Shown here: positions 1-64,000 of the stretch, one piece after another
Layout: every line of letters begins with the position of its first letter
Numbering within the stretch: the first letter of the stretch is position 1
Source: Nocardia fluminea
Lineage (GTDB): Bacteria; Actinomycetota; Actinomycetes; Mycobacteriales; Mycobacteriaceae
Length of the DNA stretch: 64,000 nucleotides
Direction of reading: 5' to 3'
Assembly (NCBI RefSeq): GCF_002846365.1
Contig: NZ_PJMW01000002.1
Span: 5,084,001-5,148,000, forward strand
Made by a program: the position numbers and the translations under genes
Notes under the pieces: model-generated
What the model was told of the DNA's origin: nothing
The model's input: the letters and a program-made list of their open reading frames with translations, nothing else
Databases searched by the model: none

Positions 1-144
1 CAGCGGCCGGGAGGGCGCGGCGAGGCGCGTCCACTGCTTCTCGAGTTCGACCCGATAGTCGGAGAGTCGTTCCGGCCGGTGCGGTCCGGCGATGGGGTCG
101 TTGTGGGCGCCTGGTGCCCTACCCAGTTCCTCGCCCACGTTCAC
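1..144 (-). CDS. 5' end of an unidentified protein, cut by the window edge
   Basis: An open reading frame runs leftward from a GTG at 144 to the first base of the window without a stop (48 codons). It begins V-N-V-G-E-E-L-G and includes the plausible soluble stretch RLSDYRVELEKQW. A purine-rich GAGCAGGGA lies just before the GTG and could be the ribosome binding site. Third positions are almost all G or C, as in the confirmed neighbours. I do not recognise the family from this fragment. A second GTG two codons downstream is an alternative start. Confidence 0.55.
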   Translation of the reverse strand, partial: MNVGEELGRAPGAHNDPIAGPHRPERLSDYRVELEKQWTRLAAPSRPL

Positions 145-293
145 TCCCTGCTCGTCGGTGACGCACCGTTCCGGCGACGAGAACGGGTGTGGCGCTTACT
201 GTCTATCAGCTGTGCCACCGCCATGGGAACGTTTGCGGCGAGGACGACAGGGTCACCGGTTGCCGGGCTGTCGGGTCGCCTTGACGTCGGTGA

Positions 294-614
294 CTACTTG
301 TTCAGGAAGATCCCGGCGATATCGGCGTTCTTGATCGGGGTGTCGACGTTGCGCTGGGTCGCGCACAGCAGGTCGACCTGCACGATCATCGAGTCGACCA
401 CCGTGCCGGCCGGTTCGTTGTCGTTGCCGGTCTGCTGCTTGATCGCCTTGGTGATGGTGATCCGCTTGGTGTTCGCGTCCTGGTTGACGTAGTCGCGGCA
501 GCTCGTGTCACCGCCCTGGTTGAGTACTCGCTCGACCTCGGTGCACCCCGTGGCCAGTGCCGCCAGCACCGCGACGCCCACCGCGACGGCGCCGGTTCGG
601 GTGTTGGCAGCCAT
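294..614 (-). CDS. Small secreted lipoprotein, function unknown
   Basis: A 106-residue protein with a classic lipoprotein signal: Arg near the N-terminus, a hydrophobic run (residues about 9-22) and a lipobox ending A-T-G-C at Cys24. The mature part is only about 82 residues and holds two more cysteines (in S-C-R-D-Y and L-L-C-A-T), which could form a disulfide outside the membrane. It resembles the small HdeA-like or hypothetical lipoproteins common in Nocardia, but I cannot assign a role. It stands alone, with a 63-bp gap to the phosphodiesterase gene upstream on the same strand. Confidence 0.8.
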   Translation of the reverse strand: MAANTRTGAVAVGVAVLAALATGCTEVERVLNQGGDTSCRDYVNQDANTKRITITKAIKQQTGNDNEPAGTVVDSMIVQVDLLCATQRNVDTPIKNADIAGIFLNK

Positions 615-677
615 GTTTCCTCCTGGAATGGTTCGCTGCGCGCGGTCGCGCGACGGTGCCAGCTTAGGTGGTGGCGT

Positions 678-1826
678 TCAGGCGCGGTGGATTCGCAGGG
701 GGACCCGCAGCTCGGCGGCGGTGAGCGAGCCGTGGTGGCCGACCATCATCGATTGCATCGGTTCGGCGCCCGACCGCACGACACCACCGTCGCCGCTCGC
801 GATCACGACCAGATCGCCGATGCGCGCGGCGGCGTCGCGGGTGACGACCGGGCCGAACCAGCCCGCCTCGATCGCCTCGGCTCGGGTACGCACCGAGAAT
901 CCGCTGCCGAGCACGTCGCGCCAGGTCTCGGCGACCGCGGCGGGGCCGTCGGTGTAGACGTGGCGGGCGCGTGGTTCACCGCCCAGGGCGGCGACATTGT
1001 CCGGCAGGTGCGGGTGGGTGTCGAAGTCGACGCGCTCGCGCAGTTCGATCATGCCGTGATCGGCGGTGACGATGAGCGCCGAGCGAGCGGGCAGCCGCGC
1101 GGCGATCTCGGCGGCGATCCGGTCGACATTGGCGAGTTCGAACCGCCATGCCCGGCTGGCGGGCCCGCGGGCGTGGCCAGTGGTGTCGAGTTCCGAATGA
1201 TAGGTGTAGACAAGGGTTTTCGGGGCGGAGGTCAGCGCGGTCAGGACTCCGTCGACGAGGTCGCCGACCGAGTAGGCCGTGCGGAATCCGCCCCCACGCC
1301 ACCCGGCCAGCGTCAGACCGGACCCGTCCTGGTAGCTCGGCGCGACCTGCACCGCCACGATGCCCGCGGCGGTGGCGCGCTCGAAGACGGTGGGGTGCGG
1401 CTGGATTCGATCGGGTGGGTACGCGGTGCGCGCGTCCACCTTCGGCCCGTCGCCCATGAGTTGCCACCTCAGCGAATTGAACAGGCGCTCTTCGCCGGGT
1501 ATCCGCATGCAGTAGCCGACGATGCCGTGCTCGCCCGAGGGCAGGCCGGTGCCGAGGGTGGTCAGGCTCGTGGCCGTGGTGCTCGGGAATCCGGCGTCGA
1601 GGGACGCGTCGGGCAGGCTCGTCAGGAACGGCGCCGCGGCGGATTCGGCGGCCAGGGCTTGTGCCCCGAGCCCGTCGACGAGCAGCACACAGACCCGGTC
1701 GACGTCGAGATCGAGGCCGAGCCGGTCGGTGTCGCCGGGAGCCCCGAGGCAGGTCAGTACCGACGGGAGGAGATCGGAGAGTGCGGCTGTGCCGTACCGC
1801 GGGGTCAGCAGAAGATCGTCGCTCAC
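678..1826 (-). CDS. Alkaline phosphatase superfamily (type I phosphodiesterase/nucleotide pyrophosphatase-like) protein
   Basis: A 382-residue protein of the alkaline phosphatase superfamily. Metal and nucleophile signatures are visible: V-L-L-V-D-G-L-G near residue 50, the nucleophile loop S-T-T-A-T-S, then H-S-E-L-D-T-T-G-H and T-A-D-H-G-M, which supply the usual Asp/His zinc ligands. Actinobacterial homologues are annotated as nucleotide pyrophosphatase or phosphodiesterase; the substrate is unknown. I chose the GTG at 1826 because it overlaps the stop of the upstream NTF2-like gene (GTGA), the protein starts with a normal S-D-D-L-L-L, and the upstream in-frame extension is Arg-rich antisense-like sequence. 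No signal peptide is evident. Confidence 0.85.
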   Translation of the reverse strand: MSDDLLLTPRYGTAALSDLLPSVLTCLGAPGDTDRLGLDLDVDRVCVLLVDGLGAQALAAESAAAPFLTSLPDASLDAGFPSTTATSLTTLGTGLPSGEHGIVGYCMRIPGEERLFNSLRWQLMGDGPKVDARTAYPPDRIQPHPTVFERATAAGIVAVQVAPSYQDGSGLTLAGWRGGGFRTAYSVGDLVDGVLTALTSAPKTLVYTYHSELDTTGHARGPASRAWRFELANVDRIAAEIAARLPARSALIVTADHGMIELRERVDFDTHPHLPDNVAALGGEPRARHVYTDGPAAVAETWRDVLGSGFSVRTRAEAIEAGWFGPVVTRDAAARIGDLVVIASGDGGVVRSGAEPMQSMMVGHHGSLTAAELRVPLRIHRA

Positions 1827-2143
1827 GCCTGTCCTGTTTCGAATCGGCTGATCAGCCCGTCGCGCAGGACGAACTGCCAGGTGGTTCGCATCGAACCCCA
1901 CCGGCTGTTGGTGTAGTCGGCGGTGAGCGCGAGCCCGTCTTCGGAGTCGACGGTGTCCACGACCAGATGTCCGTTGCTGCTGAAGATCTCGGCTTCGGTC
2001 CATTGCGCGAGATTGCGTTCCACACCATCATCGGACATCGTCGCGTCCTCGGTGAGCACACCGTAGAACTGATCGGTGTCCTGCGCGTTGAGTGCGTCGA
2101 CGAACGCCTCGACCACGGGATCGAGTTTCGCGGTGCCGGACAT
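1823..2143 (-). CDS. NTF2-like / SnoaL-like domain protein
   Basis: A 106-residue protein with the fold signature of SnoaL/NTF2-like small barrels: an N-terminal helix (V-V-E-A-F-V-D-A-L-N-A-Q-D), D-F-Y-type turns and a C-terminal beta stretch (T-T-W-Q-F-V-L-R-D-G-L-I). Members include ketosteroid isomerases, dehydratases and non-catalytic ligand binders; no catalytic set can be identified here. AGGAGG lies 4 nt before the ATG. Its stop overlaps the GTG of the phosphodiesterase gene, so the two are translationally coupled. Confidence 0.8.
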   Translation of the reverse strand: MSGTAKLDPVVEAFVDALNAQDTDQFYGVLTEDATMSDDGVERNLAQWTEAEIFSSNGHLVVDTVDSEDGLALTADYTNSRWGSMRTTWQFVLRDGLISRFETGQA

Positions 2144-2239
2144 CGGGCCTCCTGCTCGAAACGGGTACGCAACGACAACGGACGGTCAACCCACTCTAGG
2201 CGAGTGCACGCGCCGGGTCGCCGGAACAACGGCGGCGCG

Positions 2240-2863
2240 TCAGGCGCCGGCCGGGCCCGGCGTGATCAGCGTGGTGAAGGTGCTCATGATCGTGTCGACG
2301 AGTTCGGGCGCGTTCGTTCCCATCTGTTCGCTGCGTTTTTCGAGGTGTCCGTCGAGCCACAGCGATGCCAGCCCGTGCGCGAGTCCCCACCACGCGATGG
2401 CGAGGGTGTCGGCGCGATCGGCGGGCAGGGCACCGACCGCGACGCAGTCGGCGACAGTCCGGACCAGGACGTCGAAGGCGGCGTCGCCGGCGGCGTGCGC
2501 GTCGGGGTGCTTCTCCGGCTGGGACAGTTCGGGCCGGAACATGAGCCGGAACTGGGCGGGGTGTTCGCGGGAGAACCGCACGTAGGCGTCGCCGAGTTCG
2601 GTGAGGGCCGCCAGCGGATCGGTGGTCTTGGCCCGTGCGGTGGTCATGTAGGTGGCCAGTTGCTGGAAGCCGTCGATCGACAGTGCCGAGAGCAGCGCGG
2701 CGCGGTCGGCGAAATGGTGATAGGGCGCACCGCTGCTGACCCCGGCCTCCCTGGCGACCCGGCGCAGGCTCACCGCGGCCAGGCCCTCGCTCTCGATGAG
2801 GCGCAGGCAGGCGTCCATCAGCGTGGCGCGCAGGTCGCCGTGGTGGTATCTGGTGCGCTTCAC
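2240..2863 (-). CDS. TetR-family transcriptional regulator
   Basis: A 207-residue regulator. The N-terminal helix-turn-helix is clear (residues about 8-52: A-A-V-S-L-R-R-V-A-R-E-A-G-V-S-S-G-A-P-Y-H-H-F). The C-terminal ligand-binding half contains W-W-G-L-A-H-G-L-A, typical of the WHG-type TetR C-terminal domain. It is transcribed divergently from a dihydroflavonol-reductase-like gene, 114 bp away, and probably represses that gene and itself. The ligand is unknown. Confidence 0.9.
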   Translation of the reverse strand: MKRTRYHHGDLRATLMDACLRLIESEGLAAVSLRRVAREAGVSSGAPYHHFADRAALLSALSIDGFQQLATYMTTARAKTTDPLAALTELGDAYVRFSREHPAQFRLMFRPELSQPEKHPDAHAAGDAAFDVLVRTVADCVAVGALPADRADTLAIAWWGLAHGLASLWLDGHLEKRSEQMGTNAPELVDTIMSTFTTLITPGPAGA

Positions 2864-2937
2864 CCTCCGAGCGTATGCGAGACCGCGGCCGGAATTGGCA
2901 CTGGACAGGAAATCTATGCAGTGTTTAGATTAATTGA

Positions 2938-2952
2938 GCATCGCTTAGATGC
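2938..2952. promoter_or_regulatory. Candidate TetR operator in the TetR/reductase intergenic region
   Basis: A short inverted repeat GCATC-N5-GATGC lies 26 bp before the reductase start. A near-direct copy of its centre (GTTTAGAT versus GCTTAGAT) sits about 20 bp upstream. The 114-bp intergenic region is locally AT-rich around it, unlike the surroundings. The arms are only 5 bp, so this is a tentative site. Confidence 0.4.
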
Positions 2953-2977
2953 GAGTTCCACCGAATCGACGGAATGG

Positions 2978-4078
2978 ATGACCACCATGACCACTCGGGT
3001 ACTCGTCACCGGCGCGACAGGTTTCGTCGCCGGCCACTGCATCGCCGACCTCCTCGACCACGGCTACGCCGTCCGCGCCACCGTGCGCGACCTCGCCGCG
3101 CACACCAAACGCGCCCACCTGACCGAACTCGCCCGCCGCACCGGGGGCGAGCTGGAATTCGTCGCCGCCTCCCTCGACGACGACGCGGGCTGGGCGGCGG
3201 CGGTCACCGGCTGCGACACCGTGCTGCACGTCGCCTCGCCGTTTCCCGCCACCCCGCCCGAGAACGAGCAGGACCTCATCGAACCCGCGGTCCAGGGCAC
3301 CCTGCGCGTGCTGCGTGCCGCCGCGGCCGCCGGTGTGCGCCGCGTCGTGCTGACCTCCTCGGTCGCCGCCGTCGCCTACGGCCACGACGTGGACGAGGTG
3401 CGCACCGAGGACGACTGGTCGGTGGTCGACCGCATCCCCGCGTACCAGAAGAGCAAGACCCTCGCCGAGCGAGCGGCCTGGGACTTCGTCGAATCCCTGC
3501 CCGCCGCAACGGCTCTCGAACTGGTGGTGGTCAATCCCGGGATGATCCTCGGTCCCTTGCTCGAAGCGCGGACCAGTACCTCCCACGAGCCGGTCCGGCG
3601 CCTGTTGGCCCGCGACGTCCCGGGTTCGGTGAAAACCGGCTGGACCCCCGTCGACGTCCGCGACCTCGCCGTCGCGCACCGGCTGGCGATGGAAGTCCCC
3701 GAGGCCGCGGGCAATCGGTACATCTGCGCGGCCGATCCGCTGTGGATGGGGGAGCTCGCCGCCATGCTGGCCCGCGACTACGCCGCCGAGGGCTTCCGCG
3801 TTCCCACCCGGGTGCTGCCGAACTGGGTGATCCGACTCGTCGCCGTCTTCGACAAAGGCGTGCGCCTGACCGTGCCGGTGCTGGGCCGCACCGAACACGT
3901 CAGCGCCGACAAGGCCCGCCGGGAACTTGGCTGGACCATGCGCCCGATCGAGGACACCGTGCGCGACACCGCCGACAGCCTGATCGCGTTCGGCATCGTC
4001 ACCGCCCCCGGGCGGCCGGGCGACGTCATCGCGTGCCGCTGTCGGAACACGTTGAGAGGGAAGGGAAGTCGATGTTGA
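2978..4078 (+). CDS. NAD(P)-dependent epimerase/reductase, dihydroflavonol-4-reductase-like (extended SDR)
   Basis: A 366-residue extended short-chain dehydrogenase. The Rossmann motif is T-G-A-T-G-F-V-A-G at residues about 10-18, and the catalytic pair is in Y-Q-K-S-K, preceded by V-V-L-T-S-S. Family members reduce carbonyls (aldehydes, flavanone-like ketones) with NADPH; the substrate cannot be deduced. The start is the ATG at 2978, with another in-frame ATG three codons later. A much longer in-frame read-through upstream is antisense sequence. It is divergent from the TetR gene and overlaps the next small gene by 7 bp. Confidence 0.88.
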   Translation: MTTMTTRVLVTGATGFVAGHCIADLLDHGYAVRATVRDLAAHTKRAHLTELARRTGGELEFVAASLDDDAGWAAAVTGCDTVLHVASPFPATPPENEQDLIEPAVQGTLRVLRAAAAAGVRRVVLTSSVAAVAYGHDVDEVRTEDDWSVVDRIPAYQKSKTLAERAAWDFVESLPAATALELVVVNPGMILGPLLEARTSTSHEPVRRLLARDVPGSVKTGWTPVDVRDLAVAHRLAMEVPEAAGNRYICAADPLWMGELAAMLARDYAAEGFRVPTRVLPNWVIRLVAVFDKGVRLTVPVLGRTEHVSADKARRELGWTMRPIEDTVRDTADSLIAFGIVTAPGRPGDVIACRCRNTLRGKGSRC

Positions 4079-4314
4079 TTACGGCACTCGTCCTCACTCT
4101 GCTCGGCGTCGTCCGCCGGAAACGGCGCGGGCGCGCGGACAATGAGACCACGGAGCGTGCGGTTCTTCGGAGTCGGCTCGAGCGGGCAGGCGGTGCAGTG
4201 CGGCGCGGCGCGACCCGCTTGGTTCGCGAACCGGCCCCCGCGTTGTCGGCGGCGGTCGCCGTCCTCGGGCTCGTCGTGGTCGGTACACAGCTGGCCTGTT
4301 CGGGGCAGGTCTAG
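4072..4314 (+). CDS. Small putative membrane protein, 80 aa
   Basis: This 80-residue frame begins inside the last codons of the reductase (ATGTTGA overlap) behind a strong AGAGGGAAGGG ribosome binding site. It has a hydrophobic N-terminus (L-I-T-A-L-V-L-T-L-L-G-V-V), a basic Arg-rich centre and a second hydrophobic segment near the C-terminus (A-V-A-V-L-G-L-V-V-V-G). That pattern fits a two-segment or re-entrant membrane peptide. I do not recognise a family. Overlap and ribosome site argue for real, coupled translation. Confidence 0.5.
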   Translation: MLITALVLTLLGVVRRKRRGRADNETTERAVLRSRLERAGGAVRRGATRLVREPAPALSAAVAVLGLVVVGTQLACSGQV

Positions 4315-4315
4315 A

Positions 4316-5845
4316 TCAACGCCATTCTTGGCGTTGCAGATCCAGGATCACCGGACGCATCAACGTCGAGACCTCGGGGTCGACGGCCCGGCGGTCCGGG
4401 GGGAAGACGGTGGCCGCGGTGAGGGTGGTGTGGTCCAGGGAACGCAGGGGACCGGGGCTGCGCAGGGACGGAATCGGCGGCGCGCCGGCCGAGGCCAGCA
4501 CGAAGCCCCAGTCGCCGAAGCTCGGGACATCCACGTGATACGGGGTGGTGTACAGACCCGCGGAGCGCAGGGTGGCGTCGATGGTCCAGAAGGAGCGCGG
4601 GGCGAAGAACGGCGAACCCGATTGGACGACCATGCGGGCACCGGGAGCCAGCACAGTGGCGGCCATCGCGTAGAACTCCTGCGAGTACAGCTTGGCCACC
4701 GAGGTCTGATCGGGATCGGGCAGATCGACGATCACCGCGTCGAAAAGACCTGGCGCGCCGCGTAACCAGGTGAACGCGTCGGCGTTGACCACCCGGACCC
4801 GCTCGTCGTCGAAAGCGCGGCGATTGAGGTCGGCGAGCCGGTCGTCGGAGCGGGCCAGCTCGGTCATCGCGGGGTCGAGTTCGACCAGGGTCACCTCGGC
4901 GACATCGGGATAGCGCAGGATCTCGCGCAGCGCGAGGCCGTCGCCGCCGCCCAGCACCAGCACCGAACGGTGCGGGCCCGCCAGCACCGGGTGCACCAGC
5001 GCCTCGTGATAGCGGTATTCGTCGACCGAGGAGAACTGGAGTCCGCCGTTGAGATAGAGCCGGGTATCGGTGGTGGCGAACGGGGAGAACGATTCGGTGA
5101 GCACGATCTGCTGATAGGGCGTGCGCGTCTGCCACACGATCGGATGGGCGAACAGGGCCTGCTGCGCGGTCGCCTCGAAACGATCGGCGTAGAGGTAGCT
5201 GCCGGTCAGCCCGCAGGCGACCGCGACGGTGGCGGCGATCAGGGTGTGGCGGGCGCCGCGCGTCATCTGCTCGCGAAAGAAGAAGAACGCCAACGCGAGT
5301 CCGGCGATCGCGTTCACGACCCCGACCACCAGACTGCCGCGGATCTGCCCGAACACCGGCAGCAGCAGGAACGGAAACGCCAGGCCACCGAGCAGCGCAC
5401 CCACGTAGTCGGCCGCGAACAGGTCGGCGACCGCGCTACTGGCCTCCTGCTCGCGGATCTTCTGGAGCAACTCCATCAGCAACGGGATCTCCGCACCGAC
5501 GAGCATCCCGATCACCGCCGCCGCCAGCACCAACGCGCCGGTATAGACGTTGAGCCACGCGTAACTGGCGTACAGGGCCGCCACCGAGAGCCCGCCGACC
5601 ACGGCCAATGCCAGCTCCACCGCCACGAATGCCGCGGCGGCCTGCGAGCGCAGCGGTTTCGCCAGCAGCGCGCCCACACCCATCGAGCAGACCATCACGC
5701 TCAGCGTGATCGACGCCTGCGCGGCGGTGTCACCGATCAGATAGCTGCCGAGGGTCACCAGCGACAGCTCGTACACCAAACCGCAGGCCGCGCAGACGAA
5801 CACGGTCGCCAGCAGCGCCGCCCTGGCCAGGCGGTGCCGCGGCAT
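4316..5845 (-). CDS. speE: Membrane-anchored polyamine aminopropyltransferase (spermidine synthase-like)
   Basis: A 509-residue protein. The N-terminal half (about residues 1-215) has roughly six or seven transmembrane segments. The C-terminal half is a spermidine-synthase-type Rossmann domain with V-L-V-L-G-G-G-D-G-L-A-L-R-E and V-T-L-V-E-L-D-P-A-M, followed by the acidic D-L-P-D-P-D catalytic region. Soluble SpeE transfers aminopropyl from decarboxylated S-adenosylmethionine to putrescine. In membrane-fused actinobacterial forms (such as M. tuberculosis Rv2601) the true substrate is less certain. Its start overlaps the DUF350 stop by one base. It ends 2 bp from the convergent small membrane gene. 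Confidence 0.85.
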   Translation of the reverse strand: MPRHRLARAALLATVFVCAACGLVYELSLVTLGSYLIGDTAAQASITLSVMVCSMGVGALLAKPLRSQAAAAFVAVELALAVVGGLSVAALYASYAWLNVYTGALVLAAAVIGMLVGAEIPLLMELLQKIREQEASSAVADLFAADYVGALLGGLAFPFLLLPVFGQIRGSLVVGVVNAIAGLALAFFFFREQMTRGARHTLIAATVAVACGLTGSYLYADRFEATAQQALFAHPIVWQTRTPYQQIVLTESFSPFATTDTRLYLNGGLQFSSVDEYRYHEALVHPVLAGPHRSVLVLGGGDGLALREILRYPDVAEVTLVELDPAMTELARSDDRLADLNRRAFDDERVRVVNADAFTWLRGAPGLFDAVIVDLPDPDQTSVAKLYSQEFYAMAATVLAPGARMVVQSGSPFFAPRSFWTIDATLRSAGLYTTPYHVDVPSFGDWGFVLASAGAPPIPSLRSPGPLRSLDHTTLTAATVFPPDRRAVDPEVSTLMRPVILDLQRQEWR

Positions 5846-6270
5846 CAGGTCAAGCCCGCGGCCACCACCAGCGCGACCGCGACATGCGCCGACGCCGTGA
5901 CCCACACCGCCGGATGCGGTTCGCCGTCGGCGACGACGGCCCGGAAATCGCCGGGGGTGAGCGCGTCGAGCAGCACGAACGCCACCGCCATCGCGGCCAG
6001 CCCGATCACCCCGTAGATCGCGCTGGACAGCAGCGCCTCGGCGATCTTGCCTTCGGAGGTCCAGATGGCCACGGCCACGATGATCCCGACCCCGAACAGG
6101 TTCGAGGCGAGCAGGATCGCGGCATTGCTGTTGCGTTCGATCCAGATCTGGGCGCGCAGGTCGCCCGGGGTGAGCAGGTCGACGACGCCGAAACCGACGG
6201 CCATCAACACGATTCCCACCGCGGAATAGGCGAGCGCGGCGCCCGCGTCCGCCGCCAGGTCGGCGAGCAT
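5845..6270 (-). CDS. DUF350 integral membrane protein
   Basis: A 141-residue protein with four hydrophobic segments arranged as two similar halves. Each half ends in the repeated motif L-T-P-G-D (D-L-L-T-P-G-D-L-R-A and D-A-L-T-P-G-D-F-R-A), the hallmark of the duplicated DUF350 fold. The function is unknown. It lies between DUF4247 and the aminopropyltransferase, the same order as Rv2599-Rv2600-Rv2601 in mycobacteria, so a shared role with the membrane SpeE is likely. Confidence 0.88.
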   Translation of the reverse strand: MLADLAADAGAALAYSAVGIVLMAVGFGVVDLLTPGDLRAQIWIERNSNAAILLASNLFGVGIIVAVAIWTSEGKIAEALLSSAIYGVIGLAAMAVAFVLLDALTPGDFRAVVADGEPHPAVWVTASAHVAVALVVAAGLT

Positions 6271-6311
6271 TGGTGTCCTCCTGTGCTGTGCGGGCGAGAT
6301 GCCCGAATGAA

Positions 6312-6749
6312 CTACTTGCCGCCGTTGTCGCTGCCGCCGCCGCGGTAGTCGCCCGCCGCGGAGCCGCTGGTCCAGCCGTAACCGCTGGTGTGGGCGTGGT
6401 GGCGACGGGTGCCGTTGGCGTAGCTGTCGACCAGCACCAGCGAGCCACCGGCATGCGGTGACACCGCGATGAGATCGTTGTCGAAGCGCAGGTAGTGGTT
6501 GTCGCCGGTGTTGCGCCTGTCGCGCGGGTCGGTGGCCTTGGCGATCGTGGCGGCCACCGCGGCCGGTGCGGCGGTGGCGAGGTAGGCCAGGCCGTTGTTC
6601 GCCTGATCGAGTTGTTGCGCTCGCCGGTACTTCTCGGCGACGAAATCCCGTGGATCCTCGTCACGCGTGAGCACCACCACGACGACCACCGCCACGACGA
6701 CCGACACCACCGCGACCAGGCTCGCGATGATCCACCTGGTGCGATTCAT
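6312..6749 (-). CDS. DUF4247 membrane-anchored protein
   Basis: A 145-residue protein with one strong N-terminal transmembrane segment (a valine-rich run at residues about 7-26) and an extracytoplasmic domain ending in a Gly/Ser-rich tail. The domain content (Y-L-R-F-D-N-D-L-I-A-V-S and V-L-V-D-S-Y-A-N-G) matches DUF4247. I started at the ATG at 6749, just before M-N-R-T-R-W; the upstream extension has no membrane or coding character. It heads a three-gene operon with DUF350 and the aminopropyltransferase. Confidence 0.82.
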   Translation of the reverse strand: MNRTRWIIASLVAVVSVVVAVVVVVVLTRDEDPRDFVAEKYRRAQQLDQANNGLAYLATAAPAAVAATIAKATDPRDRRNTGDNHYLRFDNDLIAVSPHAGGSLVLVDSYANGTRRHHAHTSGYGWTSGSAAGDYRGGGSDNGGK

Positions 6750-6995
6750 CGAGTCGACCCCCCGAACCCGGTGCGCCACACAACTGTCCGTGCTGCGTTG
6801 ATGACTGACCCTCCCCATCGAAAAATCCTGCCGGACTGTACCACCGGGTGAGCCGGCCCTCCGCATCGATCCGGACAATACGGACCGGTGGGGTCCCCAC
6901 GACCCGCGATCAGGCGATGGTGGGGTCCTGCGCCGGTAGCCAGTCGCGGGCCGGGTCGTACGGCAGCCTCGTCGCCGCGTACCCGCGGTGACAGC

Positions 6996-7577
6996 TCAGC
7001 GTGGGCGCTGCCAGCGCAGGGTGTAGCGCCACATCAGGCGGCGGCGGATCTCGGCACCGGGCAGGTGTTCGGCGGCGGCGGAGCGGATTTCGGCGAGGGA
7101 TTCGCGTGGATCGGCCAGGGTCACATCGGGGCCGCCGTGCGAGCGGCGCCGCCGCCGGTCCAGGCCCCAGATCGCCGGCAGCAGCGGGAGGTAGTGCAAG
7201 TCGCTGACCGGGTGCATCTTCCACAGGCCGACCACCGCGAGGATGCCGCCGGGGGCGACGAGATGGCGTAGCGCCGTGACGCCCTCGCGCACGGGGACGT
7301 GGTGCAAGGTGGCGACGGCGGTGACCACGTCGAAGGTTTGATCGAGGTCGCGGAAATCGGCGTGTTCGAGGTGGACGTTGGGTGCGGCGGGGGCGGTGGC
7401 GATGACCCGGTCGTCGATGTCGACCCCGAGCACCGCGTCGCAACGGGTCGCTAATTTGCGGGCGAGCAACCCGTCACCGCAACCGATATCCAATGCCGTG
7501 CGGGCGGTGTCGGGCACCTGATCGAGTACCCAGGGGTGGTAGTGCGTGTTGTGGTTCCAGTAGGGGTCGGTCGGCAT
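6996..7577 (-). CDS. Class I SAM-dependent methyltransferase
   Basis: A 193-residue methyltransferase. Motif I is L-D-I-G-C-G-D-G at residues about 29-36, motif II V-L-G-V-D-I-D, followed by F-D-V-V-T-A-V-A-T-L-H-H and the post-motif L-V-A-P-G-G-I-L-A-V-V. The C-terminal L-M-W-R-Y-T-L-R-W is frequent in the Methyltransf_11/25 group of actinobacteria. The substrate is unknown. It stands alone, 67 bp downstream of the HAD gene on the same strand. Confidence 0.87.
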   Translation of the reverse strand: MPTDPYWNHNTHYHPWVLDQVPDTARTALDIGCGDGLLARKLATRCDAVLGVDIDDRVIATAPAAPNVHLEHADFRDLDQTFDVVTAVATLHHVPVREGVTALRHLVAPGGILAVVGLWKMHPVSDLHYLPLLPAIWGLDRRRRRSHGGPDVTLADPRESLAEIRSAAAEHLPGAEIRRRLMWRYTLRWQRPR

Positions 7578-7644
7578 GACCGGTCAACGCGCCGGGTCGC
7601 GGATGGGTTCCGGAACCGGTCTGCGTCACAAGCTGTTTCGCGGC

Positions 7645-8256
7645 CTATCGCCGGGACGTGTGCTCGGCCAGCCATTCGGCGAAGCGGGTGAGTTCCTCGA
7701 GCACCACATCGGCGCCCGCACTCCACAATCCGTCGGCGTCGTAGGGTCCGGTCGTGACGCCCACGGCCAGCACGCCCGCCGCCTTGGCGCCGCGCATGTC
7801 GCCCGCGTGGTCGCCGACGAAGACGTGTGCCGATTCCGCCCGCAACACCTCGGCCTTCCCGGTCGCCCACAGGTCACCGGCGAGGCGATCGACCTGCCAG
7901 CCCAGATGGTCGACGTGCAGGCGCGCGTGCGGCTCGAACTTTCCGGTGACGACCAACGTTCGCCCACCGCCCGCCCGCACAGCGGCCAGAGCGTCGTCGG
8001 CGCCGGGGAGAGCGGCGATCCGGCCGATGACGTCCGGATACAGCTCGCGATAGCGGGTCACCAGGTGGGGGATCAGGTCGTCGGGCGCGCCCGCGTCGCC
8101 GAGCAGCGTGGCCAGTGGTGGGCCGAGGTGCTCGGCGAAGTGCGAGCCGTCCATCGGCAGGTCGAACTCGCGCGCGAGGGTGTCGATCGCCGACGCGACG
8201 CCCGGACGTGAGTCGATGAGCGTCATGTCCAGGTCGAAGCCGACGGTGAGGGTCAC
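7645..8256 (-). CDS. HAD-family hydrolase (phosphoglycolate phosphatase-like)
   Basis: A 203-residue haloacid dehalogenase-type phosphatase. The nucleophile motif is F-D-L-D-M-T-L-I-D (residues 8-16), motif II is T-L-V-V-T-G-K, and motif III/IV is V-F-V-G-D-H-A-G-D-M. The small alpha-helical cap at about residues 16-85 is the type seen in Gph-like enzymes. It hydrolyses a small phosphomonoester; the natural substrate cannot be read from sequence. Confidence 0.87.
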   Translation of the reverse strand: MTLTVGFDLDMTLIDSRPGVASAIDTLAREFDLPMDGSHFAEHLGPPLATLLGDAGAPDDLIPHLVTRYRELYPDVIGRIAALPGADDALAAVRAGGGRTLVVTGKFEPHARLHVDHLGWQVDRLAGDLWATGKAEVLRAESAHVFVGDHAGDMRGAKAAGVLAVGVTTGPYDADGLWSAGADVVLEELTRFAEWLAEHTSRR

Positions 8257-8584
8257 GCCGCCGAGCCTATCGCCGAGGGTCGCCCGCCCTGTCGATCGCT
8301 GCCGGTACCTGCCCCGAACTGCGCTGATTCACGTGGAACCCCCGCTGCACTCCGTGCCGAAATCGGTGGGGGGGAGGCCGGTGCAGCCAAGCACAATGTG
8401 CGTCACAGCATTTCGGTCCTACCGGTAGGTAACTGGATAAACCGCAGGTCACGCCTTCGTCGAAAGGTGTTGAGCCGACGCATCACCCGGCAAACGGCAG
8501 CAGGAGCAGGGGTGCAGCGACTGCCATTCCGGGGTTTCGAACGCACACCGGGCGCGACCACGAATAAGATCGCGCCCCGAGGTG
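8257..8584. other. 328-bp intergenic region without a recognised gene
   Basis: No frame with normal codon character spans this stretch. Its base composition is lower in GC than the neighbours in places. The only structure I see is a perfect 12-bp palindrome CCTACCGGTAGG at 8418-8429, possibly an operator. It probably carries the promoter of the HAD gene (leftward from 8256) and the transcript end of the SsuD-like gene. Confidence 0.5.
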
Positions 8585-9739
8585 TCAGCTACTGGCGGCC
8601 GCGGTGAACGGCGCGACGGTGGGTACCGACACCGGCCGCGAGGGGTGGCTCCACACACCCTTGCGCTCCAGAATCGGCAGCACACCCTCGCCGAACCAGT
8701 ACGCCTCCTCCAGGTGCGGATACCCGGACAGGATGAAGTGGTCGATCCCGATCGCGGCGTACTCGAGCAGGCGATCGGCCACCTCCGCGTGCGACCCGAC
8801 CAGTGCCGTGCCCGCGCCACCGCGCACCAGGCCGACCCCCGCCCACAGGTTCGGGGCGATCTCGAGTCCGTCGGTGCGCCCGTTGTGCAGCCGTGCCATC
8901 CGGCGCTGTCCCTCGGAATCGCTCTTGGCCAGGTTCGCCTGCACCCGTTCGATCTCGCCGGGGGAGATCCCGTCGAGGAGCCGACCGGCCTCGGTCCACG
9001 CCTCGGCGGCGGTGTCGCGGCTGATCACGTGAATGCGCAGGCCGAAGTCGACGGTGCGGCCCTCGATCGCGGCCAGCCCCCGGATCCAGTCCAGCTTCTT
9101 CGCGACCGCGTCCACCGGTTCGCCCCAGGTGAGATAGGTGTCGGCGTAGCGGGCCGCGATCGGCCCGGCGGGTCCCGACGAACCGCCGAAGAACACCGGC
9201 GGAATCGGATCGGGACGGGCGCTGAGGATCGCGTCCTTCACCCGCAGGTGCTCGCCGGTGAAGCTGAACGGTTCGGTCGCCGACCACAGCTCGCGCACGA
9301 TGTGCAGGAACTCGCCGGTGCGCGCGTAGCGCTCGGCCTTGTCCAGGAAGTCGCCGTAGGCCTCTTGCTCGCGCTGCTCGCCGCCGGTGACGACATTGAG
9401 CAGCAGGCGCCCGGCGGAATGGCGCTGGAAGGTCGCCGACATCTGGGCGGCCAGGGTGGGGCTGGTCAGGCCGGGACGCAGCGCGACCAGGAACTTCAGC
9501 GTCTCGCTGGTCTGCACCAGCATGGCGGTGGTCAGCCACGCGTCCTCGCACCAGGCGCCGGTCGGGGTGAGCACGCCCTCGAAGCCGTTGTCCTCGGCCG
9601 CCGCGGTGAGCTGGTTGAGATAGCGCAGCGTCGCGGGACGATCACCGGACATGAAACTGCCGTGTCCGCCCGCCATCAGGCCGCGCGAGTCGCCGTAGGT
9701 GGGCAGGAACCAGTGAAACGACAGTCGGTGATCGGTCAT
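8585..9739 (-). CDS. ssuD: FMNH2-dependent alkanesulfonate monooxygenase (SsuD-like, LLM class)
   Basis: A 384-residue luciferase-like monooxygenase, close to the usual SsuD length of about 381. Typical SsuD stretches are W-F-L-P-T-Y-G-D, A-W-C-E-D-A-W, L-L-N-V-V-T-G-G, F-F-G-G-S-S-G-P-A and the C-terminal S-G-Y-P-H-L-E-E-A-Y-W-F-G-E-G-V-L-P. SsuD desulfonates alkanesulfonates with FMNH2 from a partner reductase (SsuE). No ssuE or sulfonate ABC transporter lies next to it, so the substrate could be another organosulfur compound. Start ATG at 9739; it is divergent from the BVMO gene with 179 bp between. Confidence 0.85.
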   Translation of the reverse strand: MTDHRLSFHWFLPTYGDSRGLMAGGHGSFMSGDRPATLRYLNQLTAAAEDNGFEGVLTPTGAWCEDAWLTTAMLVQTSETLKFLVALRPGLTSPTLAAQMSATFQRHSAGRLLLNVVTGGEQREQEAYGDFLDKAERYARTGEFLHIVRELWSATEPFSFTGEHLRVKDAILSARPDPIPPVFFGGSSGPAGPIAARYADTYLTWGEPVDAVAKKLDWIRGLAAIEGRTVDFGLRIHVISRDTAAEAWTEAGRLLDGISPGEIERVQANLAKSDSEGQRRMARLHNGRTDGLEIAPNLWAGVGLVRGGAGTALVGSHAEVADRLLEYAAIGIDHFILSGYPHLEEAYWFGEGVLPILERKGVWSHPSRPVSVPTVAPFTAAASS

Positions 9740-9918
9740 CCCTCGATGCTGACCGGTGCGCTCGCCCCCGTCACGGATTCCGATCACCCTGCGCGCAACC
9801 CCCGACACGCCGCGGCACCGGAACACCGAACTAGACGTAACTATGCGAAACACGTAACCTCGTGGAAAGCTCGGGCGACGGTGCTCGGGTTGGCGACCCT
9901 ACGAAACGAGTTTCCTCA

Positions 9919-11418
9919 ATGACGCGGCATGTCGACGTACTGATCATCGGCGCTGGCCTCTCCGGAATCGGTACGGCCTGTCACCTGACTCGCGAGCAGA
10001 CCGGACGCAGCTACGCGATCCTCGAGCGCCGCGAGAACATCGGCGGCACCTGGGACCTGTTCAAGTACCCCGGCATCCGCTCGGACTCGGACATGCTCAC
10101 CTTCGGTTTCGGCTTCCGTCCGTGGATCGGCACCAAGGTGCTCGCCGACGGCGCCAGCATCCGCCAGTACGTCGAGGACACCGCCAAGGAGTACGGCGTC
10201 ACCGACCACATCACCTTCGGCCGCAAGGTCGTCACCGCCGACTTCGATCGCGGCACCGCGCTGTGGACCGTGCAGGCCCTGATCGAGGCCACCGGCGAGA
10301 CCGAGAGCTGGACCGCGAACTTCGTCGTCGGCGCCAGCGGCTACTACGACTACGACAAGGGCTACCAGCCCGAATTCCCTGGTCAGGACGACTTCCAGGG
10401 CCAGATCGTGCACCCGCAGCACTGGCCGGAGGACCTCGACTACGCGGGCAAGAAGGTCGTCGTCATCGGTTCCGGCGCCACCGCGATCACCCTGATCCCG
10501 TCGATGGCCGACACCGCCGCGCACGTCACCATGCTGCAGCGTTCGCCCACCTGGATCCAGGCACTGCCGTCGGACGACCCGGTCGCGATCGGTTTCAAGA
10601 AGTCGCGCGTGCCCGACGCCATCGCCTACAAGATCGGCCGCGCCCGCAACATCGCGCTACAGCGCGCCAGCTTCCAGCTCTCGCGCACCAACCCCGAGCT
10701 GGCCAAGAAGCTGATGCTGGCCCAGGTGCGCCTGCAGCTCGGCAAGAAGGTGGACCTGCGCCACTTCACCCCCAGCTACAACCCGTGGGATCAGCGCCTG
10801 TGCGTGGTCCCCAACGGTGACCTGTTCAAGGTGCTCAAGAGCGGCAAGGCCGACATCGTCACCGACCGCATCGCGAAGTTCACCGAGAAGGGCATCCTGA
10901 CCGAGTCGGGTCAGGAGCTCGAGGCCGACATCATCGTCACCGCCACCGGCCTGAACGTGCAGATGCTCGGCGGCATCACGCTCACCATCGACGGCGCCCC
11001 GGTGAAGTTCAACGAGACGGTCGCCTACAAGAGCGTCCTGTACTCCGACATCCCGAACTTCCTGATGATCATCGGCTACACCAACGCGTCGTGGACCCTC
11101 AAGGCCGACCTCGCCGCCGCGTACCTGTGCCGCGTCCTCAACATCATGCGCGACCGTGGCTACACCACCTTCGAGGTCCACGCCAATCCCGAGGACATCG
11201 CCGACGAGTCCCTCATGGGCGGCGCCCTCACCTCGGGCTACATCCAGCGCGGCAACGACGCCATGCCCCGCCAGGGCGCGCGCGGCGCCTGGAAACTGGT
11301 CAACAACTATTACCGGGACCGCACCCTGATGCACAAGGCCCCGATCGAGGACGGCGTGCTCCGGTTCACCAAGACCGGCACCGCCGTCGAGCCGGGCGAG
11401 AAAAGCATCGGCGCCTGA
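9919..11418 (+). CDS. Flavin-containing Baeyer-Villiger-type monooxygenase, MymA/EthA family
   Basis: A 499-residue FAD/NADPH monooxygenase. The FAD Rossmann motif G-A-G-L-S-G-I-G is at about residues 10-17, followed by G-G-T-W-D-L-F-K-Y-P-G-I-R-S-D-S-D-M, then the NADPH motif V-I-G-S-G-A-T-A preceded by H-P-Q-H-W-P-E-D-L-D. From memory, overall sequence and length follow M. tuberculosis MymA (Rv3083) more closely than EthA (shared A-D-G-A-S-I-R-Q-Y and I-G-Y-T-N-A-S-W-T-L-K). MymA acts on envelope-lipid maintenance in mycobacteria; the natural substrate here is unknown. It stands apart from the steroid BVMO at 46.2 kb. Confidence 0.87.
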   Translation: MTRHVDVLIIGAGLSGIGTACHLTREQTGRSYAILERRENIGGTWDLFKYPGIRSDSDMLTFGFGFRPWIGTKVLADGASIRQYVEDTAKEYGVTDHITFGRKVVTADFDRGTALWTVQALIEATGETESWTANFVVGASGYYDYDKGYQPEFPGQDDFQGQIVHPQHWPEDLDYAGKKVVVIGSGATAITLIPSMADTAAHVTMLQRSPTWIQALPSDDPVAIGFKKSRVPDAIAYKIGRARNIALQRASFQLSRTNPELAKKLMLAQVRLQLGKKVDLRHFTPSYNPWDQRLCVVPNGDLFKVLKSGKADIVTDRIAKFTEKGILTESGQELEADIIVTATGLNVQMLGGITLTIDGAPVKFNETVAYKSVLYSDIPNFLMIIGYTNASWTLKADLAAAYLCRVLNIMRDRGYTTFEVHANPEDIADESLMGGALTSGYIQRGNDAMPRQGARGAWKLVNNYYRDRTLMHKAPIEDGVLRFTKTGTAVEPGEKSIGA

Positions 11419-11467
11419 CACCGGCCGGTAGCCGCGGGGGCTCGGGCAGTCCGGCGAACGGCGGGCG

Positions 11468-11968
11468 CTAGCGCTCGTCCTTCGCGGCCTGGCGTCGAGC
11501 ACCCGCGGCGATGCTGGAGGCCTCGAACTTCTTTCGGCCGGGGGACTCGCGAGTGGCATCGGTGCGCGCTTTCCCCTCGGAGCGCACCTTCCCGGCGCCG
11601 GCGCCGTTGTCGCTGAACGACGGCGCGTCCTTGCGGGCGCGGTCGAGCCTTTCGGCCTTCAACTTGCGGGCATTGTGCTTCGAAACGGTGGCCAACTGGC
11701 GGCTCACCCTGCTGAGCGCGCTTTCGAAGACTTCCGCTTTGTCCGCGTTGTAGGTGTTCGCCGATTTTCCGGCGCCACGAGCCCCTTTGGCTTCTACCTT
11801 CGCCGCGCCGGATCGCCGATACAACTTGACGAATTTGTTGCGCGCCCGCCGCACACGGGTGTGCAGCCGGATCAGCGCCTCTTCGTCGAGGTCGGCCATC
11901 CGCGCCTTCTTCGTGCCGCGGATCAGGACGTACTCGTCTTCGGACAAGGAGTTCAGCAACTTCGACAT
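11468..11968 (-). CDS. Lysine/arginine-rich hypothetical protein
   Basis: A 166-residue, very basic protein. Residues about 1-60 form a compact helical region (L-N-S-L-S-E-D-E-Y-V-L-I-R-G-T-K and L-I-R-L-H-T-R-V-R-R-A-R-N-K-F-V-K-L-Y). The rest is a low-complexity, helix-prone tail rich in Lys, Arg, Ala and Ser. There is no signal peptide or membrane segment. The charge suggests nucleic-acid binding, but no known domain is recognisable. Codon bias is normal and the start ATG is close to the divergent promoter region of the glnX-like operon. Confidence 0.7.
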   Translation of the reverse strand: MSKLLNSLSEDEYVLIRGTKKARMADLDEEALIRLHTRVRRARNKFVKLYRRSGAAKVEAKGARGAGKSANTYNADKAEVFESALSRVSRQLATVSKHNARKLKAERLDRARKDAPSFSDNGAGAGKVRSEGKARTDATRESPGRKKFEASSIAAGARRQAAKDER

Positions 11969-12218
11969 GTCGACTCCGATCTACCCGAGGGTCACCGTAG
12001 GAAACGAGTGTAGTCCTCCCTGTTCAGGGTCATTGTCGACGATCTTGTTCAACGAATTCACGAGCGATCGCGGACCCTGACCGAGACCCGCCTCGCGCAC
12101 CGCTCGGCAGGCTTCCCGTGGTCTCGTCGCGGCCGATTTCCTTCACCCGGGCGAACTTTCAGCGCCTCCCGTACTATCGCGATCGAAGACACCGCCCGGG
12201 GAGATGAAGGAGGACGGT

Positions 12219-13490
12219 GTGGGATCTCGCCTACCGGCGACCATCCGTGACGCGGGGACGTGGCTGCGGCGATTCGCCGCGACGACACCAGGTGCGATCG
12301 GGGTGGTCCTCGTCGTGACCACGGTGGCCTGTCTTGTTGCCGGATCGACCGCGGGCCGACAGCTCGACGCCAAGATCGTGCGCACCGAACAGGTGCTCGA
12401 CCGGACCGAGCCGCTGGCCTTCGCCGCGCAGAGTCTGTACGTGTCGCTCTCGGCCGCCGACGCGGGCGCCGCGACGGCCTTCCTGTCCGGCGGCATCGAA
12501 TCACCGCAGGTACGAGACACTTACGAGCAGGCACTCGCCGAGGCCGCCGCCGCACTGGCGGAGGCGACCGCCGGTGCCACCGACGCGCAGACCCGGGCGA
12601 TCGTCGCCCGCATCGCCGCCGACCTGCCGACCTACACGGGCTTGGTGGAGACCGCGCGCGCCAACAACCGGCAGGGCTTCCCGGTGGGTTCGGCGTACCT
12701 GCGCCAGGCCTCGGATCTGATGCAGACTTCGCTGCTGCCCAATGCCGAACAACTCAGCAAGGCCCGCTTCGCGGCGGTGCGCGAGGACCAGCGGCGCATC
12801 GCAGCGCTGCCGTGGACGAGCGCCGTGCTCCTGCTGCTGGTTCTCGTGGTGTGCCTGGTCGGGTCGATCGTGTTGTTGCGCCGGACCAACCGCCTGGTGA
12901 ACACCGGCATGGTGATGGCGGCGCTGGCCGCCCTGGTGGCACTGCTGTGGACCACGGGCGCCACCCTGACCGCCGCGCAACTGCTCGAGGACGGAAGCGC
13001 GGGCGCCGGAGCGCGGGTGGAGAACCTGGCAGGCGCGCGCATCCTGGCCCAGCAGGCGCGCACCGACGAGACGCTGGCCCTGATCACTCGCGGCGACATC
13101 ACCGCCTCGGAGAAGGCCTTCCAAACCCACAGCGGCGACCTGCGCGGGCGCCTCACCGCCGCCGGGGGCGGCGACTCCGATGCCGAACGCGCGCTGACGA
13201 ATTGGAACGCGGGCCACAACGCCCAGCGCACCGCCTACGAGAAGGCCGACTATCCCGGCGCGGTCGCCCAGGCGATCGGCACCGGACCCGACAGCTCGGC
13301 CACCAGCTTCGCCCGCCTCGACCAGGAGCTGCGCGACGACCTCGCCCAGGCCCGCGACGACCTGCGCGACGGCGTCGCCGCCGCCGCGACCTCGTTGACC
13401 CTCAGCCCCTTCGGCACCTTGTTCTTGTTGCTGGCCGCGGCCGGCGCGGTGATCTCCGGACTCTGGCCGCGACTGAAGGAGTTCTTGTGA
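12219..13490 (+). CDS. glnX: GlnX-like membrane sensor protein
   Basis: About 423 residues, with one transmembrane segment near residues 25-45, an extracytoplasmic helical domain, two adjacent segments near 205-255, a second extracytoplasmic domain and a C-terminal segment (F-L-L-L-A-A-A-G-A-V-I-S-G-L-W). Position upstream of glnH and pknG, size and topology match Rv0412c/GlnX. In corynebacteria GlnX passes the amino-acid signal from periplasmic GlnH to the kinase PknG. I prefer the GTG at 12219 because AAGGAGGA lies 4 nt before it; an ATG at 12204 abuts its only purine run. Its stop overlaps the glnH start. Confidence 0.82.
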   Translation: MGSRLPATIRDAGTWLRRFAATTPGAIGVVLVVTTVACLVAGSTAGRQLDAKIVRTEQVLDRTEPLAFAAQSLYVSLSAADAGAATAFLSGGIESPQVRDTYEQALAEAAAALAEATAGATDAQTRAIVARIAADLPTYTGLVETARANNRQGFPVGSAYLRQASDLMQTSLLPNAEQLSKARFAAVREDQRRIAALPWTSAVLLLLVLVVCLVGSIVLLRRTNRLVNTGMVMAALAALVALLWTTGATLTAAQLLEDGSAGAGARVENLAGARILAQQARTDETLALITRGDITASEKAFQTHSGDLRGRLTAAGGGDSDAERALTNWNAGHNAQRTAYEKADYPGAVAQAIGTGPDSSATSFARLDQELRDDLAQARDDLRDGVAAAATSLTLSPFGTLFLLLAAAGAVISGLWPRLKEFL

Positions 13491-14452
13491 GGCGTCCACT
13501 GCTGAGCACGCTCGCCGCGGCCGTCGTGCTGGTCGCGGGCTGCGCGGGCGCCCCCGAACCGTCGACCATCGCCGCCACCGCCGTGGCCCCACTGCTGCCC
13601 GGCGCCGAGGCGATCACGTCGGCGCCGGCGGCGGAGGGCACCGGAAGCTGCGATACCGAAGCGACGCTGGCACCGACGACCCAGCCGCGACCGGGTGCGA
13701 TGCCCGCGGGATCGGCGATGGCCGCGATCATCGCCAACGGCAGGCTGCGGGTGGGCGTCGATCAGAACACCTACATGTTCGGGTTCCGCAATCCCTCGAC
13801 CGGCAGACTCGAAGGCTTCGACATCGACCTCGCCAGGGAGATCGCGCGCGACCTGTTCGGTGACCCGGACAAGATCGAACTGCGTTCCGTCACCGCGGCC
13901 GACCGGATCCCGCTGTTGCAGGAGAAGAAGGTCGACATGATCGTGCGCACCTTCTCGGCGACCTGCGAACGCCGCCGTGAGGTCGACTTCTCCAGCGTGT
14001 ACTACCGTGCGGCGCAACGCATCGCGGCCCCACGGGGCGCGGGCATCGGTAACGGCGCCGGGCTCGCGGGCAAGCGGGTCTGCGTCGCGAAGGGCACGAC
14101 CGCCGCCGCGCCGCTGTTCACGCTGCCGACCCCGCCCACCGTGCTCGGGGTGACCAACTGGACCGATTGCCTGGTGGCGCTGCAGCAGGGCACCGTCGAC
14201 GCGATCAGCGGTGACGAACCGATTCTGGCGGGTCTGGTCGCGCAGGACCGCAATCTCGAGGTGGTCGGCGACCCGATCGGTGCGGGTGCGTACGCGGTGG
14301 GTGTGCCGCGCGGCAGCGACGAGCTGGTGCGTTTCGTCAACGGTGTGCTCGACCGCGCCCGCACCGACGGCACCTGGCAGCGGATCTACGCCCAGCACCT
14401 GTCGACCCTCGGCCCGTCGCAGGGCCCGCCGGTGCCCCGGTACGTCGGATGA
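13487..14452 (+). CDS. glnH: Lipoprotein amino-acid (Glu/Asp) binding protein, GlnH-like
   Basis: A 321-residue solute-binding protein with a lipoprotein signal (Cys at about residue 19 in V-A-G-C). A Pro/Thr-rich linker leads to a class 3 binding domain from about residue 75: L-R-V-G-V-D-Q-N-T-Y, E-G-F-D-I-D-L-A-R-E-I-A and R-T-F-S-A-T. Known GlnH proteins in this context bind aspartate and glutamate and signal rather than transport. No permease gene is nearby, consistent with that. It starts with GTG overlapping the glnX stop and ends ATGA-coupled to the next gene. Confidence 0.88.
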   Translation: MRRPLLSTLAAAVVLVAGCAGAPEPSTIAATAVAPLLPGAEAITSAPAAEGTGSCDTEATLAPTTQPRPGAMPAGSAMAAIIANGRLRVGVDQNTYMFGFRNPSTGRLEGFDIDLAREIARDLFGDPDKIELRSVTAADRIPLLQEKKVDMIVRTFSATCERRREVDFSSVYYRAAQRIAAPRGAGIGNGAGLAGKRVCVAKGTTAAAPLFTLPTPPTVLGVTNWTDCLVALQQGTVDAISGDEPILAGLVAQDRNLEVVGDPIGAGAYAVGVPRGSDELVRFVNGVLDRARTDGTWQRIYAQHLSTLGPSQGPPVPRYVG

Positions 14453-15621
14453 CCTGGCCGATGCTCGGCGTGGTCGAGATCGATCGTGAACTGGCGGGGC
14501 GCACAGCGGAATTGGCGAAGGTGACCACGACTCTGCTGGAACTGGACCGCCACCCCGGCCTCGCCCTGGTGCGCCGCTATCCGCCGACGGGAGAGACCGC
14601 GCGTCGCTGGGCGCCGGTGGAGAAGGCGCTGGGCGAACTCTGGGAGGACCTGGGTCGGGTGCGCGCGATTCTCGGCGAGGCGCAAACGGTGCGCGCCGGT
14701 CGCGGCAGGGTCGACGACCGGTCGCGCGGACGGCTCACCGAACTGCTGCGCGGTCGTCCACACGAGGTGGCGCGAATCCCGATCCCTTTGGCACAACGTG
14801 GCCTGACCGGTCCCAGCGAGACCGTCGTCACGGTCGGTATCGCCGATTGCCTGGACCGGATGCGCGCCGCGTTCGCTGTCGTCGCACCCTTCGCCGACGA
14901 GGTCGCGGCCGTCGATGAACGGGTGCTCGGTGCGCTCGCGCCGTTGCAGCAGCGCGTCGAACAGGCACGGGGCGCGCTGGACGCGGCCACCGAACCGCTG
15001 GCCACCCTGTTGCGTCGCGCAGGCACCGATCCGCTGGGTTTCGGACCGGGCGAGATCGATACCGCCCTCGCCTCGCTCACGGCGCTGATCGACACCGAAT
15101 CCGCCCGCCACAGCGACCATCTCGCTGTTGCCGCCGACCTGCCCGGCGCGGTCGCCGCCCTGCGCGCGCGGTTGGCCGACCTCGGCGAACAGCAAGATCG
15201 CGCCGACGATACCGCCACCCAGGCTCAGCACAAGGTCGCGACCGGCGAACTGCCCGACGGCGGCGAACCGGCCGTGCGACTGCGCGGGGAACTCGACACT
15301 CTCGGTGACACACCCGATCGGCCGACGGTGGAACATCTGCTGGCGTTGCGGGTACGGACCGCCGACGCTGCCGAAAAGGCCAGACGGCGAGAGGAATTGG
15401 CCCGTGGCCTGCTCGATCGGCGCGCCGAACTGCGCGGGCGGCTCACGGCGTATCGCGCGAAGGCCTCTCGGCTGGGGGTGAGCGAGGACCGGGACGTGCT
15501 CGCCGCCGACCGGATCGCGGCCGGTCTGCTCTCCCGCACACCGTGCGATCTGGCCGCGGTCACCCGGGCCGTCGCGGACTATCGTTCGATCATCGGGGAG
15601 AAAGCGGGGCGGACAGCATGA
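14449..15621 (+). CDS. Coiled-coil hypothetical protein of the pknG operon
   Basis: A 390-residue, soluble, almost entirely helical protein rich in Ala, Leu, Arg and Glu, with heptad-like stretches (about residues 150-200 and 225-260, and again near 310-350). No catalytic motif or membrane segment is visible. It is locked between glnH and pknG by ATGA overlaps on both sides, so it is made with the sensor and the kinase. An adaptor or scaffold role is inferred from this position only. Confidence 0.78.
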   Translation: MTWPMLGVVEIDRELAGRTAELAKVTTTLLELDRHPGLALVRRYPPTGETARRWAPVEKALGELWEDLGRVRAILGEAQTVRAGRGRVDDRSRGRLTELLRGRPHEVARIPIPLAQRGLTGPSETVVTVGIADCLDRMRAAFAVVAPFADEVAAVDERVLGALAPLQQRVEQARGALDAATEPLATLLRRAGTDPLGFGPGEIDTALASLTALIDTESARHSDHLAVAADLPGAVAALRARLADLGEQQDRADDTATQAQHKVATGELPDGGEPAVRLRGELDTLGDTPDRPTVEHLLALRVRTADAAEKARRREELARGLLDRRAELRGRLTAYRAKASRLGVSEDRDVLAADRIAAGLLSRTPCDLAAVTRAVADYRSIIGEKAGRTA

Positions 15622-18053
15622 CGTGTAGTGAACCGGGGTGCGGCGGGACAATCGAGGACGGCTACTGCGCCCTGTGCGGTACCGCGCCCGTCGCGAGCGC
15701 GCCACCGGTGCCGCAGGCTCGCGCCGTGGGCAGCGGCCGGTCCGGGCGCACCACCGCGCAGCCGCGCACCGCGAACCCGCAGCCGCCCCCGGCACCCGTG
15801 CCTGTTCCCGGCGCCTGTGGCGAACCCGGTTGTGACGGCACGATCGCCGACGGTTACTGCGACACCTGCGGTACCGCGCCGGCCACGGTGACGGGCCCGA
15901 TGCACAGCCCGTCCGCGTCGACGGTCAGCGCGAGCGGGCGCACCTCGAGTCGCTCGGTCCGGACCCGTTCGAGTTCGGCGCGTTCGGCCGCGCGCGGCAG
16001 GCTCGGCGCCGGACTCGTCGAAGTGCCGCCGGTGCCCCGCGTCGACCCGGCCACGGCGGTGCTCACCGACCCCCAGGTGCCCGAGTCCGATCGTTTCTGC
16101 GGCAAGTGCGACAAGCCCGTCGGTCGCGGCCAGGCCGGTGTGCCCGGGCGTACCTCCGGGTTCTGCCCGCACTGTGGCACCCGCTACTCGTTCGTGCCCC
16201 GGCTGCGCGCGGGCGATCTGGTGGGCGGCCAGTACGAGGTGGCCGGGGCGCTGGCCCACGGTGGTCTCGGCTGGATCTATCTGGCCACCGACCGCGCCGT
16301 CAACAAGCGCTGGGTGGTCCTCAAGGGCCTGATCGACACCGGTGACGCCGACGCGCTGGCTGCCGCGCTGGCCGAACGCCGCTTCCTCGCCGAGGTCGAC
16401 CACCCCAACATCGTCAAGATCCACAACTTCACCGAACACGCCGACGCCGACGGCGAGCCCGTGGGCTACATCGTCATGGCCTACGTCGGCGGCACCTCGC
16501 TCAAGCAGATCCTGCGCGCCCACCGCGCCGAGACCCAGCGCTATCTCCCGCCCGCCCAGGCGATCGCGTATGTGCTGGAGATGCTGCCCGCCCTCGGCTA
16601 TCTGCACGCTCGTGGCTGGGCCTACTGCGATTTCAAACCCGACAATGTGATGCAGACCGAGGAACGTCTCGAGCTGATCGACCTCGGCGCGGTCATCGCG
16701 ATGGACGACCGCACCAGCCCCATCTACGGCACCCTCGGCTATCAGGCGCCCGAGATCGCCGAAACCGGGCCGACCGTGGCCACCGAGATCTATACCGCGG
16801 GCCGCACACTGGCCGTGCTGATGATGCGAGTGCCCTCCGTCGACGGCAAACTCGGCCCGATCCCCGGCCCCGACACCGAACCGCTACTGGCCGAGCACGA
16901 TTCGCTGTACCGGTTCCTGCGGCGGTCCACCGACCCGGACCCGCTGGCGCGCTTCGCCTCGACGAGCGAAATGGCCGACCAGCTCACCGGCGTGCTGCGG
17001 GAAGTGCTGGCGACCGGTGACGGCATCCCGCGTCCCGGTATGTCGAGCCAGTTCGGTCCGGCCCGTGCCGTCTTCGGTATCGACAGCGTCACACCCGAAC
17101 CCGCTGCCCTGATCTCCGGCCTGCCCGCACCTCTGGTCGACCCCGGCGACAGCGGCGCCGCCCTGCTGGCGACCACCGATGCCGCGACCCCGGCCGAACT
17201 CGAGCAGGCGCTCACCGCGGGACTGCGCGCGGTGGTGACCGGATCGGGCGAGTCCGTCGAGATCCCGCTGCGACTGGTGCGCGCCGAACTCGAAGCGGGT
17301 GACGCGGCAGCGGCGCTGACGCGGCTGGCCGCCTTGGACGCCGAGCTGGAATTCGACTGGCGCCCGGTCTGGTATCGAGCCCAGGCCGCCCTGCTCACCG
17401 GCGACTTCGCCGCCGCGGCCGCGGATTTCGAGTCCGTCTACGCGGCGCTGCCCGGTGAACCCGCTCCCAAACTGGCGCTGGCCGCCGCACTGGAACTCGG
17501 CGCCGCCGCCCTCGGCGAGCAACCCGATACCGGAGCCGTCGCGCTCGGCCGCGCGCCGGCGCTCTACGAGCTGGTCTGGCGCACCGACCACACCTACCTC
17601 TCGGCCGCCTTCGGCGCCGCGCGGCTGCGACGCACCAGCGGGGACCGCGCGGGCGCGGTAACGGTCCTCGATCAGGTCGACCGCACCTCGTCGATGTTCA
17701 CCGAGGCCCGGGTCTGTGCCGTCGAAACCCTGCTGGCGCACCGCGATCCGGCCGACCTCGACGAAGACCTGCTGCGCCGGACCGGCGAGCGGGTCGACCA
17801 GCTGCGCCTCGACTCGCGCACACGCACCGCGCAGGTGCGGATGTTCGTCCTCGAGGCGGCGCTGAACTGGATCCGGTCGGGGCAGCGGCCGAGTACACCA
17901 GGCAAGCTGTTGGACGTGGAATTCACCGAGCAGGGCGTGCGGACGGGATTGGAACGATGCTTGCGGACACTGGCGCGCGAGGCCGACGACATGTGGACCC
18001 GATTCGTCCTGGTGGACCAGGCGAACTCGGTGCGCCCGAGGACCACCCTGTGA
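15618..18053 (+). CDS. pknG: Serine/threonine protein kinase PknG
   Basis: An 811-residue soluble kinase. The N-terminus carries two similar zinc-ribbon motifs (C-G-G-T-I-E-D-G-Y-C near residue 8 and C-D-G-T-I-A-D-G-Y-C near 72) and a long Pro/Ser/Arg linker. The rubredoxin-like metal site is Cys161/Cys164 and Cys183/Cys186. The kinase domain spans about 195-490: glycine loop A-H-G-G-L-G-W-I-Y, Lys236, catalytic Asp338 in C-D-F-K-P-D-N, and D-L-G at 355. A TPR-type helical region fills 570-811. In actinobacteria PknG regulates 2-oxoglutarate metabolism through the GarA/OdhI FHA protein. It is about 60 residues longer than the M. tuberculosis protein, mainly from the duplicated N-terminal ribbons. 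Confidence 0.92.
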   Translation: MTCSEPGCGGTIEDGYCALCGTAPVASAPPVPQARAVGSGRSGRTTAQPRTANPQPPPAPVPVPGACGEPGCDGTIADGYCDTCGTAPATVTGPMHSPSASTVSASGRTSSRSVRTRSSSARSAARGRLGAGLVEVPPVPRVDPATAVLTDPQVPESDRFCGKCDKPVGRGQAGVPGRTSGFCPHCGTRYSFVPRLRAGDLVGGQYEVAGALAHGGLGWIYLATDRAVNKRWVVLKGLIDTGDADALAAALAERRFLAEVDHPNIVKIHNFTEHADADGEPVGYIVMAYVGGTSLKQILRAHRAETQRYLPPAQAIAYVLEMLPALGYLHARGWAYCDFKPDNVMQTEERLELIDLGAVIAMDDRTSPIYGTLGYQAPEIAETGPTVATEIYTAGRTLAVLMMRVPSVDGKLGPIPGPDTEPLLAEHDSLYRFLRRSTDPDPLARFASTSEMADQLTGVLREVLATGDGIPRPGMSSQFGPARAVFGIDSVTPEPAALISGLPAPLVDPGDSGAALLATTDAATPAELEQALTAGLRAVVTGSGESVEIPLRLVRAELEAGDAAAALTRLAALDAELEFDWRPVWYRAQAALLTGDFAAAAADFESVYAALPGEPAPKLALAAALELGAAALGEQPDTGAVALGRAPALYELVWRTDHTYLSAAFGAARLRRTSGDRAGAVTVLDQVDRTSSMFTEARVCAVETLLAHRDPADLDEDLLRRTGERVDQLRLDSRTRTAQVRMFVLEAALNWIRSGQRPSTPGKLLDVEFTEQGVRTGLERCLRTLAREADDMWTRFVLVDQANSVRPRTTL

Positions 18054-19060
18054 CGGCGCCGGGCTGTGCCGACTGCCTGGGCTCGGCGCGGGCGGGTCAC
18101 CGCTTCTGTGAAGGCTGCGGTCGCGAACTCGGCATGCGCAAAGTCGCACTGCCCGTGCACGATCCGGTGTCGGTGCCACAGTGTTCGACCTGTGGTGAAC
18201 GCCGCTACGAGGGCGGCTGCTGCGTCAAATGCGGCAGCCCCAAGCCCGTCCCGGACCGTTTCGAGGAAGACCTCGGCGCGGTGTACGTCCTCACCGATCG
18301 CGGTATCAGCCACTCCCGCAACGAGGACGCGGTCGCGGCCGCGGTGCGCGAGGGCGACGGTATCCGGGTGATCGTGGTCAGCGACGGCGTGTCCACCTCC
18401 CAGGACCCGCAAGCGGCCTCCGGCAACGCCGCCCGCACCGGGGTCGACGCCACCCTGGCCGCCCTCGCCGAGGGCCGGGCCGACTCCGACGCCGCGATGG
18501 CGGGCCTGGCGGCGGCGACCGCGGCGGTGCGCGGGATGTCGCGCACCCCCGAGTACGCGCCGTCGTGCACCTACGTCTCCGCGATCATGCGCGAAACGAG
18601 CGTGGGCACCGATATCACCGTCGCCAATGTCGGTGACAGCAGGGCGTTCTGGCTGGCCGCGGGCGATCCCACCGCCTCGCGCCGGCTCAGCGTCGACGAT
18701 TCCTGGGCGCAGGCGCTCGTCGACGCGGGCGCCCTCGACGAGACCGCGGCGATGAACGACCCCCGCGCCCACACCCTGCTGCGCTGGCTCGGCGCCGACG
18801 GTGGCGAGGCGCCGTGGTCGGCGAACTGCCTGCAACGCATGCTCGCCACCGAACCGGGCACGCTGCTGCTGTGCAGCGACGGCCTGTGGAACTACCTGCC
18901 CGACGAGGTCGCGCTCGCCGGCTTCACCGTCGAGACCTCGCCGCAGGCCGCCGCTCGCGCGCTCGCCGACTTCGCCCTGAACAGCGGGGGCAGTGACAAC
19001 ATCACGGTCGCCCTGGCTCCGGTGCCCGTTGCCGTATCGCACGATCCAGGAGTGTCATGA
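18050..19060 (+). CDS. PP2C-type protein phosphatase with N-terminal zinc ribbons
   Basis: A 336-residue protein. Four CxxC-type pairs occur in the first 62 residues (C-A-D-C, C-E-G-C-G, C-S-T-C-G, C-V-K-C-G), forming two zinc ribbons. A PP2C/SpoIIE-type catalytic domain follows, with R-N-E-D at 90-93, V-S-D-G at 110-113, V-G-D-S-R and G-G-S-D-N-I-T-V; these acidic residues bind the two metal ions. It presumably reverses phosphorylation by the neighbouring PknG. The GTG start overlaps the kinase stop (GTGA); a longer upstream frame lies inside the kinase coding region. Confidence 0.88.
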   Translation: MTAPGCADCLGSARAGHRFCEGCGRELGMRKVALPVHDPVSVPQCSTCGERRYEGGCCVKCGSPKPVPDRFEEDLGAVYVLTDRGISHSRNEDAVAAAVREGDGIRVIVVSDGVSTSQDPQAASGNAARTGVDATLAALAEGRADSDAAMAGLAAATAAVRGMSRTPEYAPSCTYVSAIMRETSVGTDITVANVGDSRAFWLAAGDPTASRRLSVDDSWAQALVDAGALDETAAMNDPRAHTLLRWLGADGGEAPWSANCLQRMLATEPGTLLLCSDGLWNYLPDEVALAGFTVETSPQAAARALADFALNSGGSDNITVALAPVPVAVSHDPGVS

Positions 19061-20346
19061 GTTCCCCTGAGACAGCCGGTATCTCGATCGCCGTCGATCA
19101 GAACGAATTCCTCGCCGAGGGCGCGAGCGTGGTGGACGCGGTGCTCACGGTGACCACCGGTCCCGAGCTCGCCGCCGTCGCCACCCCGCCGCCGCGGCTC
19201 GAGATCCTGATCATCGACTGCTCCGGTTCGATGGGCAACAAGCGCAAATTCGAGAACGCGCGCAACGCCACCCGTACCGCGCTGGACGAGATCCCCGACG
19301 GCACCGCGTTCGCCATCATCGAGGGCACCGAGTCGGCCCGGCTGATCTACCCCAGCGACAACACCATGTCCGCCCCGGCCGACCGCGCGCACCGCGCCTC
19401 GGCCCGGCGGGCGCTGGATCGGTTGCGGCCCGACGGCGGCACCGCGATGGGTTCGTGGCTGGCGCTGGCCCGCCAGGTGGCCGCGGCGCATCCGGGCGCG
19501 CAGGCGCACGCGATTCTGCTCACCGACGGCAAGAACGAGCACGAGACCCCGCAGCAGCTCGCGACGGAACTCGACCGTGCCGAAGGGCTTTTCGTCTGCG
19601 ACTGCCGTGGGGTCGGCGACGACTGGGTCGCCGAGGAAGTGCGCAAGATCGCCTCGAAACTGTCCGGTGACGCGAACATCGTCGCCGATCCGAAGGACCT
19701 GGCCGCGGATTTCGCCGCGATGATGCGTTCCTCGGCCGCGCGTGTGATCCCGGAACTGACGCTGAAGGTGTGGACCCCCGCCGGGGCGCGGGTGCGGATG
19801 GTCAAGCAGGTCTCGCCGGTGCTCGAGGATCTGACCGGGCGCCGCGTCGACGCGGGTGCGCAGGTGGGGGAGTACCCGCTGTCGTCGTGGGCCGCCGAGG
19901 AACGCGAGTACCACGTGCAGGTCGAGCTGGAACCGGCCGCGCCGGGCCGGGAGAAGCTGGCCGCGCGGTTGAGTGTGCTGGCCGGGGACGAGGTCCTGGG
20001 CCAGGGCCTGGTGCGTGCGGTGTGGACCACCGATTCGACGCTGTCGACCCGCATCAGCACCCGCGTCGCCCACTACACCGGCCAGGTCGAACTGGCCCAG
20101 GCCGTACAGGAAGGTCTGGCGGCTCGCCGCAACGGCGATGTCACCACCGCGACCGCGAAACTGCGCCGCGCGGTGGAACTGGCCGCAGCCTCCGGCCACG
20201 AGTCCACCGCGAAACTGCTGCGCACTGTGGTCGAGGTCGAGCACGACGGCACCGTGAAACTGCGCGGCCAGGTCGCCGCGGCCGACGAACTCGCCCTCGA
20301 CATCCGCTCCACCAAGACCGCCAGGGTGCGGCCGGAGGGCGGCTGA
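19057..20346 (+). CDS. VWA-domain protein of the pknG operon
   Basis: A 429-residue protein with a von Willebrand factor A domain at about residues 45-225. The MIDAS metal site D-C-S-G-S-M-G (Asp54, Ser56, Ser58) is intact, with the later Thr in G-G-T-A-M-G and Asp in L-L-T-D-G. The C-terminal half has a beta-rich region and helical repeats (A-V-Q-E-G-L-A-A-R-R and A-T-A-K-L-R-R-A-V-E-L-A-A). It lacks a signal peptide. VWA proteins in such operons probably mediate metal-dependent protein contacts. ATGA overlap joins it to the phosphatase gene. Confidence 0.87.
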   Translation: MSSPETAGISIAVDQNEFLAEGASVVDAVLTVTTGPELAAVATPPPRLEILIIDCSGSMGNKRKFENARNATRTALDEIPDGTAFAIIEGTESARLIYPSDNTMSAPADRAHRASARRALDRLRPDGGTAMGSWLALARQVAAAHPGAQAHAILLTDGKNEHETPQQLATELDRAEGLFVCDCRGVGDDWVAEEVRKIASKLSGDANIVADPKDLAADFAAMMRSSAARVIPELTLKVWTPAGARVRMVKQVSPVLEDLTGRRVDAGAQVGEYPLSSWAAEEREYHVQVELEPAAPGREKLAARLSVLAGDEVLGQGLVRAVWTTDSTLSTRISTRVAHYTGQVELAQAVQEGLAARRNGDVTTATAKLRRAVELAAASGHESTAKLLRTVVEVEHDGTVKLRGQVAAADELALDIRSTKTARVRPEGG

Positions 20347-20347
20347 C

Positions 20348-21115
20348 ATGCCGTTGTGCGCGGACGGACACCAGTCGCGGTCGACGGACTACTGCGATGT
20401 GTGCGGGTCGGCACTGGGTGCGGCGCCCGCGCCCGACCCGGCGGCGCTGCGTCTGTGCCCGAACTGCCACGCGCCGGCCGGCGGACGCTTCTGCGAGAGC
20501 TGCGGTCACGACTCCGCCCTGCCGCCACCGACCGCGATGCCTCCGCGTTCCGGTGACCGAGCCGAATCCGCCGACCCCTCCAGGACAGGCTACGGCGACC
20601 CCTTGGCCGGGGTGCGACCCGAATCGTCACGTGCGCATCCCGATCCGCGAGGCGGCTTCGACCCCACCCTGATCGCTACCGGCCCGCCACCCGACAGCGG
20701 GCGGTCGACGGTGTGGGTCGCCCGGATCTTCGCCGACCGCGAGTTCTACACGCGGGTCCAGGCCCGCAAGGGACCCGATGCCGAGCGTGTCGAATTCCCG
20801 GACTTCTATCCTGAACGCCGGATCATCCTGCACGGCAATCAGTTCCTGATCGGAAAACGATCGGCCTCGCAGGGGATCGTGCCCGAGATCGACCTCGGCA
20901 TCGCCCCGGCGGATATCGGCGTCTCCCGCGCGCATGCGATGATCCAGGTCGATCAGCGCGGCGCGCTCACCATCACCGACCTCGGTTCCACCAACGGAAC
21001 CAGCTTGGACGGCGCCGAAGCTCCGATCACCCCGCAGCACGCGGTCGCTCTGCGCGAAGGCAGCCGGATCCACGTCGGTGGCTGGACCACCATCGCGATC
21101 ACCGCGGAACCGTAG
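20348..21115 (+). CDS. FHA-domain protein with double zinc ribbon
   Basis: A 255-residue protein. The N-terminus has two zinc ribbons (C-A-D-G-H with C-D-V-C-G, then C-P-N-C-H with C-E-S-C-G) and a Pro-rich linker. A forkhead-associated domain at about 165-250 has the phosphothreonine-binding signature S-R-A-H-A-M-I and L-G-S-T-N-G-T. It is a candidate phospho-reader for PknG, analogous to but not the same architecture as GarA. It begins 1 bp after the VWA stop and is the last gene of the operon. Confidence 0.87.
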   Translation: MPLCADGHQSRSTDYCDVCGSALGAAPAPDPAALRLCPNCHAPAGGRFCESCGHDSALPPPTAMPPRSGDRAESADPSRTGYGDPLAGVRPESSRAHPDPRGGFDPTLIATGPPPDSGRSTVWVARIFADREFYTRVQARKGPDAERVEFPDFYPERRIILHGNQFLIGKRSASQGIVPEIDLGIAPADIGVSRAHAMIQVDQRGALTITDLGSTNGTSLDGAEAPITPQHAVALREGSRIHVGGWTTIAITAEP

Positions 21116-21148
21116 ACGCATCTGTTCACCAAACGTAGGGTCGGGACC

Positions 21149-22003
21149 ATGACGAAGTTCGACGGGAAGACCTGCCTGATCACCGGCGCCGCCAGCGGCC
21201 TCGGCCGTGCGACGGCGTTCGCGGCCGCCGCCAAAGGGGCCTCGCTCGTGCTCACCGATATCACCGCCGACGCGCTCGCCGGTACCGCCGAGGAATTGCG
21301 CGCGGCGGGCGCGACGGTGTATCTCGCGCACGCGGCCGACGTCAGCGACCATTCCGCGGTCGTAGGCCTGGCCGCGCACACCTTCGAGGCCGTGAGCCAT
21401 GTCGACATCGTCATGAACGTGGCTGGTATCGCCACCTGGGGCACCGTCGACAAGCTCACCCACCAGCAGTGGCGACGCACTGTCGACATCAACCTGATGG
21501 GCCCCATCCACGTCATCGAGGAGTTCGTGCGCCCGATGATCACCGCCGGTCGCGGCGGTCACCTGGTGAACGTGTCCTCGGCGGCGGGCATCTTCGGCCT
21601 ACCGTGGCACGCGCCTTACAGCGCCACCAAGTTCGGCCTGCGCGGGGTCTCGGAGGTGCTGCGTTTCGACCTGCGCCGCCACAAGATCGGCGTCAGCCTG
21701 GTCTGCCCCGGCGCGATGGCCACCCCGATGGTCGACAGCGTCGACATCGCGGGCGTCGACCGCGACAACGCGGCGCTGAACAAGGCGATCAGGCTGTTCA
21801 TGCGCCACGCCGTCACCCCCGAGCAGGCGGCCACAGCCGTGATCAAGGGTGTCGAACGCAACCGCTACTGGGTCTACACCTCCCGTGACATCCAGTTCGC
21901 CCACTGGGGCCAGCGCTACTTCCCCTACGGCTACACCCTGGGCATGCGCGGTCTGAACACCGCGATGACCAACTACGTCGACAAGAACTCCCTGGTCCGG
22001 TAG
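21149..22003 (+). CDS. Short-chain dehydrogenase/reductase
   Basis: A 284-residue classical SDR: T-G-A-A-S-G-L-G at residues 11-18, N-V-A-G near 90, V-S-S-A-A-G followed by Y-S-A-T-K (catalytic Tyr and Lys). The C-terminal extension (Y-W-V-Y-T-S-R-D-I-Q-F-A-H-W) is of the kind seen in SadH/Rv3085-like SDRs, which in mycobacteria lie beside mymA. Here the mymA-like gene is 10 kb away. It is preceded by the pknG operon (33-bp gap) but has no evident link to it. Substrate unknown. Confidence 0.85.
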   Translation: MTKFDGKTCLITGAASGLGRATAFAAAAKGASLVLTDITADALAGTAEELRAAGATVYLAHAADVSDHSAVVGLAAHTFEAVSHVDIVMNVAGIATWGTVDKLTHQQWRRTVDINLMGPIHVIEEFVRPMITAGRGGHLVNVSSAAGIFGLPWHAPYSATKFGLRGVSEVLRFDLRRHKIGVSLVCPGAMATPMVDSVDIAGVDRDNAALNKAIRLFMRHAVTPEQAATAVIKGVERNRYWVYTSRDIQFAHWGQRYFPYGYTLGMRGLNTAMTNYVDKNSLVR

Positions 22004-22014
22004 GCGTCCTCGCT

Positions 22015-22036
22015 CGCGGCGGGGAACACCGCCGCG
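22015..22036. terminator. Hairpin between convergent genes
   Basis: Perfect 8-bp GC stem CGCGGCGG / CCGCCGCG with a 6-nt loop, lying between the convergent SDR and dehydratase-like genes. No T-run follows, as is common for actinobacterial terminators. Confidence 0.5.
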
Positions 22037-22046
22037 TCGGTGCGCC

Positions 22047-22991
22047 TCAGACGAGGTCGCCGGGGTCGGTATTGGCCCCGCACAGGATCACGCACACCCG
22101 TTCGCCGGGTTCGGGCCGATAGGCCGGGCCCGAATCGGTGTCGAGCAGTGCCGCCAGCGCGGTGGCGGCGCCGTTCTCGACCGCGATGCGATGGGAGTCC
22201 CACAATTGCTGCCTGGCCGCGCGGATCACCTCGTCGGGCACCAGCACCGACCGCACACTCGGGTGCTGTGCGGCGGCCACGGCCATCGCCGACACATTCG
22301 GCGCGCCGAGGGAATCGGCGGCGATCGAGTCGACTGTGACATCCACTGGGTGACCCGCTTCGAGCGCGGCGTTCAGCGATCGGCACCCGCGCGGTTCGAC
22401 GGCCACCGTGCGAATCCCGAAGTGCTGGGCGGCGATCGCTGTGCCGGTGAACAACCCACCGCCGCCGACGGCGACGAGCACCGTGTCGAGCTCGGGAATT
22501 CGCGCGTGGATCTCGCGCATCAGCGTGCCCGCGCCCGCCGCGACGAGCGGATGGTCATAGGCGTGCGCTGCCAGTGCTCCGCTGGTCTCGGCGAATTCCC
22601 GGCACGCCGCCAGCGCCTGTTTGTACTCCGGACCGATCAGTCGGACCTGCGCGCCGTAGTCACGAAGTCGACTGATTTTGACCGGGGGCGCGGTCTCGGG
22701 CAGAAACACCGTCGCGGGCACCCCCGCCTCCCCGGCGGCCCACGCACACGCCAACCCGGCATTGCCGCCTGAGGCGATGGTCACACCCGCGTCCGGCAAC
22801 GTTCCCGCAGCCGCGTGCGCGCGCACGAAATTCTGCGCGCCGCGCGCCTTGAAAGTGCCGGTGAACTGCAAGAACTCCAGAGCGAACCAGAGTGAGTCCT
22901 GGCCTGGTCCCGCGGGTGCGACGGTGAGCGGGCGAACGAGTCCGTCGATGCGCGCCGCGGCGGCTTCGATGTCGGCGAAAGTCGGGGTCAC
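22047..22991 (-). CDS. PLP-dependent serine/threonine dehydratase-family enzyme
   Basis: A 314-residue fold-type II PLP enzyme. The cofactor lysine lies in F-K-A-R-G-A-Q-N (about residue 49), the glycine-rich phosphate loop is V-G-G-G-G-L-F-T-G, and S-G-G-N-A-G-L-A matches the substrate loop. Family members deaminate serine or threonine to the 2-oxoacid plus ammonia, or racemise serine. There is no C-terminal ACT domain, so it would be a catabolic or non-regulated form. It stands alone. Confidence 0.85.
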   Translation of the reverse strand: MTPTFADIEAAAARIDGLVRPLTVAPAGPGQDSLWFALEFLQFTGTFKARGAQNFVRAHAAAGTLPDAGVTIASGGNAGLACAWAAGEAGVPATVFLPETAPPVKISRLRDYGAQVRLIGPEYKQALAACREFAETSGALAAHAYDHPLVAAGAGTLMREIHARIPELDTVLVAVGGGGLFTGTAIAAQHFGIRTVAVEPRGCRSLNAALEAGHPVDVTVDSIAADSLGAPNVSAMAVAAAQHPSVRSVLVPDEVIRAARQQLWDSHRIAVENGAATALAALLDTDSGPAYRPEPGERVCVILCGANTDPGDLV

Positions 22992-23120
22992 GCCCTCGAC
23001 TATGCCATCGGATCGGCCTCGCTGAACCGCGTGTTGACCGGCCGGATTGTTACGACGGGTTTACGCCGGGAGCAGTCTGGGTACATAACAAACCGGTAAC
23101 AAGCTCGAAGGCGGGATGTC

Positions 23121-23173
23121 GTGTCGGTCTGGGGACGCGAAGTCCCCGGTGCACCGGCACACGCCCGGCGTGT
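23121..23173 (+). promoter_or_regulatory. Strongly structured 5' leader upstream of the OmpR-type regulator
   Basis: Three inverted repeats lie back to back within 53 nt, ending 21 nt before the regulator start. They are GGGGAC-N5-GTCCCC (23131-23147), the perfect palindrome CCGGTGCACCGG (23146-23157) and ACACGCC-C-GGCGTGT (23159-23173). An alternative fold pairs GTGTCGGT (23121-23128) with ACCGGCAC (23153-23160), with one G-U, enclosing the first hairpin. Mutually exclusive pairings next to the ribosome site are what a cis-acting RNA switch would show. I cannot match it to a described riboswitch class. Confidence 0.45.
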
Positions 23174-23194
23174 CAGCAAAGGATGTGCACACAC

Positions 23195-23905
23195 ATGAGC
23201 GCGAACCTGATGATCGTGGACGACGACGTCCAGATGCGCGGCGACCTGCGTCGCGCGATGGAAGACGAGGGGTATGCCGTCGCCGAGGCGGGTGTCCCTT
23301 CCGACGCCCTCGATCGGCTGCGGAACGACGGGCCACCCGATCTGATGATCGTCGACCTGATGCGCGGTGAAGCCGACGGCTTCGACTGCATCAGGGAGAT
23401 CCGTCGCGATCACGACGTGCCGATCATCGTGATCAGCACCCGGTACGACACCCACGATGTGGTCGCGGCCCTGGAGGCGGGGGCCGACGACTTCGTGAGC
23501 AAACCGTTCGAGATCAAGGAGATCACCGCCAGGATGCGCGCGCTCCGCCGCCGCGCCCGCATCACCGCCGATCGTGATTCGACCCCCGAGGCCGTGCTCG
23601 ACGCCGATCCGCACGCGCCACTGGTGCTGGCCGCCGATGCCGGCGCGGTGCGGCGCGGCACCGAGGAGATCCACCTCACCGTCACCGAATTCCGGTTGCT
23701 GTGCGAGTTGGCCGAGACTCCCGGACGGGTGCTGAGTCGATCCGTTTTGCTCGAAAGAGTATGGGATCAGGGATTTTTCGGTGACGAGCGCATCGTCGAC
23801 GTCCACGTGCGGCGCCTGCGCACCAAGATCGAACGCGACCCCTCCGATCCGCGCATCGTGGTTACGGTCCGCGGTCTCGGGTATCGCCTCGATGTGCAGT
23901 CGTAG
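23195..23905 (+). CDS. OmpR/PhoB-family response regulator (orphan)
   Basis: About 236 residues. The receiver domain (residues 1-115) has the acidic pocket D-D-D near the N-terminus, the phospho-acceptor Asp in I-V-D-L-M and the conserved Lys in S-K-P-F. A winged-helix DNA-binding domain occupies about 145-235 (L-T-V-T-E-F-R-L-L, V-D-V-H-V-R-R-L-R-T-K-I, V-R-G-L-G-Y-R). No histidine kinase gene is adjacent. I take the ATG at 23195, 12 nt after AAAGG; the ATG at 23183 abuts that sequence. It is 71 bp upstream of ectA in the same direction and could be co-transcribed with or regulate the ectoine genes. Confidence 0.87.
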   Translation: MSANLMIVDDDVQMRGDLRRAMEDEGYAVAEAGVPSDALDRLRNDGPPDLMIVDLMRGEADGFDCIREIRRDHDVPIIVISTRYDTHDVVAALEAGADDFVSKPFEIKEITARMRALRRRARITADRDSTPEAVLDADPHAPLVLAADAGAVRRGTEEIHLTVTEFRLLCELAETPGRVLSRSVLLERVWDQGFFGDERIVDVHVRRLRTKIERDPSDPRIVVTVRGLGYRLDVQS

Positions 23906-23924
23906 TAAACGATTCGTCATACAA

Positions 23925-23976
23925 CCGCAAAGAGCTCGACACAAAGACCGCAAAGTCTGCTGGGCACCTTAGATAT
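23925..23976 (+). promoter_or_regulatory. Candidate ect operon promoter region with direct repeats
   Basis: The octamer CCGCAAAG occurs twice, at 23925-23932 and 23948-23955 (23-bp period). The second copy sits inside AGAC-N6-GTCT. A TAGATAT -10-like element directly precedes the ectA ATG and no clear ribosome site is visible, so the transcript may be leaderless or start at the internal ATG at 23992. Tandem repeats two helical turns apart suit a response-regulator dimer. Confidence 0.4.
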
Positions 23977-24528
23977 ATGACAACGTCCACCATGTCCATC
24001 GAGCCGGCCGCCAGCGCGGCGGCCCCTGGTTCGGAACCGAGATTGCGTCATCCACGGCTGGGCGACGGTGCCCAGCTGTGGCGGATCGCGCGTGATTCGC
24101 AGGTACTCGACGTCAATTCCAGCTACGCGTACCTGCTGTGGTGTCGCGATTTCGCCGCAACCTCGTTGGTTGCCGAAAGTGACGGTCAGCCCGCCGGATT
24201 CGTCATCGGATACGTGCGTCCGGAAGCTCCGGACACGCTGTTCGTATGGCAGATCGCCGTCGACGCGCAATGCCGTGGCCGTGGCCTCGCCGCCGCCATG
24301 TTGCACGCGCTGCTCGATTCGGTCGCCGGCGCGGGCATCACCACCTTGGAAACCACGATCTCACCCGGAAACACCGCCTCGCACGCGTTGTTCTCCGCGG
24401 TGGCCCGGGAACGCGGTGCCGATTTGCGCACCGAGGACCTGTTCGAAGAAAACGATTTCCCCGATTCACACGAGGCAGAGCTGCTGTATGTGATTTCACC
24501 GGCTCAGCGCCAGGAGGAACGACGATGA
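23977..24528 (+). CDS. ectA: L-2,4-diaminobutyrate N-acetyltransferase EctA
   Basis: A 183-residue GNAT acetyltransferase. Acetyl-CoA binding motif A is visible as Q-I-A-V-D-A-Q-C-R-G-R-G-L-A-A-A-M. EctA-specific stretches are S-S-Y-A-Y-L-L-W-C-R-D-F and E-T-T-I-S-P-G-N. It acetylates the gamma amino group of L-2,4-diaminobutyrate, the second step of ectoine synthesis. Its stop overlaps the ectB ATG. Confidence 0.95.
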   Translation: MTTSTMSIEPAASAAAPGSEPRLRHPRLGDGAQLWRIARDSQVLDVNSSYAYLLWCRDFAATSLVAESDGQPAGFVIGYVRPEAPDTLFVWQIAVDAQCRGRGLAAAMLHALLDSVAGAGITTLETTISPGNTASHALFSAVARERGADLRTEDLFEENDFPDSHEAELLYVISPAQRQEERR

Positions 24529-25796
24529 TCACGACCACCGACACCAGCATTTTCGAAGCTATGGAATCGAATGTGCGCGGATACTGCCGTGACTGGCCGG
24601 CCATCTTCAGCACCGCCGAAGGCGCCTGGTTGCGCGACGAGCAAGGCCGCGAATACCTCGATTTCTTCGCAGGCGCCGGCGCGTTGAACTACGGACACAA
24701 CAACCCGATTCTGAAGAAGGCGCTGCTGGAATACATCGGCAGCAACGGCATCACCCACGGTCTGGATATGTCGACCGTGGCCAAACGTGAACTACTCGAG
24801 ACCATCCGCGACAACCTGCTCTCGCCGCGTGGCCTCGACTACAAGGTCCAGTTCCCTGGCCCGACCGGCGCGAACGCCGTCGAAGCCGCGCTCAAGCTGG
24901 CCCGCAAGGTCACCGGGCGCAAGACGATCCTGAGCTTCACCAACGCCTTCCACGGCATGACGCTGGGCGCGCTGTCGGTGACCGGCAACGCCGCCAAGCG
25001 CGCCGGTGCCGGGGTGCCGCTCGAGCACTCCACCCCGATGCCCTACGACGGCTACTTCGACAACACCATCGAGGACTTCGGCTGGATGCAGCGCGTCCTC
25101 GACGACAGCTCCTCGGGTTTCGATCGCCCCGCCGCGGTGATCGTGGAGACCGTGCAGGGTGAGGGCGGCGTCAACCTGGCCCGCGCCGAATGGCTGCGCC
25201 ACCTGGCCGGACTGTGCGCCGCGCGTGACATCCTGCTCATCGTCGATGACGTGCAGATGGGCTGCGGGCGCACCGGGCCGTTCTTCTCCTTCGAGATCGC
25301 CGGCATCACCCCCGACATCGTGACGCTGTCCAAGTCGATCGGCGGCTACGGTCTGCCGATGGCGCTGGTGCTGCTCAAGCCCGAGCACGATCAGTGGTCG
25401 CCCGGCGAGCACAACGGCACCTTCCGCGGCAACAACCCCGCCTTCGTCACCGCCACCGCCGCCCTGCGCGAGTACTGGTCCGATGACAAGCTCGCCCAGC
25501 GCACCGCCGAGAACGGCGCCTACGTGAGCCGTACGCTGAGCGCGGTCGCCGAGCGGCATGCCGGAGTGTCCACCCGCGGTCGCGGCATGGTGCACGGCAT
25601 CGTCTTCGACGACCCGTCGCAGGCGGGCAAGGTGTGCCGCACCGCGTTCGAACAGGGTCTGCTGGTGGAGACCTCGGGTTCGATGGACGAGGTCGTGAAA
25701 CTGCTGCCGCCGTTGACGCTCGGCAGCGACGAGCTCGATCAGGGCCTGTCGGTGCTGGTCTCCTCGATCGATACCGTCTGTGGCGGTGCCGCATGA
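24525..25796 (+). CDS. ectB: Diaminobutyrate-2-oxoglutarate aminotransferase EctB
   Basis: A 423-residue class III PLP aminotransferase of usual EctB length. The PLP lysine is in T-L-S-K-S-I-G-G-Y-G, with the upstream D-D-V-Q-M-G-C-G-R-T-G motif, and the N-terminal F-E-A-M-E-S-N-V-R-G-Y is characteristic of EctB. It converts aspartate semialdehyde plus glutamate to L-2,4-diaminobutyrate, the first committed ectoine step. Preceded by CAGGAGGA and coupled to ectA (ATGA) and ectC (ATGA). Confidence 0.96.
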   Translation: MITTTDTSIFEAMESNVRGYCRDWPAIFSTAEGAWLRDEQGREYLDFFAGAGALNYGHNNPILKKALLEYIGSNGITHGLDMSTVAKRELLETIRDNLLSPRGLDYKVQFPGPTGANAVEAALKLARKVTGRKTILSFTNAFHGMTLGALSVTGNAAKRAGAGVPLEHSTPMPYDGYFDNTIEDFGWMQRVLDDSSSGFDRPAAVIVETVQGEGGVNLARAEWLRHLAGLCAARDILLIVDDVQMGCGRTGPFFSFEIAGITPDIVTLSKSIGGYGLPMALVLLKPEHDQWSPGEHNGTFRGNNPAFVTATAALREYWSDDKLAQRTAENGAYVSRTLSAVAERHAGVSTRGRGMVHGIVFDDPSQAGKVCRTAFEQGLLVETSGSMDEVVKLLPPLTLGSDELDQGLSVLVSSIDTVCGGAA

Positions 25797-26197
25797 TCGT
25801 GCGCACCACCGAAGAGATCACCGGCACCGAACGTGATGTGGCGGGGCCGGGCTGGCGCAGCAAGCGCATCGTGCTGGGCGGCGACAAGGTCGGCTTCTCC
25901 TTCCACGAGACGACGATCGAGGCCGGCACCGTCCACAGGTTCCATTACCAGAATCACGTCGAGGCGGTGTGGCTGGTCGAGGGCGAGGGCAGTCTGCTCG
26001 ATCTCGACAACGAGACCGAATACCCGCTGGGCCCCGGTTCGATGTACCTGCTCAACGGCCACGAACGCCATCAGGTCACCGCCCGCACCCAGTTGCGGAT
26101 GCTCTGTGTTTTCAATCCGCCGGTCACCGGCCGCGAGGTGCACGATGAGAACGGGGTGTATCCGCTGATTATCGAGGAGGATGCCGCCAGTGTCTGA
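25793..26197 (+). CDS. ectC: L-ectoine synthase EctC
   Basis: A 134-residue cupin of standard EctC length. It has F-H-Y-Q-N-H-V-E-A-V-W-L-V-E-G-E-G, Y-P-L-G-P-G-S-M-Y-L-L-N and the metal-binding Glu/Tyr/His positions. EctC cyclises N-gamma-acetyl-diaminobutyrate to ectoine. The upstream region of the frame inside ectB was excluded; the ATG at 25793 overlaps the ectB stop. Confidence 0.95.
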   Translation: MIVRTTEEITGTERDVAGPGWRSKRIVLGGDKVGFSFHETTIEAGTVHRFHYQNHVEAVWLVEGEGSLLDLDNETEYPLGPGSMYLLNGHERHQVTARTQLRMLCVFNPPVTGREVHDENGVYPLIIEEDAASV

Positions 26198-27104
26198 CCA
26201 GCTCGACCGCTACCCGACCCGGTTGTCCGAACCGGCCCCGCATGTCGAACGCACCGATCCGACGGTGTGGGGCACGGTCACCTCGCCGGAGCTGGCCGGG
26301 TTCGACGCGAACGGTTTCGCGTCGATCCCCGACCTGCTCACCCCCGACGAGGTGGCCGCGTTCGGCGCCGAGGTCGGCCACCTCGCGGCCGACCCCGTGC
26401 TCTACGGCGACGAACGGGTGATCGTGGAACCCGTTGCGGGGCAGGTGCGCTCGGTGTTCCAGGTGCACCAGCTCAGCAAGCCCATCGCGGAGCTGGTCGC
26501 GGAATCGCGGATCGCCGGTCTGGCCGAGCAGATCCTCGGTTCACCGGTGTACCTGCACCAGACCAGGGTGAACTACATGCCCGGGTTCGGTGGTAGCGGA
26601 TTCGGCTGGCATTCGGATTTCGAGACCTGGCACGCCGAAGACGGCATGCCCACCCCGCGCGCGGTGAGCCTGTCGATCGCGCTGACCGACAACTACCCGT
26701 TCAACGGCAGCCTGATGTTGATGCCCGGCTCGCACCGCACCTTCGTGCCGTGCCTGGGCGAAACACCGAGCGGCCACTACCGGGAGTCGTTGCGCGAGCA
26801 GCGAATCGGGATTCCGACAACGGACGACATCACGTTTCTCGCCGCCCGGTACGGTATCACCCAGTTCACCGGGCGGGCCGGTTCGGCCCTGCTGTTCGAC
26901 TCCAACATGATGCACGGCTCGTCGAACAACATCACCCCGTTCCCCCGCTCGAACATCTTCCTGGTGTTCAACAGCGTGGAGAACACCCTGACGGAGCCCT
27001 TCGCGGCCCCCCAGCGCCGCCCCGAGCACATCGCCGCCCGCGACTTCACGCCCGTGCGTGAGTTCACGGCAGCCGGTGCGGCACTGGCGGATCAGGCGCC
27101 CTAG
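26190..27104 (+). CDS. ectD: Ectoine 5-hydroxylase EctD
   Basis: A 304-residue Fe(II)/2-oxoglutarate dioxygenase. The EctD signature F-G-W-H-S-D-F-E-T-W-H-A-E-D-G-M-P contains iron ligands His141 and Asp143; the third ligand is His242 in M-M-H-G-S-S. It converts ectoine to 5-hydroxyectoine. I prefer the GTG at 26190: GAGGAGG ends 9 nt before it, whereas the ATG at 26181 directly abuts that site. It overlaps the ectC stop. No ask_ect or ectR gene follows. Confidence 0.94.
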   Translation: MSDQLDRYPTRLSEPAPHVERTDPTVWGTVTSPELAGFDANGFASIPDLLTPDEVAAFGAEVGHLAADPVLYGDERVIVEPVAGQVRSVFQVHQLSKPIAELVAESRIAGLAEQILGSPVYLHQTRVNYMPGFGGSGFGWHSDFETWHAEDGMPTPRAVSLSIALTDNYPFNGSLMLMPGSHRTFVPCLGETPSGHYRESLREQRIGIPTTDDITFLAARYGITQFTGRAGSALLFDSNMMHGSSNNITPFPRSNIFLVFNSVENTLTEPFAAPQRRPEHIAARDFTPVREFTAAGAALADQAP

Positions 27105-27119
27105 GCGCGGTGGACACAG

Positions 27120-27153
27120 AGCCGCCGGCCGCGGATCATCGCGGGCGGCGGCT
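27120..27153. terminator. Bidirectional hairpin terminator
   Basis: Two 14-nt arms (27120-27133 and 27140-27153) pair with a single mismatch around a 6-nt GATCAT loop. It lies between the ends of ectD and the convergent Sel1-like gene and can serve both transcripts. Confidence 0.6.
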
Positions 27154-27162
27154 GCTGCCGTC

Positions 27163-28104
27163 CTAGGACAGCTCGGGCAGCGCGGACAGCGCGGAGAGGG
27201 AGGCCGCGGCGCGGGGGTCCTCGTGGGCAGCGGCCTTCCACCAGCGCTCGGCTTCGGCGCGCTCGCCTTGTTCGAGGAGCAGAGTGCCCAGGTCGTAGGC
27301 GGCGCCGCTGTGGCCTGCCAGGGCGGCTTGGGTCCACAGGGCGCGGGCCGAGTCGTGTTCGCCGCGTGCGCGCATGGCGGTACCCAGGTCGTGCAGAGCG
27401 CCGCCGACACCCTGCTCGGTTCGCGGGGGCTCGGGTGGGTCGAGCGGTGTGCTCGAGATCTCCGGTGGGGAATCCGATGGTGCCGGTTCTGGGAAAGCGG
27501 CTGGTGGACTTGGTTCGACGGGGGGAGCCGCAAGGGCTGGGCGCAGCGGTGTCGTAGCCGGATCGACCGTATCGAGGGGGCTTTCGGGCTGAGCCGGTTC
27601 GGCCGGGCCGGTGCTGAGTTCGACGACGAGTTCGTTGAAGTCGGGTGTGCCGGGGCCGGTGCTGCACCACAGTGTCGAGGCTCCGTCGGGGAGCAGGTCG
27701 ACGACCATGCCGTAGTTGCCGGTCCAGGACTGGTGTGTGCCCGACTCGGCCACCCAGACGGGGGTGAGGGTGAACAGCGCGTCGGGGGCGTCCGCGGTCA
27801 CCGAGATGTCGATGCCGTCGGCGAGGGCTTCGTACCAGATGTCGACGCCCGCCAGCGATCTGCCGTTCAGATTCACGTGCCCGTCGTGGACGGAGAGCCC
27901 GAGACCGAGGCCTGTCACGTCGTCGGGTGCCATCACCGACAGCGCGCGCAGATGTACCGCCGTCGTTCCGGCGGGCAGTGCCTCGGTGTACATCGGATAG
28001 ACCGCCGCACCACACCATTCGATCGGATCGGCGCCGTGGTAGCGCTGATCGAGGGGGAGCGGGTCGCCAGGGCGTTGCGCGTCGGGATCATTCATCGGTG
28101 GCAC
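27163..28104 (-). CDS. Hypothetical protein with C-terminal Sel1/TPR-like repeats
   Basis: A 313-residue protein in three parts. There is a beta-rich N-terminal domain to about residue 165, a Pro/Ala/Glu-rich linker (about 165-240), and a C-terminal helical repeat pair. The repeats are H-D-L-G-T-A-M-R-A-R-G-E-H-D-S-A-R-A-L-W and Y-D-L-G-T-L-L-L-E-Q-G-E-R-A-E-A-E-R-W-W, and look like Sel1/tetratricopeptide units. No signal or membrane segment. The N-terminal domain is not recognised. A second ATG three codons in is equally possible as the start. Confidence 0.75.
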   Translation of the reverse strand: MPPMNDPDAQRPGDPLPLDQRYHGADPIEWCGAAVYPMYTEALPAGTTAVHLRALSVMAPDDVTGLGLGLSVHDGHVNLNGRSLAGVDIWYEALADGIDISVTADAPDALFTLTPVWVAESGTHQSWTGNYGMVVDLLPDGASTLWCSTGPGTPDFNELVVELSTGPAEPAQPESPLDTVDPATTPLRPALAAPPVEPSPPAAFPEPAPSDSPPEISSTPLDPPEPPRTEQGVGGALHDLGTAMRARGEHDSARALWTQAALAGHSGAAYDLGTLLLEQGERAEAERWWKAAAHEDPRAAASLSALSALPELS

Positions 28105-28328
28105 CCGCCCTTTCCGCTGTTACACCCCCTCGCGGCGCCAGACTGTCCGCGGTTGCGCGGTACACCGTACTCGCGTCTACGTCGAGCCGTGGTCGATTCA
28201 CGACAAGACGCTACTGCACACATCGGCGCCCCGGTGAATTCGGTCGTCCTGCTCCGCGACTGTGTGTCCGGATGCCGGGCAACGGGATTCACCGGGGCGT
28301 GACCCGGCTGATCGGGCGTGGCAACGGC

Positions 28329-29348
28329 TCAGACAGCCACCGATTCGCCGATCTCCTCCTCGACCGCCGCCGGTGCTACCGGACGGGGCGCGTGACGTGT
28401 CTCGTACCGGCCCGCCACCACGACCAGCACCACGCCGGCGAACAACCAGGCGAACAGCCCGAACAGCCGGGATCCGAACCCGGCGCCGCCGTCGAAGTAG
28501 AGCAGACTGCGCAGCCCCTCGACGAAGTCGGCGCCGTTCCAGAACGAGTGCAGCGCACCGAAGAACCCGTTCTGGAGTTCTGGCCCGTAGACGCCGCCGG
28601 AGGTGGTGAAGTTCAGCATCACGAACAGGGTGATCAGCGCCAGGGTGGTCCAGCGCTTCAAGAACGTGTGCAGGCCGATGCCGATCAGGATGATGCCCGA
28701 GGTGTAGACCCAGGCGATGGCGAACACGCTCGCGACGTCGGTATCGATCACCCCGAACACCGGACCCGCCACCAGGACTCCGATGAGGCTGACGATCAGC
28801 GCGGTCACCACCCCGACCGCGGCGCGTACCCGCATCCGCAACATCGCGCCCGCCGCACCGATCACCGCGACGCTGCCGTAGGCGCCCACGCTCAACGCGA
28901 CCAGCAGGAAGAAGATGCCCTGCCCCGTCGGGTCACCGCCCGCCTTGCTCGTCACATCGGTGACCATGAGCGGCACGCCCTGATGATCCGACACCGACCG
29001 GAACGCCACCTCCGCGGCCATCGCGCTGGTGTCGGAGCCCGCGGTGGCGACCAGTAGTTCCGGCTTGATGCCGTCGGGTACATAGGCGCCGACGAGCTCG
29101 CGTTCACACAGCGCGGTGACGGCCGCTTCGCGATCGGGCACGGTGACCATGTCGAGCCCGGCGCCGCCCTTGTCCTTCATCGTCTGCGCGAGCACCATCG
29201 CCTGCGGGGAGTCGCCGACGACAGCGAGCGCGAGGTTGTTCGGCTCGGGCTGGTGGAACGCGCCGAGGTAGGCGAAGGCCATGCCGAGGCACATCAGCAG
29301 CGGAGTCAGCAGATGTCCGGCTACGTGCCGGAACTGGGTGCGGGTCAT
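28329..29348 (-). CDS. ABC-2-type / YhgE-like membrane protein, likely efflux-related
   Basis: A 339-residue membrane protein: one N-terminal transmembrane segment (about residues 12-30), an extracytoplasmic domain of about 120 residues, then five or six segments from about residue 150. This is the layout of DUF3533/YhgE/Pip and ABC-2 permease-like proteins. No ATPase is adjacent. It is transcribed divergently from a MarR gene that shares a palindromic operator, so it is probably derepressed by a toxic ligand. I used the ATG at 29348 (M-T-R-T-Q-F); an upstream ATG lies in the operator region. Confidence 0.75.
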   Translation of the reverse strand: MTRTQFRHVAGHLLTPLLMCLGMAFAYLGAFHQPEPNNLALAVVGDSPQAMVLAQTMKDKGGAGLDMVTVPDREAAVTALCERELVGAYVPDGIKPELLVATAGSDTSAMAAEVAFRSVSDHQGVPLMVTDVTSKAGGDPTGQGIFFLLVALSVGAYGSVAVIGAAGAMLRMRVRAAVGVVTALIVSLIGVLVAGPVFGVIDTDVASVFAIAWVYTSGIILIGIGLHTFLKRWTTLALITLFVMLNFTTSGGVYGPELQNGFFGALHSFWNGADFVEGLRSLLYFDGGAGFGSRLFGLFAWLFAGVVLVVVAGRYETRHAPRPVAPAAVEEEIGESVAV

Positions 29349-29378
29349 CGGGGCAGATCTCCAAACGGTTGGTAAATG

Positions 29379-29409
29379 CAACTATGTATGGTTGTATAGT
29401 ACAACTATG
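29379..29409. promoter_or_regulatory. MarR operator
   Basis: A perfect inverted repeat GTTGTA-TAG-TACAAC occupies 29391-29405. CAACTATG is repeated at 29379-29386 and 29402-29409, the second copy covering the MarR start codon. The whole block is AT-rich in a 70% GC setting and sits in the 58-bp gap between the divergent membrane-protein and MarR genes. Confidence 0.75.
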
Positions 29410-29838
29410 AGCGCGCGGACCACAAGAACCCAGGCTGTCGACACCATTCAGCGCGAACTCACCGCGTTCGCCCGCCGGGCCCGTGGCCGCGCCGCTGAAC
29501 TGCATCCCGAGCTGAGCCTGGTCGCCTACAGCATTCTCGACCTGATCCTCGAACGTGACGGTTGCCTGGCCACCGACCTGGCCGAACAGTTCCTGCTCGA
29601 CAAATCGACCGTCAGCAGGCAGGTCGGCGCGCTCGAGAAGCTCGGCTACCTCGAACGGGTGGTCGACCCCGGCAACCGGCGCAATCACCTCCTGCACGCC
29701 ACTCCCGAGGGCCGTGCCGTCGCCGGGGAGGCCGAACGCCGTCGCCGGGAGGCCTTCCAGGCGCGTTTCGCCGACTGGACGGACGAGGATGTCGAGGCCA
29801 TGGCCGGCTATCTGACTCGGTACAACCGCGGCGACTGA
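29407..29838 (+). CDS. MarR-family transcriptional regulator
   Basis: A 143-residue winged-helix regulator. The recognition region is A-T-D-L-A-E-Q-F-L-L-D-K-S-T-V-S-R-Q-V-G-A-L-E-K-L-G-Y, followed by the wing V-D-P-G-N-R-R-N-H-L-L-H-A-T-P-E-G. The ATG at 29407 is inside its own operator, which allows tight autorepression. The divergent membrane protein is the probable target. Confidence 0.9.
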   Translation: MSARTTRTQAVDTIQRELTAFARRARGRAAELHPELSLVAYSILDLILERDGCLATDLAEQFLLDKSTVSRQVGALEKLGYLERVVDPGNRRNHLLHATPEGRAVAGEAERRRREAFQARFADWTDEDVEAMAGYLTRYNRGD

Positions 29839-29957
29839 CCGAGCCCGTATTCAGCGCGTTCGGTCCGCCGACGGGCATCCGCCTGGCTATTGCGCCGGTC
29901 ACTCCCGCCGATGGGCGGTGCCCCGGCGGCGTGCGCGAGTCGGTATAGTCGCCGCGG

Positions 29958-31232
29958 ATGAGTAGTGACACCACCCACCCCGAGCAAGAGCGTTCACCAC
30001 GCCCGATCAATCGAGCATGGTGGCTGGTGCCGGTGCTGCTCACCGTTGTGTCGGTGGTCTGTGTCAGGACGCCGATCTGGCCCTTCGAGCGCTATTCCGA
30101 CGGGTTCATCGATCTGCAGGTCTACCGCCTCGGCATCGAGGCGATGCGCGACGGCGCCGATATATACGGTCAGCTGCCCAAGACCACGATCGGCATCGGC
30201 CTGCCCTTCATCTACCCGCCGTTCGCGGCCATCGCGCTCGCGCCGTTCGCGCTGCTGCCGTGGGGCGCGGCGAAGGTCCTCTACGTGGTGGTATCGATCG
30301 CCGCTGTCGCCTGGACGCTGTATCTGGTGGCCCGCCGCTACCACCCGAACCGCAAGCAGGCCGCGCTGCTCGTCACCGCCTGCGCGCTCCCGCTGGCGAT
30401 GCTGCTGGAACCGGTCCGCTCGACCATCGACTTCGGTCAGGTCAACCTGTTGCTGATGGTGCTGGTCGCCACCGACTGCCTGCTGCCCAAGACTCGCTAC
30501 CCCCGCGGCATGCTGATCGGGCTCGCCGCCGCCATCAAACTCACGCCCGCCGCGTTCGTTCTCTACTTCCTGGTCCGCAAGGACTACAAGGCCGCCGCGA
30601 CCGCCGCCGGCACCGGCGCCATCGCCACCATCGCGTCCTTCGCGTTGCTGCCCACCGAATCCACCCGCTACTGGTTCGGTGGCCTCGGCAACGTCTCGGG
30701 CTTGAGCGGCTCGGCCTTCCATACCAATCAGTCGATCCAGGCTGTCATGGCCCGCCTGCACATCACCGGTCTGCCGTTCGACGCGCTGTGGCTCGTGCTG
30801 GGCGCGCTGCTGCTGGTCCTGGTCGTCGCCGCGATGCGCAAGGCCGCCGACGCCCCCGCGATCGCGCTGTCGCTCAACGCGGTCTTCACGCTGCTGGTGT
30901 CGCCGATCTCGTGGTCGCACCACTGGGTCTGGATCGCGCCCGCGTTGCTGGCGATGGTCTGTCACGCGCGCACCCTGCCCGTCAGCAGTGCTCGCGGGTG
31001 GTACGCCACGACCGTCGTCGTCGCCGCGGTCTTCGTGATCGCGCCGCACAGTTTCCTGCCCGACGGCGAACGCCGCGAGACCTCATGGACATGGGATCAG
31101 CACATCATCGGCGACACGTATGTGTGGCTGGCGGTCGGGCTCGTTGTCCTGTTCCTCGTCACCGGACGTAGGCAGGCGCCGACCGCACAGGCGCCCACGG
31201 CGGTCGAGGAAGAACACGCGCGCGTCGCCTGA
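29958..31232 (+). CDS. GT87-family polyprenyl-phosphate-mannose-dependent mannosyltransferase
   Basis: A 424-residue polytopic membrane glycosyltransferase (DUF2029/GT87) with about 10 transmembrane segments. The first extracytoplasmic loop has D-G-F-I-D-L-Q-V-Y, where the catalytic Asp of GT-C enzymes lies. S-H-H-W-V-W-I-A-P is a typical later motif. Relatives such as PimE and Rv2181 add alpha-1,2-mannose to phosphatidylinositol mannosides or lipoarabinomannan from polyprenyl-phosphomannose; which acceptor is used here is not determinable. Confidence 0.85.
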   Translation: MSSDTTHPEQERSPRPINRAWWLVPVLLTVVSVVCVRTPIWPFERYSDGFIDLQVYRLGIEAMRDGADIYGQLPKTTIGIGLPFIYPPFAAIALAPFALLPWGAAKVLYVVVSIAAVAWTLYLVARRYHPNRKQAALLVTACALPLAMLLEPVRSTIDFGQVNLLLMVLVATDCLLPKTRYPRGMLIGLAAAIKLTPAAFVLYFLVRKDYKAAATAAGTGAIATIASFALLPTESTRYWFGGLGNVSGLSGSAFHTNQSIQAVMARLHITGLPFDALWLVLGALLLVLVVAAMRKAADAPAIALSLNAVFTLLVSPISWSHHWVWIAPALLAMVCHARTLPVSSARGWYATTVVVAAVFVIAPHSFLPDGERRETSWTWDQHIIGDTYVWLAVGLVVLFLVTGRRQAPTAQAPTAVEEEHARVA

Positions 31233-31250
31233 CCCGGTGTTCCGGCGGGC

Positions 31251-31808
31251 CTATCCCGGGTGGGGCACGACTGCCACCGGGGGTCGGCAGGTGATCGCTT
31301 CGGGCTCCGCGAGGTCGGCCAGTTGCCGCAGATTCGAATCCAGCCCGACCTGGAGGGCGTGACGAAGCACGACCTCGTCGGCCTCTCGGAGCACCTGGCC
31401 GTGCAGGCCGGTGCGCAGCGTGACGCGCGAGTTGTCGCGCAGGCGATCGAGTTCGATCGTGAAACCGAGTGCGATGCCCGCCACCGTGCCGCATGTCATC
31501 GTCCAGCTCCGGGTGGGGCGGTATTCGGTGACGACCAGACGCACATCGTGGAGCATGTCGAACATCTGAACCTGGGCGGGGAGCTCGAGATCGGCATCGA
31601 CGCGATCCGGTGTCGTGCCGGTCCAGGCGTGCAGTTCGGACATCCACGAGGCGATGCGCACCGGTTCGGACAGCAACTCCCACAGCACATCCACGGGAAC
31701 GGGCAGCGAGATCGCACCGCTCACGTGCACCTGATCCACACCGTCGCAGGGCGCGCCGTCAGGCGTGATCAGCTGACCGGTCTGCCTGCGATGACTCCGC
31801 TGGGCCAT
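31251..31808 (-). CDS. SRPBCC (START-like) domain protein
   Basis: About 185 residues. After a hydrophilic N-terminus, the SRPBCC fold is recognisable from V-H-V-S-G-A-I-S-L-P-V-P-V-D-V-L-W-E-L-L-S-E-P to the long C-terminal helix. Such helix-grip proteins bind hydrophobic ligands such as lipids, polyketides or sterols. I start at the ATG at 31808 with GGGGGAT upstream; another ATG is five codons earlier. It lies 204 bp from the steroid operon end, on the same strand, without a clear connection. Confidence 0.7.
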   Translation of the reverse strand: MAQRSHRRQTGQLITPDGAPCDGVDQVHVSGAISLPVPVDVLWELLSEPVRIASWMSELHAWTGTTPDRVDADLELPAQVQMFDMLHDVRLVVTEYRPTRSWTMTCGTVAGIALGFTIELDRLRDNSRVTLRTGLHGQVLREADEVVLRHALQVGLDSNLRQLADLAEPEAITCRPPVAVVPHPG

Positions 31809-32011
31809 GATCCCCCACTTCATCGGGACCCGGCGTGCGGTGGTCGCACGTCCACCGTCCCGAACGGCGTGCGACAGACGCTAGCCGAATTACTCGAAAT
31901 GTCCATTCGGACAGCCGATTTCGCGCGCGAGTCCAAGCCCTGCGCGGTGTTCTTCGTGGAAAGTCACCATCGCCCCACGTGCGGTCCACGTGGGGCGACG
32001 GTGCGGTGCTG

Positions 32012-33046
32012 TCAGGCGGTGACGGTGGCTTCGTGTTGGAGTTCCAGGGCGATGTCGATGAGTTGGTCCTCTTGGCCGCCGACGAGTTTGCGTTTGCCCG
32101 CGCGGACGAGCATTTCGGCGGCGGAGACGTTGTAGCGTTCGGCCTGGCGTTCGGCGTGTTTGAGGAAGCTGGAGTAGACGCCGGCGTAGCCCATCATCAG
32201 TGATTGCCGGTCGAGCAGGCATTCCTGGGGCATGGTGGGGCGGACGACGTCTTCGGCGGCGTCGGCGATGGCGAAGAAATCGACACCGGTGGTGATGGCG
32301 AGTTTGTCGGCGACGCCGACGAACGCTTCGACGGGGGTGTTGCCCGCGCCGGCGCCGAAGCGGCGGGTGGAGCCGTCGATCTGCGTGGCGCCGGCGCGAA
32401 CGGCGTAGACGCTGTTGGCGACGGCGAGCCCGAGATTTTCGTGGCCGTGGAAGCCGACTCGGGCGTCGGTGCCGAGTTCGGCGACGACGGCGGCGACGCG
32501 GTCGGAGACTTGTTCGAGGACAAGGGCGCCGGCGGAGTCGACGATGTAGACGCAGTGGCAGCCCGCGTCGGCCATGATCCGGGCTTGCTGTGCCAAAACC
32601 TCGGGCGGTTGGGTGTGCGACATCATGAGGAAGCCGACGGTTTCCAGGCCGAGATCGCGGGCGTAGCCGAAGTGCTGGACGGAGACGTCGGCTTCGGTGC
32701 AGTGGGTGGCGATGCGGCAGATGGTGGCGCCGTTGTCCTGGGCGATCTTGATGTCTTCTTTGATGCCGACACCGGGCAGCATCAGGAACGCGATCTCGGC
32801 GTTCTTCGCTGTTTCGGCGGCGATCGTGATGAGTTCTTGGTCGGGGGTTTTGGAGAATCCGTAGTTGAACGAGGATCCGCCGAGGCCGTCGCCGTGGGCG
32901 ACTTCGATGACGGGGACGCCCGCGTTGTCGAGAGCGGTGACGATGTCGCGGACTTCGGTGGGGGTGAATTGGTGGCGTTTGTGGTGGGAGCCGTCACGCA
33001 GGGAGGTGTCGGTGATCCGGATGTCGAGTTCAGCAGAGAATGGCAT
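32012..33046 (-). CDS. hsaF: 4-hydroxy-2-oxovalerate / 4-hydroxy-2-oxohexanoate aldolase HsaF
   Basis: A 344-residue metal-dependent aldolase of the BphI/HsaF family. The N-terminal [16 protein letters not shown] motif supplies metal-binding Asp and catalytic His/Arg, and [10 protein letters not shown] gives the other two metal His. It cleaves 4-hydroxy-2-oxo acids from steroid ring A to pyruvate and an aldehyde channelled to HsaG. In the kshB-MFS-hsaE-hsaG-hsaF operon it is last, 81 bp after hsaG. Confidence 0.95.
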
Positions 33047-33127
33047 GGTCGAGTCTCCTTACGCCCGGCTCGTCTGCGGTGATCGCAGGGCCTCGGGGGT
33101 GGTGGTGGCGGGGGTGTCGGTCATGGA

Positions 33128-34036
33128 TCACACCCGCGCCGACAGGATCTGATCGGCCATGACCTCACCGACACGGGTGGCCGCGGCGGTCATGATGTCG
33201 AGGTTGCCCGCATACGGGGGCAGGAAATCACCGGCGCCTTCGACTTCGACGAACACCGAAACCTTCGCCAGCCCACCGGAAACGACGGAGGGTTCGTCGA
33301 ACTGGGGTTCGTTGAGCAGGCGGTAGCCGGGGACGTAATGCTGGATATCGGCGACCATCTGGTGGATGGAGGCGGTGATGGCGTCCTGGTCGGCGTCGTC
33401 GGGGACGGCGCAGAAGATGGTGTCGCGCATGATCATCGGTGGTTCGGCGGGGTTCAAGATGATGATCGCCTTGCCGCGCTGGGCGCCGCCGATGGTCTCC
33501 ACACCGCGGCTGGTGGTCTTGGTGAACTCGTCGATGTTGGCGCGAGTGCCGGGTCCGGCCGAGACCGACGACACCGACGCCACGATCTCGGCGTAGGGCA
33601 CGGTGACGACGCGCGAGACCGCGGCGACGATCGGGATGGTGGCCTGGCCACCGCAGGTGATCATGTTGACGTTCGGGGCATCCAGCAGCGAGGCCAGGTT
33701 CACCGGCGGCACGACGGCCGGGCCTACGGCGGCGGGGGTGAGATCCACGGCCCGGATGCCGAGTTCGGCATACCGCGGCGCGGCGGCGCGGTGGACGTAG
33801 GCCGAGGTGGCCTCGAAGACCATGTCGGGCTTGGTGTCCTGGGCCAGCAGCCAGTCCACGCCGTCGGCGGAGGTTTCCAGGCCGAGCCCGCGCGCGCGTT
33901 TCAGCCCTTCGCTGCCGGGGTCGATGCCGATCATCCAGCGCGGCTCGATGGACTCCGAGCGCAGCAGTTTGTAGAGCAGGTCGGTGCTGATGTTGCCGGA
34001 TCCGACGATCGCGGCGGTGACGGTGCCGTGGGACAC
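33128..34036 (-). CDS. hsaG: Acylating acetaldehyde/propionaldehyde dehydrogenase HsaG
   Basis: A 302-residue NAD-dependent acylating aldehyde dehydrogenase (BphJ family). It has N-terminal [10 protein letters not shown], the catalytic Cys in [10 protein letters not shown] and N-I-D-E-F-T. It converts the aldehyde from HsaF into propionyl-CoA or acetyl-CoA, and the two form a channelling complex. GGAG lies just before the ATG. Upstream gap to hsaE is 70 bp. Confidence 0.95.
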
Positions 34037-34106
34037 GGTTGGTCTCCTAGGGGCGGCCGGTGAAGACCGGCGAGATGGATGGCGCAGGCGAGACGAGCAC
34101 GGTCGC

Positions 34107-34892
34107 CTAGGCGAAGTTCAGGCGGACAGAGCCGAGGCCGGAGAATTCGGCGTGGAAGGCGTCACCGGGTCGCGCGTCGATGGCGCGGGTGCAGGACCCG
34201 GGCAACACGATGTCGCCTGCCTTCAATCGCACGCCGAAGCCGGCGACTTTGCGGGCCAGCCAGGCCACGGCGATCACCGGATCGCCGAGGACCGCGTCGC
34301 TGCGGCCTTCGGCGATGACCTCACCGTTGCGGGTGAGCACGGCATCGATGGCGGTGATGTCGATGTCGGCGGGGGCGACGCGCGCTGTGCCGAGTACCCA
34401 CCCGGCCGAGGACGCGTTGTCGGAGATGGTGTCGGTCAGGCCGATCTTCCAGTCGGTGATCCGCGAGTCGATCAACTCGATGGACGGTGCGTAGGCGACC
34501 GTGGCGGCGAGGACGTCGGCTTCGGTGCAGTCCTCGCCGGGTAGGTCGGCGCCGAGGATGAACCCGACCTCGACCTCCACGCGGGGCAGCAGGAACTTCG
34601 AGGTGTCGACGGGGACGTCTTCGAAGACTTCCATGTCGGCGAGCAGGTGACCGTAGTCGGGCTCGTCGACGCCCATCATCTGCTGCATCGCCTTCGACGA
34701 CAGCCCCACCTTGTGTCCGACGACCTTTCCGCCGTCGTCCAGCCTGCGCCGGATATTGAGCAGCTGGACCTCGTACGCGTCCACCACATCGATGCCCGGA
34801 TACCGGTCGGCGATGGGGGACACGGCCACCCGATCCAGCTCCGCTCGCGCCAGTTCGGCCGCGAGCTCGGTGCGCATGCCGGTTGTCAGCAT
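34107..34892 (-). CDS. hsaE: 2-hydroxypenta/hexa-2,4-dienoate hydratase HsaE
   Basis: A 261-residue member of the fumarylacetoacetase-like MhpD/BphH group. Markers are [22 protein letters not shown] and I-E-L-I-D-S-R-I. It hydrates the dienoate released by HsaD from steroid rings A/B, giving the HsaF substrate. Start ATG at 34892 overlaps the MFS gene end by 7 bp, so it belongs to the kshB operon. Confidence 0.94.
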
Positions 34893-36388
34893 CCTGGCTC
34901 CCTCTTCTCGTCTGGTGATGCCACCCCATGCTCGTGGTCGAGCCGGCCCACCGGGCCGGGCTCTCCCGCTGGATGGACAGGAAATTCCGCTGCCCGGCCG
35001 GGGATCGCCGCGCACGCGGCCACCAGGACAACGGTCAGGACCGCGATGGACACGAACACCAGATGGATCGCGGCCGAGAGCGCTTGCGGAGTCGGCGCGT
35101 CCACGCCGGCGAGGCGTGCGTTGACCATCGCCCCGAAGACCGCGACCCCCACGGCGCTGCCCAGCGACCGCGCGAACATGGTGGCGGAGGTGACGACCCC
35201 GCGTTCGGCCCACCGCGCGCTCGTCTGCGCCGCGATGAGCGTGGGTGTGGCCACCAAGCCCATGCCCGCGCCCACCACGAAACACGACGCGGCGACCTGC
35301 CACAGCGGCGAATGCTCGTCCAGCAGCAGAGTCGTCGCCGCGCCGAGCGCCGCGACGGTACTGCCGAGGACCGCGCACGCGCGAAAGCCGAAGCGCAGGT
35401 ACACTTTTCCCGCTCTGGCCGCGGCCAACGGCCAGCCGAGGGTGAGCGCTCCGGTGACGAGTCCGGCCACCAGCGCGCTCGTTCCGAGCACGCCCTGATT
35501 GAACATCGGCACATACGTCGTGAACCCGAACAGCAGCGCACCGCCCAGTACGGCCGCGACGCCGCTCGCGATCACCACCCGCCGGGTGAACACCCACAGC
35601 GGCAGAATCGGGTGCGTGGCACGCGCTTCGACGACGACGAACAGCGTGAGCGACAGCCCGGCGCACCCGAACACCGCGATGCCGACCGGCGATCCCCACG
35701 CCCACGTGTGACCGCCCTCGAGCAGCCCGAGCACCAGTGTCCCCGCGCCGAGCGTCAACAGCACCGCCCCGGCCCAGTCGATGCCGCGCCCGCGCCGCGG
35801 TACGGATTCGTCGAAGTTGCGGACCAGCATCCACGCGGCGAGCGCGGCCAGCGGCAGATTGATCAGGAAGATCCACCGCCAGCCGAGGTAGTCGGCGCAG
35901 ATGCCGCCGAGCAGCGGACCGGTCACCGATGCCACCGCCCACACCCCGGCCAGATAGCCCTGGATGGTGGCACGCTCGGCCAGCGTGTACAGATCGCCCG
36001 CGATGACCATGGTCGTGGGCTGGATGGCGCCGGCGCCGATGCCCTGGACGGCGCGGAACACGATCAGGGCGAGCATGCTGCTCGCCAGCCCGCACAGCAG
36101 CGAGCCCAGCGCGAACACCGCGATCCCGAACAGCATCACCGGTTTGCGCCCGAACGTGTCGGCGAGCGCGCCGTAGATCGGCACGGTGACGGCCTGGGCG
36201 AGCAGATAGCTCGTGAACAGCCACGGGAACAGCGTGAAATCGCCGAGGCTGTCGGTGATCGACAACACCGCGGTCGCCAGGATCGTCGAATCGAGCGCGA
36301 CGAGTCCGGTGGCGAGCATCAGCGAGGCGAGCACCGGTCCACGGTCCGAGCCGAACCCGACCTCCGATCGCGCGGTATCGGTTGCCAC
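34886..36388 (-). CDS. MFS transporter, DHA2/EmrB-QacA family (14 TMS)
   Basis: A 500-residue protein with about 14 hydrophobic segments. Motif A is G-A-L-A-D-T-F-G-R-K-P and motif C is the G-P-L-L-G-G region. DHA2 members are proton-driven exporters. Inside the kshB-hsaEGF operon it could expel steroid intermediates or detergent-like substrate, or import a steroid; direction is unproven. GTG start at 36388 follows GAGAGG; the upstream in-frame stretch lies in the end of kshB and is not used. Confidence 0.85.
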   Translation of the reverse strand: MATDTARSEVGFGSDRGPVLASLMLATGLVALDSTILATAVLSITDSLGDFTLFPWLFTSYLLAQAVTVPIYGALADTFGRKPVMLFGIAVFALGSLLCGLASSMLALIVFRAVQGIGAGAIQPTTMVIAGDLYTLAERATIQGYLAGVWAVASVTGPLLGGICADYLGWRWIFLINLPLAALAAWMLVRNFDESVPRRGRGIDWAGAVLLTLGAGTLVLGLLEGGHTWAWGSPVGIAVFGCAGLSLTLFVVVEARATHPILPLWVFTRRVVIASGVAAVLGGALLFGFTTYVPMFNQGVLGTSALVAGLVTGALTLGWPLAAARAGKVYLRFGFRACAVLGSTVAALGAATTLLLDEHSPLWQVAASCFVVGAGMGLVATPTLIAAQTSARWAERGVVTSATMFARSLGSAVGVAVFGAMVNARLAGVDAPTPQALSAAIHLVFVSIAVLTVVLVAACAAIPGRAAEFPVHPAGEPGPVGRLDHEHGVASPDEKREPGC

Positions 36389-36402
36389 AGAACACCTCTC
36401 GA

Positions 36403-37458
36403 TCAGAAGCGGATACGGACCCGGTCGGTGCTCGGGCGGGCCTGGCAGGCCAGGGTGTAGCCGGCGTCGATGTCTTCCTGATCGAGGATCGTCGAGCCGG
36501 GCATGGCGACCGCACCGTCGACGACGGTGCAGGCGCAGGAACCGCATTCGCCCTCGCGGCAGGAGTAGGGCACATCGAGCCCGTCGGCGAGCATGACGTC
36601 GACGAGGGTGCGCGAGCGCGGCCAGCTCAGCGCGTGCACCGTCCCGTCGAGCTCGACCTCCACGCGCGCGGCGTCCTCGGAGTCGGCGGGGTCGAGCGGC
36701 TCCGGCACGGCGAAGGGATCACCGGACAGTGAGACGAACACCTCGGTGGTGATGCGCTCGCGCGGCCATCCGGTGCCCGAGAGTGCCTCGGTCACCGCCG
36801 ACATGAACGGGCCGGGCCCACACACGAAGGACTCGAAAGACGGGTACGGCGCCGCGAATTCGGCCAGCTGGGCGGCGGAGGGCAGGCCCTGCAGCGATTC
36901 GAGCCAGTGCGCCACGGTGATCCGGCCCGGATACCGCGCGACGAGATCGCGCAGGGCGTCGGCGAAGATCACCGAATCCTGCTCGCGATTGGCGTAGAAC
37001 AGCACCACCCGGCCGGTGCCGCGCGCCAGCGCCGAACGCAGGATCGAGATGACCGGGGTGATGCCACTGCCCGCTGCCCACAACAGCAGGTCGGTGTCGA
37101 GCGAGGCCGGGGTGAAGGCGCCCTGCGGCGGCAGCACGTCGAGGGTGTCGCCGACAGTGATGTTGTCGCACAACCAGTTCGAGCCGTAGCCGCCGGGGGT
37201 TCGCTTGACCGTGACCTGCGGCGGCTCGCCCGTGAACGGCGAGTTCGCCAGCGAATAGCAGCGCGCCACCGGTTCTCCCCGCTCGCTCGGGATGCGCACA
37301 GTGAGGAATTGGCCGGGCCGGAAGTCGAAGCGTTCGGCGGCCGCTGCCGGCACGTCGAACACCAGCGTCCGCGCGTCCGCAGTCTCCTCGATCACCGCGG
37401 ATACGCGCAGCGTCACCACCCGCGAGCTACGCGAAACGTCGACAGTCGCCCTCGTCAC
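36403..37458 (-). CDS. kshB: 3-ketosteroid 9alpha-monooxygenase reductase KshB
   Basis: A 351-residue oxidoreductase. The flavin domain has R-C-Y-S-L-A-N-S-P, the NAD(P) domain G-S-G-I-T-P-V-I-S and C-G-P-G-P-F-M, and the C-terminal plant-type [2Fe-2S] ferredoxin domain has C-R-E-G-E-C-G-S-C-A-C plus a final Cys in L-A-C-Q-A. It passes electrons from NADH to the Rieske oxygenase KshA at 58 kb. Length matches known KshB (about 340-360). GTG start at 37458 behind GAGGAGA. Its promoter region carries the shared TCCCG/CGGGA operator. Confidence 0.93.
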   Translation of the reverse strand: MTRATVDVSRSSRVVTLRVSAVIEETADARTLVFDVPAAAAERFDFRPGQFLTVRIPSERGEPVARCYSLANSPFTGEPPQVTVKRTPGGYGSNWLCDNITVGDTLDVLPPQGAFTPASLDTDLLLWAAGSGITPVISILRSALARGTGRVVLFYANREQDSVIFADALRDLVARYPGRITVAHWLESLQGLPSAAQLAEFAAPYPSFESFVCGPGPFMSAVTEALSGTGWPRERITTEVFVSLSGDPFAVPEPLDPADSEDAARVEVELDGTVHALSWPRSRTLVDVMLADGLDVPYSCREGECGSCACTVVDGAVAMPGSTILDQEDIDAGYTLACQARPSTDRVRIRF

Positions 37459-37497
37459 TGGTGTTCTCCTCGATCTCGGAACCGGACTTGCCGAGCA

Positions 37498-37614
37498 ACC
37501 GTCGCAGGCCCGGTGGCGCCGCGGAGCCCGTGGTTCCCGGTGGCCGGGAGATCGCCGTGCACTGTCCGCTGACCGGGAAGACCAGGGCGGACGCGGGGAC
37601 GGCGACCCTACCGT
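37498..37614. promoter_or_regulatory. Divergent kshB / SDR promoter pair with shared steroid operators
   Basis: Operator 1, TCCCG-GTGGC-CGGGA (37535-37549), is perfect. Thirty nt to its left on the minus strand is CGACGGT (37504-37498), a candidate kshB -10. Operator 2, GTCCG-CTGAC-CGGGA (37564-37578), has a degenerate left arm; 29 nt to its right is CTACCGT (37608-37614) for the SDR pair. Operator centres are 29 bp apart. The same spacing occurs at 46.1, 53.6 and 59.2 kb. Confidence 0.65.
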
Positions 37615-37650
37615 CGGGCTCGTGGACACCAGATTCTCCGGGGGCACCCG

Positions 37651-38448
37651 ATGAACCGCATGCAGCACACCGTCGCGCTGGTGACCGGCGCGGCAGGGGG
37701 AATGGGCCGCGCCCATTGCCGTCGGCTGGCCGAGGAAGGCGCCGACATCATCGCGCTCGACATCGAGGCCGCCGCGGCCGAATTGGCCGAGACGGCACGA
37801 GAAGTCGAGTCACTGGGGCGCCAGTGCGTCACCGGTATCGCCGACGTGCGCGATCAGGCATCCCTGGACGTGGCTGTCGCCGACGGCGTCGCCGCGCTGG
37901 GCCGCCTCGACGTGATCGTGGCCAACGCCGGCATCTACACCGACCTCGGCCTGTCCTGGGAACTGTCGGACCAGGCCTGGCAGCGCACCATCGACATCAA
38001 TCTCACCGGCATGTGGCACACCGTGCGCGCCGCCGTGCCCGCCCTGTCCGACGGCGGCTCGGTGGTGATCGTGAGCTCCACCAACGGCATCGTCGGCGCG
38101 GCCGCGGCCGCGCACTACTCGGCGAGCAAGCACGCCGTGGTGGGGCTGGCACGCACCCTGGCCAACGAGCTCGGGCCGCGCGGGATCCGGGTGAACACGG
38201 TGCATCCCGGCTCGGTCGCCACGCCGATGATCCTCAACGACACGGTGTACGCCAAACTGCGCCCCGACCTGCCGAATCCGACACAGCAAGACGCCGCGGA
38301 GGCGCTGGCCCTGCGCACGATCCTGCCCGTCGCGTGGGTGGATCCGGTCGACATCAGCAATGCCGTGCTCTTTCTCGCATCCGACGAGTCCCGTTACGTG
38401 ACGGGAATTCAGCTCGTGGTGGATGCCGGACTTACTCAGAAGGTGTGA
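37651..38448 (+). CDS. Mycofactocin-type SDR oxidoreductase (candidate hydroxysteroid dehydrogenase) 1
   Basis: A 265-residue SDR with T-G-A-A-G-G-M-G-R at residues 12-20, N-A-G-I, catalytic Tyr/Lys in Y-S-A-S-K, and the C-terminal W-V-D-P-V-D-I-S-N-A-V-L-F-L-A-S-D-E-S-R-Y typical of mycofactocin-coupled SDRs. These hold NAD tightly and hand electrons to mycofactocin. Its location between ksh and kstD operons points to a hydroxysteroid or steroid alcohol substrate. It is followed 1 bp later by a paralogue. Confidence 0.83.
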   Translation: MNRMQHTVALVTGAAGGMGRAHCRRLAEEGADIIALDIEAAAAELAETAREVESLGRQCVTGIADVRDQASLDVAVADGVAALGRLDVIVANAGIYTDLGLSWELSDQAWQRTIDINLTGMWHTVRAAVPALSDGGSVVIVSSTNGIVGAAAAAHYSASKHAVVGLARTLANELGPRGIRVNTVHPGSVATPMILNDTVYAKLRPDLPNPTQQDAAEALALRTILPVAWVDPVDISNAVLFLASDESRYVTGIQLVVDAGLTQKV

Positions 38449-38449
38449 C

Positions 38450-39277
38450 ATGGGACGGGTTTCGGGCAAGATCGCGCTGATCACCGGCGCCGCGCGCGGT
38501 ATCGGCCGCGCACAGGCGATCCGGCTGGCCGAGGAAGGCGCCGACATCGTCGCCGTCGACATCTGCGGCCCGGTCGAGACCGTGGTGTCGCCGGGAGCGA
38601 CCCACGACGACCTCGCCGAGACCGTGCGCGCGGTCGAGGCGACCGGCGCGCGGATCGTCGCCGCGACCGTCGACGTCCGCGACGGCGCGGCGCTGCGGGC
38701 CGCGGTCGACGCCGCGGCCGAGCAGCTGGGCGGTCTCGACATCGTCTGCGCCACCGCCGGAATCAGTTCCAGCGGTGGCGCACTGGAACTGACCGAACAG
38801 CAGTGGCAGACGATGATCGATGTCAACCTGACCGGTGTGTGGCAGACGTGCAAAGCCGCCACCCCGCACCTCATCGCGCGCGGCGGCGGCGCGATGATCC
38901 TGACCAGCTCGATCGCCGGACTACGCGGCCTGGTCGGCGTCGCGCACTACACCGCCGCCAAACACGGAGTGGTGGGGCTGATGCGATCACTGGCGAAAGA
39001 GCTTGCCCCGCACCATGTCCGGGTCAACTCGGTGCATCCGACCAATGTCGACACCCCGATGATCCAGAACGACATGGTGCGCAAGGTGTTCCGGCCCGAC
39101 CGGGAGAACCCTACCCGCGAGGAGTTCGCGGAGGCGGCGGTGACGATGAACATGCTGCCCATCCCGTGGGTCGACCCGATCGACATCGCCAACGCCGCCC
39201 TGTTCCTCGCCTCCGACGAGGGCCGCTACATCACCGCGGTGACCTTGCCCATCGACGCGGGCAGCACCCAGCGCTAG
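38450..39277 (+). CDS. Mycofactocin-type SDR oxidoreductase 2
   Basis: A 275-residue paralogue of the preceding SDR. T-G-A-A-R-G-I-G-R at about 12-20 is followed by an insertion with V-D-I-C-G-P-V-E-T and A-T-H-D-D-L-A-E-T-V, diagnostic of the mycofactocin-associated SDR subgroup; catalytic Y-T-A-A-K follows. ATG at 38450 starts 1 bp after the first SDR stop. The pair could act on two different alcohol positions (for example C3 and C17), which is inference. Confidence 0.83.
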   Translation: MGRVSGKIALITGAARGIGRAQAIRLAEEGADIVAVDICGPVETVVSPGATHDDLAETVRAVEATGARIVAATVDVRDGAALRAAVDAAAEQLGGLDIVCATAGISSSGGALELTEQQWQTMIDVNLTGVWQTCKAATPHLIARGGGAMILTSSIAGLRGLVGVAHYTAAKHGVVGLMRSLAKELAPHHVRVNSVHPTNVDTPMIQNDMVRKVFRPDRENPTREEFAEAAVTMNMLPIPWVDPIDIANAALFLASDEGRYITAVTLPIDAGSTQR

Positions 39278-39281
39278 CGCG

Positions 39282-40316
39282 CTAGCAACGTTGGTACCGA
39301 CGCGCGAAGGGCTCCGACTCCGGTGCGACCTCACTCCCGGGTGCCGGGCAGCCGCCGACCAGGACGGCGAACCTGGGGCCCTCGCGCGTCACGATCGTGT
39401 AGTCGACCACAGCACCGGGCCGGGCCAGGTACGGAAGGTGGCGGTCGGCGAGTCGCGTCGCCTGCGCGGCGCCGAATTTCTCTCCGACGGGCGGGAATAC
39501 CATGACGCCCAAGGTGCGGCCCGCTGCGTCGGGCGGGTCGAACACCGACACCTCGGCGACGAACGGAGTGGGTTGATCGGTCAGCAACCACTCCCACACT
39601 TCGAGTTCGCCGTGGGAGGGGAAGCGGGGACGGCCGTCCACATGGGTCACACTGGGCCCCAGTCTCGAGTAGAGCTCGGACATGCTCCCCCCATGAGTGG
39701 GCGACACTGTCCAGTTGTTGGCTGCCAGTTCCGGGAACTCCTGGCTGATTCGGCGCATCGCCGCGGTGGCACGCTGGGGTTCGGCCTCGGAACCCGCTCG
39801 GACACTGATGGATCCGAGCGGTCCGTCCGCGTCTCCGTTGGCCCTGATTCCGCCGGACCAGTGAATCTCCGCACCGGTTCCGGCCGATGACACTCGGGTC
39901 CAGGCGTATGCCGCGTTCGCCTCCACGTCCACGTCCCGCCCGAACAGCCAGCTCCCGAAATAGGAGTCTGCCATCCTGCGGATTTTGACCAAGGTCTGCT
40001 CGCCTCGATAGTGCGGCGGCAGTTGCTGAGCACCCATGACACGCACGACAGACGCGGTCTCGGCCGGCGTGGCGTCGCCCTCGAGCTGCACGTCCAGTGT
40101 GGAGGTGTAGTACGAGTTGGGGCCGTACGGGTTGTACTGGAACGTATGTGACGCGTCGGCCACTCCCGGAAGGGCCTCGATGGACGCCTCGATCACCCGC
40201 GACCAGCTGTCACGCTCGTCCTGATCGGGCCCTTGCGCGAAGAGCGAACATCCAGTGAGCAGGACTGCCGCCATCATTAACCCGATGGTGGGCACCGTGA
40301 AACGCACAGCGTTCAT
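39282..40316 (-). CDS. Lipoprotein of unknown function
   Basis: A 344-residue protein with a lipoprotein signal: hydrophobic stretch T-I-G-L-M-M-A-A-V-L-L-T-G-C, lipobox Cys at about residue 25. The mature domain has no recognised family. It contains several Trp/Tyr-rich strands and a terminal pair of cysteines (V-G-G-C-P and the last residue). It lies between steroid operons, and its start region has no shared steroid operator, so a role in steroid metabolism is not implied. It converges with the SDR pair, with 4 bp between stops. Confidence 0.72.
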   Translation of the reverse strand: MNAVRFTVPTIGLMMAAVLLTGCSLFAQGPDQDERDSWSRVIEASIEALPGVADASHTFQYNPYGPNSYYTSTLDVQLEGDATPAETASVVRVMGAQQLPPHYRGEQTLVKIRRMADSYFGSWLFGRDVDVEANAAYAWTRVSSAGTGAEIHWSGGIRANGDADGPLGSISVRAGSEAEPQRATAAMRRISQEFPELAANNWTVSPTHGGSMSELYSRLGPSVTHVDGRPRFPSHGELEVWEWLLTDQPTPFVAEVSVFDPPDAAGRTLGVMVFPPVGEKFGAAQATRLADRHLPYLARPGAVVDYTIVTREGPRFAVLVGGCPAPGSEVAPESEPFARRYQRC

Positions 40317-40354
40317 CCTGCCACCGGTCGGCATAGGGACAGTCGCGGAAAATC

Positions 40355-40394
40355 GACAATGCGCGGGCTGCCCCACGGCAGCCCGCGCATTGTC
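40355..40394 (-). terminator. Strong intrinsic terminator of the kstD-hsaD operon
   Basis: A perfect 18-bp stem (40355-40372 with 40377-40394) and a 4-nt loop start 6 bp after the hsaD stop. On the minus-strand transcript it is followed by a short T-rich run (GATTTTCC). Confidence 0.8.
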
Positions 40395-40399
40395 TCGTC

Positions 40400-41269
40400 T
40401 CAGCTCGCGGTGTCCTTGCGGGTGAGGAAAGCCAGTACGGCCGACTCGAATTCGTCCTTGCGTTCGATCATCGCCCAGTGCCCACAGTTCGGGAACACGT
40501 GCAGTTCGGCACGCGGGATCGTGCGCATCGGGATCAACGCCATATCGAGGGGGCTCACCCGGTCGTCGCGGCCCCAGGTGATCAGCGTGGGCGCGGTCAC
40601 CTTGTGCAGCATCGCCCACGGCGGCGGCGCGTCGGAGGCTTCCATCGCCTTGACCATCATCGCGAACGCGGCCTTGCTGTACATCCGGCGGGCACTGTCG
40701 AGCGTCGCGGGATCGGTGGCCTGGGTCCAGCGCTCCTCGATGAGTTCCTCGGTGACCATGGCCGGGTCGTAGACCATCGAATGCAGCCACTGGACCAACC
40801 GCTCGCGGGTGGGTTCCTCGGTGAACTCCTGCAGCAGCTTGATGCCCTCACCGGGGCCCGGGCTGAACAGGTTGCGGCCGATACCACCGATCGTCACCAG
40901 CTTGCCGACCCGCTCCGGATGGGCGATGGCGTAGTTGAGCGCCACGCCGCCGCCCATCGAGTTGCCGATGATGTCGACGCTGTCCAGGCCCAGCGCGTCG
41001 ACGAAACGGACCACCGCGTCGAGCGCGGTGACCATCGGGTGCCCGCCGAAATCGTCGCTCACCCCGAAACCCGGGAATTCCAGGACCAGACAACGGAATC
41101 GCTGCGCGAACACCGCGAGATTGCCGCGGAAGTTACGCCACCCCGTGACGCCGGGACCCGATCCGTGCAGGAGCAGCAGCGGTGGTCCCTCGCCCGCCTC
41201 GTGATAGCGCAACACACCCGCGTCGGTGGTGATCTCGCGCAGCGTGCCCTCGTAGCTCAGGTCGGTCAT
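40400..41269 (-). CDS. hsaD: 4,9-DSHA hydrolase HsaD (meta-cleavage product hydrolase)
   Basis: A 289-residue alpha/beta hydrolase of the BphD/HsaD group. H-G-S-G-P-G-V-T-G-W at residues 35-44 forms the oxyanion region, nucleophile Ser104 is in G-N-S-M-G-G, acid Asp235/236 in G-R-D-D-R, and His264 in N-C-G-H-W. It hydrolyses the C-C bond of the ring-opened 4,9-DSHA made by HsaC, giving 2-hydroxyhexa-2,4-dienoate and DOHNAA. ATG overlaps the upstream SDR stop (ATGA). Last gene of the kstD operon. Confidence 0.93.
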   Translation of the reverse strand: MTDLSYEGTLREITTDAGVLRYHEAGEGPPLLLLHGSGPGVTGWRNFRGNLAVFAQRFRCLVLEFPGFGVSDDFGGHPMVTALDAVVRFVDALGLDSVDIIGNSMGGGVALNYAIAHPERVGKLVTIGGIGRNLFSPGPGEGIKLLQEFTEEPTRERLVQWLHSMVYDPAMVTEELIEERWTQATDPATLDSARRMYSKAAFAMMVKAMEASDAPPPWAMLHKVTAPTLITWGRDDRVSPLDMALIPMRTIPRAELHVFPNCGHWAMIERKDEFESAVLAFLTRKDTAS

Positions 41270-42051
41270 GCGTGGGTACCGCCGTCGATGCGGATCTCGG
41301 TGCCGGTGATGAAAGCGCCGTCCTCGGAGACGAGCATCGCGATCACGCCCGCCACCGCGGTCGGGTCACCCATGCCCGCGCCGCCGGATTCGCGGTCGGT
41401 CGGCAGTACGGGAGACAGCTTGGAGAACAGAGCCCAGTCGGAGTCGGCGGGCACGTATCCCGGAGTGGCGTCGGTGATTCCGGATTTGATGCTGCCGGGC
41501 GCGACGCAGACCGCGCGCAGACCCTTACCGCCGTATTCGAGGGCGATGGCATGGGTGAAGGACTGGATGCCGCCCTTGCTCGCCGCGTAGGCCGCCATGT
41601 ACGGATGCGCGAACGCCGCCGAGGTGGAGCTGAAATTCACCACCGTCGCACGCGAGTTGGCCAGCAGCGCCGGCAGTGCTTCGCGGACCACGAGGAACGT
41701 GCCGGTGAGGTTCACCCGGATGATGAGGTCCCACAGGTCGAGGGGGGTCTGCTCGGTGTGCGAGGCGCGCAGGATGCCCGCCGCGTTCACCACCGAATCC
41801 AGGCCGCCGAGGGTCTCGATCGACGACCGGACGCCCGCGATTACCGACTGTTCGTCACCGATGTCGAGGGTCAGGGTGGTGAGCCGGTCGGCGGTGCCGC
41901 GTTCGGTGGCCTGTGCGCAGGTCGCGGCGAGGTCCGAAACATCGGCGGCGACCACGCGGGCGCCCTCGTCGAGCAGCCGGAGCGCGGTGGCCTGGCCGAT
42001 GCCCGATGCGGCGCCGGTGACCAGCGTCCGGTGGTTGTCGAGTCTGTTCAT
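41266..42051 (-). CDS. SDR oxidoreductase, candidate hydroxysteroid dehydrogenase
   Basis: A 261-residue classical SDR: T-G-A-A-S-G-I-G at 12-19, N-A-A-G, F-S-S-T-S-A followed by Y-A-A-S-K. It is a different subgroup from the mycofactocin-type SDRs at 38 kb. Its place between kstD/ksi and hsaD makes a 3- or 17-hydroxysteroid dehydrogenase role plausible (inference). Confidence 0.83.
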   Translation of the reverse strand: MNRLDNHRTLVTGAASGIGQATALRLLDEGARVVAADVSDLAATCAQATERGTADRLTTLTLDIGDEQSVIAGVRSSIETLGGLDSVVNAAGILRASHTEQTPLDLWDLIIRVNLTGTFLVVREALPALLANSRATVVNFSSTSAAFAHPYMAAYAASKGGIQSFTHAIALEYGGKGLRAVCVAPGSIKSGITDATPGYVPADSDWALFSKLSPVLPTDRESGGAGMGDPTAVAGVIAMLVSEDGAFITGTEIRIDGGTHA

Positions 42052-42074
42052 GGGATTTCTCCTGGTCTTGGGTG

Positions 42075-42332
42075 TCAGCCGAGCCGGCCGGGGACCGGTT
42101 CGTGGCGGAGTTGATCGGTGGCCAACTCGCCCGCGCGGACGGCGTCCTCGATGGAGTCGCGCAGCGCGGGGCAGGTGGGGATCCAGCTACTGTGCTCGCC
42201 GAGCGCCGCGCGCCGAGCGAACTCGGGACACGCGGACTCGGCGTCGTCGAGCCACTGGATACTGGTGTGGCTCGGACTGAACTTCTCCGCCAGCACCTTG
42301 TTGCCGCAGTCGGCGCATTCGACGGGTTGCAT
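42075..42332 (-). CDS. Small four-cysteine (zinc/iron-binding) protein of the steroid operon
   Basis: An 85-residue protein with Cys6 and Cys9 in C-A-D-C-G, then Cys35 in S-A-C-P-E-F and Cys54 in P-T-C-P-A-L, plus the conserved-looking S-P-S-H-T-S-I-Q-W. The pattern could bind a zinc ion or an iron-sulfur centre. It lies between kstD (11 bp) and an SDR (23 bp). I do not know a named family; similar short proteins accompany kstD-like genes in actinobacteria as far as I recall. A role as electron carrier or assembly factor for KstD is speculation. Confidence 0.75.
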   Translation of the reverse strand: MQPVECADCGNKVLAEKFSPSHTSIQWLDDAESACPEFARRAALGEHSSWIPTCPALRDSIEDAVRAGELATDQLRHEPVPGRLG

Positions 42333-42343
42333 GGCCGCGCTCC

Positions 42344-44005
42344 TTATCGCTCGCCGGCGGCGTGGCGCGCGCCGATGTAGCCGAACACCATGGCCGGACC
42401 GATGGTCGCGCCCGCACCGGCGTAGTCGTTGCCCATCACCGCCGCGGAGGTGTTGCCCACGGCGTAGAGACCGGGGATGGGCGAACCGTCGGCGCGCAGC
42501 ACCTGGGCGTCGGCGTTGTAGACCAGTCCGCCCTTGGTGCCGAGGTCACCGATCCGCACCCGCAGCGCGTAGAACGGACCCTTGTCCAGCACATCGAGTG
42601 CGGGCGTGGCCAGCGTCGGATCGCCGTAGTAGTTGTCGTAGGCGCTCACCCCGCGACCGAAGTCCGCGTCGTGCCCGTCACGAGCGAAACCGTTGAACCG
42701 TCCGACGGTGTCGCGCAACGCGTCGGCGGGCACACCGATCTCGGCGGCGAGTCCCTCGATATCGGGCGCGGACCGGATCAGGCCCGACTCCGGCCACGAG
42801 GCCGGGAACTTCTGGCCGGGCACGATGCCGCCGATCGGGTAGCGGCTCTTGGCTTTCGCGTCGAAGACCAGCCAGGCCGGATCGTGGTTGCCCGACAGCT
42901 GGGCGTGCACGAACGTCACATAGGGTGACGCCTCGTTGGTGAAGCGCTTGCCCGTGCTGTCGACGATGATCGAGCGCGGGATCGAGCGCTCCGACACCAG
43001 CACCTGATTGATGCCGTCCGGGCGCTGGAACGACGGCATCCACCACGCGTCGTCCATGAGATCGACTGCCGCACCGACCTTCTCGCCCGCGATGATGCCG
43101 TCGCCGGTGTTGTCGGCCGACGCCGCGCTGAAGTTGTCGCGTCCACCTTCGGGCAGGTGGTCCTTGCGCATTGCCTGGTTGTACTCGAAACCGCCGGTGG
43201 CCAGCAGCACACCGGCCCGCGCCCTGATCCGGATCTCGCGGCCGTCGCGTTCGGCGAGCACCCCGAGCACCGCGCCGGTGTCGTCGGTGATCAGTGAGCG
43301 CAACGGGGTGTCGAGCCACAGCGGCACCCCCGCATCGCGCACGGCCAGGCGCAACCGGGCGATCAGGGCCCGGCCGAGCGTGTCCATGTGCCTGCGCAAC
43401 AGGATCGCCTTGATCGCCCGCAGACCGGTCAGCAACGCGGTCCAGCGCGCCTTCCAGGTGCGGGTCACCATGTTGAGCTGGACGAAGTCCTTGGAGGTGA
43501 TGAACAGGCCCGGCGGTGTCGCGAGCGCGGCGGGACGCAGCAGCTCCTCGTCGGCGCCGAGCTGTTTGAGATCGACCGGCAGCGGCTCGATGGAGCGGCC
43601 CGCCGGCCGTCCGCCCGGTGCTTCGGGGTGATAGTCGGAATAGCCCGCGCACCACTGGAAACGCAGGTGCGGGCTGGTCTCGAGGAAGGCCAGCATGCGC
43701 GGGCCCTCGTCGATGAACGCGTCGAGGTTGGCCGAGGGCACCCGATCGCCGACCACGGCGTCGAGGTAGGCGCGCACGTCGGCTCGGGCATCGCGCAGGC
43801 CCTCGCGCAGCAGCGTCGGGTTGTTGGGCACCCAGATGCCGCCGCCCGAGAGGGCGGTGCTGCCGCCGTAGACCGAGGCCTTCTCGATGATCAGGGTGTC
43901 CAGGTCACGATCGGCGGCGGCGAGCGCGGCGGTGAGCCCGCCCGCGCCGCTGCCGACGACGAGGAAGCCGACCTCGTGATCCCAGTGTTGTCCGGTCGCA
44001 GTCAT
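42344..44005 (-). CDS. kstD: 3-ketosteroid delta1-dehydrogenase KstD
   Basis: A 553-residue FAD enzyme. The N-terminal FAD motif is V-V-G-S-G-A-G-G-L-T-A-A, then Y-G-G-S-T-A-L-S-G-G-G-I-W. Diagnostic KstD stretches are C-A-G-Y-S-D-Y-H-P-E-A-P-G-G-R-P-A-G-R-S, A-W-W-M-P-S and the C-terminal N-D-Y-A-G-A-G-A-T-I-G, which contains the Tyr and Gly that polarise the 3-keto group. It introduces the 1,2-double bond in ring A of 3-ketosteroids. Overall match to Rv3537-type KstD is strong. Confidence 0.92.
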   Translation of the reverse strand: MTATGQHWDHEVGFLVVGSGAGGLTAALAAADRDLDTLIIEKASVYGGSTALSGGGIWVPNNPTLLREGLRDARADVRAYLDAVVGDRVPSANLDAFIDEGPRMLAFLETSPHLRFQWCAGYSDYHPEAPGGRPAGRSIEPLPVDLKQLGADEELLRPAALATPPGLFITSKDFVQLNMVTRTWKARWTALLTGLRAIKAILLRRHMDTLGRALIARLRLAVRDAGVPLWLDTPLRSLITDDTGAVLGVLAERDGREIRIRARAGVLLATGGFEYNQAMRKDHLPEGGRDNFSAASADNTGDGIIAGEKVGAAVDLMDDAWWMPSFQRPDGINQVLVSERSIPRSIIVDSTGKRFTNEASPYVTFVHAQLSGNHDPAWLVFDAKAKSRYPIGGIVPGQKFPASWPESGLIRSAPDIEGLAAEIGVPADALRDTVGRFNGFARDGHDADFGRGVSAYDNYYGDPTLATPALDVLDKGPFYALRVRIGDLGTKGGLVYNADAQVLRADGSPIPGLYAVGNTSAAVMGNDYAGAGATIGPAMVFGYIGARHAAGER

Positions 44006-44016
44006 CGTCGCCTCGC

Positions 44017-44388
44017 TCAGCCCACGACCATGTCGTCCTGGGACCAGAACGCGCGCATGCTCACGATGCGGGCGTCCTCGTCGAAGGTCATGACATCGAT
44101 CGGATCGAGGGTGAAGGTCTGTTCGCCGAACTTGGTGACCACCCGGAAGCTGAACGCGGCGCTGTTACCCGCCACGCGCACCGAGAACAGTTCGGTCGAG
44201 GTCTCCAGCGGCTCGATGTTCTCGTAGAACTTCGTGATCGCCGCGTGCCCGACGTGCGGCTCGGTGCCGACCGGGTCCTCCACCGTCGCGTCCTCACGGT
44301 AGAGGGCGACGACGTCGGCGGCCGTACCGCTGCCGACGGCCTCCACATATTTGCGCACCGTCGCGCGAATGTCGTCCGCTGAAGCCAT
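44017..44388 (-). CDS. ksi: Delta5-3-ketosteroid isomerase
   Basis: A 123-residue NTF2-fold protein in which the catalytic residues of bacterial ketosteroid isomerase are at the classic numbering: Tyr14 (R-K-Y-V-E), Asp38 (V-E-D-P-V) and Asp98 (P-I-D-V-M). It would shift the 5,6-double bond of 5-ene-3-ketosteroids into conjugation (for example 5-androstenedione to 4-androstenedione). Cholesterol-degrading actinobacteria usually do this with a bifunctional oxidase or HSD, so a stand-alone KSI suits growth on 5-ene C19/C21 steroids. ATG at 44388, next to kstD (11 bp). Confidence 0.88.
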   Translation of the reverse strand: MASADDIRATVRKYVEAVGSGTAADVVALYREDATVEDPVGTEPHVGHAAITKFYENIEPLETSTELFSVRVAGNSAAFSFRVVTKFGEQTFTLDPIDVMTFDEDARIVSMRAFWSQDDMVVG

Positions 44389-44454
44389 CGTGTCGCTCCT
44401 GAAATATCGAAAGGGATGAGTATGTGAACCGAACCACATCCGGTGGCCCGGGTG

Positions 44455-44489
44455 CCCCGGTCTCTCCCGGCCAGCGGGAAAGACCGGGG
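44455..44489 (-). terminator. Hairpin between kstD-like and ksi genes, containing an operator-like core
   Basis: Two 15-nt arms (44455-44469, 44475-44489) pair with one G-U in the minus-strand RNA, just after the stop of the kstD-like gene. The top of the stem is a perfect TCCCG-GCCAG-CGGGA (44465-44479), the same pattern as the shared steroid operator. No CTACCGT element lies 29-30 nt away, so I favour an attenuator/terminator; it could also be an internal operator. Confidence 0.5.
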
Positions 44490-44494
44490 GTGCG

Positions 44495-46030
44495 TCATTC
44501 GCCGAGGATGTGGCGGACGGCGAGATGGCTGAACAGCATGGACGCGCCGATCGGATTGCCGCCGCCGGGATAGACCTCGCCGCTCACCGCGGCCATGGTG
44601 TTGCCCGCGGCGTAGAGGCCCGGGATCGGCTCGCCGTCGCGGCCGAGTACCCGCGCCGCGCTGTCGGTGCGCAGCCCGCCCTTGGTGCCCAGATCGGAGA
44701 TGCCGAACGCCGCCGCGTGGTACGGACCCTTGTCGATGGTCACCAGCGGCGGTTCACCGTTGGAGAACGCCCGGTCGTAGGCCTCGTCGCCGCGACCGAA
44801 ATCGGGGTCGGTGCCGGTGGCGACCATCGCGTTGAACCGCTCGACGGTCGCCTCGAGGTTCGCGGCGGGCACGCCGATCTTCGCGGCCAGCTCGGCGAGG
44901 GTGTCGCCGGTGTGCCACAGACCGGCCTCGACGTACTTCTCGGTCTCGACCATGGAGACGTTGGTGGCCTTGATCGGGGGCACCTCGCCTTCCTTGTCGT
45001 CGTAGATCATCCAGAACGGCAGGGTGAGACCACGGTCGTTCATCTGGCGGATCACCTCACGCCCGAGCCGGTCGTAAGGGGCCGACTCGTTGACGAACCG
45101 CTTGCCGTCCTGATCGACGAAGATGCCGCCGGTGAACCACAGCGCGAACGCCGATCGTCCGTCGGGATGAGTCAGTCCGGGCGACCACCACGCCTGATCC
45201 ATCAGATCGGTGTCGGCGCCCGCCGCGATGCCCGCCTCGTGTGCCCAGCCCTGATTTCCCGAGGGCCCCATGGTGTCTCGCGCTTCGCCGGGTACACCGT
45301 AGTGCTTGCGCAGTTCGGCGTTCTGCTCGAAACCGCCCGCCGCGAGAATCACGCCGCGTCGTGCGCGGATCGCGACGCGGGCGCCGTCGCGTTCGACGAT
45401 CGCGCCCGTCACCACACCGTCCTCGACCACCAGTTCCACCAGGGGCGAATTCAGGTGCAACTGGGCGTGCGGGTAGCTCGAGATCGCGCGCAGCATCCGC
45501 CCGATCAGCGCCTGCCCGCCGATCAGCAGGTCCTGCGGGGGCGCACCGAGCCGGTCGGTGTCGAGCGTTCCGCGCAACGAGTCACGCAGTGGGCCCATCT
45601 CCGCGGCGGGCAGCGGGGTCGGCATGATGTGGCGCTGACCGTCGAGCCGGGCCTTGGGCGCTGTACCGAAGTAGTCCGGCCACGGCAGCACCATGAACGC
45701 GAAATGGTCGTCGGCCTCGAGGTATTCGATGAGGTCGCGGCCCCGCCGGACGTAGGTCTGCTGAAGCTCGTCGGGAGTGCGGTCACCGACCACGGCCCGG
45801 TAGTAGGTGAGCGCGTCGTCGAGGGTGTCGTCGGTGCCCGCGCGCTCGAGCACCGGGTTGCAGGGGAACCACACCCCGCCGCCGCCCGAATACGCCGTCG
45901 TGCCGCCGAACTTGTCGGTCGCCTCGACCACCGCGACGCTGAGCCCCTCGCGGGCGGCGGTGTAAGCGCCGGCCAGGCCACCACCCGACCCCGCGACCAG
46001 CACATCCACCTCGTCGTTCCAGTCCACCAC
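44495..46030 (-). CDS. KstD-family FAD-dependent steroid dehydrogenase (KstD3-like)
   Basis: A 511-residue paralogue of KstD. The FAD motif is V-A-G-S-G-G-G-L-A-G-A, then G-G-T-T-A-Y-S-G-G-G-G-V-W. W-P-D-Y-F-G-T-A-P-K-A and the C-terminal G-E-V-Y-P-G-G-G-N-P-I-G place it in the KstD/3-oxo-5alpha-steroid 4-dehydrogenase superfamily. The ring specificity (delta1 on 5alpha-steroids versus delta4) cannot be settled from sequence. AGGAGG lies 5 nt before the GTG at 46030; the next codon is also GTG. First gene of the leftward operon and served by the shared operator. Confidence 0.85.
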   Translation of the reverse strand: MVDWNDEVDVLVAGSGGGLAGAYTAAREGLSVAVVEATDKFGGTTAYSGGGGVWFPCNPVLERAGTDDTLDDALTYYRAVVGDRTPDELQQTYVRRGRDLIEYLEADDHFAFMVLPWPDYFGTAPKARLDGQRHIMPTPLPAAEMGPLRDSLRGTLDTDRLGAPPQDLLIGGQALIGRMLRAISSYPHAQLHLNSPLVELVVEDGVVTGAIVERDGARVAIRARRGVILAAGGFEQNAELRKHYGVPGEARDTMGPSGNQGWAHEAGIAAGADTDLMDQAWWSPGLTHPDGRSAFALWFTGGIFVDQDGKRFVNESAPYDRLGREVIRQMNDRGLTLPFWMIYDDKEGEVPPIKATNVSMVETEKYVEAGLWHTGDTLAELAAKIGVPAANLEATVERFNAMVATGTDPDFGRGDEAYDRAFSNGEPPLVTIDKGPYHAAAFGISDLGTKGGLRTDSAARVLGRDGEPIPGLYAAGNTMAAVSGEVYPGGGNPIGASMLFSHLAVRHILGE

Positions 46031-46064
46031 TGTTTCCTCCTGGTACCACCTCGAATTGCGCTCG

Positions 46065-46186
46065 ACGGTAGGCCCGGCGGCGGTGGTCGTGGGGTGGTTC
46101 TCCCGATCACCGGGAGGGCATCGATGCGCGAATGTGCCGGTCAGCGGGAAGGGGACCTGCTCGAACGCGGTGCGCGTCCTTAGCGT
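46065..46186. promoter_or_regulatory. Divergent kstD-operon / steroid-BVMO promoters with two operators
   Basis: Operator 1, TCCCG-ATCAC-CGGGA (46101-46115), is perfect, extends to CTCCCG...CGGGAG, and stands exactly 29 nt from CTACCGT on the minus strand (46071-46065) for the kstD-like operon. Operator 2, TGCCG-GTCAG-CGGGA (46135-46149), stands 30 nt from TTAGCGT (46180-46186) on the plus strand for the BVMO. The mirrored arrangement supports function. Confidence 0.72.
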
Positions 46187-46226
46187 CGCCCGCAGAGAAA
46201 CCGGTCTCCATCGAAAGGTAGGCACT

Positions 46227-47858
46227 GTGAACCCCGAGACCCCATCGGCACCAGCGAAGGGCCCGGCCGACGTCGACGTGGTCGTCGTCGGTGCGGGCAT
46301 CGCCGGCCTCTACGCGCTGCACCGCTTCCGCGGCAGCGGTCTCACCGTGCGGGTGTTCGAAGCCGGCGACGGTGTGGGCGGCGTCTGGTACTGGAACCGC
46401 TACCCGGGCGCGCGCTGCGACGTCGAGAGCGTCGACTACTCCTACTCCTTCGACGACGCGCTGCAACAGGAATGGAACTGGAGCGAGAAGTACGCCACCC
46501 AGCCCGAGATCCTGGCCTACCTCGAGCACGTCGCCGATCGCTACGACCTGCGCCGTGACATCGAATTCGGCACGCGCGTCACCGACATCGTGCTCGACGA
46601 GCAGACCCTGCGCTGGCAGGTCGACACCGACACCGGCCGCGCGGTCTCGGCCCGGTTCGTCGTGCTGGCCACCGGTCCGCTGTCCAACGCCAACATCCCG
46701 GCCATCGACGGACTCGACACCTTCGCCGGGCAGATCCTGCGCACTTCGCACTGGCCGCACGAGGGGGTAGATCTCACCGGCCGCCGGGTCGGGGTGATCG
46801 GCACCGGTTCCTCCGGCATCCAGACGATCCCGTGCGTGGCCGAGCAGGCCGAGCGGCTGCACGTGTTCCAGCGCACCGCCAATTACAGTGTACCTGCGGG
46901 TAATACGCCGCTGACGGATCAGGACCGGGCCGCGCACAAGGCGAACTACCCCGAGCGCACACGGCTGTCGATGGCCAGCGGCGGCGGTTCACCGCACCAG
47001 GCGCACCCGCAATCCGCGATCGCGGTGAGCGAGCGGGAACGGCGCGAGGCCTACGAGAAGCGCTGGGCGCTGGGCGGTGTGCTGTTCAGCAAGACCTTCC
47101 CCGACCAGCTGACCTCCCTCGCCGCCAACGACACCGCCCGCGAATTCTGGGAGCAGAAGGTACGCGCCGTGATCGAGGACCCGGCGGTCGCCGATCTGCT
47201 CGTCCCGCGCGACCACCCCATCGGCACCAAACGGATCTGCACCGACACGAACTACTACCAGACCTTCAACCGCGACAATGTCGAGCTGGTCGATCTCAAA
47301 GCCACCCCGATCACCAGGATCGACGCCGCGGGCGTGCACACCACCGACGCCCACTACCCGCTCGACACCCTCGTGCTCGCCACCGGCTTCGACGCGATGA
47401 CCGGCTCGGTGTCGCGGATGAACATCGTCGGCCGGGGCGGGGAAACGCTCAACCACGCCTGGCACGAGGGCCCGAAAACCTATCTCGGACTGGGCATGTC
47501 AGGGTTTCCGAACCTGTTCAACCTGACCGGTCCTGGCAGCCCGTCGGTGCTGGCCAACATGGTGCTGCACTCGGAACTGCACGTCGACTGGGTGGCCGCG
47601 GCGATCGGCTTCCTCGACGCCAGGGGAGCGGTGGCGCTGGAGGCACGCCAGGAAGCGGTGTCGGCGTGGGTGCTCGAATGCGTCAACCGGGCGGCGGGAA
47701 CGCTGATGATGCAGGCGAATTCGTGGTATCTGGGCGCCAACATCGAGGGCAGGCCGCGGGTGTTCATGCCCTTCGTCGGCGGCTTCGGCGTCTACGGCGA
47801 GATCATCGCCGAGGTCGCGGCCGCCGGGTACAAGGGCTTCGACATCATCGAGGCGTGA
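46227..47858 (+). CDS. Steroid (progesterone)-type Baeyer-Villiger monooxygenase
   Basis: A 543-residue type I BVMO. The FAD motif is V-G-A-G-I-A-G-L-Y at 21-29, then W-N-R-Y-P-G-A-R-C-D, and the NADPH motif G-T-G-S-S-G near 200. From memory, long stretches follow R. rhodochrous steroid monooxygenase (progesterone to testosterone acetate), including Y-S-Y-S-F, E-W-N-W-S-E-K-Y-A-T-Q-P-E-I and V-L-F-S-K. The BVMO fingerprint F-x-G-x3-H-x3-W-P is altered: F-A-G-Q-I-L-R-T-S-H-W-P has Arg172 where His is standard. GTG start behind GAAAGGTAGG, under the shared steroid promoter. Role inferred: oxygen insertion at C20 or C17. Confidence 0.87.
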   Translation: MNPETPSAPAKGPADVDVVVVGAGIAGLYALHRFRGSGLTVRVFEAGDGVGGVWYWNRYPGARCDVESVDYSYSFDDALQQEWNWSEKYATQPEILAYLEHVADRYDLRRDIEFGTRVTDIVLDEQTLRWQVDTDTGRAVSARFVVLATGPLSNANIPAIDGLDTFAGQILRTSHWPHEGVDLTGRRVGVIGTGSSGIQTIPCVAEQAERLHVFQRTANYSVPAGNTPLTDQDRAAHKANYPERTRLSMASGGGSPHQAHPQSAIAVSERERREAYEKRWALGGVLFSKTFPDQLTSLAANDTAREFWEQKVRAVIEDPAVADLLVPRDHPIGTKRICTDTNYYQTFNRDNVELVDLKATPITRIDAAGVHTTDAHYPLDTLVLATGFDAMTGSVSRMNIVGRGGETLNHAWHEGPKTYLGLGMSGFPNLFNLTGPGSPSVLANMVLHSELHVDWVAAAIGFLDARGAVALEARQEAVSAWVLECVNRAAGTLMMQANSWYLGANIEGRPRVFMPFVGGFGVYGEIIAEVAAAGYKGFDIIEA

Positions 47859-47861
47859 GCG

Positions 47862-47902
47862 CCGACGACGGGGTGCTCCGCACCGGAGCACCCTGTCGTC
47901 GG
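47862..47902. terminator. Bidirectional hairpin terminator between BVMO and hsaB
   Basis: A 19-bp stem with one G-U (47862-47880 with 47884-47902) and a 3-nt loop fills the 45-bp gap between the two convergent genes, abutting the hsaB stop. Confidence 0.75.
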
Positions 47903-47903
47903 G

Positions 47904-48410
47904 TCAGGCCGAGAAGCCGCCGAACCCGCCCTTGTAGAACAGCAGCGGTGCGGCGCCCTCGGAGGCGCGCAGGTCACCGACGCGGGCGAGCACCACGGTG
48001 TGGTCGCCCGCGTCGTGCTCGAGTTCCACCGTCACCTCGATCTGGGCCAGCGCTCCGGCCAGCGCGGGCGCGCCGTTGCCCGCCCTGTGCCACTGCACGC
48101 CGGCGAACTTGTCGGCCCCGCTCACCGCGAACTGGCGGCACAGCGCGGTCTGCTCCTGCGCCAGGATGTTGATGCACAGGGCGCCCGCCTCGCGCAGCAG
48201 CGGCCAGCTGGTGGAACTCTTGGCCGGGCAGAACGACACATACGGCGGGTCCAGCGACACCGACACCACCGACTGACAGGTGAAGCCGAGCGGTCGCGTC
48301 CCGTCGTGGGCGGCGATCACCGCGACGCCCGTCGCGAAATGACCGAGCACTCTGCGCAGGTCCGCGGGGGCCGGGATACCTGCGTCGACGACAACGTTGT
48401 CCGCATTCAT
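47904..48410 (-). CDS. hsaB: Flavin reductase HsaB of 3-HSA hydroxylase
   Basis: A 168-residue flavin reductase-like protein: F-A-T-G-V-A-V-I-A-A, G-F-T-C-Q-S-V-V-S-V-S-L-D-P-P and the C-terminal F-Y-K-G-G-F-G. HsaB reduces flavin with NADH to feed the oxygenase HsaA at 57 kb, which hydroxylates 3-HSA in ring A. ATG at 48410; divergent from padR. Its promoter region has only degenerate copies of the shared operator (ACCCA-GAATC-CGGGA at 48440-48454). Confidence 0.88.
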   Translation of the reverse strand: MNADNVVVDAGIPAPADLRRVLGHFATGVAVIAAHDGTRPLGFTCQSVVSVSLDPPYVSFCPAKSSTSWPLLREAGALCINILAQEQTALCRQFAVSGADKFAGVQWHRAGNGAPALAGALAQIEVTVELEHDAGDHTVVLARVGDLRASEGAAPLLFYKGGFGGFSA

Positions 48411-48480
48411 AGGGGTCCTTCCGAACGGAATCCGATGCCACCCAGAATCCGGGACCAGCGGGGCGCGGCTCAAGACGGCC

Positions 48481-48533
48481 TCCCGGTCAGTGGTTGTCGA
48501 GGGGTGAATTCCGGCAATGCCGGTTGCTAGCAT
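48481..48533 (+). promoter_or_regulatory. padR promoter region
   Basis: A half-operator TCCCG-GTCAG-TGGTT (48481-48495) lies 31 nt before CTAGCAT (48527-48533), which would place the transcript start at about 48540, the padR ATG. The padR mRNA may therefore be leaderless. Between them is an inverted repeat CCGGC-AAT-GCCGG (48511-48523), a candidate site for PadR itself. Confidence 0.45.
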
Positions 48534-48539
48534 GCAGCC

Positions 48540-49235
48540 ATGGCTACCCCCGACCCCGACTCCGGCGTGCCCAACCTGCCGCCGACCAGCTGGGCGGTGC
48601 TCGCCATGCTCTCGTACGAGGAGGAGATCTCCGGCTACGACCTGAAGAAATGGGCCGACTGGAGTCTGCGCTACGTCTACTGGACCCCGTCCTACAGCCA
48701 GATCTACGCCGAGCTGAAAAAACTCGAGCAGCACGGCTTCGCGAGTTCGCGGCTCGACCCCGACAACACCATGCGCGCCAGGCGGCTGTACCAGATCACC
48801 CCGGCGGGCCGCGCCGCGGTGACCACGTGGTGGAACAAGGCGCCGGTCGATCCGTCGGTGCTCAAGCACCACGTACTGCTGCGCGTGATGTTCGGCCATC
48901 TCGGGTCACCGGATCGGCTCAAGCAGATCCTGCACGATCACATCGCCGACGTCGACAAACTCGCGCAGCGCGCCGCGATCGATGCCGAGGCCGCGAAGTC
49001 CGAACCGGGCTGGGCCTATTCGCAGCTCGTGCTGCAATGGGCGCAGCGCCATTACGCCACCGAACGCGACCTCGCGCAGCAGTTGATCGACGACATCGAC
49101 AACGCGGCCACCGTGCTGGCCGGCGCCGAACACGACGAACGCGCCGACTATCCCCACCCGACGCCCGGTCGCTGGCGCGAGATCGAGCAGCGGGTCCGCG
49201 AGGAAGAGCTCGAGCAGCACGACCCGGCGGACTAG
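48540..49235 (+). CDS. PadR-family transcriptional regulator
   Basis: A 231-residue regulator. The N-terminal winged helix has A-M-L-S-Y-E-E-E-I-S-G-Y-D-L-K-K-W and S-Q-I-Y-A-E-L-K-K-L-E-Q-H-G, then L-Y-Q-I-T-P-A-G. The C-terminal helical region (PadR_C/Vir-like) mediates dimerisation. It is divergent from hsaB, so hsaB and perhaps other steroid genes are likely targets. Confidence 0.9.
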   Translation: MATPDPDSGVPNLPPTSWAVLAMLSYEEEISGYDLKKWADWSLRYVYWTPSYSQIYAELKKLEQHGFASSRLDPDNTMRARRLYQITPAGRAAVTTWWNKAPVDPSVLKHHVLLRVMFGHLGSPDRLKQILHDHIADVDKLAQRAAIDAEAAKSEPGWAYSQLVLQWAQRHYATERDLAQQLIDDIDNAATVLAGAEHDERADYPHPTPGRWREIEQRVREEELEQHDPAD

Positions 49236-49241
49236 GCCGGT

Positions 49242-50327
49242 TCAGATCTTGAAGCGTCCCGCGAAGGCGCGCAAGGGCAGGTCCGCGCTGGTGGTGATGC
49301 CCGCGGGTGCCGCGACCACCGAGGTGATGGCGTTGAGTGCGGGTAGCCCGGTCACCGTCATGCCGATGGAGGCGAAGTTGCGCGGATCCGACAGATCGAA
49401 TCCCGCGCGGGGGAAGATCATGTGCTTGCTGTAGATACTGGGATCGCCGGTCACCTGAGTGATGTAGCAGCCCTTGATATTCCACGCCGGATCGGTGTGC
49501 GGGGTCATCTGCCATTCCAGATGCGATTCCACGCGGGCGACGCCGTCGACCATGCCCTGGTACTTGATGTAGTTGGCGCCCAATGATCCCTTCGGCAGGA
49601 AGTACCAGCCGAGATCGACGTCCTCGGTGCAGGCGCCGAGTTCGTAGCCGAACTTCACCTCGTCGAGTTCGAGGCCGAAGGCATCGGCCATGAGGTAGAC
49701 GGCGTCCGCGAAGACCGCGGTGTATTTGTGCAGCGATTCCCCGATCGTGGGGTCGTCGACCGGGCGCCCGTACCCGACGGCCTTCCAGGTGTCGACCGAG
49801 TGATGACACGAGACATCCACCGACTCGGTGACGGTGATGTTCTCGATGTCGGCGACATCGGCGGTGTGCACGATACCGAGGATCTGACTCAATCCCGGAT
49901 TCATGCCGGTGCCGTAGAAGGTGGAATCGCCCCGCTCGCACGCGGCCGCGATCACCTCGCTCACCTTCCTGCCGGAAGGATGCGGATGGTTGGTGTCGCG
50001 GTGGAATCCGGTGATCCAGTCCGCGGTGGTCACCACGTCGATGCCCGCCTCGAGGACTCTCTCGTAGAGGTCTTCGTCGGGAAATACCCCGTGAAAGGTG
50101 AGGACGTCGGGTCGTGCGGCGATGATCTGCTCGACCGAGCCGGTAGCGGTGACTCCGATCGGATCGATACCGACGATCTCCCCGGCGTCGCGTCCGATCT
50201 TGTCGGGCGAGTAGCAGTGCAGTCCGACCAGTTCGAGATCTGGATGCCGCTGGATGCGCCCGATCATCTCGGTGCCGAGATTTCCGGTCGCCACTTGGAA
50301 TACACGGACTCTGCCAGGGGTGCTCAT
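49242..50327 (-). CDS. Dihydrodipicolinate-reductase-like NAD(P)-binding oxidoreductase
   Basis: A 361-residue protein with an N-terminal Rossmann fold of the DapB/2,4-diaminopentanoate dehydrogenase-like type (V-F-Q-V-A-T-G-N-L-G-T-E at residues 9-20, F-H-G-V-F-P-D-E-D). A larger C-terminal domain has G-T-G-M-N-P-G-L-S and C-H-H-S-V-D-T-W-K. This actinobacterial family has no settled reaction. Its ATG overlaps the stop of the Rieske oxygenase gene (ATGA), so it works with that enzyme, for example as a dehydrogenase acting on its product. It ends 6 bp from padR. Confidence 0.75.
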   Translation of the reverse strand: MSTPGRVRVFQVATGNLGTEMIGRIQRHPDLELVGLHCYSPDKIGRDAGEIVGIDPIGVTATGSVEQIIAARPDVLTFHGVFPDEDLYERVLEAGIDVVTTADWITGFHRDTNHPHPSGRKVSEVIAAACERGDSTFYGTGMNPGLSQILGIVHTADVADIENITVTESVDVSCHHSVDTWKAVGYGRPVDDPTIGESLHKYTAVFADAVYLMADAFGLELDEVKFGYELGACTEDVDLGWYFLPKGSLGANYIKYQGMVDGVARVESHLEWQMTPHTDPAWNIKGCYITQVTGDPSIYSKHMIFPRAGFDLSDPRNFASIGMTVTGLPALNAITSVVAAPAGITTSADLPLRAFAGRFKI

Positions 50328-51358
50328 GAGGTACGTCCTTGGTTCGCGGGTCGCCGGCCGGGATCGGTGACCGTGCCGTCGTCGGGATAGAACTGGGCAG
50401 CCCACGCGCGCAGCGCGGTGAATCCGTCGAATTCCTTGCGCGACAACGCCGGTGGGTCGGAATAGCGCTGGTGCGCCCAGATGTGGATGTCGGCTTCGAA
50501 CTGCTCGATGATGTAGGCGGCCATCGTCTTGCCGTAGGTGGTGATCTCGGGGCTTTCGTCGCCGGGTTCGCGCCCTATCCAGACGGTGAAGCGCACGTCG
50601 GAGGTGACATCGTCGACCGGTGTCACCGCGGGCATGGTGCGGTTGTCGACCATGCCCCAGCTCTTGGTGACCGTGCAGCCCAAGCCCGCGTTGATCGATT
50701 CGACTCCACTGTTGACGTCGTTCTCGGCGATGCCCGCGTCGAAGGCGATGGTGAAATCCACGAACGACACCGGCCCGGAGAAGTCGTGGCGCGTGAAGGT
50801 CGGGACGAACGGTGTCTTGTGCACGAACTTGAAATGGGCGAAGTCGACACCGTTCTCCAGCACGTACTGCGGATGCAGTTCCAGCCGCTGCCGATGGAGC
50901 GTCGCGGCGGGGACCGGCGGGTAGTAGTCGTGGGCCGTCTTGTCGTCGCCGAAGGAGGTGAAAACATCGGGCACGTCGAAATGCGGTGCGCGGCCGTGGA
51001 TGTCGTACCAGATCCACACCGCCTCGTTGCGTTCCGCCACGGGATAGCTGCGGATGCGCCGGCCCTTGTTCGGGTGGCTCTCGTACGGAATGCAGACATT
51101 GCGCCCGTCGCGGTTCCATTCCCAGCCGTGGAACGGGCACACCAGATTCTCGCCCTCGACGTGCCCGCCGTAACCGAGGTGGGCACCCAGATGCTCGCAA
51201 TAGGCGTCGAACACCGCGATCCAGCCGGAAGCCGAACGCCAGGCGACCATTTCGCGCCCGAAGTACTTCATCCGGTGGACGGCACCGACGGTGATCTCGG
51301 TGCACCACGCCACCTGGAACCAGCCCGTCGGTTCCATCGGCAGGGGTGTTGGGGCCAT
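50324..51358 (-). CDS. Rieske non-heme iron oxygenase, KshA-like paralogue
   Basis: A 344-residue oxygenase subunit. The Rieske centre is Cys54-x-His56 and Cys74-x2-His77. The mononuclear iron site is in N-G-V-D-F-A-H-F-K-F-V-H. It is clearly diverged from the canonical KshA at 58 kb and about 47 residues shorter. A steroid substrate is inferred from the cluster; position and stereochemistry of hydroxylation are unknown. ATG at 51358 behind GGAGG; an upstream extension runs into the divergent promoter. KshB could be its reductase because no other is nearby. Confidence 0.83.
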   Translation of the reverse strand: MAPTPLPMEPTGWFQVAWCTEITVGAVHRMKYFGREMVAWRSASGWIAVFDAYCEHLGAHLGYGGHVEGENLVCPFHGWEWNRDGRNVCIPYESHPNKGRRIRSYPVAERNEAVWIWYDIHGRAPHFDVPDVFTSFGDDKTAHDYYPPVPAATLHRQRLELHPQYVLENGVDFAHFKFVHKTPFVPTFTRHDFSGPVSFVDFTIAFDAGIAENDVNSGVESINAGLGCTVTKSWGMVDNRTMPAVTPVDDVTSDVRFTVWIGREPGDESPEITTYGKTMAAYIIEQFEADIHIWAHQRYSDPPALSRKEFDGFTALRAWAAQFYPDDGTVTDPGRRPANQGRTS

Positions 51359-51444
51359 CGGAATCCTCCCGCGGCATCCGGCGCGTGCCGACCCGGCGAT
51401 GAGCTGCTCGGTGGTGATGCCGACCACAGAACGAAATGAGAATA

Positions 51445-51512
51445 GAACCCTCTATCAAAAAATACAAGAGGGTTCGGTGAAACTGGAAGGCGCAGCTCCG
51501 AGCGGCTATAGT
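51445..51512 (+). promoter_or_regulatory. TetR operator and leaderless tetR promoter
   Basis: A perfect inverted repeat GAACCCTCT (51445-51453) and AGAGGGTTC (51467-51475), separated by 13 AT-rich bases, lies between the divergent Rieske and tetR genes. TATAGT at 51507-51512 is a good -10 placed so that transcription would start at or next to the tetR GTG at 51521, suggesting a leaderless message. Confidence 0.68.
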
Positions 51513-51520
51513 CGACCCTC

Positions 51521-52138
51521 GTGACGGAAGCGGCGATCGGTGGACGACGCGCGAACAAGCGTGGTATCCACTCGCGAGACAGCATGATCAAGGCGGCTGT
51601 CGCGTCGTTGGCCACCGGCGATCCCGCGGCGGTGTCGGGCAACCGCATCGCGCGCGATATCGGCGCCACCTGGGGTGTGGTCAAGTACCAGTTCGGTGAT
51701 ATCGACGGCCTGTGGGCCGCGGTGCTGCGCTACACCGCCGACAAACGCGGCGACCTGCCCGCGAATCTGCGGCCGGACGGGACATTGCGCGAACGCGTCA
51801 CCGCTCTCGTCGAGGCCATGGTCGTCGGCCTGCGCACGCCGGAATCGCTCGCGATCGAGACACTGCGCGCCGCGCTACCGCGTGAGCAGGCCGAACTCGA
51901 ACGTGAGTTCCCGCTCACCGCGGCGGAATTGTCGTCGTGGAAACCGAACTGGGACGATGCCTGCCACCGTGCGTTCGCGGATCTGGGCGTCGACCCGGTG
52001 CGAGTGCGGCAGGTGGCCGCGCTGATCCCCGCGGCGATGCGCGGCATCACCTCCGAACGCACGCTCGGCACCTACGGCAACCTCGAGGACGCCCTCGCCG
52101 GGCTCACCGGCAGCATCGTGGCCTATCTCCAACCGTGA
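51521..52138 (+). CDS. TetR-family transcriptional regulator
   Basis: A 205-residue regulator. The helix-turn-helix is V-S-G-N-R-I-A-R-D-I-G-A-T-W-G-V-V-K-Y-Q-F-G-D (about residues 37-60). The ligand domain is all-helical and unassigned. GTG start. It is divergent from the Rieske/DapB-like pair across a 9-bp-arm palindrome, making that pair the probable target. Confidence 0.88.
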   Translation: MTEAAIGGRRANKRGIHSRDSMIKAAVASLATGDPAAVSGNRIARDIGATWGVVKYQFGDIDGLWAAVLRYTADKRGDLPANLRPDGTLRERVTALVEAMVVGLRTPESLAIETLRAALPREQAELEREFPLTAAELSSWKPNWDDACHRAFADLGVDPVRVRQVAALIPAAMRGITSERTLGTYGNLEDALAGLTGSIVAYLQP

Positions 52139-52212
52139 GCCGGCCGCGTGAAACTTTGTCGAACCAGCGGCTACCGATCGCCGGTACTGTCGCACGGAAA
52201 AGGAGAGAAATC

Positions 52213-52500
52213 ATGATCGCAGTCATCGCCGAGGTGACCGTCAAAGCCGGTGCGGGCGCGGAGTTCGAAGCCGTCGTCGCCGATCTCATCGAACAGATCA
52301 AGGCCAACGAGCCCGGCAATCTGACCTACCAGCTGGTGCGTTCGCGGACCGATGCCGAGAACTACCGGTTCTTCGAACTGTATTCCGACGACGCCGCCGT
52401 CGAAGCCCACGGCCGGTCGGATCATTTCCGCGCGGCGGGCAAGCTGATGGCTCCCTTGCTGGCGGCCGCGCCGAAGATCGAGTACTTCACCGCGGTGTGA
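52213..52500 (+). CDS. Antibiotic biosynthesis monooxygenase (ABM)-domain protein
   Basis: A 95-residue dimeric alpha/beta-barrel protein: V-I-A-E-V-T-V-K-A-G, L-T-Y-Q-L-V-R-S and F-F-E-L-Y-S-D-D-A-A-V-E-A-H are standard for the ABM family, which includes cofactor-free quinone-forming oxygenases and heme-degrading or non-catalytic members. AGGAGAG precedes the ATG by 5 nt. Downstream of tetR, probably co-transcribed. A role with aromatic ring A/B steroid intermediates is inference. Confidence 0.83.
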   Translation: MIAVIAEVTVKAGAGAEFEAVVADLIEQIKANEPGNLTYQLVRSRTDAENYRFFELYSDDAAVEAHGRSDHFRAAGKLMAPLLAAAPKIEYFTAV

Positions 52501-52554
52501 ACCCGAACGGCCGCGCCGCGTAGGGCTGTCCCGGGAAAGGGTGACCGATCCCGA

Positions 52555-53526
52555 TCACCGGTCCCGAGGCAGCTCGAGCAGCTCGCGCGCCATCGTCCAG
52601 ATCTGGGCGCGCGCGGCCACGGTGGCGGCTAGGGACGGGATGCTGAGGAAGCCGTGGAACAGCCCGTTGTAGCGGCGATGCCGGACCGCGACGCCGTCGG
52701 CCGCCAGCTGCTGGGCGTAGGCGTCCCCGGCCGAACACGGCGGGTCCAGTTCGGCGGTGATCACCACCGCGGGCGGGAGACCGGCCAGCGAGGCCGCCCT
52801 GGTCGGCACGAGACGCGCGTCGTCGGTGCCGTGCGGTGCGTAGTTCGCCCAGTACCACCGCATGGCACTGGTCGTGTTGTAGTGGCCGGTGCCGAATCGC
52901 CGGTAGGACTCGGTCTCGAAGTCGTCGTCGATCACCGGATAGATCAGGATCTGGGCCGCGATCGGCGGCCCGCCGGCATCTCTGGCCGCGATGGCCACGG
53001 TGGCGGCGAGATTGCCGCCCGCGCTGTCACCGGCCACCGCGATTCTCGCCGGGTCGCCGCCGTAGGCGCCGGCATTGCCGGCGGCCCACCGCAGCGCCGC
53101 CAACATGTCGTCATGGGCCGCGGGGCCCGCGTGCTCGGGCGCGAGCCGATAGTCGACCGAGACCACCACGGCACCGACCCCCGCCGCCATCGACCGGCAG
53201 AACTCGTCGTGACTGTCGAGGTCGCAGAACACGAAGCCGCCGCCGTGCGCGAACACGATCACCGGCAGTGTCTCATCGTCGTGATGCGGCCGGAACACGC
53301 GCAGCGGTAGCGGGCCGCCGGGCCCGTCGATGGTGAGGTCACGCGCCGTGCGCATGTCGGGAAGCCGTTGCAGCGGAGCGCGTCTGGCCCGGATCGCCGC
53401 ACGCGCCTCGGTCGCGGTCATCGTGGCCACCTCGGGGAATCCGGCGTCGAGCGTGGCGAGCATCGCCGCGACCTCCGGATCGGGAACCGCACCCGGCCCG
53501 GTGGTCGGAAAAGTTCGCACAGTCAC
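52555..53526 (-). CDS. Hormone-sensitive-lipase family alpha/beta hydrolase (esterase)
   Basis: A 323-residue HSL-family esterase. Oxyanion motif is H-G-G-G-F at about 94-98, nucleophile Ser in G-D-S-A-G-G, acid in E-L-D-P and His in G-L-F-H-G-F. It hydrolyses short acyl esters. Next to a progesterone-type BVMO it is a natural candidate for cleaving the acetate ester of the BVMO product (testosterone acetate), as known for the R. rhodochrous and Cylindrocarpon pathways. It has a promoter with the shared steroid operator geometry. Confidence 0.87.
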   Translation of the reverse strand: MTVRTFPTTGPGAVPDPEVAAMLATLDAGFPEVATMTATEARAAIRARRAPLQRLPDMRTARDLTIDGPGGPLPLRVFRPHHDDETLPVIVFAHGGGFVFCDLDSHDEFCRSMAAGVGAVVVSVDYRLAPEHAGPAAHDDMLAALRWAAGNAGAYGGDPARIAVAGDSAGGNLAATVAIAARDAGGPPIAAQILIYPVIDDDFETESYRRFGTGHYNTTSAMRWYWANYAPHGTDDARLVPTRAASLAGLPPAVVITAELDPPCSAGDAYAQQLAADGVAVRHRRYNGLFHGFLSIPSLAATVAARAQIWTMARELLELPRDR

Positions 53527-53571
53527 TGGTCCTCCTGGAGTTCGGCGACGGAATCGAACGTCGTCGGCCTC

Positions 53572-53659
53572 ACCGTAGAACCGGTGTCCCGCGATCCGAA
53601 CCGCGTTCTCCCACTGGGCGGAAACACCAGGTCGACGGCCGTCGGAGGCTGCCTACGGT
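53572..53659. promoter_or_regulatory. Symmetric divergent promoter of esterase / barrel-protein operon
   Basis: One operator, TCCCA-CTGGG-CGGAA (53609-53623, 8 of 10 arm bases matching), sits between two CTACGGT -10 elements. The plus-strand one is at 53653-53659 (29 nt away), the minus-strand one at 53578-53572 (30 nt away). A single site in the middle of mirrored promoters fits one regulator controlling both genes. Confidence 0.68.
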
Positions 53660-53665
53660 CGGTGG

Positions 53666-54013
53666 ATGGAAGCCACGAAGGTCTACGTGATCGACACCGT
53701 AGTGACCGAGCCGGGGCGGGCACGGGAATTCGTCGACGCCTATCTGCGCGACTACGCCCCGGGTGCGCGCGAACGCGGCATGACCCTGGAACGGATCGTG
53801 GTGAGTCCGCCCGTGTGGTTACCGGACGAGTCGAACACGATCATCGCGAGCTGGGTGCTCGACGGCGCGCAGGGCTGGTGGGCGATGACATGGCAGGGAC
53901 GTTCGGACGAGTCGGTACGCCGGTGGTGGGACCGGGCGCAGGAACTGATCGTCGAACGGACCCGCTCGACCGGGGCGCTCGCCACCGACATCGAGGAGCT
54001 CGGCAATGTTTGA
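53666..54013 (+). CDS. Small dimeric alpha/beta-barrel-like protein
   Basis: A 115-residue protein: V-Y-V-I-D-T-V-V-T-E-P-G-R-A-R-E-F-V-D-A-Y opens a ferredoxin-like fold, with I-I-A-S-W-V-L and a Trp-rich helix W-W-A-M-T-W-Q. It looks like a distant NIPSNAP/Dabb-type barrel but I cannot name the family. It overlaps the next gene by 8 bp and is driven by the shared steroid promoter type. Confidence 0.75.
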   Translation: MEATKVYVIDTVVTEPGRAREFVDAYLRDYAPGARERGMTLERIVVSPPVWLPDESNTIIASWVLDGAQGWWAMTWQGRSDESVRRWWDRAQELIVERTRSTGALATDIEELGNV

Positions 54014-54647
54014 AGTGACTCGGCTGGTGCATCTTTCGCCCGCCACCGATGCCCTCGTGCGGGACCGGCTGATGACCGGGGTTCGTGAGATCGCGGCCCC
54101 GGCCGCACGGCGCGTGCTGGTCGAGCCCACGTTGCCGGGAGTACGCAACGGCGGTGATGTCCTGGTGCACCTGCGCTTCGACGAGTCCGCCGATTGGACG
54201 GGGACCGTCGCCGAGGTGGACGCCCTGCTGAGCCGGAGCCCGGTCGCTCGTGTCGACGGCGCCGAATATCAGGGCGGCACAGCGGGAGTCGCCGAGCCGG
54301 ACGCCACCGGATCGGTGTATCGGGTGCTGCTGCTCCGAGTCGAGCACGACACCCCGTGCGCGACGGTCGAGCGCTTCGAGGCAGACCTGCTGCGAATGCC
54401 GCGCTATCTGCCGGGCATCCGATCCTGGCAGCTGAGCCGGGTCACGCGCGGCACCGGACTCTCATCGTGGGCGCACGTCTGGGAGCAGGAGTTCGCCGAC
54501 CTCGACGCACTCGCGGGCCCCTATCTGATGCATCCGATCCACTGGGCGCACGTCGACCGCTGGTTCGATCCAGAATGCCCGGAGATGATCGTCCGCGACC
54601 GGATCTGCCACAGTTTCTGCGCGAACCGCCCGCTCGCACGAAAGTGA
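54006..54647 (+). CDS. Tandem stress-response alpha/beta-barrel (Dabb) protein
   Basis: A 213-residue protein made of two ferredoxin-like halves. The second is a recognisable Dabb domain (V-L-L-L-R-V-E-H-D-T, I-R-S-W-Q-L-S-R-V and S-W-A-H-V-W-E-Q-E-F-A-D-L-D-A-L, then Y-L-M-H-P-I-H-W). Dabb folds are found in plant olivetolic acid cyclase and in stress proteins. In a steroid cluster it may bind or cyclise a ring-opened intermediate, but this is a guess. Confidence 0.78.
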   Translation: MFEVTRLVHLSPATDALVRDRLMTGVREIAAPAARRVLVEPTLPGVRNGGDVLVHLRFDESADWTGTVAEVDALLSRSPVARVDGAEYQGGTAGVAEPDATGSVYRVLLLRVEHDTPCATVERFEADLLRMPRYLPGIRSWQLSRVTRGTGLSSWAHVWEQEFADLDALAGPYLMHPIHWAHVDRWFDPECPEMIVRDRICHSFCANRPLARK

Positions 54648-54699
54648 TCCTCCGCGAACGCCTTCGCCGCGGCGGATCGACCGCCCAGGACTGATCACT

Positions 54700-54742
54700 C
54701 GCGCCGTCGCCGCCCGTGTTCGGGCAGGCGGCGACCGGCGCG
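54700..54742. terminator. Large hairpin between convergent Dabb and iclR genes
   Basis: About 15 bp of stem with one bulge pairs CGCGCC/TCGCCGCC with GGCGGCGA/CGGCGCG around an inner CCCG-TGTT-CGGG hairpin. It lies just outside both stop codons. Confidence 0.55.
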
Positions 54743-54750
54743 ACGCGGGA

Positions 54751-55599
54751 TCACGCCGTCCGAGGTCCGCGGCGGTCGGCGTAGGACCGGCCCACACCCA
54801 GCGGGCGAGGATGCTGCTGCAACGTCGGGTGGACCCGCACCCGGCCGTCGTCGACGTGGCGCCAGATGTTGAGCGCGGTCGTGCGCACCGGCGCGCTGAG
54901 ACGGTGATCGAACAGCATCCGGTCCACCGGTCCGCACACCGACACCGCCGCCACGGCCGCCTCGCCGAGATCGCCGATGGGCGCCGCGATACAGCCGAAG
55001 CCGGGCAGTGATTCCTCGCGCTCGACGGCGATCCCGTGCGCGCGCACCTTGTCCAGTTCGGTGTCGAGCTGGGCCTTGGTGGTGATCGAGTAGCGGGTGC
55101 GCGCGCCTGCCTGGCCCGCGAGAGCGTCGGCGATGCGGCGCTCGTCGGAGTAGGCCAGGATCGCCTTGCCGACCGCGGTGCAGGCAGCGGGGCGCCTGCC
55201 GCCCACGCGGGTGGGCACGACCGCCGACAGCTCACCGCCGACCTTGTCGAGGTACACGACGTCAGGGCCGTCCAGCACGGCCAGATGCACGACGAACCCG
55301 GTGACCCGGTGCAGCTCGTGCAGGAACGGCATCGCCGCCCGGTGCAGCCGGTCCTGGTGCACCGCGAGCGAGCCGAGCTCCATCAGCCGGATGCCGAGCT
55401 CGTAGTCGCGCCCTTCGCGACGTAGCCAGCGCAACTGCACCAGCCGATCGAGCATGCGATGCGCCGAGGACCGGGGTAGACCGGTGCGCCGGACGATCTG
55501 GGCGAGCGTGAGCCTGCCCGGCCCGTCGAAGGCGTCGAGCAGCAGGGACGCGCGATCGAGGATCGCGCTCGGGGTGGTGGCCTCGGCCTGGATGACCAT
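54751..55599 (-). CDS. IclR-family transcriptional regulator
   Basis: A 282-residue regulator. The N-terminal winged helix has L-T-L-A-Q-I-V-R-R-T-G-L-P-R-S-S-A-H-R-M-L-D-R-L. The C-terminal effector domain has Y-E-L-G-I-R-L-M-E-L-G, T-A-V-G-K-A-I-L-A-Y and P-G-F-G-C-I-A-A-P-I. It lies next to hsaC and is a leading candidate for the protein that recognises TCCCG-N5-CGGGA, because IclR proteins bind short GC-type palindromes and often activate from upstream positions (inference). Its own upstream region is AT-rich. Confidence 0.88.
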   Translation of the reverse strand: MVIQAEATTPSAILDRASLLLDAFDGPGRLTLAQIVRRTGLPRSSAHRMLDRLVQLRWLRREGRDYELGIRLMELGSLAVHQDRLHRAAMPFLHELHRVTGFVVHLAVLDGPDVVYLDKVGGELSAVVPTRVGGRRPAACTAVGKAILAYSDERRIADALAGQAGARTRYSITTKAQLDTELDKVRAHGIAVEREESLPGFGCIAAPIGDLGEAAVAAVSVCGPVDRMLFDHRLSAPVRTTALNIWRHVDDGRVRVHPTLQQHPRPLGVGRSYADRRGPRTA

Positions 55600-55713
55600 G
55601 AGCTCTCCATTCGGATCTACGAGCTGATGCCCAGTCGCATATTTCGATTAGGCATATACCTATTCATACCATCCGTTGTGGTCGTTGTCACATGAATCGG
55701 CAGGTGAATATCA

Positions 55714-55764
55714 CGACGAAGGCCCCTGTCCCGAGCGAGCTGCTCGGGACAGGGGCCTTCGTCG
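55714..55764 (-). terminator. 23-bp perfect-stem terminator of kshA-hsaA-hsaC
   Basis: An uninterrupted 23-bp stem (55714-55736 with 55742-55764) and a GAGCT loop begins 14 bp after the hsaC stop. It is the longest perfect inverted repeat I saw in the window. No T-run follows on either strand; in actinobacteria this is acceptable for a terminator, and it also protects the 3' end. Confidence 0.75.
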
Positions 55765-55778
55765 GGCTACCCGCGGAT

Positions 55779-56684
55779 CTACATCGCCGCGAGCGGCTCG
55801 CTACCGGACCAGTCGTGGCCCCAGTAGCTGTCCGCGGTGATCTCCTCCGCGCTGTAGTACGTCTCGTCGACCCGCATGCCTTCGGTGCCGAACTCGATGT
55901 CCCAGCCGCCGGGCGCGCGGACATAGAACGACACCATCTTGTCGTTGGTGTGCCTGCCCAGCGTCGAGGACACCGAGAAGCCGTCCTTGGTCACCCGATC
56001 GAGGGCCTGCCCGACCGCGTCGAGGGTGTCGACCTCGACCATGATGTGCACCAGGCCGGGCGCGCCACCGTGCGGGGCCGGGCACAGCGCCAGGCTGTGA
56101 TGGCGTTCGTTGACACCGAGGAACCGCACCCGCATCGGGCCGTACTCCGGCGGGGCCGGGATCCGGAACGCCCCGCGCGGCAGGAATCCGAGCACGTCGG
56201 TGTAGAAGCCGAACGCGCCGTTGGGGTCCATGGTCGGCAGCACGACATGGCCCAGACCCTGTGCGCCGGTGACGAACCGGGCGCCGAACGGGGTGATCAC
56301 CGGGCTGTGATCGAGCACCGCGCCGTGGAACACCTCGAGAGTGGCCCCGGTCGGGTCCTGGAAGGTGATGACCTCCTCGACCCGGCGCGCGTCGGCCTCC
56401 TCCACCGAGAGCGGTTTCACCGCGATCCCCGCCGCCGTCACGGCCTCCTGGACGCGGACCAGCGCGGCGTGGTCACGCACTTCCCAGCCGATCGTCACGA
56501 TGGCGTCGCTGTCGCCGGGCACGATGGTGATCCGCGCCGCGCGCTCGTCCATCCGCAGGTACAGGGCGTTCTCATCGGGTCCGCTGCCCTCGGCGAAGCC
56601 GAGCACCTCGAACGCGAACTTGCGCCACCGGTCCATGTCGGCGGTCTGGATCTTGACGTAGCCGAGGCCTTTGATGTCTGTCAT
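55779..56684 (-). CDS. hsaC: 3,4-DHSA iron-dependent extradiol dioxygenase HsaC
   Basis: A 301-residue two-domain vicinal-oxygen-chelate dioxygenase. Iron ligands are His146 (Q-G-L-G-H-V-V), His213 (L-V-H-I-M) and Glu264 (W-D-I-E-F-G). It performs meta-cleavage of the catechol 3,4-DHSA to 4,9-DSHA, the HsaD substrate. I start at the second ATG (M-T-D-I-K-G) because GAAGGA is 8 nt before it; the ATG at 56690 is too close to that site. Last gene of the kshA operon. Confidence 0.94.
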   Translation of the reverse strand: MTDIKGLGYVKIQTADMDRWRKFAFEVLGFAEGSGPDENALYLRMDERAARITIVPGDSDAIVTIGWEVRDHAALVRVQEAVTAAGIAVKPLSVEEADARRVEEVITFQDPTGATLEVFHGAVLDHSPVITPFGARFVTGAQGLGHVVLPTMDPNGAFGFYTDVLGFLPRGAFRIPAPPEYGPMRVRFLGVNERHHSLALCPAPHGGAPGLVHIMVEVDTLDAVGQALDRVTKDGFSVSSTLGRHTNDKMVSFYVRAPGGWDIEFGTEGMRVDETYYSAEEITADSYWGHDWSGSEPLAAM

Positions 56685-56710
56685 TTCCATTGTCCTTCGT
56701 GGTGTCCGGG

Positions 56711-57889
56711 TCAGATCATGGAGCGCAGGTTGTCCGCGGGCTCGAGACCGAGGGAGCTGACGGCCGAGGCGTGATACACCGTGCTCGGCACGTGGATGGC
56801 GTGGGCGAGGCCCACGTGGGCGTCGCGCCAGTAGCGTTGCAGCGGCTTGTCGAGCCGCATGGCGTTGCCGCCGGAGCGGGCGAAGATCTGGTCCACCGCG
56901 GAGACCGCGCGCCAGGCCGCGCGGACCTGGGTGCGCCGGACCGCGGCCCGGTCGGCGAAGCTGATCTCCTTGCCCGCGTCGACGGCGTCGAAGATCTTGT
57001 CGGCGTTGGCGAGCAGTTCCTGGCGCGCGGCGTTGATGTCGGCGGCGGCCTCGCCGATGGCGAACAGCACGTACGGGTCGTCCTTGACCGCGGTGCCCTG
57101 TGCGCCCACCCGGTCACGCTGGTAGTCCAGGTGCGCGGCCAGCGCGCCCTCGGCGATGCCGACCACCGCGGAGCTGATGCCCAGCGGGAACATCGTCGAC
57201 CACGGCATCTTGTACAGCGTCTCGGTGACCCCGTACTCCTTCTGCGCGGTGCCGTCGATGACGTGGTCGCCGTTCATCACCCGGTAGTCGGGCACGAACG
57301 CGTCCTTGACGATGATGTCCTTGGACCCGGTGCCCTTGAGCCCCACCACATTCCAGGAATCCTCGACGATGGTGTAGTCCTGGCGCGGCAGGATCATGTG
57401 CAGCATCGTCGGCGGCAGCGCCATCTTGCCCTCGGCGTCACCGAGCATGGCGCCCAGGAAGATCCAGTCACAGTGATCGGTGCCGGAACTGAACTGCCAG
57501 CGGCCGTTGAAGATGTAGCCGCCGTCGACCGGACGGGCGATACCGGTCGGGGCGTAGGGCGAGGCCATCCAGGTGTCGTGGTCGTCGGACCACACCTCGT
57601 CCTGCACCTTCGGGTCGGCGAAGGCCAGCTGCCACGGATGCACGCCGACGATGCCGGCGATCCAGCCGCTGGCCGGGTCGAGCGCGGCGGTGGCCATCAC
57701 CGTCTCGGCGAACTCGCGCGGGTGCGCCTCGTAGCCGCTGTACTTCTTCGGCTGCAGCAGGCGGATCGGGCCCGCTGTCTTCAGCAGCTGGGCCGTGGCG
57801 TCGGGCAGCTGCCCGAGCCGCTCGGCTTCGGGTGCCTGCTCGCGCAGCTGATCCGCGATCGCGGCGATATTGTCGAGAACTCTGGTCAT
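56711..57889 (-). CDS. hsaA: 3-HSA hydroxylase oxygenase component HsaA
   Basis: A 392-residue flavin-dependent monooxygenase of the acyl-CoA dehydrogenase fold. Markers are W-I-A-G-I-V-G-V-H-P, G-R-W-Q-F-S-S-G-T-D-H-C-D-W and L-K-G-T-G-S-K-D-I. With FMNH2/FADH2 from HsaB it hydroxylates 3-HSA to the catechol 3,4-DHSA. Between kshA and hsaC in one operon (37 and 26 bp gaps). Confidence 0.94.
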   Translation of the reverse strand: MTRVLDNIAAIADQLREQAPEAERLGQLPDATAQLLKTAGPIRLLQPKKYSGYEAHPREFAETVMATAALDPASGWIAGIVGVHPWQLAFADPKVQDEVWSDDHDTWMASPYAPTGIARPVDGGYIFNGRWQFSSGTDHCDWIFLGAMLGDAEGKMALPPTMLHMILPRQDYTIVEDSWNVVGLKGTGSKDIIVKDAFVPDYRVMNGDHVIDGTAQKEYGVTETLYKMPWSTMFPLGISSAVVGIAEGALAAHLDYQRDRVGAQGTAVKDDPYVLFAIGEAAADINAARQELLANADKIFDAVDAGKEISFADRAAVRRTQVRAAWRAVSAVDQIFARSGGNAMRLDKPLQRYWRDAHVGLAHAIHVPSTVYHASAVSSLGLEPADNLRSMI

Positions 57890-57926
57890 CTCCGATGATG
57901 CTTTCTGTTCGTGGTGGGGTGAGGGA

Positions 57927-59102
57927 TCAGGACATGGTGTCGATGACGGCGCCGCGGGCGATGTTGTCGGCCACCTCGGCCTCCCAGCTCGTCACCGCGC
58001 GATCGGTATCGATCTCGAACTCGAAGCGTTTGGTCATGTCCTCGGTGACGTCGTCGACGTCGACGTAGAACTGCTTGTACCAGCGGCGCAGCTGATACAC
58101 CGGACCGTCCTCCTCCGACAGCAGCGGATTGTCGATGGGCGCCTTGTTCTTCCAGATCTCGACGTCCTGCTCGAATCCGTACTCGACGCCCTGCGCGAAC
58201 TGCGCCGCCATCGCGTTGGCGTCCTCGTCGGACATGCCTTCCGGCTTCTTGACCATCGCGCCGTACTGCAGCACGAACGAGTTCTCGTCGACCGGGTAGT
58301 GGCAGTTGACGAGCACCGTCTCGATTGTCATCCCGTTCGATTCGCTCCACAGCCAATCGAGCATGTACGACGGACCGAAATACGAGGCGTCCGAACGCAA
58401 TGCGGAATCCGGGTCGTCGTAACTGGTGCCGACGGTGACGTCGTGGCGCGGCGTCGAACGCATGTACTGGGTGGCGACGTGGCCCTCGAAGACGTTCTTG
58501 AAGTAGCGCGGGAACGAGTAGTGCACGTAGAAGAAGTGCGCCATGTCGACGACGTTGTCGACGATCTCGCGACAGTGCGAGCCCTCGATCAGAATCGAAT
58601 TCCAGGTCAGGTCGGTCCATTCCGGTGTGCCGTAACCCTCGATCTCGGGGATGGTCACGTCGTCGGTGGGCTTGCTGCCCTGCGGGTCGTGCCAGACGTA
58701 GAGCTGGCCGTTGCGCTCGAGCGTCGGCCAGGTGCGGGTCTTCGCCAGCGGCGGCACCCGGCGCGCGTACGGAATGGCCGTGCACTTGCCGTTGCCGCCC
58801 CAGCGCCAGTCGTGGAACGGGCAGGCGATCGAGTCGCCCTTGATGGTGCCGCGGGCGAGGTTGCCGCCCATGTGGCGGCAGTATCCGTCGAGCACGTGCA
58901 ACGCGCCGTCGGATTCGGACTGGAACACCACGAGCATGGTGCCGAAGGCCTTCACCTCGTGCGGTTTGCCGTCGCGGAACGACGAGAGCAGGCCGAGGCA
59001 GTGCCAGCCGCGAGCGAACCGAGTCGGCGCCGCGGCGGCCTCGATCTGCCGGTAGTCGGCGGTGGTGTGCTGCGATCGGCCGTTCGGCGAGTTCTCCGGC
59101 AT
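57927..59102 (-). CDS. kshA: 3-ketosteroid 9alpha-hydroxylase oxygenase KshA
   Basis: A 391-residue Rieske oxygenase. The [2Fe-2S] ligands are Cys75-x-His77 and Cys94-x2-His97; the mononuclear iron site is in N-V-V-D-M-A-H-F-F-Y-V-H. F-A-R-G-W-H-C-L-G-L and F-H-D-W-R-W-G-G-N-G-K-C are canonical KshA. With KshB it 9alpha-hydroxylates androstenedione/androstadienedione, which opens ring B when combined with KstD. ATG at 59102 behind GGAGG; upstream in-frame ATGs lie in the promoter region. Confidence 0.95.
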   Translation of the reverse strand: MPENSPNGRSQHTTADYRQIEAAAAPTRFARGWHCLGLLSSFRDGKPHEVKAFGTMLVVFQSESDGALHVLDGYCRHMGGNLARGTIKGDSIACPFHDWRWGGNGKCTAIPYARRVPPLAKTRTWPTLERNGQLYVWHDPQGSKPTDDVTIPEIEGYGTPEWTDLTWNSILIEGSHCREIVDNVVDMAHFFYVHYSFPRYFKNVFEGHVATQYMRSTPRHDVTVGTSYDDPDSALRSDASYFGPSYMLDWLWSESNGMTIETVLVNCHYPVDENSFVLQYGAMVKKPEGMSDEDANAMAAQFAQGVEYGFEQDVEIWKNKAPIDNPLLSEEDGPVYQLRRWYKQFYVDVDDVTEDMTKRFEFEIDTDRAVTSWEAEVADNIARGAVIDTMS

Positions 59103-59144
59103 CGAAACCTCCATGTTCGGACGGAGTGGGGATGAGCTGCGCCG

Positions 59145-59272
59145 ATGGTCGCGCCGAGCGAGGGCTTGCGGGTCCGGGTGTTCCCGGTCAGCGGACATGT
59201 TTTCGTCCCGGTCGGCCGGTATCCCGATGACCGGGAGAGGAACCGATCACAGCCGTCCGCCCGCCCTACCGT
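59145..59272. promoter_or_regulatory. Divergent kshA / maoC promoters with steroid operators
   Basis: Operator B, TCCCG-ATGAC-CGGGA (59222-59236), is perfect and exactly 29 nt from CTACCGT (59266-59272) on the plus strand for the MaoC-like gene. Operator A, TCCCG-GTCAG-CGGAC (59182-59196), has one clean arm and is 30 nt from CGACCAT (59151-59145) on the minus strand for kshA. A further half-site (TCCCG at 59206) lies between them. Confidence 0.68.
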
Positions 59273-59305
59273 GACGGCATCGGTTTCGACGAGCAGGAGT
59301 GAATC

Positions 59306-59950
59306 ATGGGTAACGTCGCGGTGGTACTCGACACCGATGCGATCCGGCTGTTCGCGCAAGCGGCGCGCTCGGACAATCCGGCCTACCGGCTCGCCGATCG
59401 ACCGGTGGTGCCGCCGACCTTCCTGCCCGCGGGCGGATCGATGGCGGGGGAGCGGGTCGAGACCGACCACCGGTTCTTCGGTCCGCCGCCGCGCGCGGGT
59501 GATCAGCTGACCGCGATCCGCGAGGGTGCCCCCGGCCGGCCCGTCGTCGGCGCCGCCGAGTCGCTCACCCGGTACTTCGACCGCACGGGCGGTCTCGTCG
59601 CCGAGTCGTGGGCGGCGGCGGAAGCCTTCGCGGTCGAGGCGGTGTCGCCGCAGGCGGCGGCGCTGCTGGCGACCTACGCCACCGACTGGCTCGGGGCCGA
59701 GGCGATCCGGCGCTTCCGCACCAGGTCGGTGCGTCCCCTGCCGCCGGGCGATGTCATGTCGTGCTCCGGGCAGGTGACGCAGAGTTATGTGCAGGACGGC
59801 GAAGCCCGCGTCGATGTCAGCCTGTGCGGCGTCGATGCCGCGGGCACCGTCGTGGTGCGTGCGTGGGCCACCTTCGCCGTGACCGGCGACACCGGACCCG
59901 CGATAGCGGCGCGGACTCCCGCTCGGCCCACGAGCGCGGACAACGGGTAG
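59306..59950 (+). CDS. MaoC-like (double hotdog) dehydratase-family protein
   Basis: A 214-residue protein. An N-terminal hotdog-like part has N-P-A-Y-R-L-A-D-R-P-V-V-P-P-T-F-L and D-H-R-F-F-G-P-P-P-R-A-G-D-Q-L-T-A. A C-terminal part matches bacterial MaoC second halves (L-P-P-G-D-V-M-S-C-S-G-Q-V-T). The catalytic Asp/His pair of (R)-hydratases is not obvious, so it may be non-catalytic or work with a partner. It has its own steroid-type promoter, divergent from kshA. Confidence 0.72.
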   Translation: MGNVAVVLDTDAIRLFAQAARSDNPAYRLADRPVVPPTFLPAGGSMAGERVETDHRFFGPPPRAGDQLTAIREGAPGRPVVGAAESLTRYFDRTGGLVAESWAAAEAFAVEAVSPQAAALLATYATDWLGAEAIRRFRTRSVRPLPPGDVMSCSGQVTQSYVQDGEARVDVSLCGVDAAGTVVVRAWATFAVTGDTGPAIAARTPARPTSADNG

Positions 59951-60054
59951 TCGACTACTCGTGAGGATGTTCGCGGTGATGACGACGATCGTGTGTGCGC
60001 CCATCAGGGTGACCTGCCGACACGCACTGTCTTCTCCTCGAGAAAGGGCCCGCG

Positions 60055-60912
60055 ATGACCGTCCACGTGGATTCTCCGTCGATAACCGCTACCGGGAGCG
60101 ATGTGCCGAGGACCGGGTACGACCCGGACTTCCTCGGGTCGAGGGTCGAGATTCCGGAACTGGACGCGGCTGTGCGCGGCGACGCGGTGCGCCTCGATGG
60201 CTCCGACGTCATCAGCTACACCCACTTCTCGCTGGCGCTGAGCCGAGCGCGGCGGTTCGCGTTCTGGGTGGCCTGGAATATCGACGGTGCCGCGATGCGC
60301 AAACTTCCCCGCATCGGTATCGACTTCGTCAAAGACCCGCGCCTACCCGCCGAGACCCAGGTGGGAAACGAACTGTACCAACGGAATCGGCTCGATCGCG
60401 GGCACCTGGCCCGGCGTGCGGACCTGCTGTGGGGCAGTGCGGCCGAAGCCGAGCAGGCCAATATCGACTCGTTCTTCTACACCAACATCACCCCGCAGAT
60501 GGACGACTTCAACCAGAGCAGCCGCGCCGGGGTGTGGGGTCAGCTCGAGGACGCGGTGTTCGCCGACGCCGACGTCGACGATCTGTCGGTGAGCGTGTTC
60601 GGCGGGCCCGCTTTTCGCGACGACGACCGAGTGCATCGCGGGGTGGCGCTGCCGCGCGAGTACTGGAAGGTGATCTGCTTCGTGGCGGGAAACCGGCTGC
60701 GGTGCAGGGCTTTCCTACTGACCCAGAACCTCGACGAGCTCGAAGCGCTCGCCCTCGACGAGTTCCGCGTGTTCCAGGTCGCGGTGGCCGAGATCGAACA
60801 GCGAGCGCACTGTCGGTTCCCGGCCGCGCTCCACATCGCCGACACTTTCGTGACCCAGGAGTCGGTGGCCAGGCGTAGCCCGCTCGAGTCGACGGCCGAC
60901 ATCAGCTGGTAG
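60055..60912 (+). CDS. DNA/RNA non-specific endonuclease (DRGH family)
   Basis: A 285-residue protein with the signature D-R-G-H-L-A-R-R-A-D (residues about 120-129), whose His is the general base in NUC1/Serratia-type nucleases, and the metal-ligand Asn region F-Y-T-N-I-T-P-Q-M-D-D-F-N-Q. No signal peptide or membrane segment is visible, unlike secreted members, so it would act inside the cell or leave by another route. It follows the MaoC gene by 104 bp in the same direction, with GAGAAAGGG before the ATG. Confidence 0.85.
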   Translation: MTVHVDSPSITATGSDVPRTGYDPDFLGSRVEIPELDAAVRGDAVRLDGSDVISYTHFSLALSRARRFAFWVAWNIDGAAMRKLPRIGIDFVKDPRLPAETQVGNELYQRNRLDRGHLARRADLLWGSAAEAEQANIDSFFYTNITPQMDDFNQSSRAGVWGQLEDAVFADADVDDLSVSVFGGPAFRDDDRVHRGVALPREYWKVICFVAGNRLRCRAFLLTQNLDELEALALDEFRVFQVAVAEIEQRAHCRFPAALHIADTFVTQESVARRSPLESTADISW

Positions 60913-60933
60913 TTCGGTGACCGTGCGCGCCGG

Positions 60934-61467
60934 TCAGGACATCGCCGCCCGGCGTGCCGCGACCCGTGCCCAGACCTGCGGGTCGGTGCGTGGGCCGCCC
61001 GCGGTGGTCGCGCCGTATCGCCGGATCTGGGCCTCGATGTCGAGTGGGGCGGTCAGCGAGGTGCCGGGAGCGAGTGCGTCCTCCACATGCTCATCGGGTA
61101 CCAGCCAGCACACCTCGAACTCGATGCCGTCGGGGTCGCGGGCATAGAGCGCCTTGGTCGACCCGTGATCGCCGGCGCCGGTCAGTGCCCGCGCCGCCGT
61201 CAACCGGTCCCGGACGGCGACGAGCTCGGACAAGGTGTCCACTTCCCACGCGACGTGATAGAGCCCGACCGAGCCGGCCGGGCCCGCCGCGGGCGTCCTG
61301 GCCTGGAAGAGGCCGAGGTCGTGGTCGTTGGCCGAGCCGGGGTGGCGCAGAAACGCACCGCCCGGAAAGCCTTCGGGCAGCCGCTCGAATTCGAGCACGT
61401 CCTCGTAGAACGCGATGCTGCGCGGCAGATCCGCGACGAACAGCACGATGTGGTTGATTCCCCGCAT
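60934..61467 (-). CDS. VOC-family (glyoxalase/extradiol dioxygenase-like) protein
   Basis: A 177-residue vicinal-oxygen-chelate protein. Metal ligands are likely His6 (I-N-H-I-V-L-F), His in L-Y-H-V-A-W-E and Glu in G-I-E-F-E-V-C-W. The size fits a single-module extradiol dioxygenase or glyoxalase. It could cleave a second catechol in this island. The ATG abuts GGAGG, leaving no normal spacing, so translation may be leaderless or begin differently. A steroid-type operator copy lies 36 bp upstream. Confidence 0.8.
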   Translation of the reverse strand: MRGINHIVLFVADLPRSIAFYEDVLEFERLPEGFPGGAFLRHPGSANDHDLGLFQARTPAAGPAGSVGLYHVAWEVDTLSELVAVRDRLTAARALTGAGDHGSTKALYARDPDGIEFEVCWLVPDEHVEDALAPGTSLTAPLDIEAQIRRYGATTAGGPRTDPQVWARVAARRAAMS

Positions 61468-61502
61468 CCTCCGAGGGTCCCACGCCGGCCTCCGGCGGCA
61501 CC

Positions 61503-61517
61503 ACCCGATGACCGGGG
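61503..61517 (-). promoter_or_regulatory. Degenerate copy of the shared steroid operator
   Basis: ACCCG-ATGAC-CGGGG matches the TCCCG-N5-CGGGA consensus in 8 of 10 arm bases and has the same ATGAC centre as the kshA/maoC site. It precedes the VOC gene, but no clear CTACCGT element is at the 29-30 nt distance. Confidence 0.4.
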
Positions 61518-61543
61518 AGTGGGAGGCTTTCGCGGCACTCGTG

Positions 61544-62203
61544 CTAGGTCGCCGACTTCGTCGCGGCGACGTGTTGTGCGCTGTCGGTACTCAGCAGGAG
61601 ACGGGCGATGAGGTCGGTGAGATGTTCCCGGGTGGTGTCGAATTCGCCGCGCATCCAGGCCGCGACCAGCTCCAGTGCGCCGCTGACCACGCTGTAGGCG
61701 GTCATGTCGGCGTCGAGCGGGTCGGCCGGTGCGGTGAGGATCTCGCGACCGACCGCCGACATCGCGCGGGCGATCGCGTGCTGGGTGCTCAATCGCGCGG
61801 CCTGGAGCGCCTCGGTGCTCTGCGCGTTGAGCAGCAGGGCCGAGCGGCGGGGGTCGGCGAGCAGAAAGCCCAGCGCGGCGTCGGCCGCCGCGCGCACCTG
61901 GCTGTGGACGTCGGGCTCGGCGTCGTGGGTGGCGGTGACCACCGCGGCGATGCCGAGGGCGGTGTGCTCCTCGACCAGTGCGGTGAGCAGCGCGTCGCGG
62001 TCGGTGAACTGCTCGTAGAAGTAGCGATCGTTGAGCCGGGCCCTGACACAGACGGCCCGTTTGGTCACCGCGGGAGCTCCGCCCTCGGCGAGCAGGTCCA
62101 GCGCGGCGTCGAACAGGGCACTCCGGCGGCGAGATCGGCGTTCGTCCGCGGCCACGCCACCGTACACGCGCGACGGCGCCGCGTCGTCGGGGTCGTTGCC
62201 CAT
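61544..62203 (-). CDS. TetR-family transcriptional regulator
   Basis: A 219-residue regulator: A-L-F-D-A-A-L-D-L-L-A-E-G-G and A-V-T-K-R-A-V-C-V-R-A-R-L-N-D-R-Y-F-Y-E-Q-F form the helix-turn-helix. The ATG at 62203 was chosen; the longer frame upstream crosses the divergent promoter. The MpaB-like gene opposite, across a double palindrome, is its likely target. Confidence 0.88.
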   Translation of the reverse strand: MGNDPDDAAPSRVYGGVAADERRSRRRSALFDAALDLLAEGGAPAVTKRAVCVRARLNDRYFYEQFTDRDALLTALVEEHTALGIAAVVTATHDAEPDVHSQVRAAADAALGFLLADPRRSALLLNAQSTEALQAARLSTQHAIARAMSAVGREILTAPADPLDADMTAYSVVSGALELVAAWMRGEFDTTREHLTDLIARLLLSTDSAQHVAATKSAT

Positions 62204-62267
62204 GGCCGCCTCTCCTGTTCGTCGGGCGCCAGAATAGTCCACCCGGGACTCTTGACCCTCCATCAAT

Positions 62268-62315
62268 TCTGGTGCACTCTGACACCAGACTAGTTTGTGG
62301 TGCCGATATGCACCA
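62268..62315. promoter_or_regulatory. Tandem TetR operators between tetR and the MpaB-like gene
   Basis: Two inverted repeats with the same 8-nt spacer: TCTGGTG-N8-CACCAGA (62268-62289) and TGGTG-N8-CACCA (62298-62315), centres 28 bp apart. The outer halves also form a 10-bp inverted repeat TTCTGGTGCA / TGCACCAGAA. Two dimer sites suggest cooperative repression. Confidence 0.78.
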
Positions 62316-62345
62316 GAACTTGCGGCGGAACAAAGGAGTTCACCG

Positions 62346-63308
62346 ATGACCTGTCCTGTGTCACCCCAGGCAACCCGCTCGGTCGACGCCATCCCGGCGT
62401 CCTCGCGCGAAACCCGCAGCGCTGTAGAGCGATTCGAACGTGTCGGCGGATCGGTCCTGTTCGGTTTGTTCGGTGTCGGTCTGTTCGACCAGCCGATGCT
62501 GCCCCCGGTGTCGGCCGCGCTCGAGGCCACCGGGCGAGCGCGGAACCAGCCGTGGGCACGGGCGGCGCGCACCGCGGCGGCCGACCAGCTGATCTACCAC
62601 GGCGACGACGCCGAGCGCGACGCCGAATCGCAGCGGCTCATGGTCTTGCATCGCGACGTCAAGGGCGTCGGCCCCGACGGTGAACGCTATTCGGCGCTCA
62701 ACCCGCACGCCTGGAACTGGATCCTCTACTCGACCTTCTTCGTTCAGCGCGGCGCCTACCTGGCGCTGACCGGCGACAGGCCCTCACCGGCCACCGACCA
62801 GGCCATCTGGGACCACTACCTGAGCAAGACGCGCGGCCTGCACCTGCCGGGCAACTCGCAGCCGATCGCGAACTACGCGAATCTGACCGTCCACTACGAC
62901 CGGATGATCACCGAACTGCGCGCGACTCCGGCGCTGGAAGCGGCCACCTCGACGGTCCGGCGGGCACCGCGCCCCGACTTCCTGCCCGCTGTCGCCGCCC
63001 CGCTCTGGTGGGTGAGCGCGCCGACCTTCGGCTACATCGCGATGGTTCTCGGTTGCGGCATCATGCACCCCGAGGTGCGCGCCAAGATGCCGATCACCTG
63101 GACCGCTCGCCACGACCGGCATTTCCGAGTCCTCACCGCCGCCCTTCGCCTCGCCTATGACCGGCTCCCGGCCGCGGTCACCGACTCCCCGATGGCTCGC
63201 AATCGGCGCAAGTACGAACGCCTGGTCGACCGGTACCGCGAGGTCGGTCTCACCTCGTTCGCGCCGGAGACCGGCGCGGACCGGTCGCGGCGGCGCGTGC
63301 GCGGGTAG
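62346..63308 (+). CDS. MpaB/DUF2236-family oxygenase-like protein
   Basis: A 320-residue protein of the DUF2236 family (related to MpaB oxygenase and distantly to the heme protein Lcp). The motif L-H-R-D-V-K-G-V-G-P-D-G-E-R-Y-S-A-L-N-P-H-A-W-N-W and the later L-P-G-N-S-Q-P-I-A-N-Y are typical. The His of the first motif may ligate heme. MpaB in fungi does oxidative cleavage of a terpenoid side chain, so a role on a steroid or terpenoid chain is conceivable. It is bracketed by two TetR genes. Confidence 0.8.
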   Translation: MTCPVSPQATRSVDAIPASSRETRSAVERFERVGGSVLFGLFGVGLFDQPMLPPVSAALEATGRARNQPWARAARTAAADQLIYHGDDAERDAESQRLMVLHRDVKGVGPDGERYSALNPHAWNWILYSTFFVQRGAYLALTGDRPSPATDQAIWDHYLSKTRGLHLPGNSQPIANYANLTVHYDRMITELRATPALEAATSTVRRAPRPDFLPAVAAPLWWVSAPTFGYIAMVLGCGIMHPEVRAKMPITWTARHDRHFRVLTAALRLAYDRLPAAVTDSPMARNRRKYERLVDRYREVGLTSFAPETGADRSRRRVRG

Positions 63309-63325
63309 CTGTGGACCGATGGGGC

Positions 63326-63931
63326 TCAGTCCGGCGCGGTGCCCGGCAGGTGCGGATCCATCCATCGCAGCATGCGATCGACCGAATCCGCGCAGTCGCC
63401 CCGCGCGCCGGACTCGGCCCACTCGGTCAGCGCGGCGAAGGTGGCCGACTGGTAGGCGGTGGCGATGGCCCGGCAGATGGCGGCGGGCGAGTCCGGCAAC
63501 CGACCGGCGAGGTAGCCCGACAGCGTGTCGATCCACGGCCGGTAGATCCGGGGAGCCGTCGCGGCCAGTTCGGGTTCGGAGGAGATCAACCGCAGCCAGT
63601 CCGGCGCCATCTGCTGGATCCGGGGATCGCGCGACACCGATTCCACGATCGCGGACCGCACGACCACCGCGGGCGACTCCTCGGGTGCGGCGCCGGCCAG
63701 CGCGTCGCGGAGCCGCTCGGTCGCGGGCGCGACACCGATCCAGGCGATCTCGGAGCGGGACGAGAAGTGCCGCAACAGGGTTCGCGTGCTGATGCCGGTG
63801 GCCTCGGCGAGGTCGTTCCAGCTGGTCGTGGCGAAGCCGCGGTCGGTCCACAGGCGCAGCGCGCCGACGGACACGGCCCCGGTGTCCAGCACGGAGGGAC
63901 GGCCGGGACGGCGGGCAGCTGGCTGGGTCAC
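63326..63931 (-). CDS. TetR-family transcriptional regulator
   Basis: About 201 residues. The helix-turn-helix is F-A-T-T-S-W-N-D-L-A-E-A-T-G-I-S-T-R-T-L. GTG at 63931 is preferred: TTGACA (63966-63961) with a 17-bp spacer puts the -10 at 63943-63938 and the start of transcription at this GTG, so the mRNA would be leaderless. A TTG four codons earlier is the alternative and would lie inside that -10. It converges with the MpaB-like gene, 17 bp apart. Targets may lie outside the window to the right. Confidence 0.82.
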   Translation of the reverse strand: MTQPAARRPGRPSVLDTGAVSVGALRLWTDRGFATTSWNDLAEATGISTRTLLRHFSSRSEIAWIGVAPATERLRDALAGAAPEESPAVVVRSAIVESVSRDPRIQQMAPDWLRLISSEPELAATAPRIYRPWIDTLSGYLAGRLPDSPAAICRAIATAYQSATFAALTEWAESGARGDCADSVDRMLRWMDPHLPGTAPD

Positions 63932-63938
63932 CGCGAAA

Positions 63939-63966
63939 GCCAAACAGTTTTGGCGAAGTGTGTCAA
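63939..63966 (-). promoter_or_regulatory. tetR promoter overlapped by its operator
   Basis: A perfect inverted repeat GCCAAA-CAGT-TTTGGC (63939-63954) covers the predicted -10 and spacer downstream of a consensus TTGACA -35. Binding there would block RNA polymerase, as expected for autorepression. Confidence 0.6.
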
Positions 63967-64000
63967 TATTCAGTGAGACCTCACCGAAAACAGGAGAAAA

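Follow-up and report, generated by a model that had tools for sequence, protein, structure and literature searches.

Operators and promoters of the steroid island

The window analysed here, a 64,000-nucleotide stretch of the Nocardia fluminea genome, carries an island of steroid genes together with genes for PadR- and IclR-family regulators (Table 1). The palindrome TCCCG-N5-CGGGA is present in the promoters of the steroid monooxygenase, KstD-like, esterase and SDR genes and of gene 59306, and faces kshA, where the -10 element is non-canonical; five operators lie 29–31 nt upstream of a TA(C/G)(C/G)GT -10 element at six promoters of the island.

Table 1. Coordinates of operators, promoter elements and genes in the window.
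Feature	Position	Strand	Remarks
Distal operator of tandem pair, SDR gene 37651	37535..37549	+	perfect palindrome; gap 59 to -10
Proximal operator GTCCGCTGACCGGGA, SDR gene	37564..37578	+	gap 30 to TACCGT
-10 TACCGT, SDR gene	37609..37614	+	
35-nt hairpin	44455..44489	-	core is perfect palindrome 44465-44479; between KstD-like gene 44495 and SnoaL gene 44017
KstD-like FAD protein	44495..46027	-	
-10 TACCGT, KstD-like gene	46065..46070	-	
Operator of KstD-like gene	46101..46115	-	gap 30 to TACCGT
Operator of steroid monooxygenase gene	46135..46149	+	9/10 arm bases; gap 31
-10 TAGCGT, steroid monooxygenase gene	46181..46186	+	
Baeyer-Villiger steroid monooxygenase	46227..47858	+	probable GTG start at 46227; scores 909 bits against 4aos
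Operator-like box TCCCGGTCAGTGGTT upstream of padR	48481..48495	+	TAGCAT at 48528-48533
PadR-family regulator	48540..49235	+	candidate repressor, or rival binder
Hormone-sensitive-lipase-type esterase	52555..53526	-	
Operator between mirrored promoters	53609..53623	.	TACGGT 53654-53659 (+), gap 30; TACGGT 53572-53577 (-), gap 31
Small conserved protein	53666..54013	+	ATG at expected start point, possibly leaderless
IclR-family regulator	54751..55599	-	probable binder
AT-rich conserved element, palindromic, iclR promoter	55637..55661	-	
CRP-like site TGTGACAACGACCACA upstream of iclR	55677..55692	-	
HsaC-like gene	55779-56690	-	
HsaA-like gene	56711-57889	-	
KshA, 3-ketosteroid 9alpha-hydroxylase oxygenase	57927..59198	-	true start probably inside ORF
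Operator GTCCGCTGACCGGGA facing kshA	59182..59196	-	identical to 37564; non-canonical -10, GACCAT 59145-59150
Operator of gene 59306	59222..59236	+	gap 30 to TACCGT 59267-59272

A preliminary description of this DNA had located copies of the palindrome at eight places. All of these are present, at 37535, 46101 and 59222 (perfect arms), at 46135 (nine of ten arm bases) and at 53609, 37564, 59182 and 61503 (eight of ten), as is each -10 element that it named, and the single operator that it placed between two mirrored -10 elements at 53609 was confirmed. Its spacing of 29–30 nt holds, as 29–31 nt, for the other operators but not for 37535, which lies 59 nt from TACCGT; the partner of the SDR-gene -10 at gap 30 is instead the weaker copy at 37564. 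These two boxes stand in tandem, spaced by 29 bp, and a tandem layout with boxes ~29–30 bp apart was listed for 20 mycobacterial promoters. The copy at 61503 was dropped as an operator, being absent from the 17 matches of model R1 in the window. Conversely, two sites had been overlooked: a fourth perfect copy at 44465 and the operator-like box at 48481. The latter gave no match to R1 in the window; most of 33 listed loci from Nocardia, Mycobacterium and Rhodococcus have a box of this kind ahead of padR. The palindrome at iclR's own promoter differs from TCCCG-N5-CGGGA, which would fit autoregulation by IclR there and another binder at the TCCCG boxes.

If transcription starts 6–7 nt after the -10 element, the operator centre falls near -50, the activator-like position proposed earlier. 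The operator-to-(-10) distance is fixed, as in activated promoters that lack a -35 element, and in aligned promoters, whose -10 profile had been selected to match, the promoter-proximal arm is conserved better than the outer distal bases. Taken together, the fixed spacing and the better conserved proximal arm suggest that the operator belongs to an activator.

Conservation across genera

Operator and spacing are found again in Nocardia, Mycobacterium/Mycolicibacterium and Rhodococcus, and it is this conservation, not copy counts, that is the decisive evidence. When 13,312 gapped palindromes were tested in non-coding DNA, 203 were present in all three groups, and among these TCCCG-N5-CGGGA had the top combined score, ranking second in Nocardia, seventh in Mycobacterium, 42nd in Rhodococcus and first in no single genus. 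It was seen 21 times against 0.35 expected in 16 Nocardia-group loci, 12 times against 0.48 in 32 Mycobacterium loci and three times against 0.22 in seven Rhodococcus loci. This ranking used 55 of 79 loci, near-duplicates having been removed by hand and five loci from other genera omitted, and it replaced a first scan that included coding DNA and was dominated by conserved coding repeats.

The operator-to-(-10) distance at non-coding sites peaked at 29–31 nt (41 sites, with 24 elsewhere, nine of them at 59–61 nt). Model R2, whose 16 training promoters all came from Mycobacterium and Rhodococcus, gave 12 matches at E ≤ 1 on the organism's own 8.06-Mb genome, seven of which lay inside the island; the three best were 46101, 37564 and 59222 (E values of 1.6e-5, 2.1e-4 and 2.7e-4). 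With R1, which was trained partly on the island's own promoters, the eight best of 51 genome matches were all in the island; four of the eight belonged to its training set, and a fifth is a training row read on the other strand. Three Kutzneria loci with an IclR protein at 43–44% showed no site with the operator geometry and were rejected as members.

Two groups of sites are less clear. The hairpin around 44465 has no canonical -10; TTCGGT was considered for this role, but a CRP-like sequence, GTGGTTCGGTTCAC, overlaps it, and an operator function of this palindrome is uncertain. A SnoaL gene (44017) lies across it from the KstD-like gene (44495). The distant bile-acid (casI) locus holds two weaker sites that we regard as candidate members of the regulon: R1 scores at the locus are weak (16.6 bits, E 0.11; 15.2 and 14.0 bits), the -10 elements TAGCTT and TAGGCT fit the relaxed pattern only, and R2 found no match there at E ≤ 1.

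Candidate binding proteins

The operator is probably bound by the IclR-family protein. The protein matches the Pfam models HTH_IclR (51.6 bits, cut-off 22) and IclR_C (120 bits, cut-off 24). Its best NCBIfam match, TIGR02431 (PcaR/PcaU/PobR), reaches 131 bits where 284.75 are required, and it was not assigned to that subfamily. In E. coli, IclR binds sites of 5-N5-5 layout, and activation is the mode of action of several members of the family. Across 148 same-genus genomes, R1 matches (E ≤ 1e-4) were found in 33 of the 37 with an iclR orthologue (at least 400 bits) and in 10 of the 111 without. Among the matches listed, 115 of 150 had a listed IclR homologue no more than 30 kb away (~2.0 expected); of the 41 listed for genomes without the close orthologue, 21 had another listed homologue of IclR at such a distance (~0.4 expected). 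Genome G071 lacks a full-length close orthologue, and there the operator is found in a steroid cluster that has a 46% identical IclR protein. Residues 31–70 are the best conserved part of IclR, at 0.88 as compared with 0.52–0.78 elsewhere.

It is conceivable, but on balance unlikely, that PadR is the binder, sitting on the TCCCG-N5-CGGGA boxes, repressing the island and padR and being released by steroids, with IclR acting only at its own AT-rich site. The box before padR in most loci of three genera would fit this, as would the different palindrome at the iclR promoter, as if it were IclR's own site. Linkage is as tight as for IclR: padR was found in 37 of 37 genomes with an iclR orthologue and in 20 of 20 Mycobacterium/Rhodococcus genomes checked, so the operator co-occurs equally with both genes and, since iclR and padR travel together, co-occurrence cannot separate them as binder. 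In addition, mutation of a PadR-like gene in M. smegmatis reportedly makes expression of a steroid cluster (C-19+) constitutive; PadR repressing iclR would explain these mutants equally well. However, a repressor needs no fixed distance to the -10 element, and the operator box is outside the core promoter, on its upstream side. PadR sites are AT-rich with wider arm spacing, and conservation of the DNA-binding region is lower in PadR (0.69) than in IclR. The TetR protein at 51521 is disfavoured, because its gene seldom accompanies operator-bearing islands: of the 37 genomes with an iclR orthologue, 17 gave a match at E ≤ 1e-40, and in only three (G000, G046 and G128) did it lie inside the island.

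We consider it improbable that the operator is shared by both proteins, or bound by a third factor whose gene lies elsewhere, and that the island regulators are not its main binders. The strong R1 matches in genomes without an iclR orthologue speak for this reading, as does the over-representation of the palindrome alone: in 146 of the 148 genomes it was more frequent than its reversed control (median 28 vs 10), whether the island was present or absent. Genome-wide counts were nonetheless rejected as evidence, because abundance alone does not track the island. Across the 148 genomes, the number of IclR homologues correlated weakly with palindrome count (Spearman 0.33), a figure that was not relied on. 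Against this reading stand the proximity of orthologue-less matches to other IclR homologues and the 14 other own-genome palindromes examined (L001–L014), none of which has a -10 element at 29–31 nt. Together with those of L117 and L118, where such an element was likewise absent at that distance, these were rejected as operators.

The combination of palindrome and spacing was also compared with its background in the genome. Perfect copies are concentrated in the window, which holds 4 of the genome's 21 (~0.17 expected by length). For palindromes with up to two mismatches and a -10 of pattern TA(C/G)(C/G/T)(A/G)T at gap 29–31, the combination occurred at 5 of 56 palindromes in 36–63.9 kb, 0 of 32 in 1–36 kb and, in stretches totalling 214 kb from elsewhere in the same genome, 3 of 281 (Fisher p=0.004). 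These comparison stretches are non-random, many having been fetched for containing a palindrome or -10 match. That the recurrence is mere chance, a GC-rich palindrome turning up in a genome of like composition and regulating nothing, is very improbable: the count with up to two mismatches does equal the shuffled expectation (88 in the window vs 98), but the recurrence in three genera, the constant spacing and the independent test with R2, whose best three matches are island sites and contradict chance, argue against it.

Relation to known steroid regulators

The window contains no exact match to the KstR consensus TnnAACnnGTTnnA or the KstR2 consensus AnCAAGnnCTTGnT, in line with the earlier statement that these motifs do not match, but near-matches exceed shuffled expectation: 10 with one mismatch vs 4.0 for KstR, and 18 with up to two mismatches vs 7.3 for KstR2. 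The island promoters were not placed in either regulon. KstR and KstR2 are TetR repressors of cholesterol catabolism, and their sterol-ring genes belong to the same enzyme families as those of the island; they differ in being repressors with other operators, whereas the island geometry suits an activator.

A search of open-licence papers found no published description of a TCCCG-N5-CGGGA operator. The regulon had been called undescribed, which holds for the operator but less so for related clusters and regulators, which are partly known (PMC7062782, PMC5962712, in the portions available). In Pimelobacter simplex, according to the available text, a steroid-induced IclR-family gene, SRTF2, adjoins a ketosteroid dehydrogenase gene and has an SRTF1 site upstream; that text names no targets of SRTF2, and SRTF1 is a TetR protein with a 22-bp palindrome (PMC7062782). 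The M. smegmatis C-19+ cluster, which serves C-19 steroids apart from the kstR regulon, is by description likewise a second steroid cluster, but the available part of its description mentions neither an operator nor a part played by IclR nor promoter geometry (PMC5962712). In Rhodococcus ruber, kshA1 and kshA2 are AD-induced without a KstR motif and the authors note a nearby palindrome; in the available text they suppose a repressor (PMC8228715). The R. ruber gene kstD2 was not AD-induced (0.7-fold; PMC5348764, available portion), a contrary result only if kstD2 carries the operator. PcaR, PcaU and PobR, whose NCBIfam model is the best match of the island IclR, regulate aromatic acid catabolism, whereas the island protein is located among steroid genes.

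Proposed regulatory circuit

On the sequence evidence, we think it rather likely that TCCCG-N5-CGGGA is the activator operator of a second steroid (C19/C21) island outside the known KstR/KstR2 operators, with IclR as its most likely binder. A dimer would bind near -50 and touch RNA polymerase at promoters whose -35 element is poor or missing, and tandem boxes 29 bp apart would bring in a second dimer. The compound sensed by IclR may be a 3-ketosteroid or an intermediate of ring degradation. PadR, with an operator-like box at its own promoter, would most likely be a repressor, perhaps of iclR at the AT-rich element. More tentatively, and as a possibility we hold with some doubt, a conserved IclR/PadR circuit might run non-KstR/KstR2 steroid catabolism across mycolic-acid actinobacteria, IclR activating the island, the casI locus and padR through the operator at -50, PadR repressing iclR at the AT-rich palindrome, and the CRP-like site tying iclR to carbon status.

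In the literature found, only KstR and KstR2 are well established as regulators of steroid catabolism in actinobacteria, and the R. ruber authors state, in the text available, that other regulators must act on genes that androstenedione induces and that lack KstR sites (PMC8228715). A defined operator, a fixed geometry and two candidate proteins make the question of non-KstR regulators directly testable. They also provide steroid biotechnology with a type of inducible promoter and, possibly, a sensor for steroids.

Spacing of the operator in the window

Direct inspection of the sequence bore out the positions that the preliminary description had given for the TCCCG-N5-CGGGA palindromes and the -10 elements, and a scan of the window added a fourth perfect copy, at 44465, which it had overlooked. 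For the copy at 37535, said to lie about 30 nt from a -10 element, the -10 had been correctly chosen but the copy had not; 37535, which pairs in tandem with 37564 at a distance of 29 bp, has a gap of 59 nt (gaps are counted between the palindrome end and the T of TAnnnT). With two mismatches allowed, palindromes numbered 88 in the window versus 98 in shuffles, showing no excess, so that the count by itself is no proof. The combination of a palindrome with a -10 at 29–31 nt was enriched (5 of 56 at 36–63.9 kb versus 0 of 32 at 1–36 kb); in 214 kb of other stretches of the same genome, a non-random sample, 3 of 281 palindromes had this spacing (p=0.004). At 44465 the palindrome forms the core of a strong RNA hairpin, the flanks of which covary in several Nocardia loci; in three of the loci compared (L043, L046 and L107) a near-palindrome is kept and the hairpin flanks are absent.

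Features of the steroid island in window coordinates
Feature	Position	Strand	Gap to -10 (nt)	Remark
Operator	37535		59	perfect copy
Operator	37564		30	
Palindrome	44465			perfect copy
Operator	46101	minus	30	
Operator	46135		31	
Operator	53609	both	30 (plus), 31 (minus)	two -10 elements
Operator	59222		30	
CRP-like match	44423-44438			TGTGAACCGAACCACA
RNA hairpin	44455-44489			z -5.3
PadR-family protein	48540-49235	+		
TetR	51521			
IclR-family protein	54751-55599	-		
AT-rich element	55637-55661			iclR promoter
CRP-like site	55677-55692	-		TGTGA-N6-CCACA
Inverted repeat	~55720-55760			hairpin-like
HpaH/HsaE-like hydratase, HsaF/HsaG-like enzymes, KshB-like reductase	~32-60 kb			
HsaD, two KstD-like proteins, SDRs, HsaB-type flavin reductase	~32-60 kb			
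HsaA, HsaC, hormone-sensitive-lipase-type esterase	~32-60 kb			
KshA	~32-60 kb			
DNA/RNA non-specific endonuclease	60055-60912			borders the island

Conservation across genera

The IclR protein as a query retrieved 79 loci (18 Nocardia, 1 Skermania, 44 Mycobacterium/Mycolicibacterium, 11 Rhodococcus/Prescottella, 3 Kutzneria and 2 others), and 13,312 gapped palindromes were scanned in the non-coding DNA of 55 of these, with near-duplicates excluded by hand. Among 203 palindromes common to Nocardia, Mycobacterium and Rhodococcus, TCCCG-N5-CGGGA had the highest combined score by a wide margin, while within the single groups it ranked 2nd, 7th and 42nd, respectively. The top palindrome in Rhodococcus, CTCCC-N7-GGGAG, can be read as the same arms with the inner bases relaxed. 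Distances from non-coding palindromes to TA(C/G)(C/G/T)(A/G)T peaked at 29–31 nt (41 matches, versus 24 at all remaining distances combined). Palindromes masked as coding by a rough gene finder gave a peak at the same spacing (24 at 29–31 nt), probably because gene starts had been set too early. A tandem pair resembling 37535/37564 was present in 20 mycobacterial promoters, and it lay upstream of a monooxygenase homologue in all ten of those listed with their neighbours. One Mycolicibacterium locus (L093, sp. lyk4-40-TYG-92) carries two IclR copies (61% and 68%, at 3341-4105 and 10001-10750) in the same steroid cluster.

Whole-genome profile tests

A profile trained on only 16 Mycobacterium and Rhodococcus promoters (R2) was run over the whole Nocardia genome (8,057,701 bases, 4 contigs). 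It gave 12 matches at E<=1, seven of them in the island, led by 46101, 37564 and 59222. A second profile (R1), built from 37 promoters, four of them from the window, gave 51 matches at E<=10 in the same genome. Of the top eight, every one of which fell in the island, four had served in training and one was the reverse strand of a training sequence. A conserved operator with fixed promoter geometry very likely controls the steroid island.

The ninth R1 match (only 16.6 bits, E 0.11) fell at a distant locus (L116, G000:C2:5821000-5830000) encoding CasI, a bile-acid CoA synthetase (steroid-22-oyl-CoA synthetase, 1058 bits, cut-off 900), a SnoaL_4 protein and two SDRs. Its operator copies, at 3066 and 4570 of that stretch, lie 31 nt from TAGCTT and TAGGCT and score weakly with the models, and the locus is absent from the R2 matches in this genome at E<=1; we regard it as a candidate member of the regulon. 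In a further stretch (L120), a perfect palindrome at 4138 lies 95 nt upstream of a KstD-related FAD-binding gene (4247-5728), and the -10 geometry is absent.

Candidate binding proteins

Across 148 same-genus genomes, R1 matches at E<=1e-4 occurred in 33 of 37 with an iclR orthologue versus 10 of 111 without; the remaining four orthologue-bearing genomes had best E values of 1.4e-4 to 3.2e-4. Among the R1 matches listed, 115 of 150 had a listed IclR homologue within 30 kb (2.0 expected), as did 21 of 41 from genomes without a close orthologue (0.4 expected). In one of the latter (G071), a cluster of KshA, KshB, HsaA-D, KstD, IclR (46%) and PadR (57%) has the operator. Since padR accompanies iclR throughout (37/37 iclR-orthologue genomes, 20/20 Mycobacterium/Rhodococcus genomes checked, and adjoining iclR in G071), co-occurrence favours both proteins alike.

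The fixed spacing and the better conservation of the promoter-proximal operator arm fit an activator, which the operator likely serves. Together with this geometry, the strongly conserved DNA-binding region of IclR (0.88, versus 0.69 for PadR) and the 5-N5-5 arrangement of the sites bound by E. coli IclR point indirectly to IclR, which we favour, with some reserve, as that activator. Alternatively, PadR could bind the operator: an operator-like box lies upstream of padR in most of 33 loci listed, and M. smegmatis mutants in a PadR-like gene reportedly express the C-19+ cluster constitutively. The TetR protein was matched in 17 of the 37 iclR-orthologue genomes, and within the island in 3.

The iclR promoter

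The iclR gene is preceded by a promoter of its own, which holds a CRP-like site and an AT-rich palindrome. The CRP-like site recurs in most Nocardia and Mycobacterium loci listed; in the window alone, CRP-like matches have a frequency near chance, and a second exact one lies in the SnoaL promoter region. In 29 of 44 mycobacterial loci (e.g. L054, near 9916) the AT-rich palindrome has the exact form TTCCTA-N-TAGGAA, and related elements lie by hsaB and by a promoter carrying the TCCCG box in the G071 cluster. We prefer the reading that it may be a PadR site; it may instead be an IclR autoregulatory site. Between hsaC and iclR, the inverted repeat, which is found again with altered letters in several Nocardia loci, is possibly a terminator.

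Relation to known steroid catabolism

A description of this operator was not found in the open-licence papers searched. R. ruber kshA1 and kshA2 lack KstR motifs, are AD-induced and require another regulator (PMC8228715); an R. ruber steroid cluster includes iclR and padR (PMC6498646); P. simplex SRTF2 is a steroid-induced IclR (PMC7062782); further motifs are predicted and a PadR gene is named in N. simplex (PMC7807495); and the M. smegmatis C-19+ cluster is separate from the kstR regulon (PMC5962712). R. ruber kstD2 is not induced by AD (PMC5348764), which disfavours easy generalisation.

The island encodes a complete steroid-ring route, together with a Baeyer-Villiger enzyme matching 4aos, the solved Rhodococcus steroid monooxygenase, at 909 bits. 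From the established biochemistry of that monooxygenase, it and the esterase would remove a C21 side chain. We class the system with the catabolic regulons that have an activator operator, a known kind whose mechanism would not be new.
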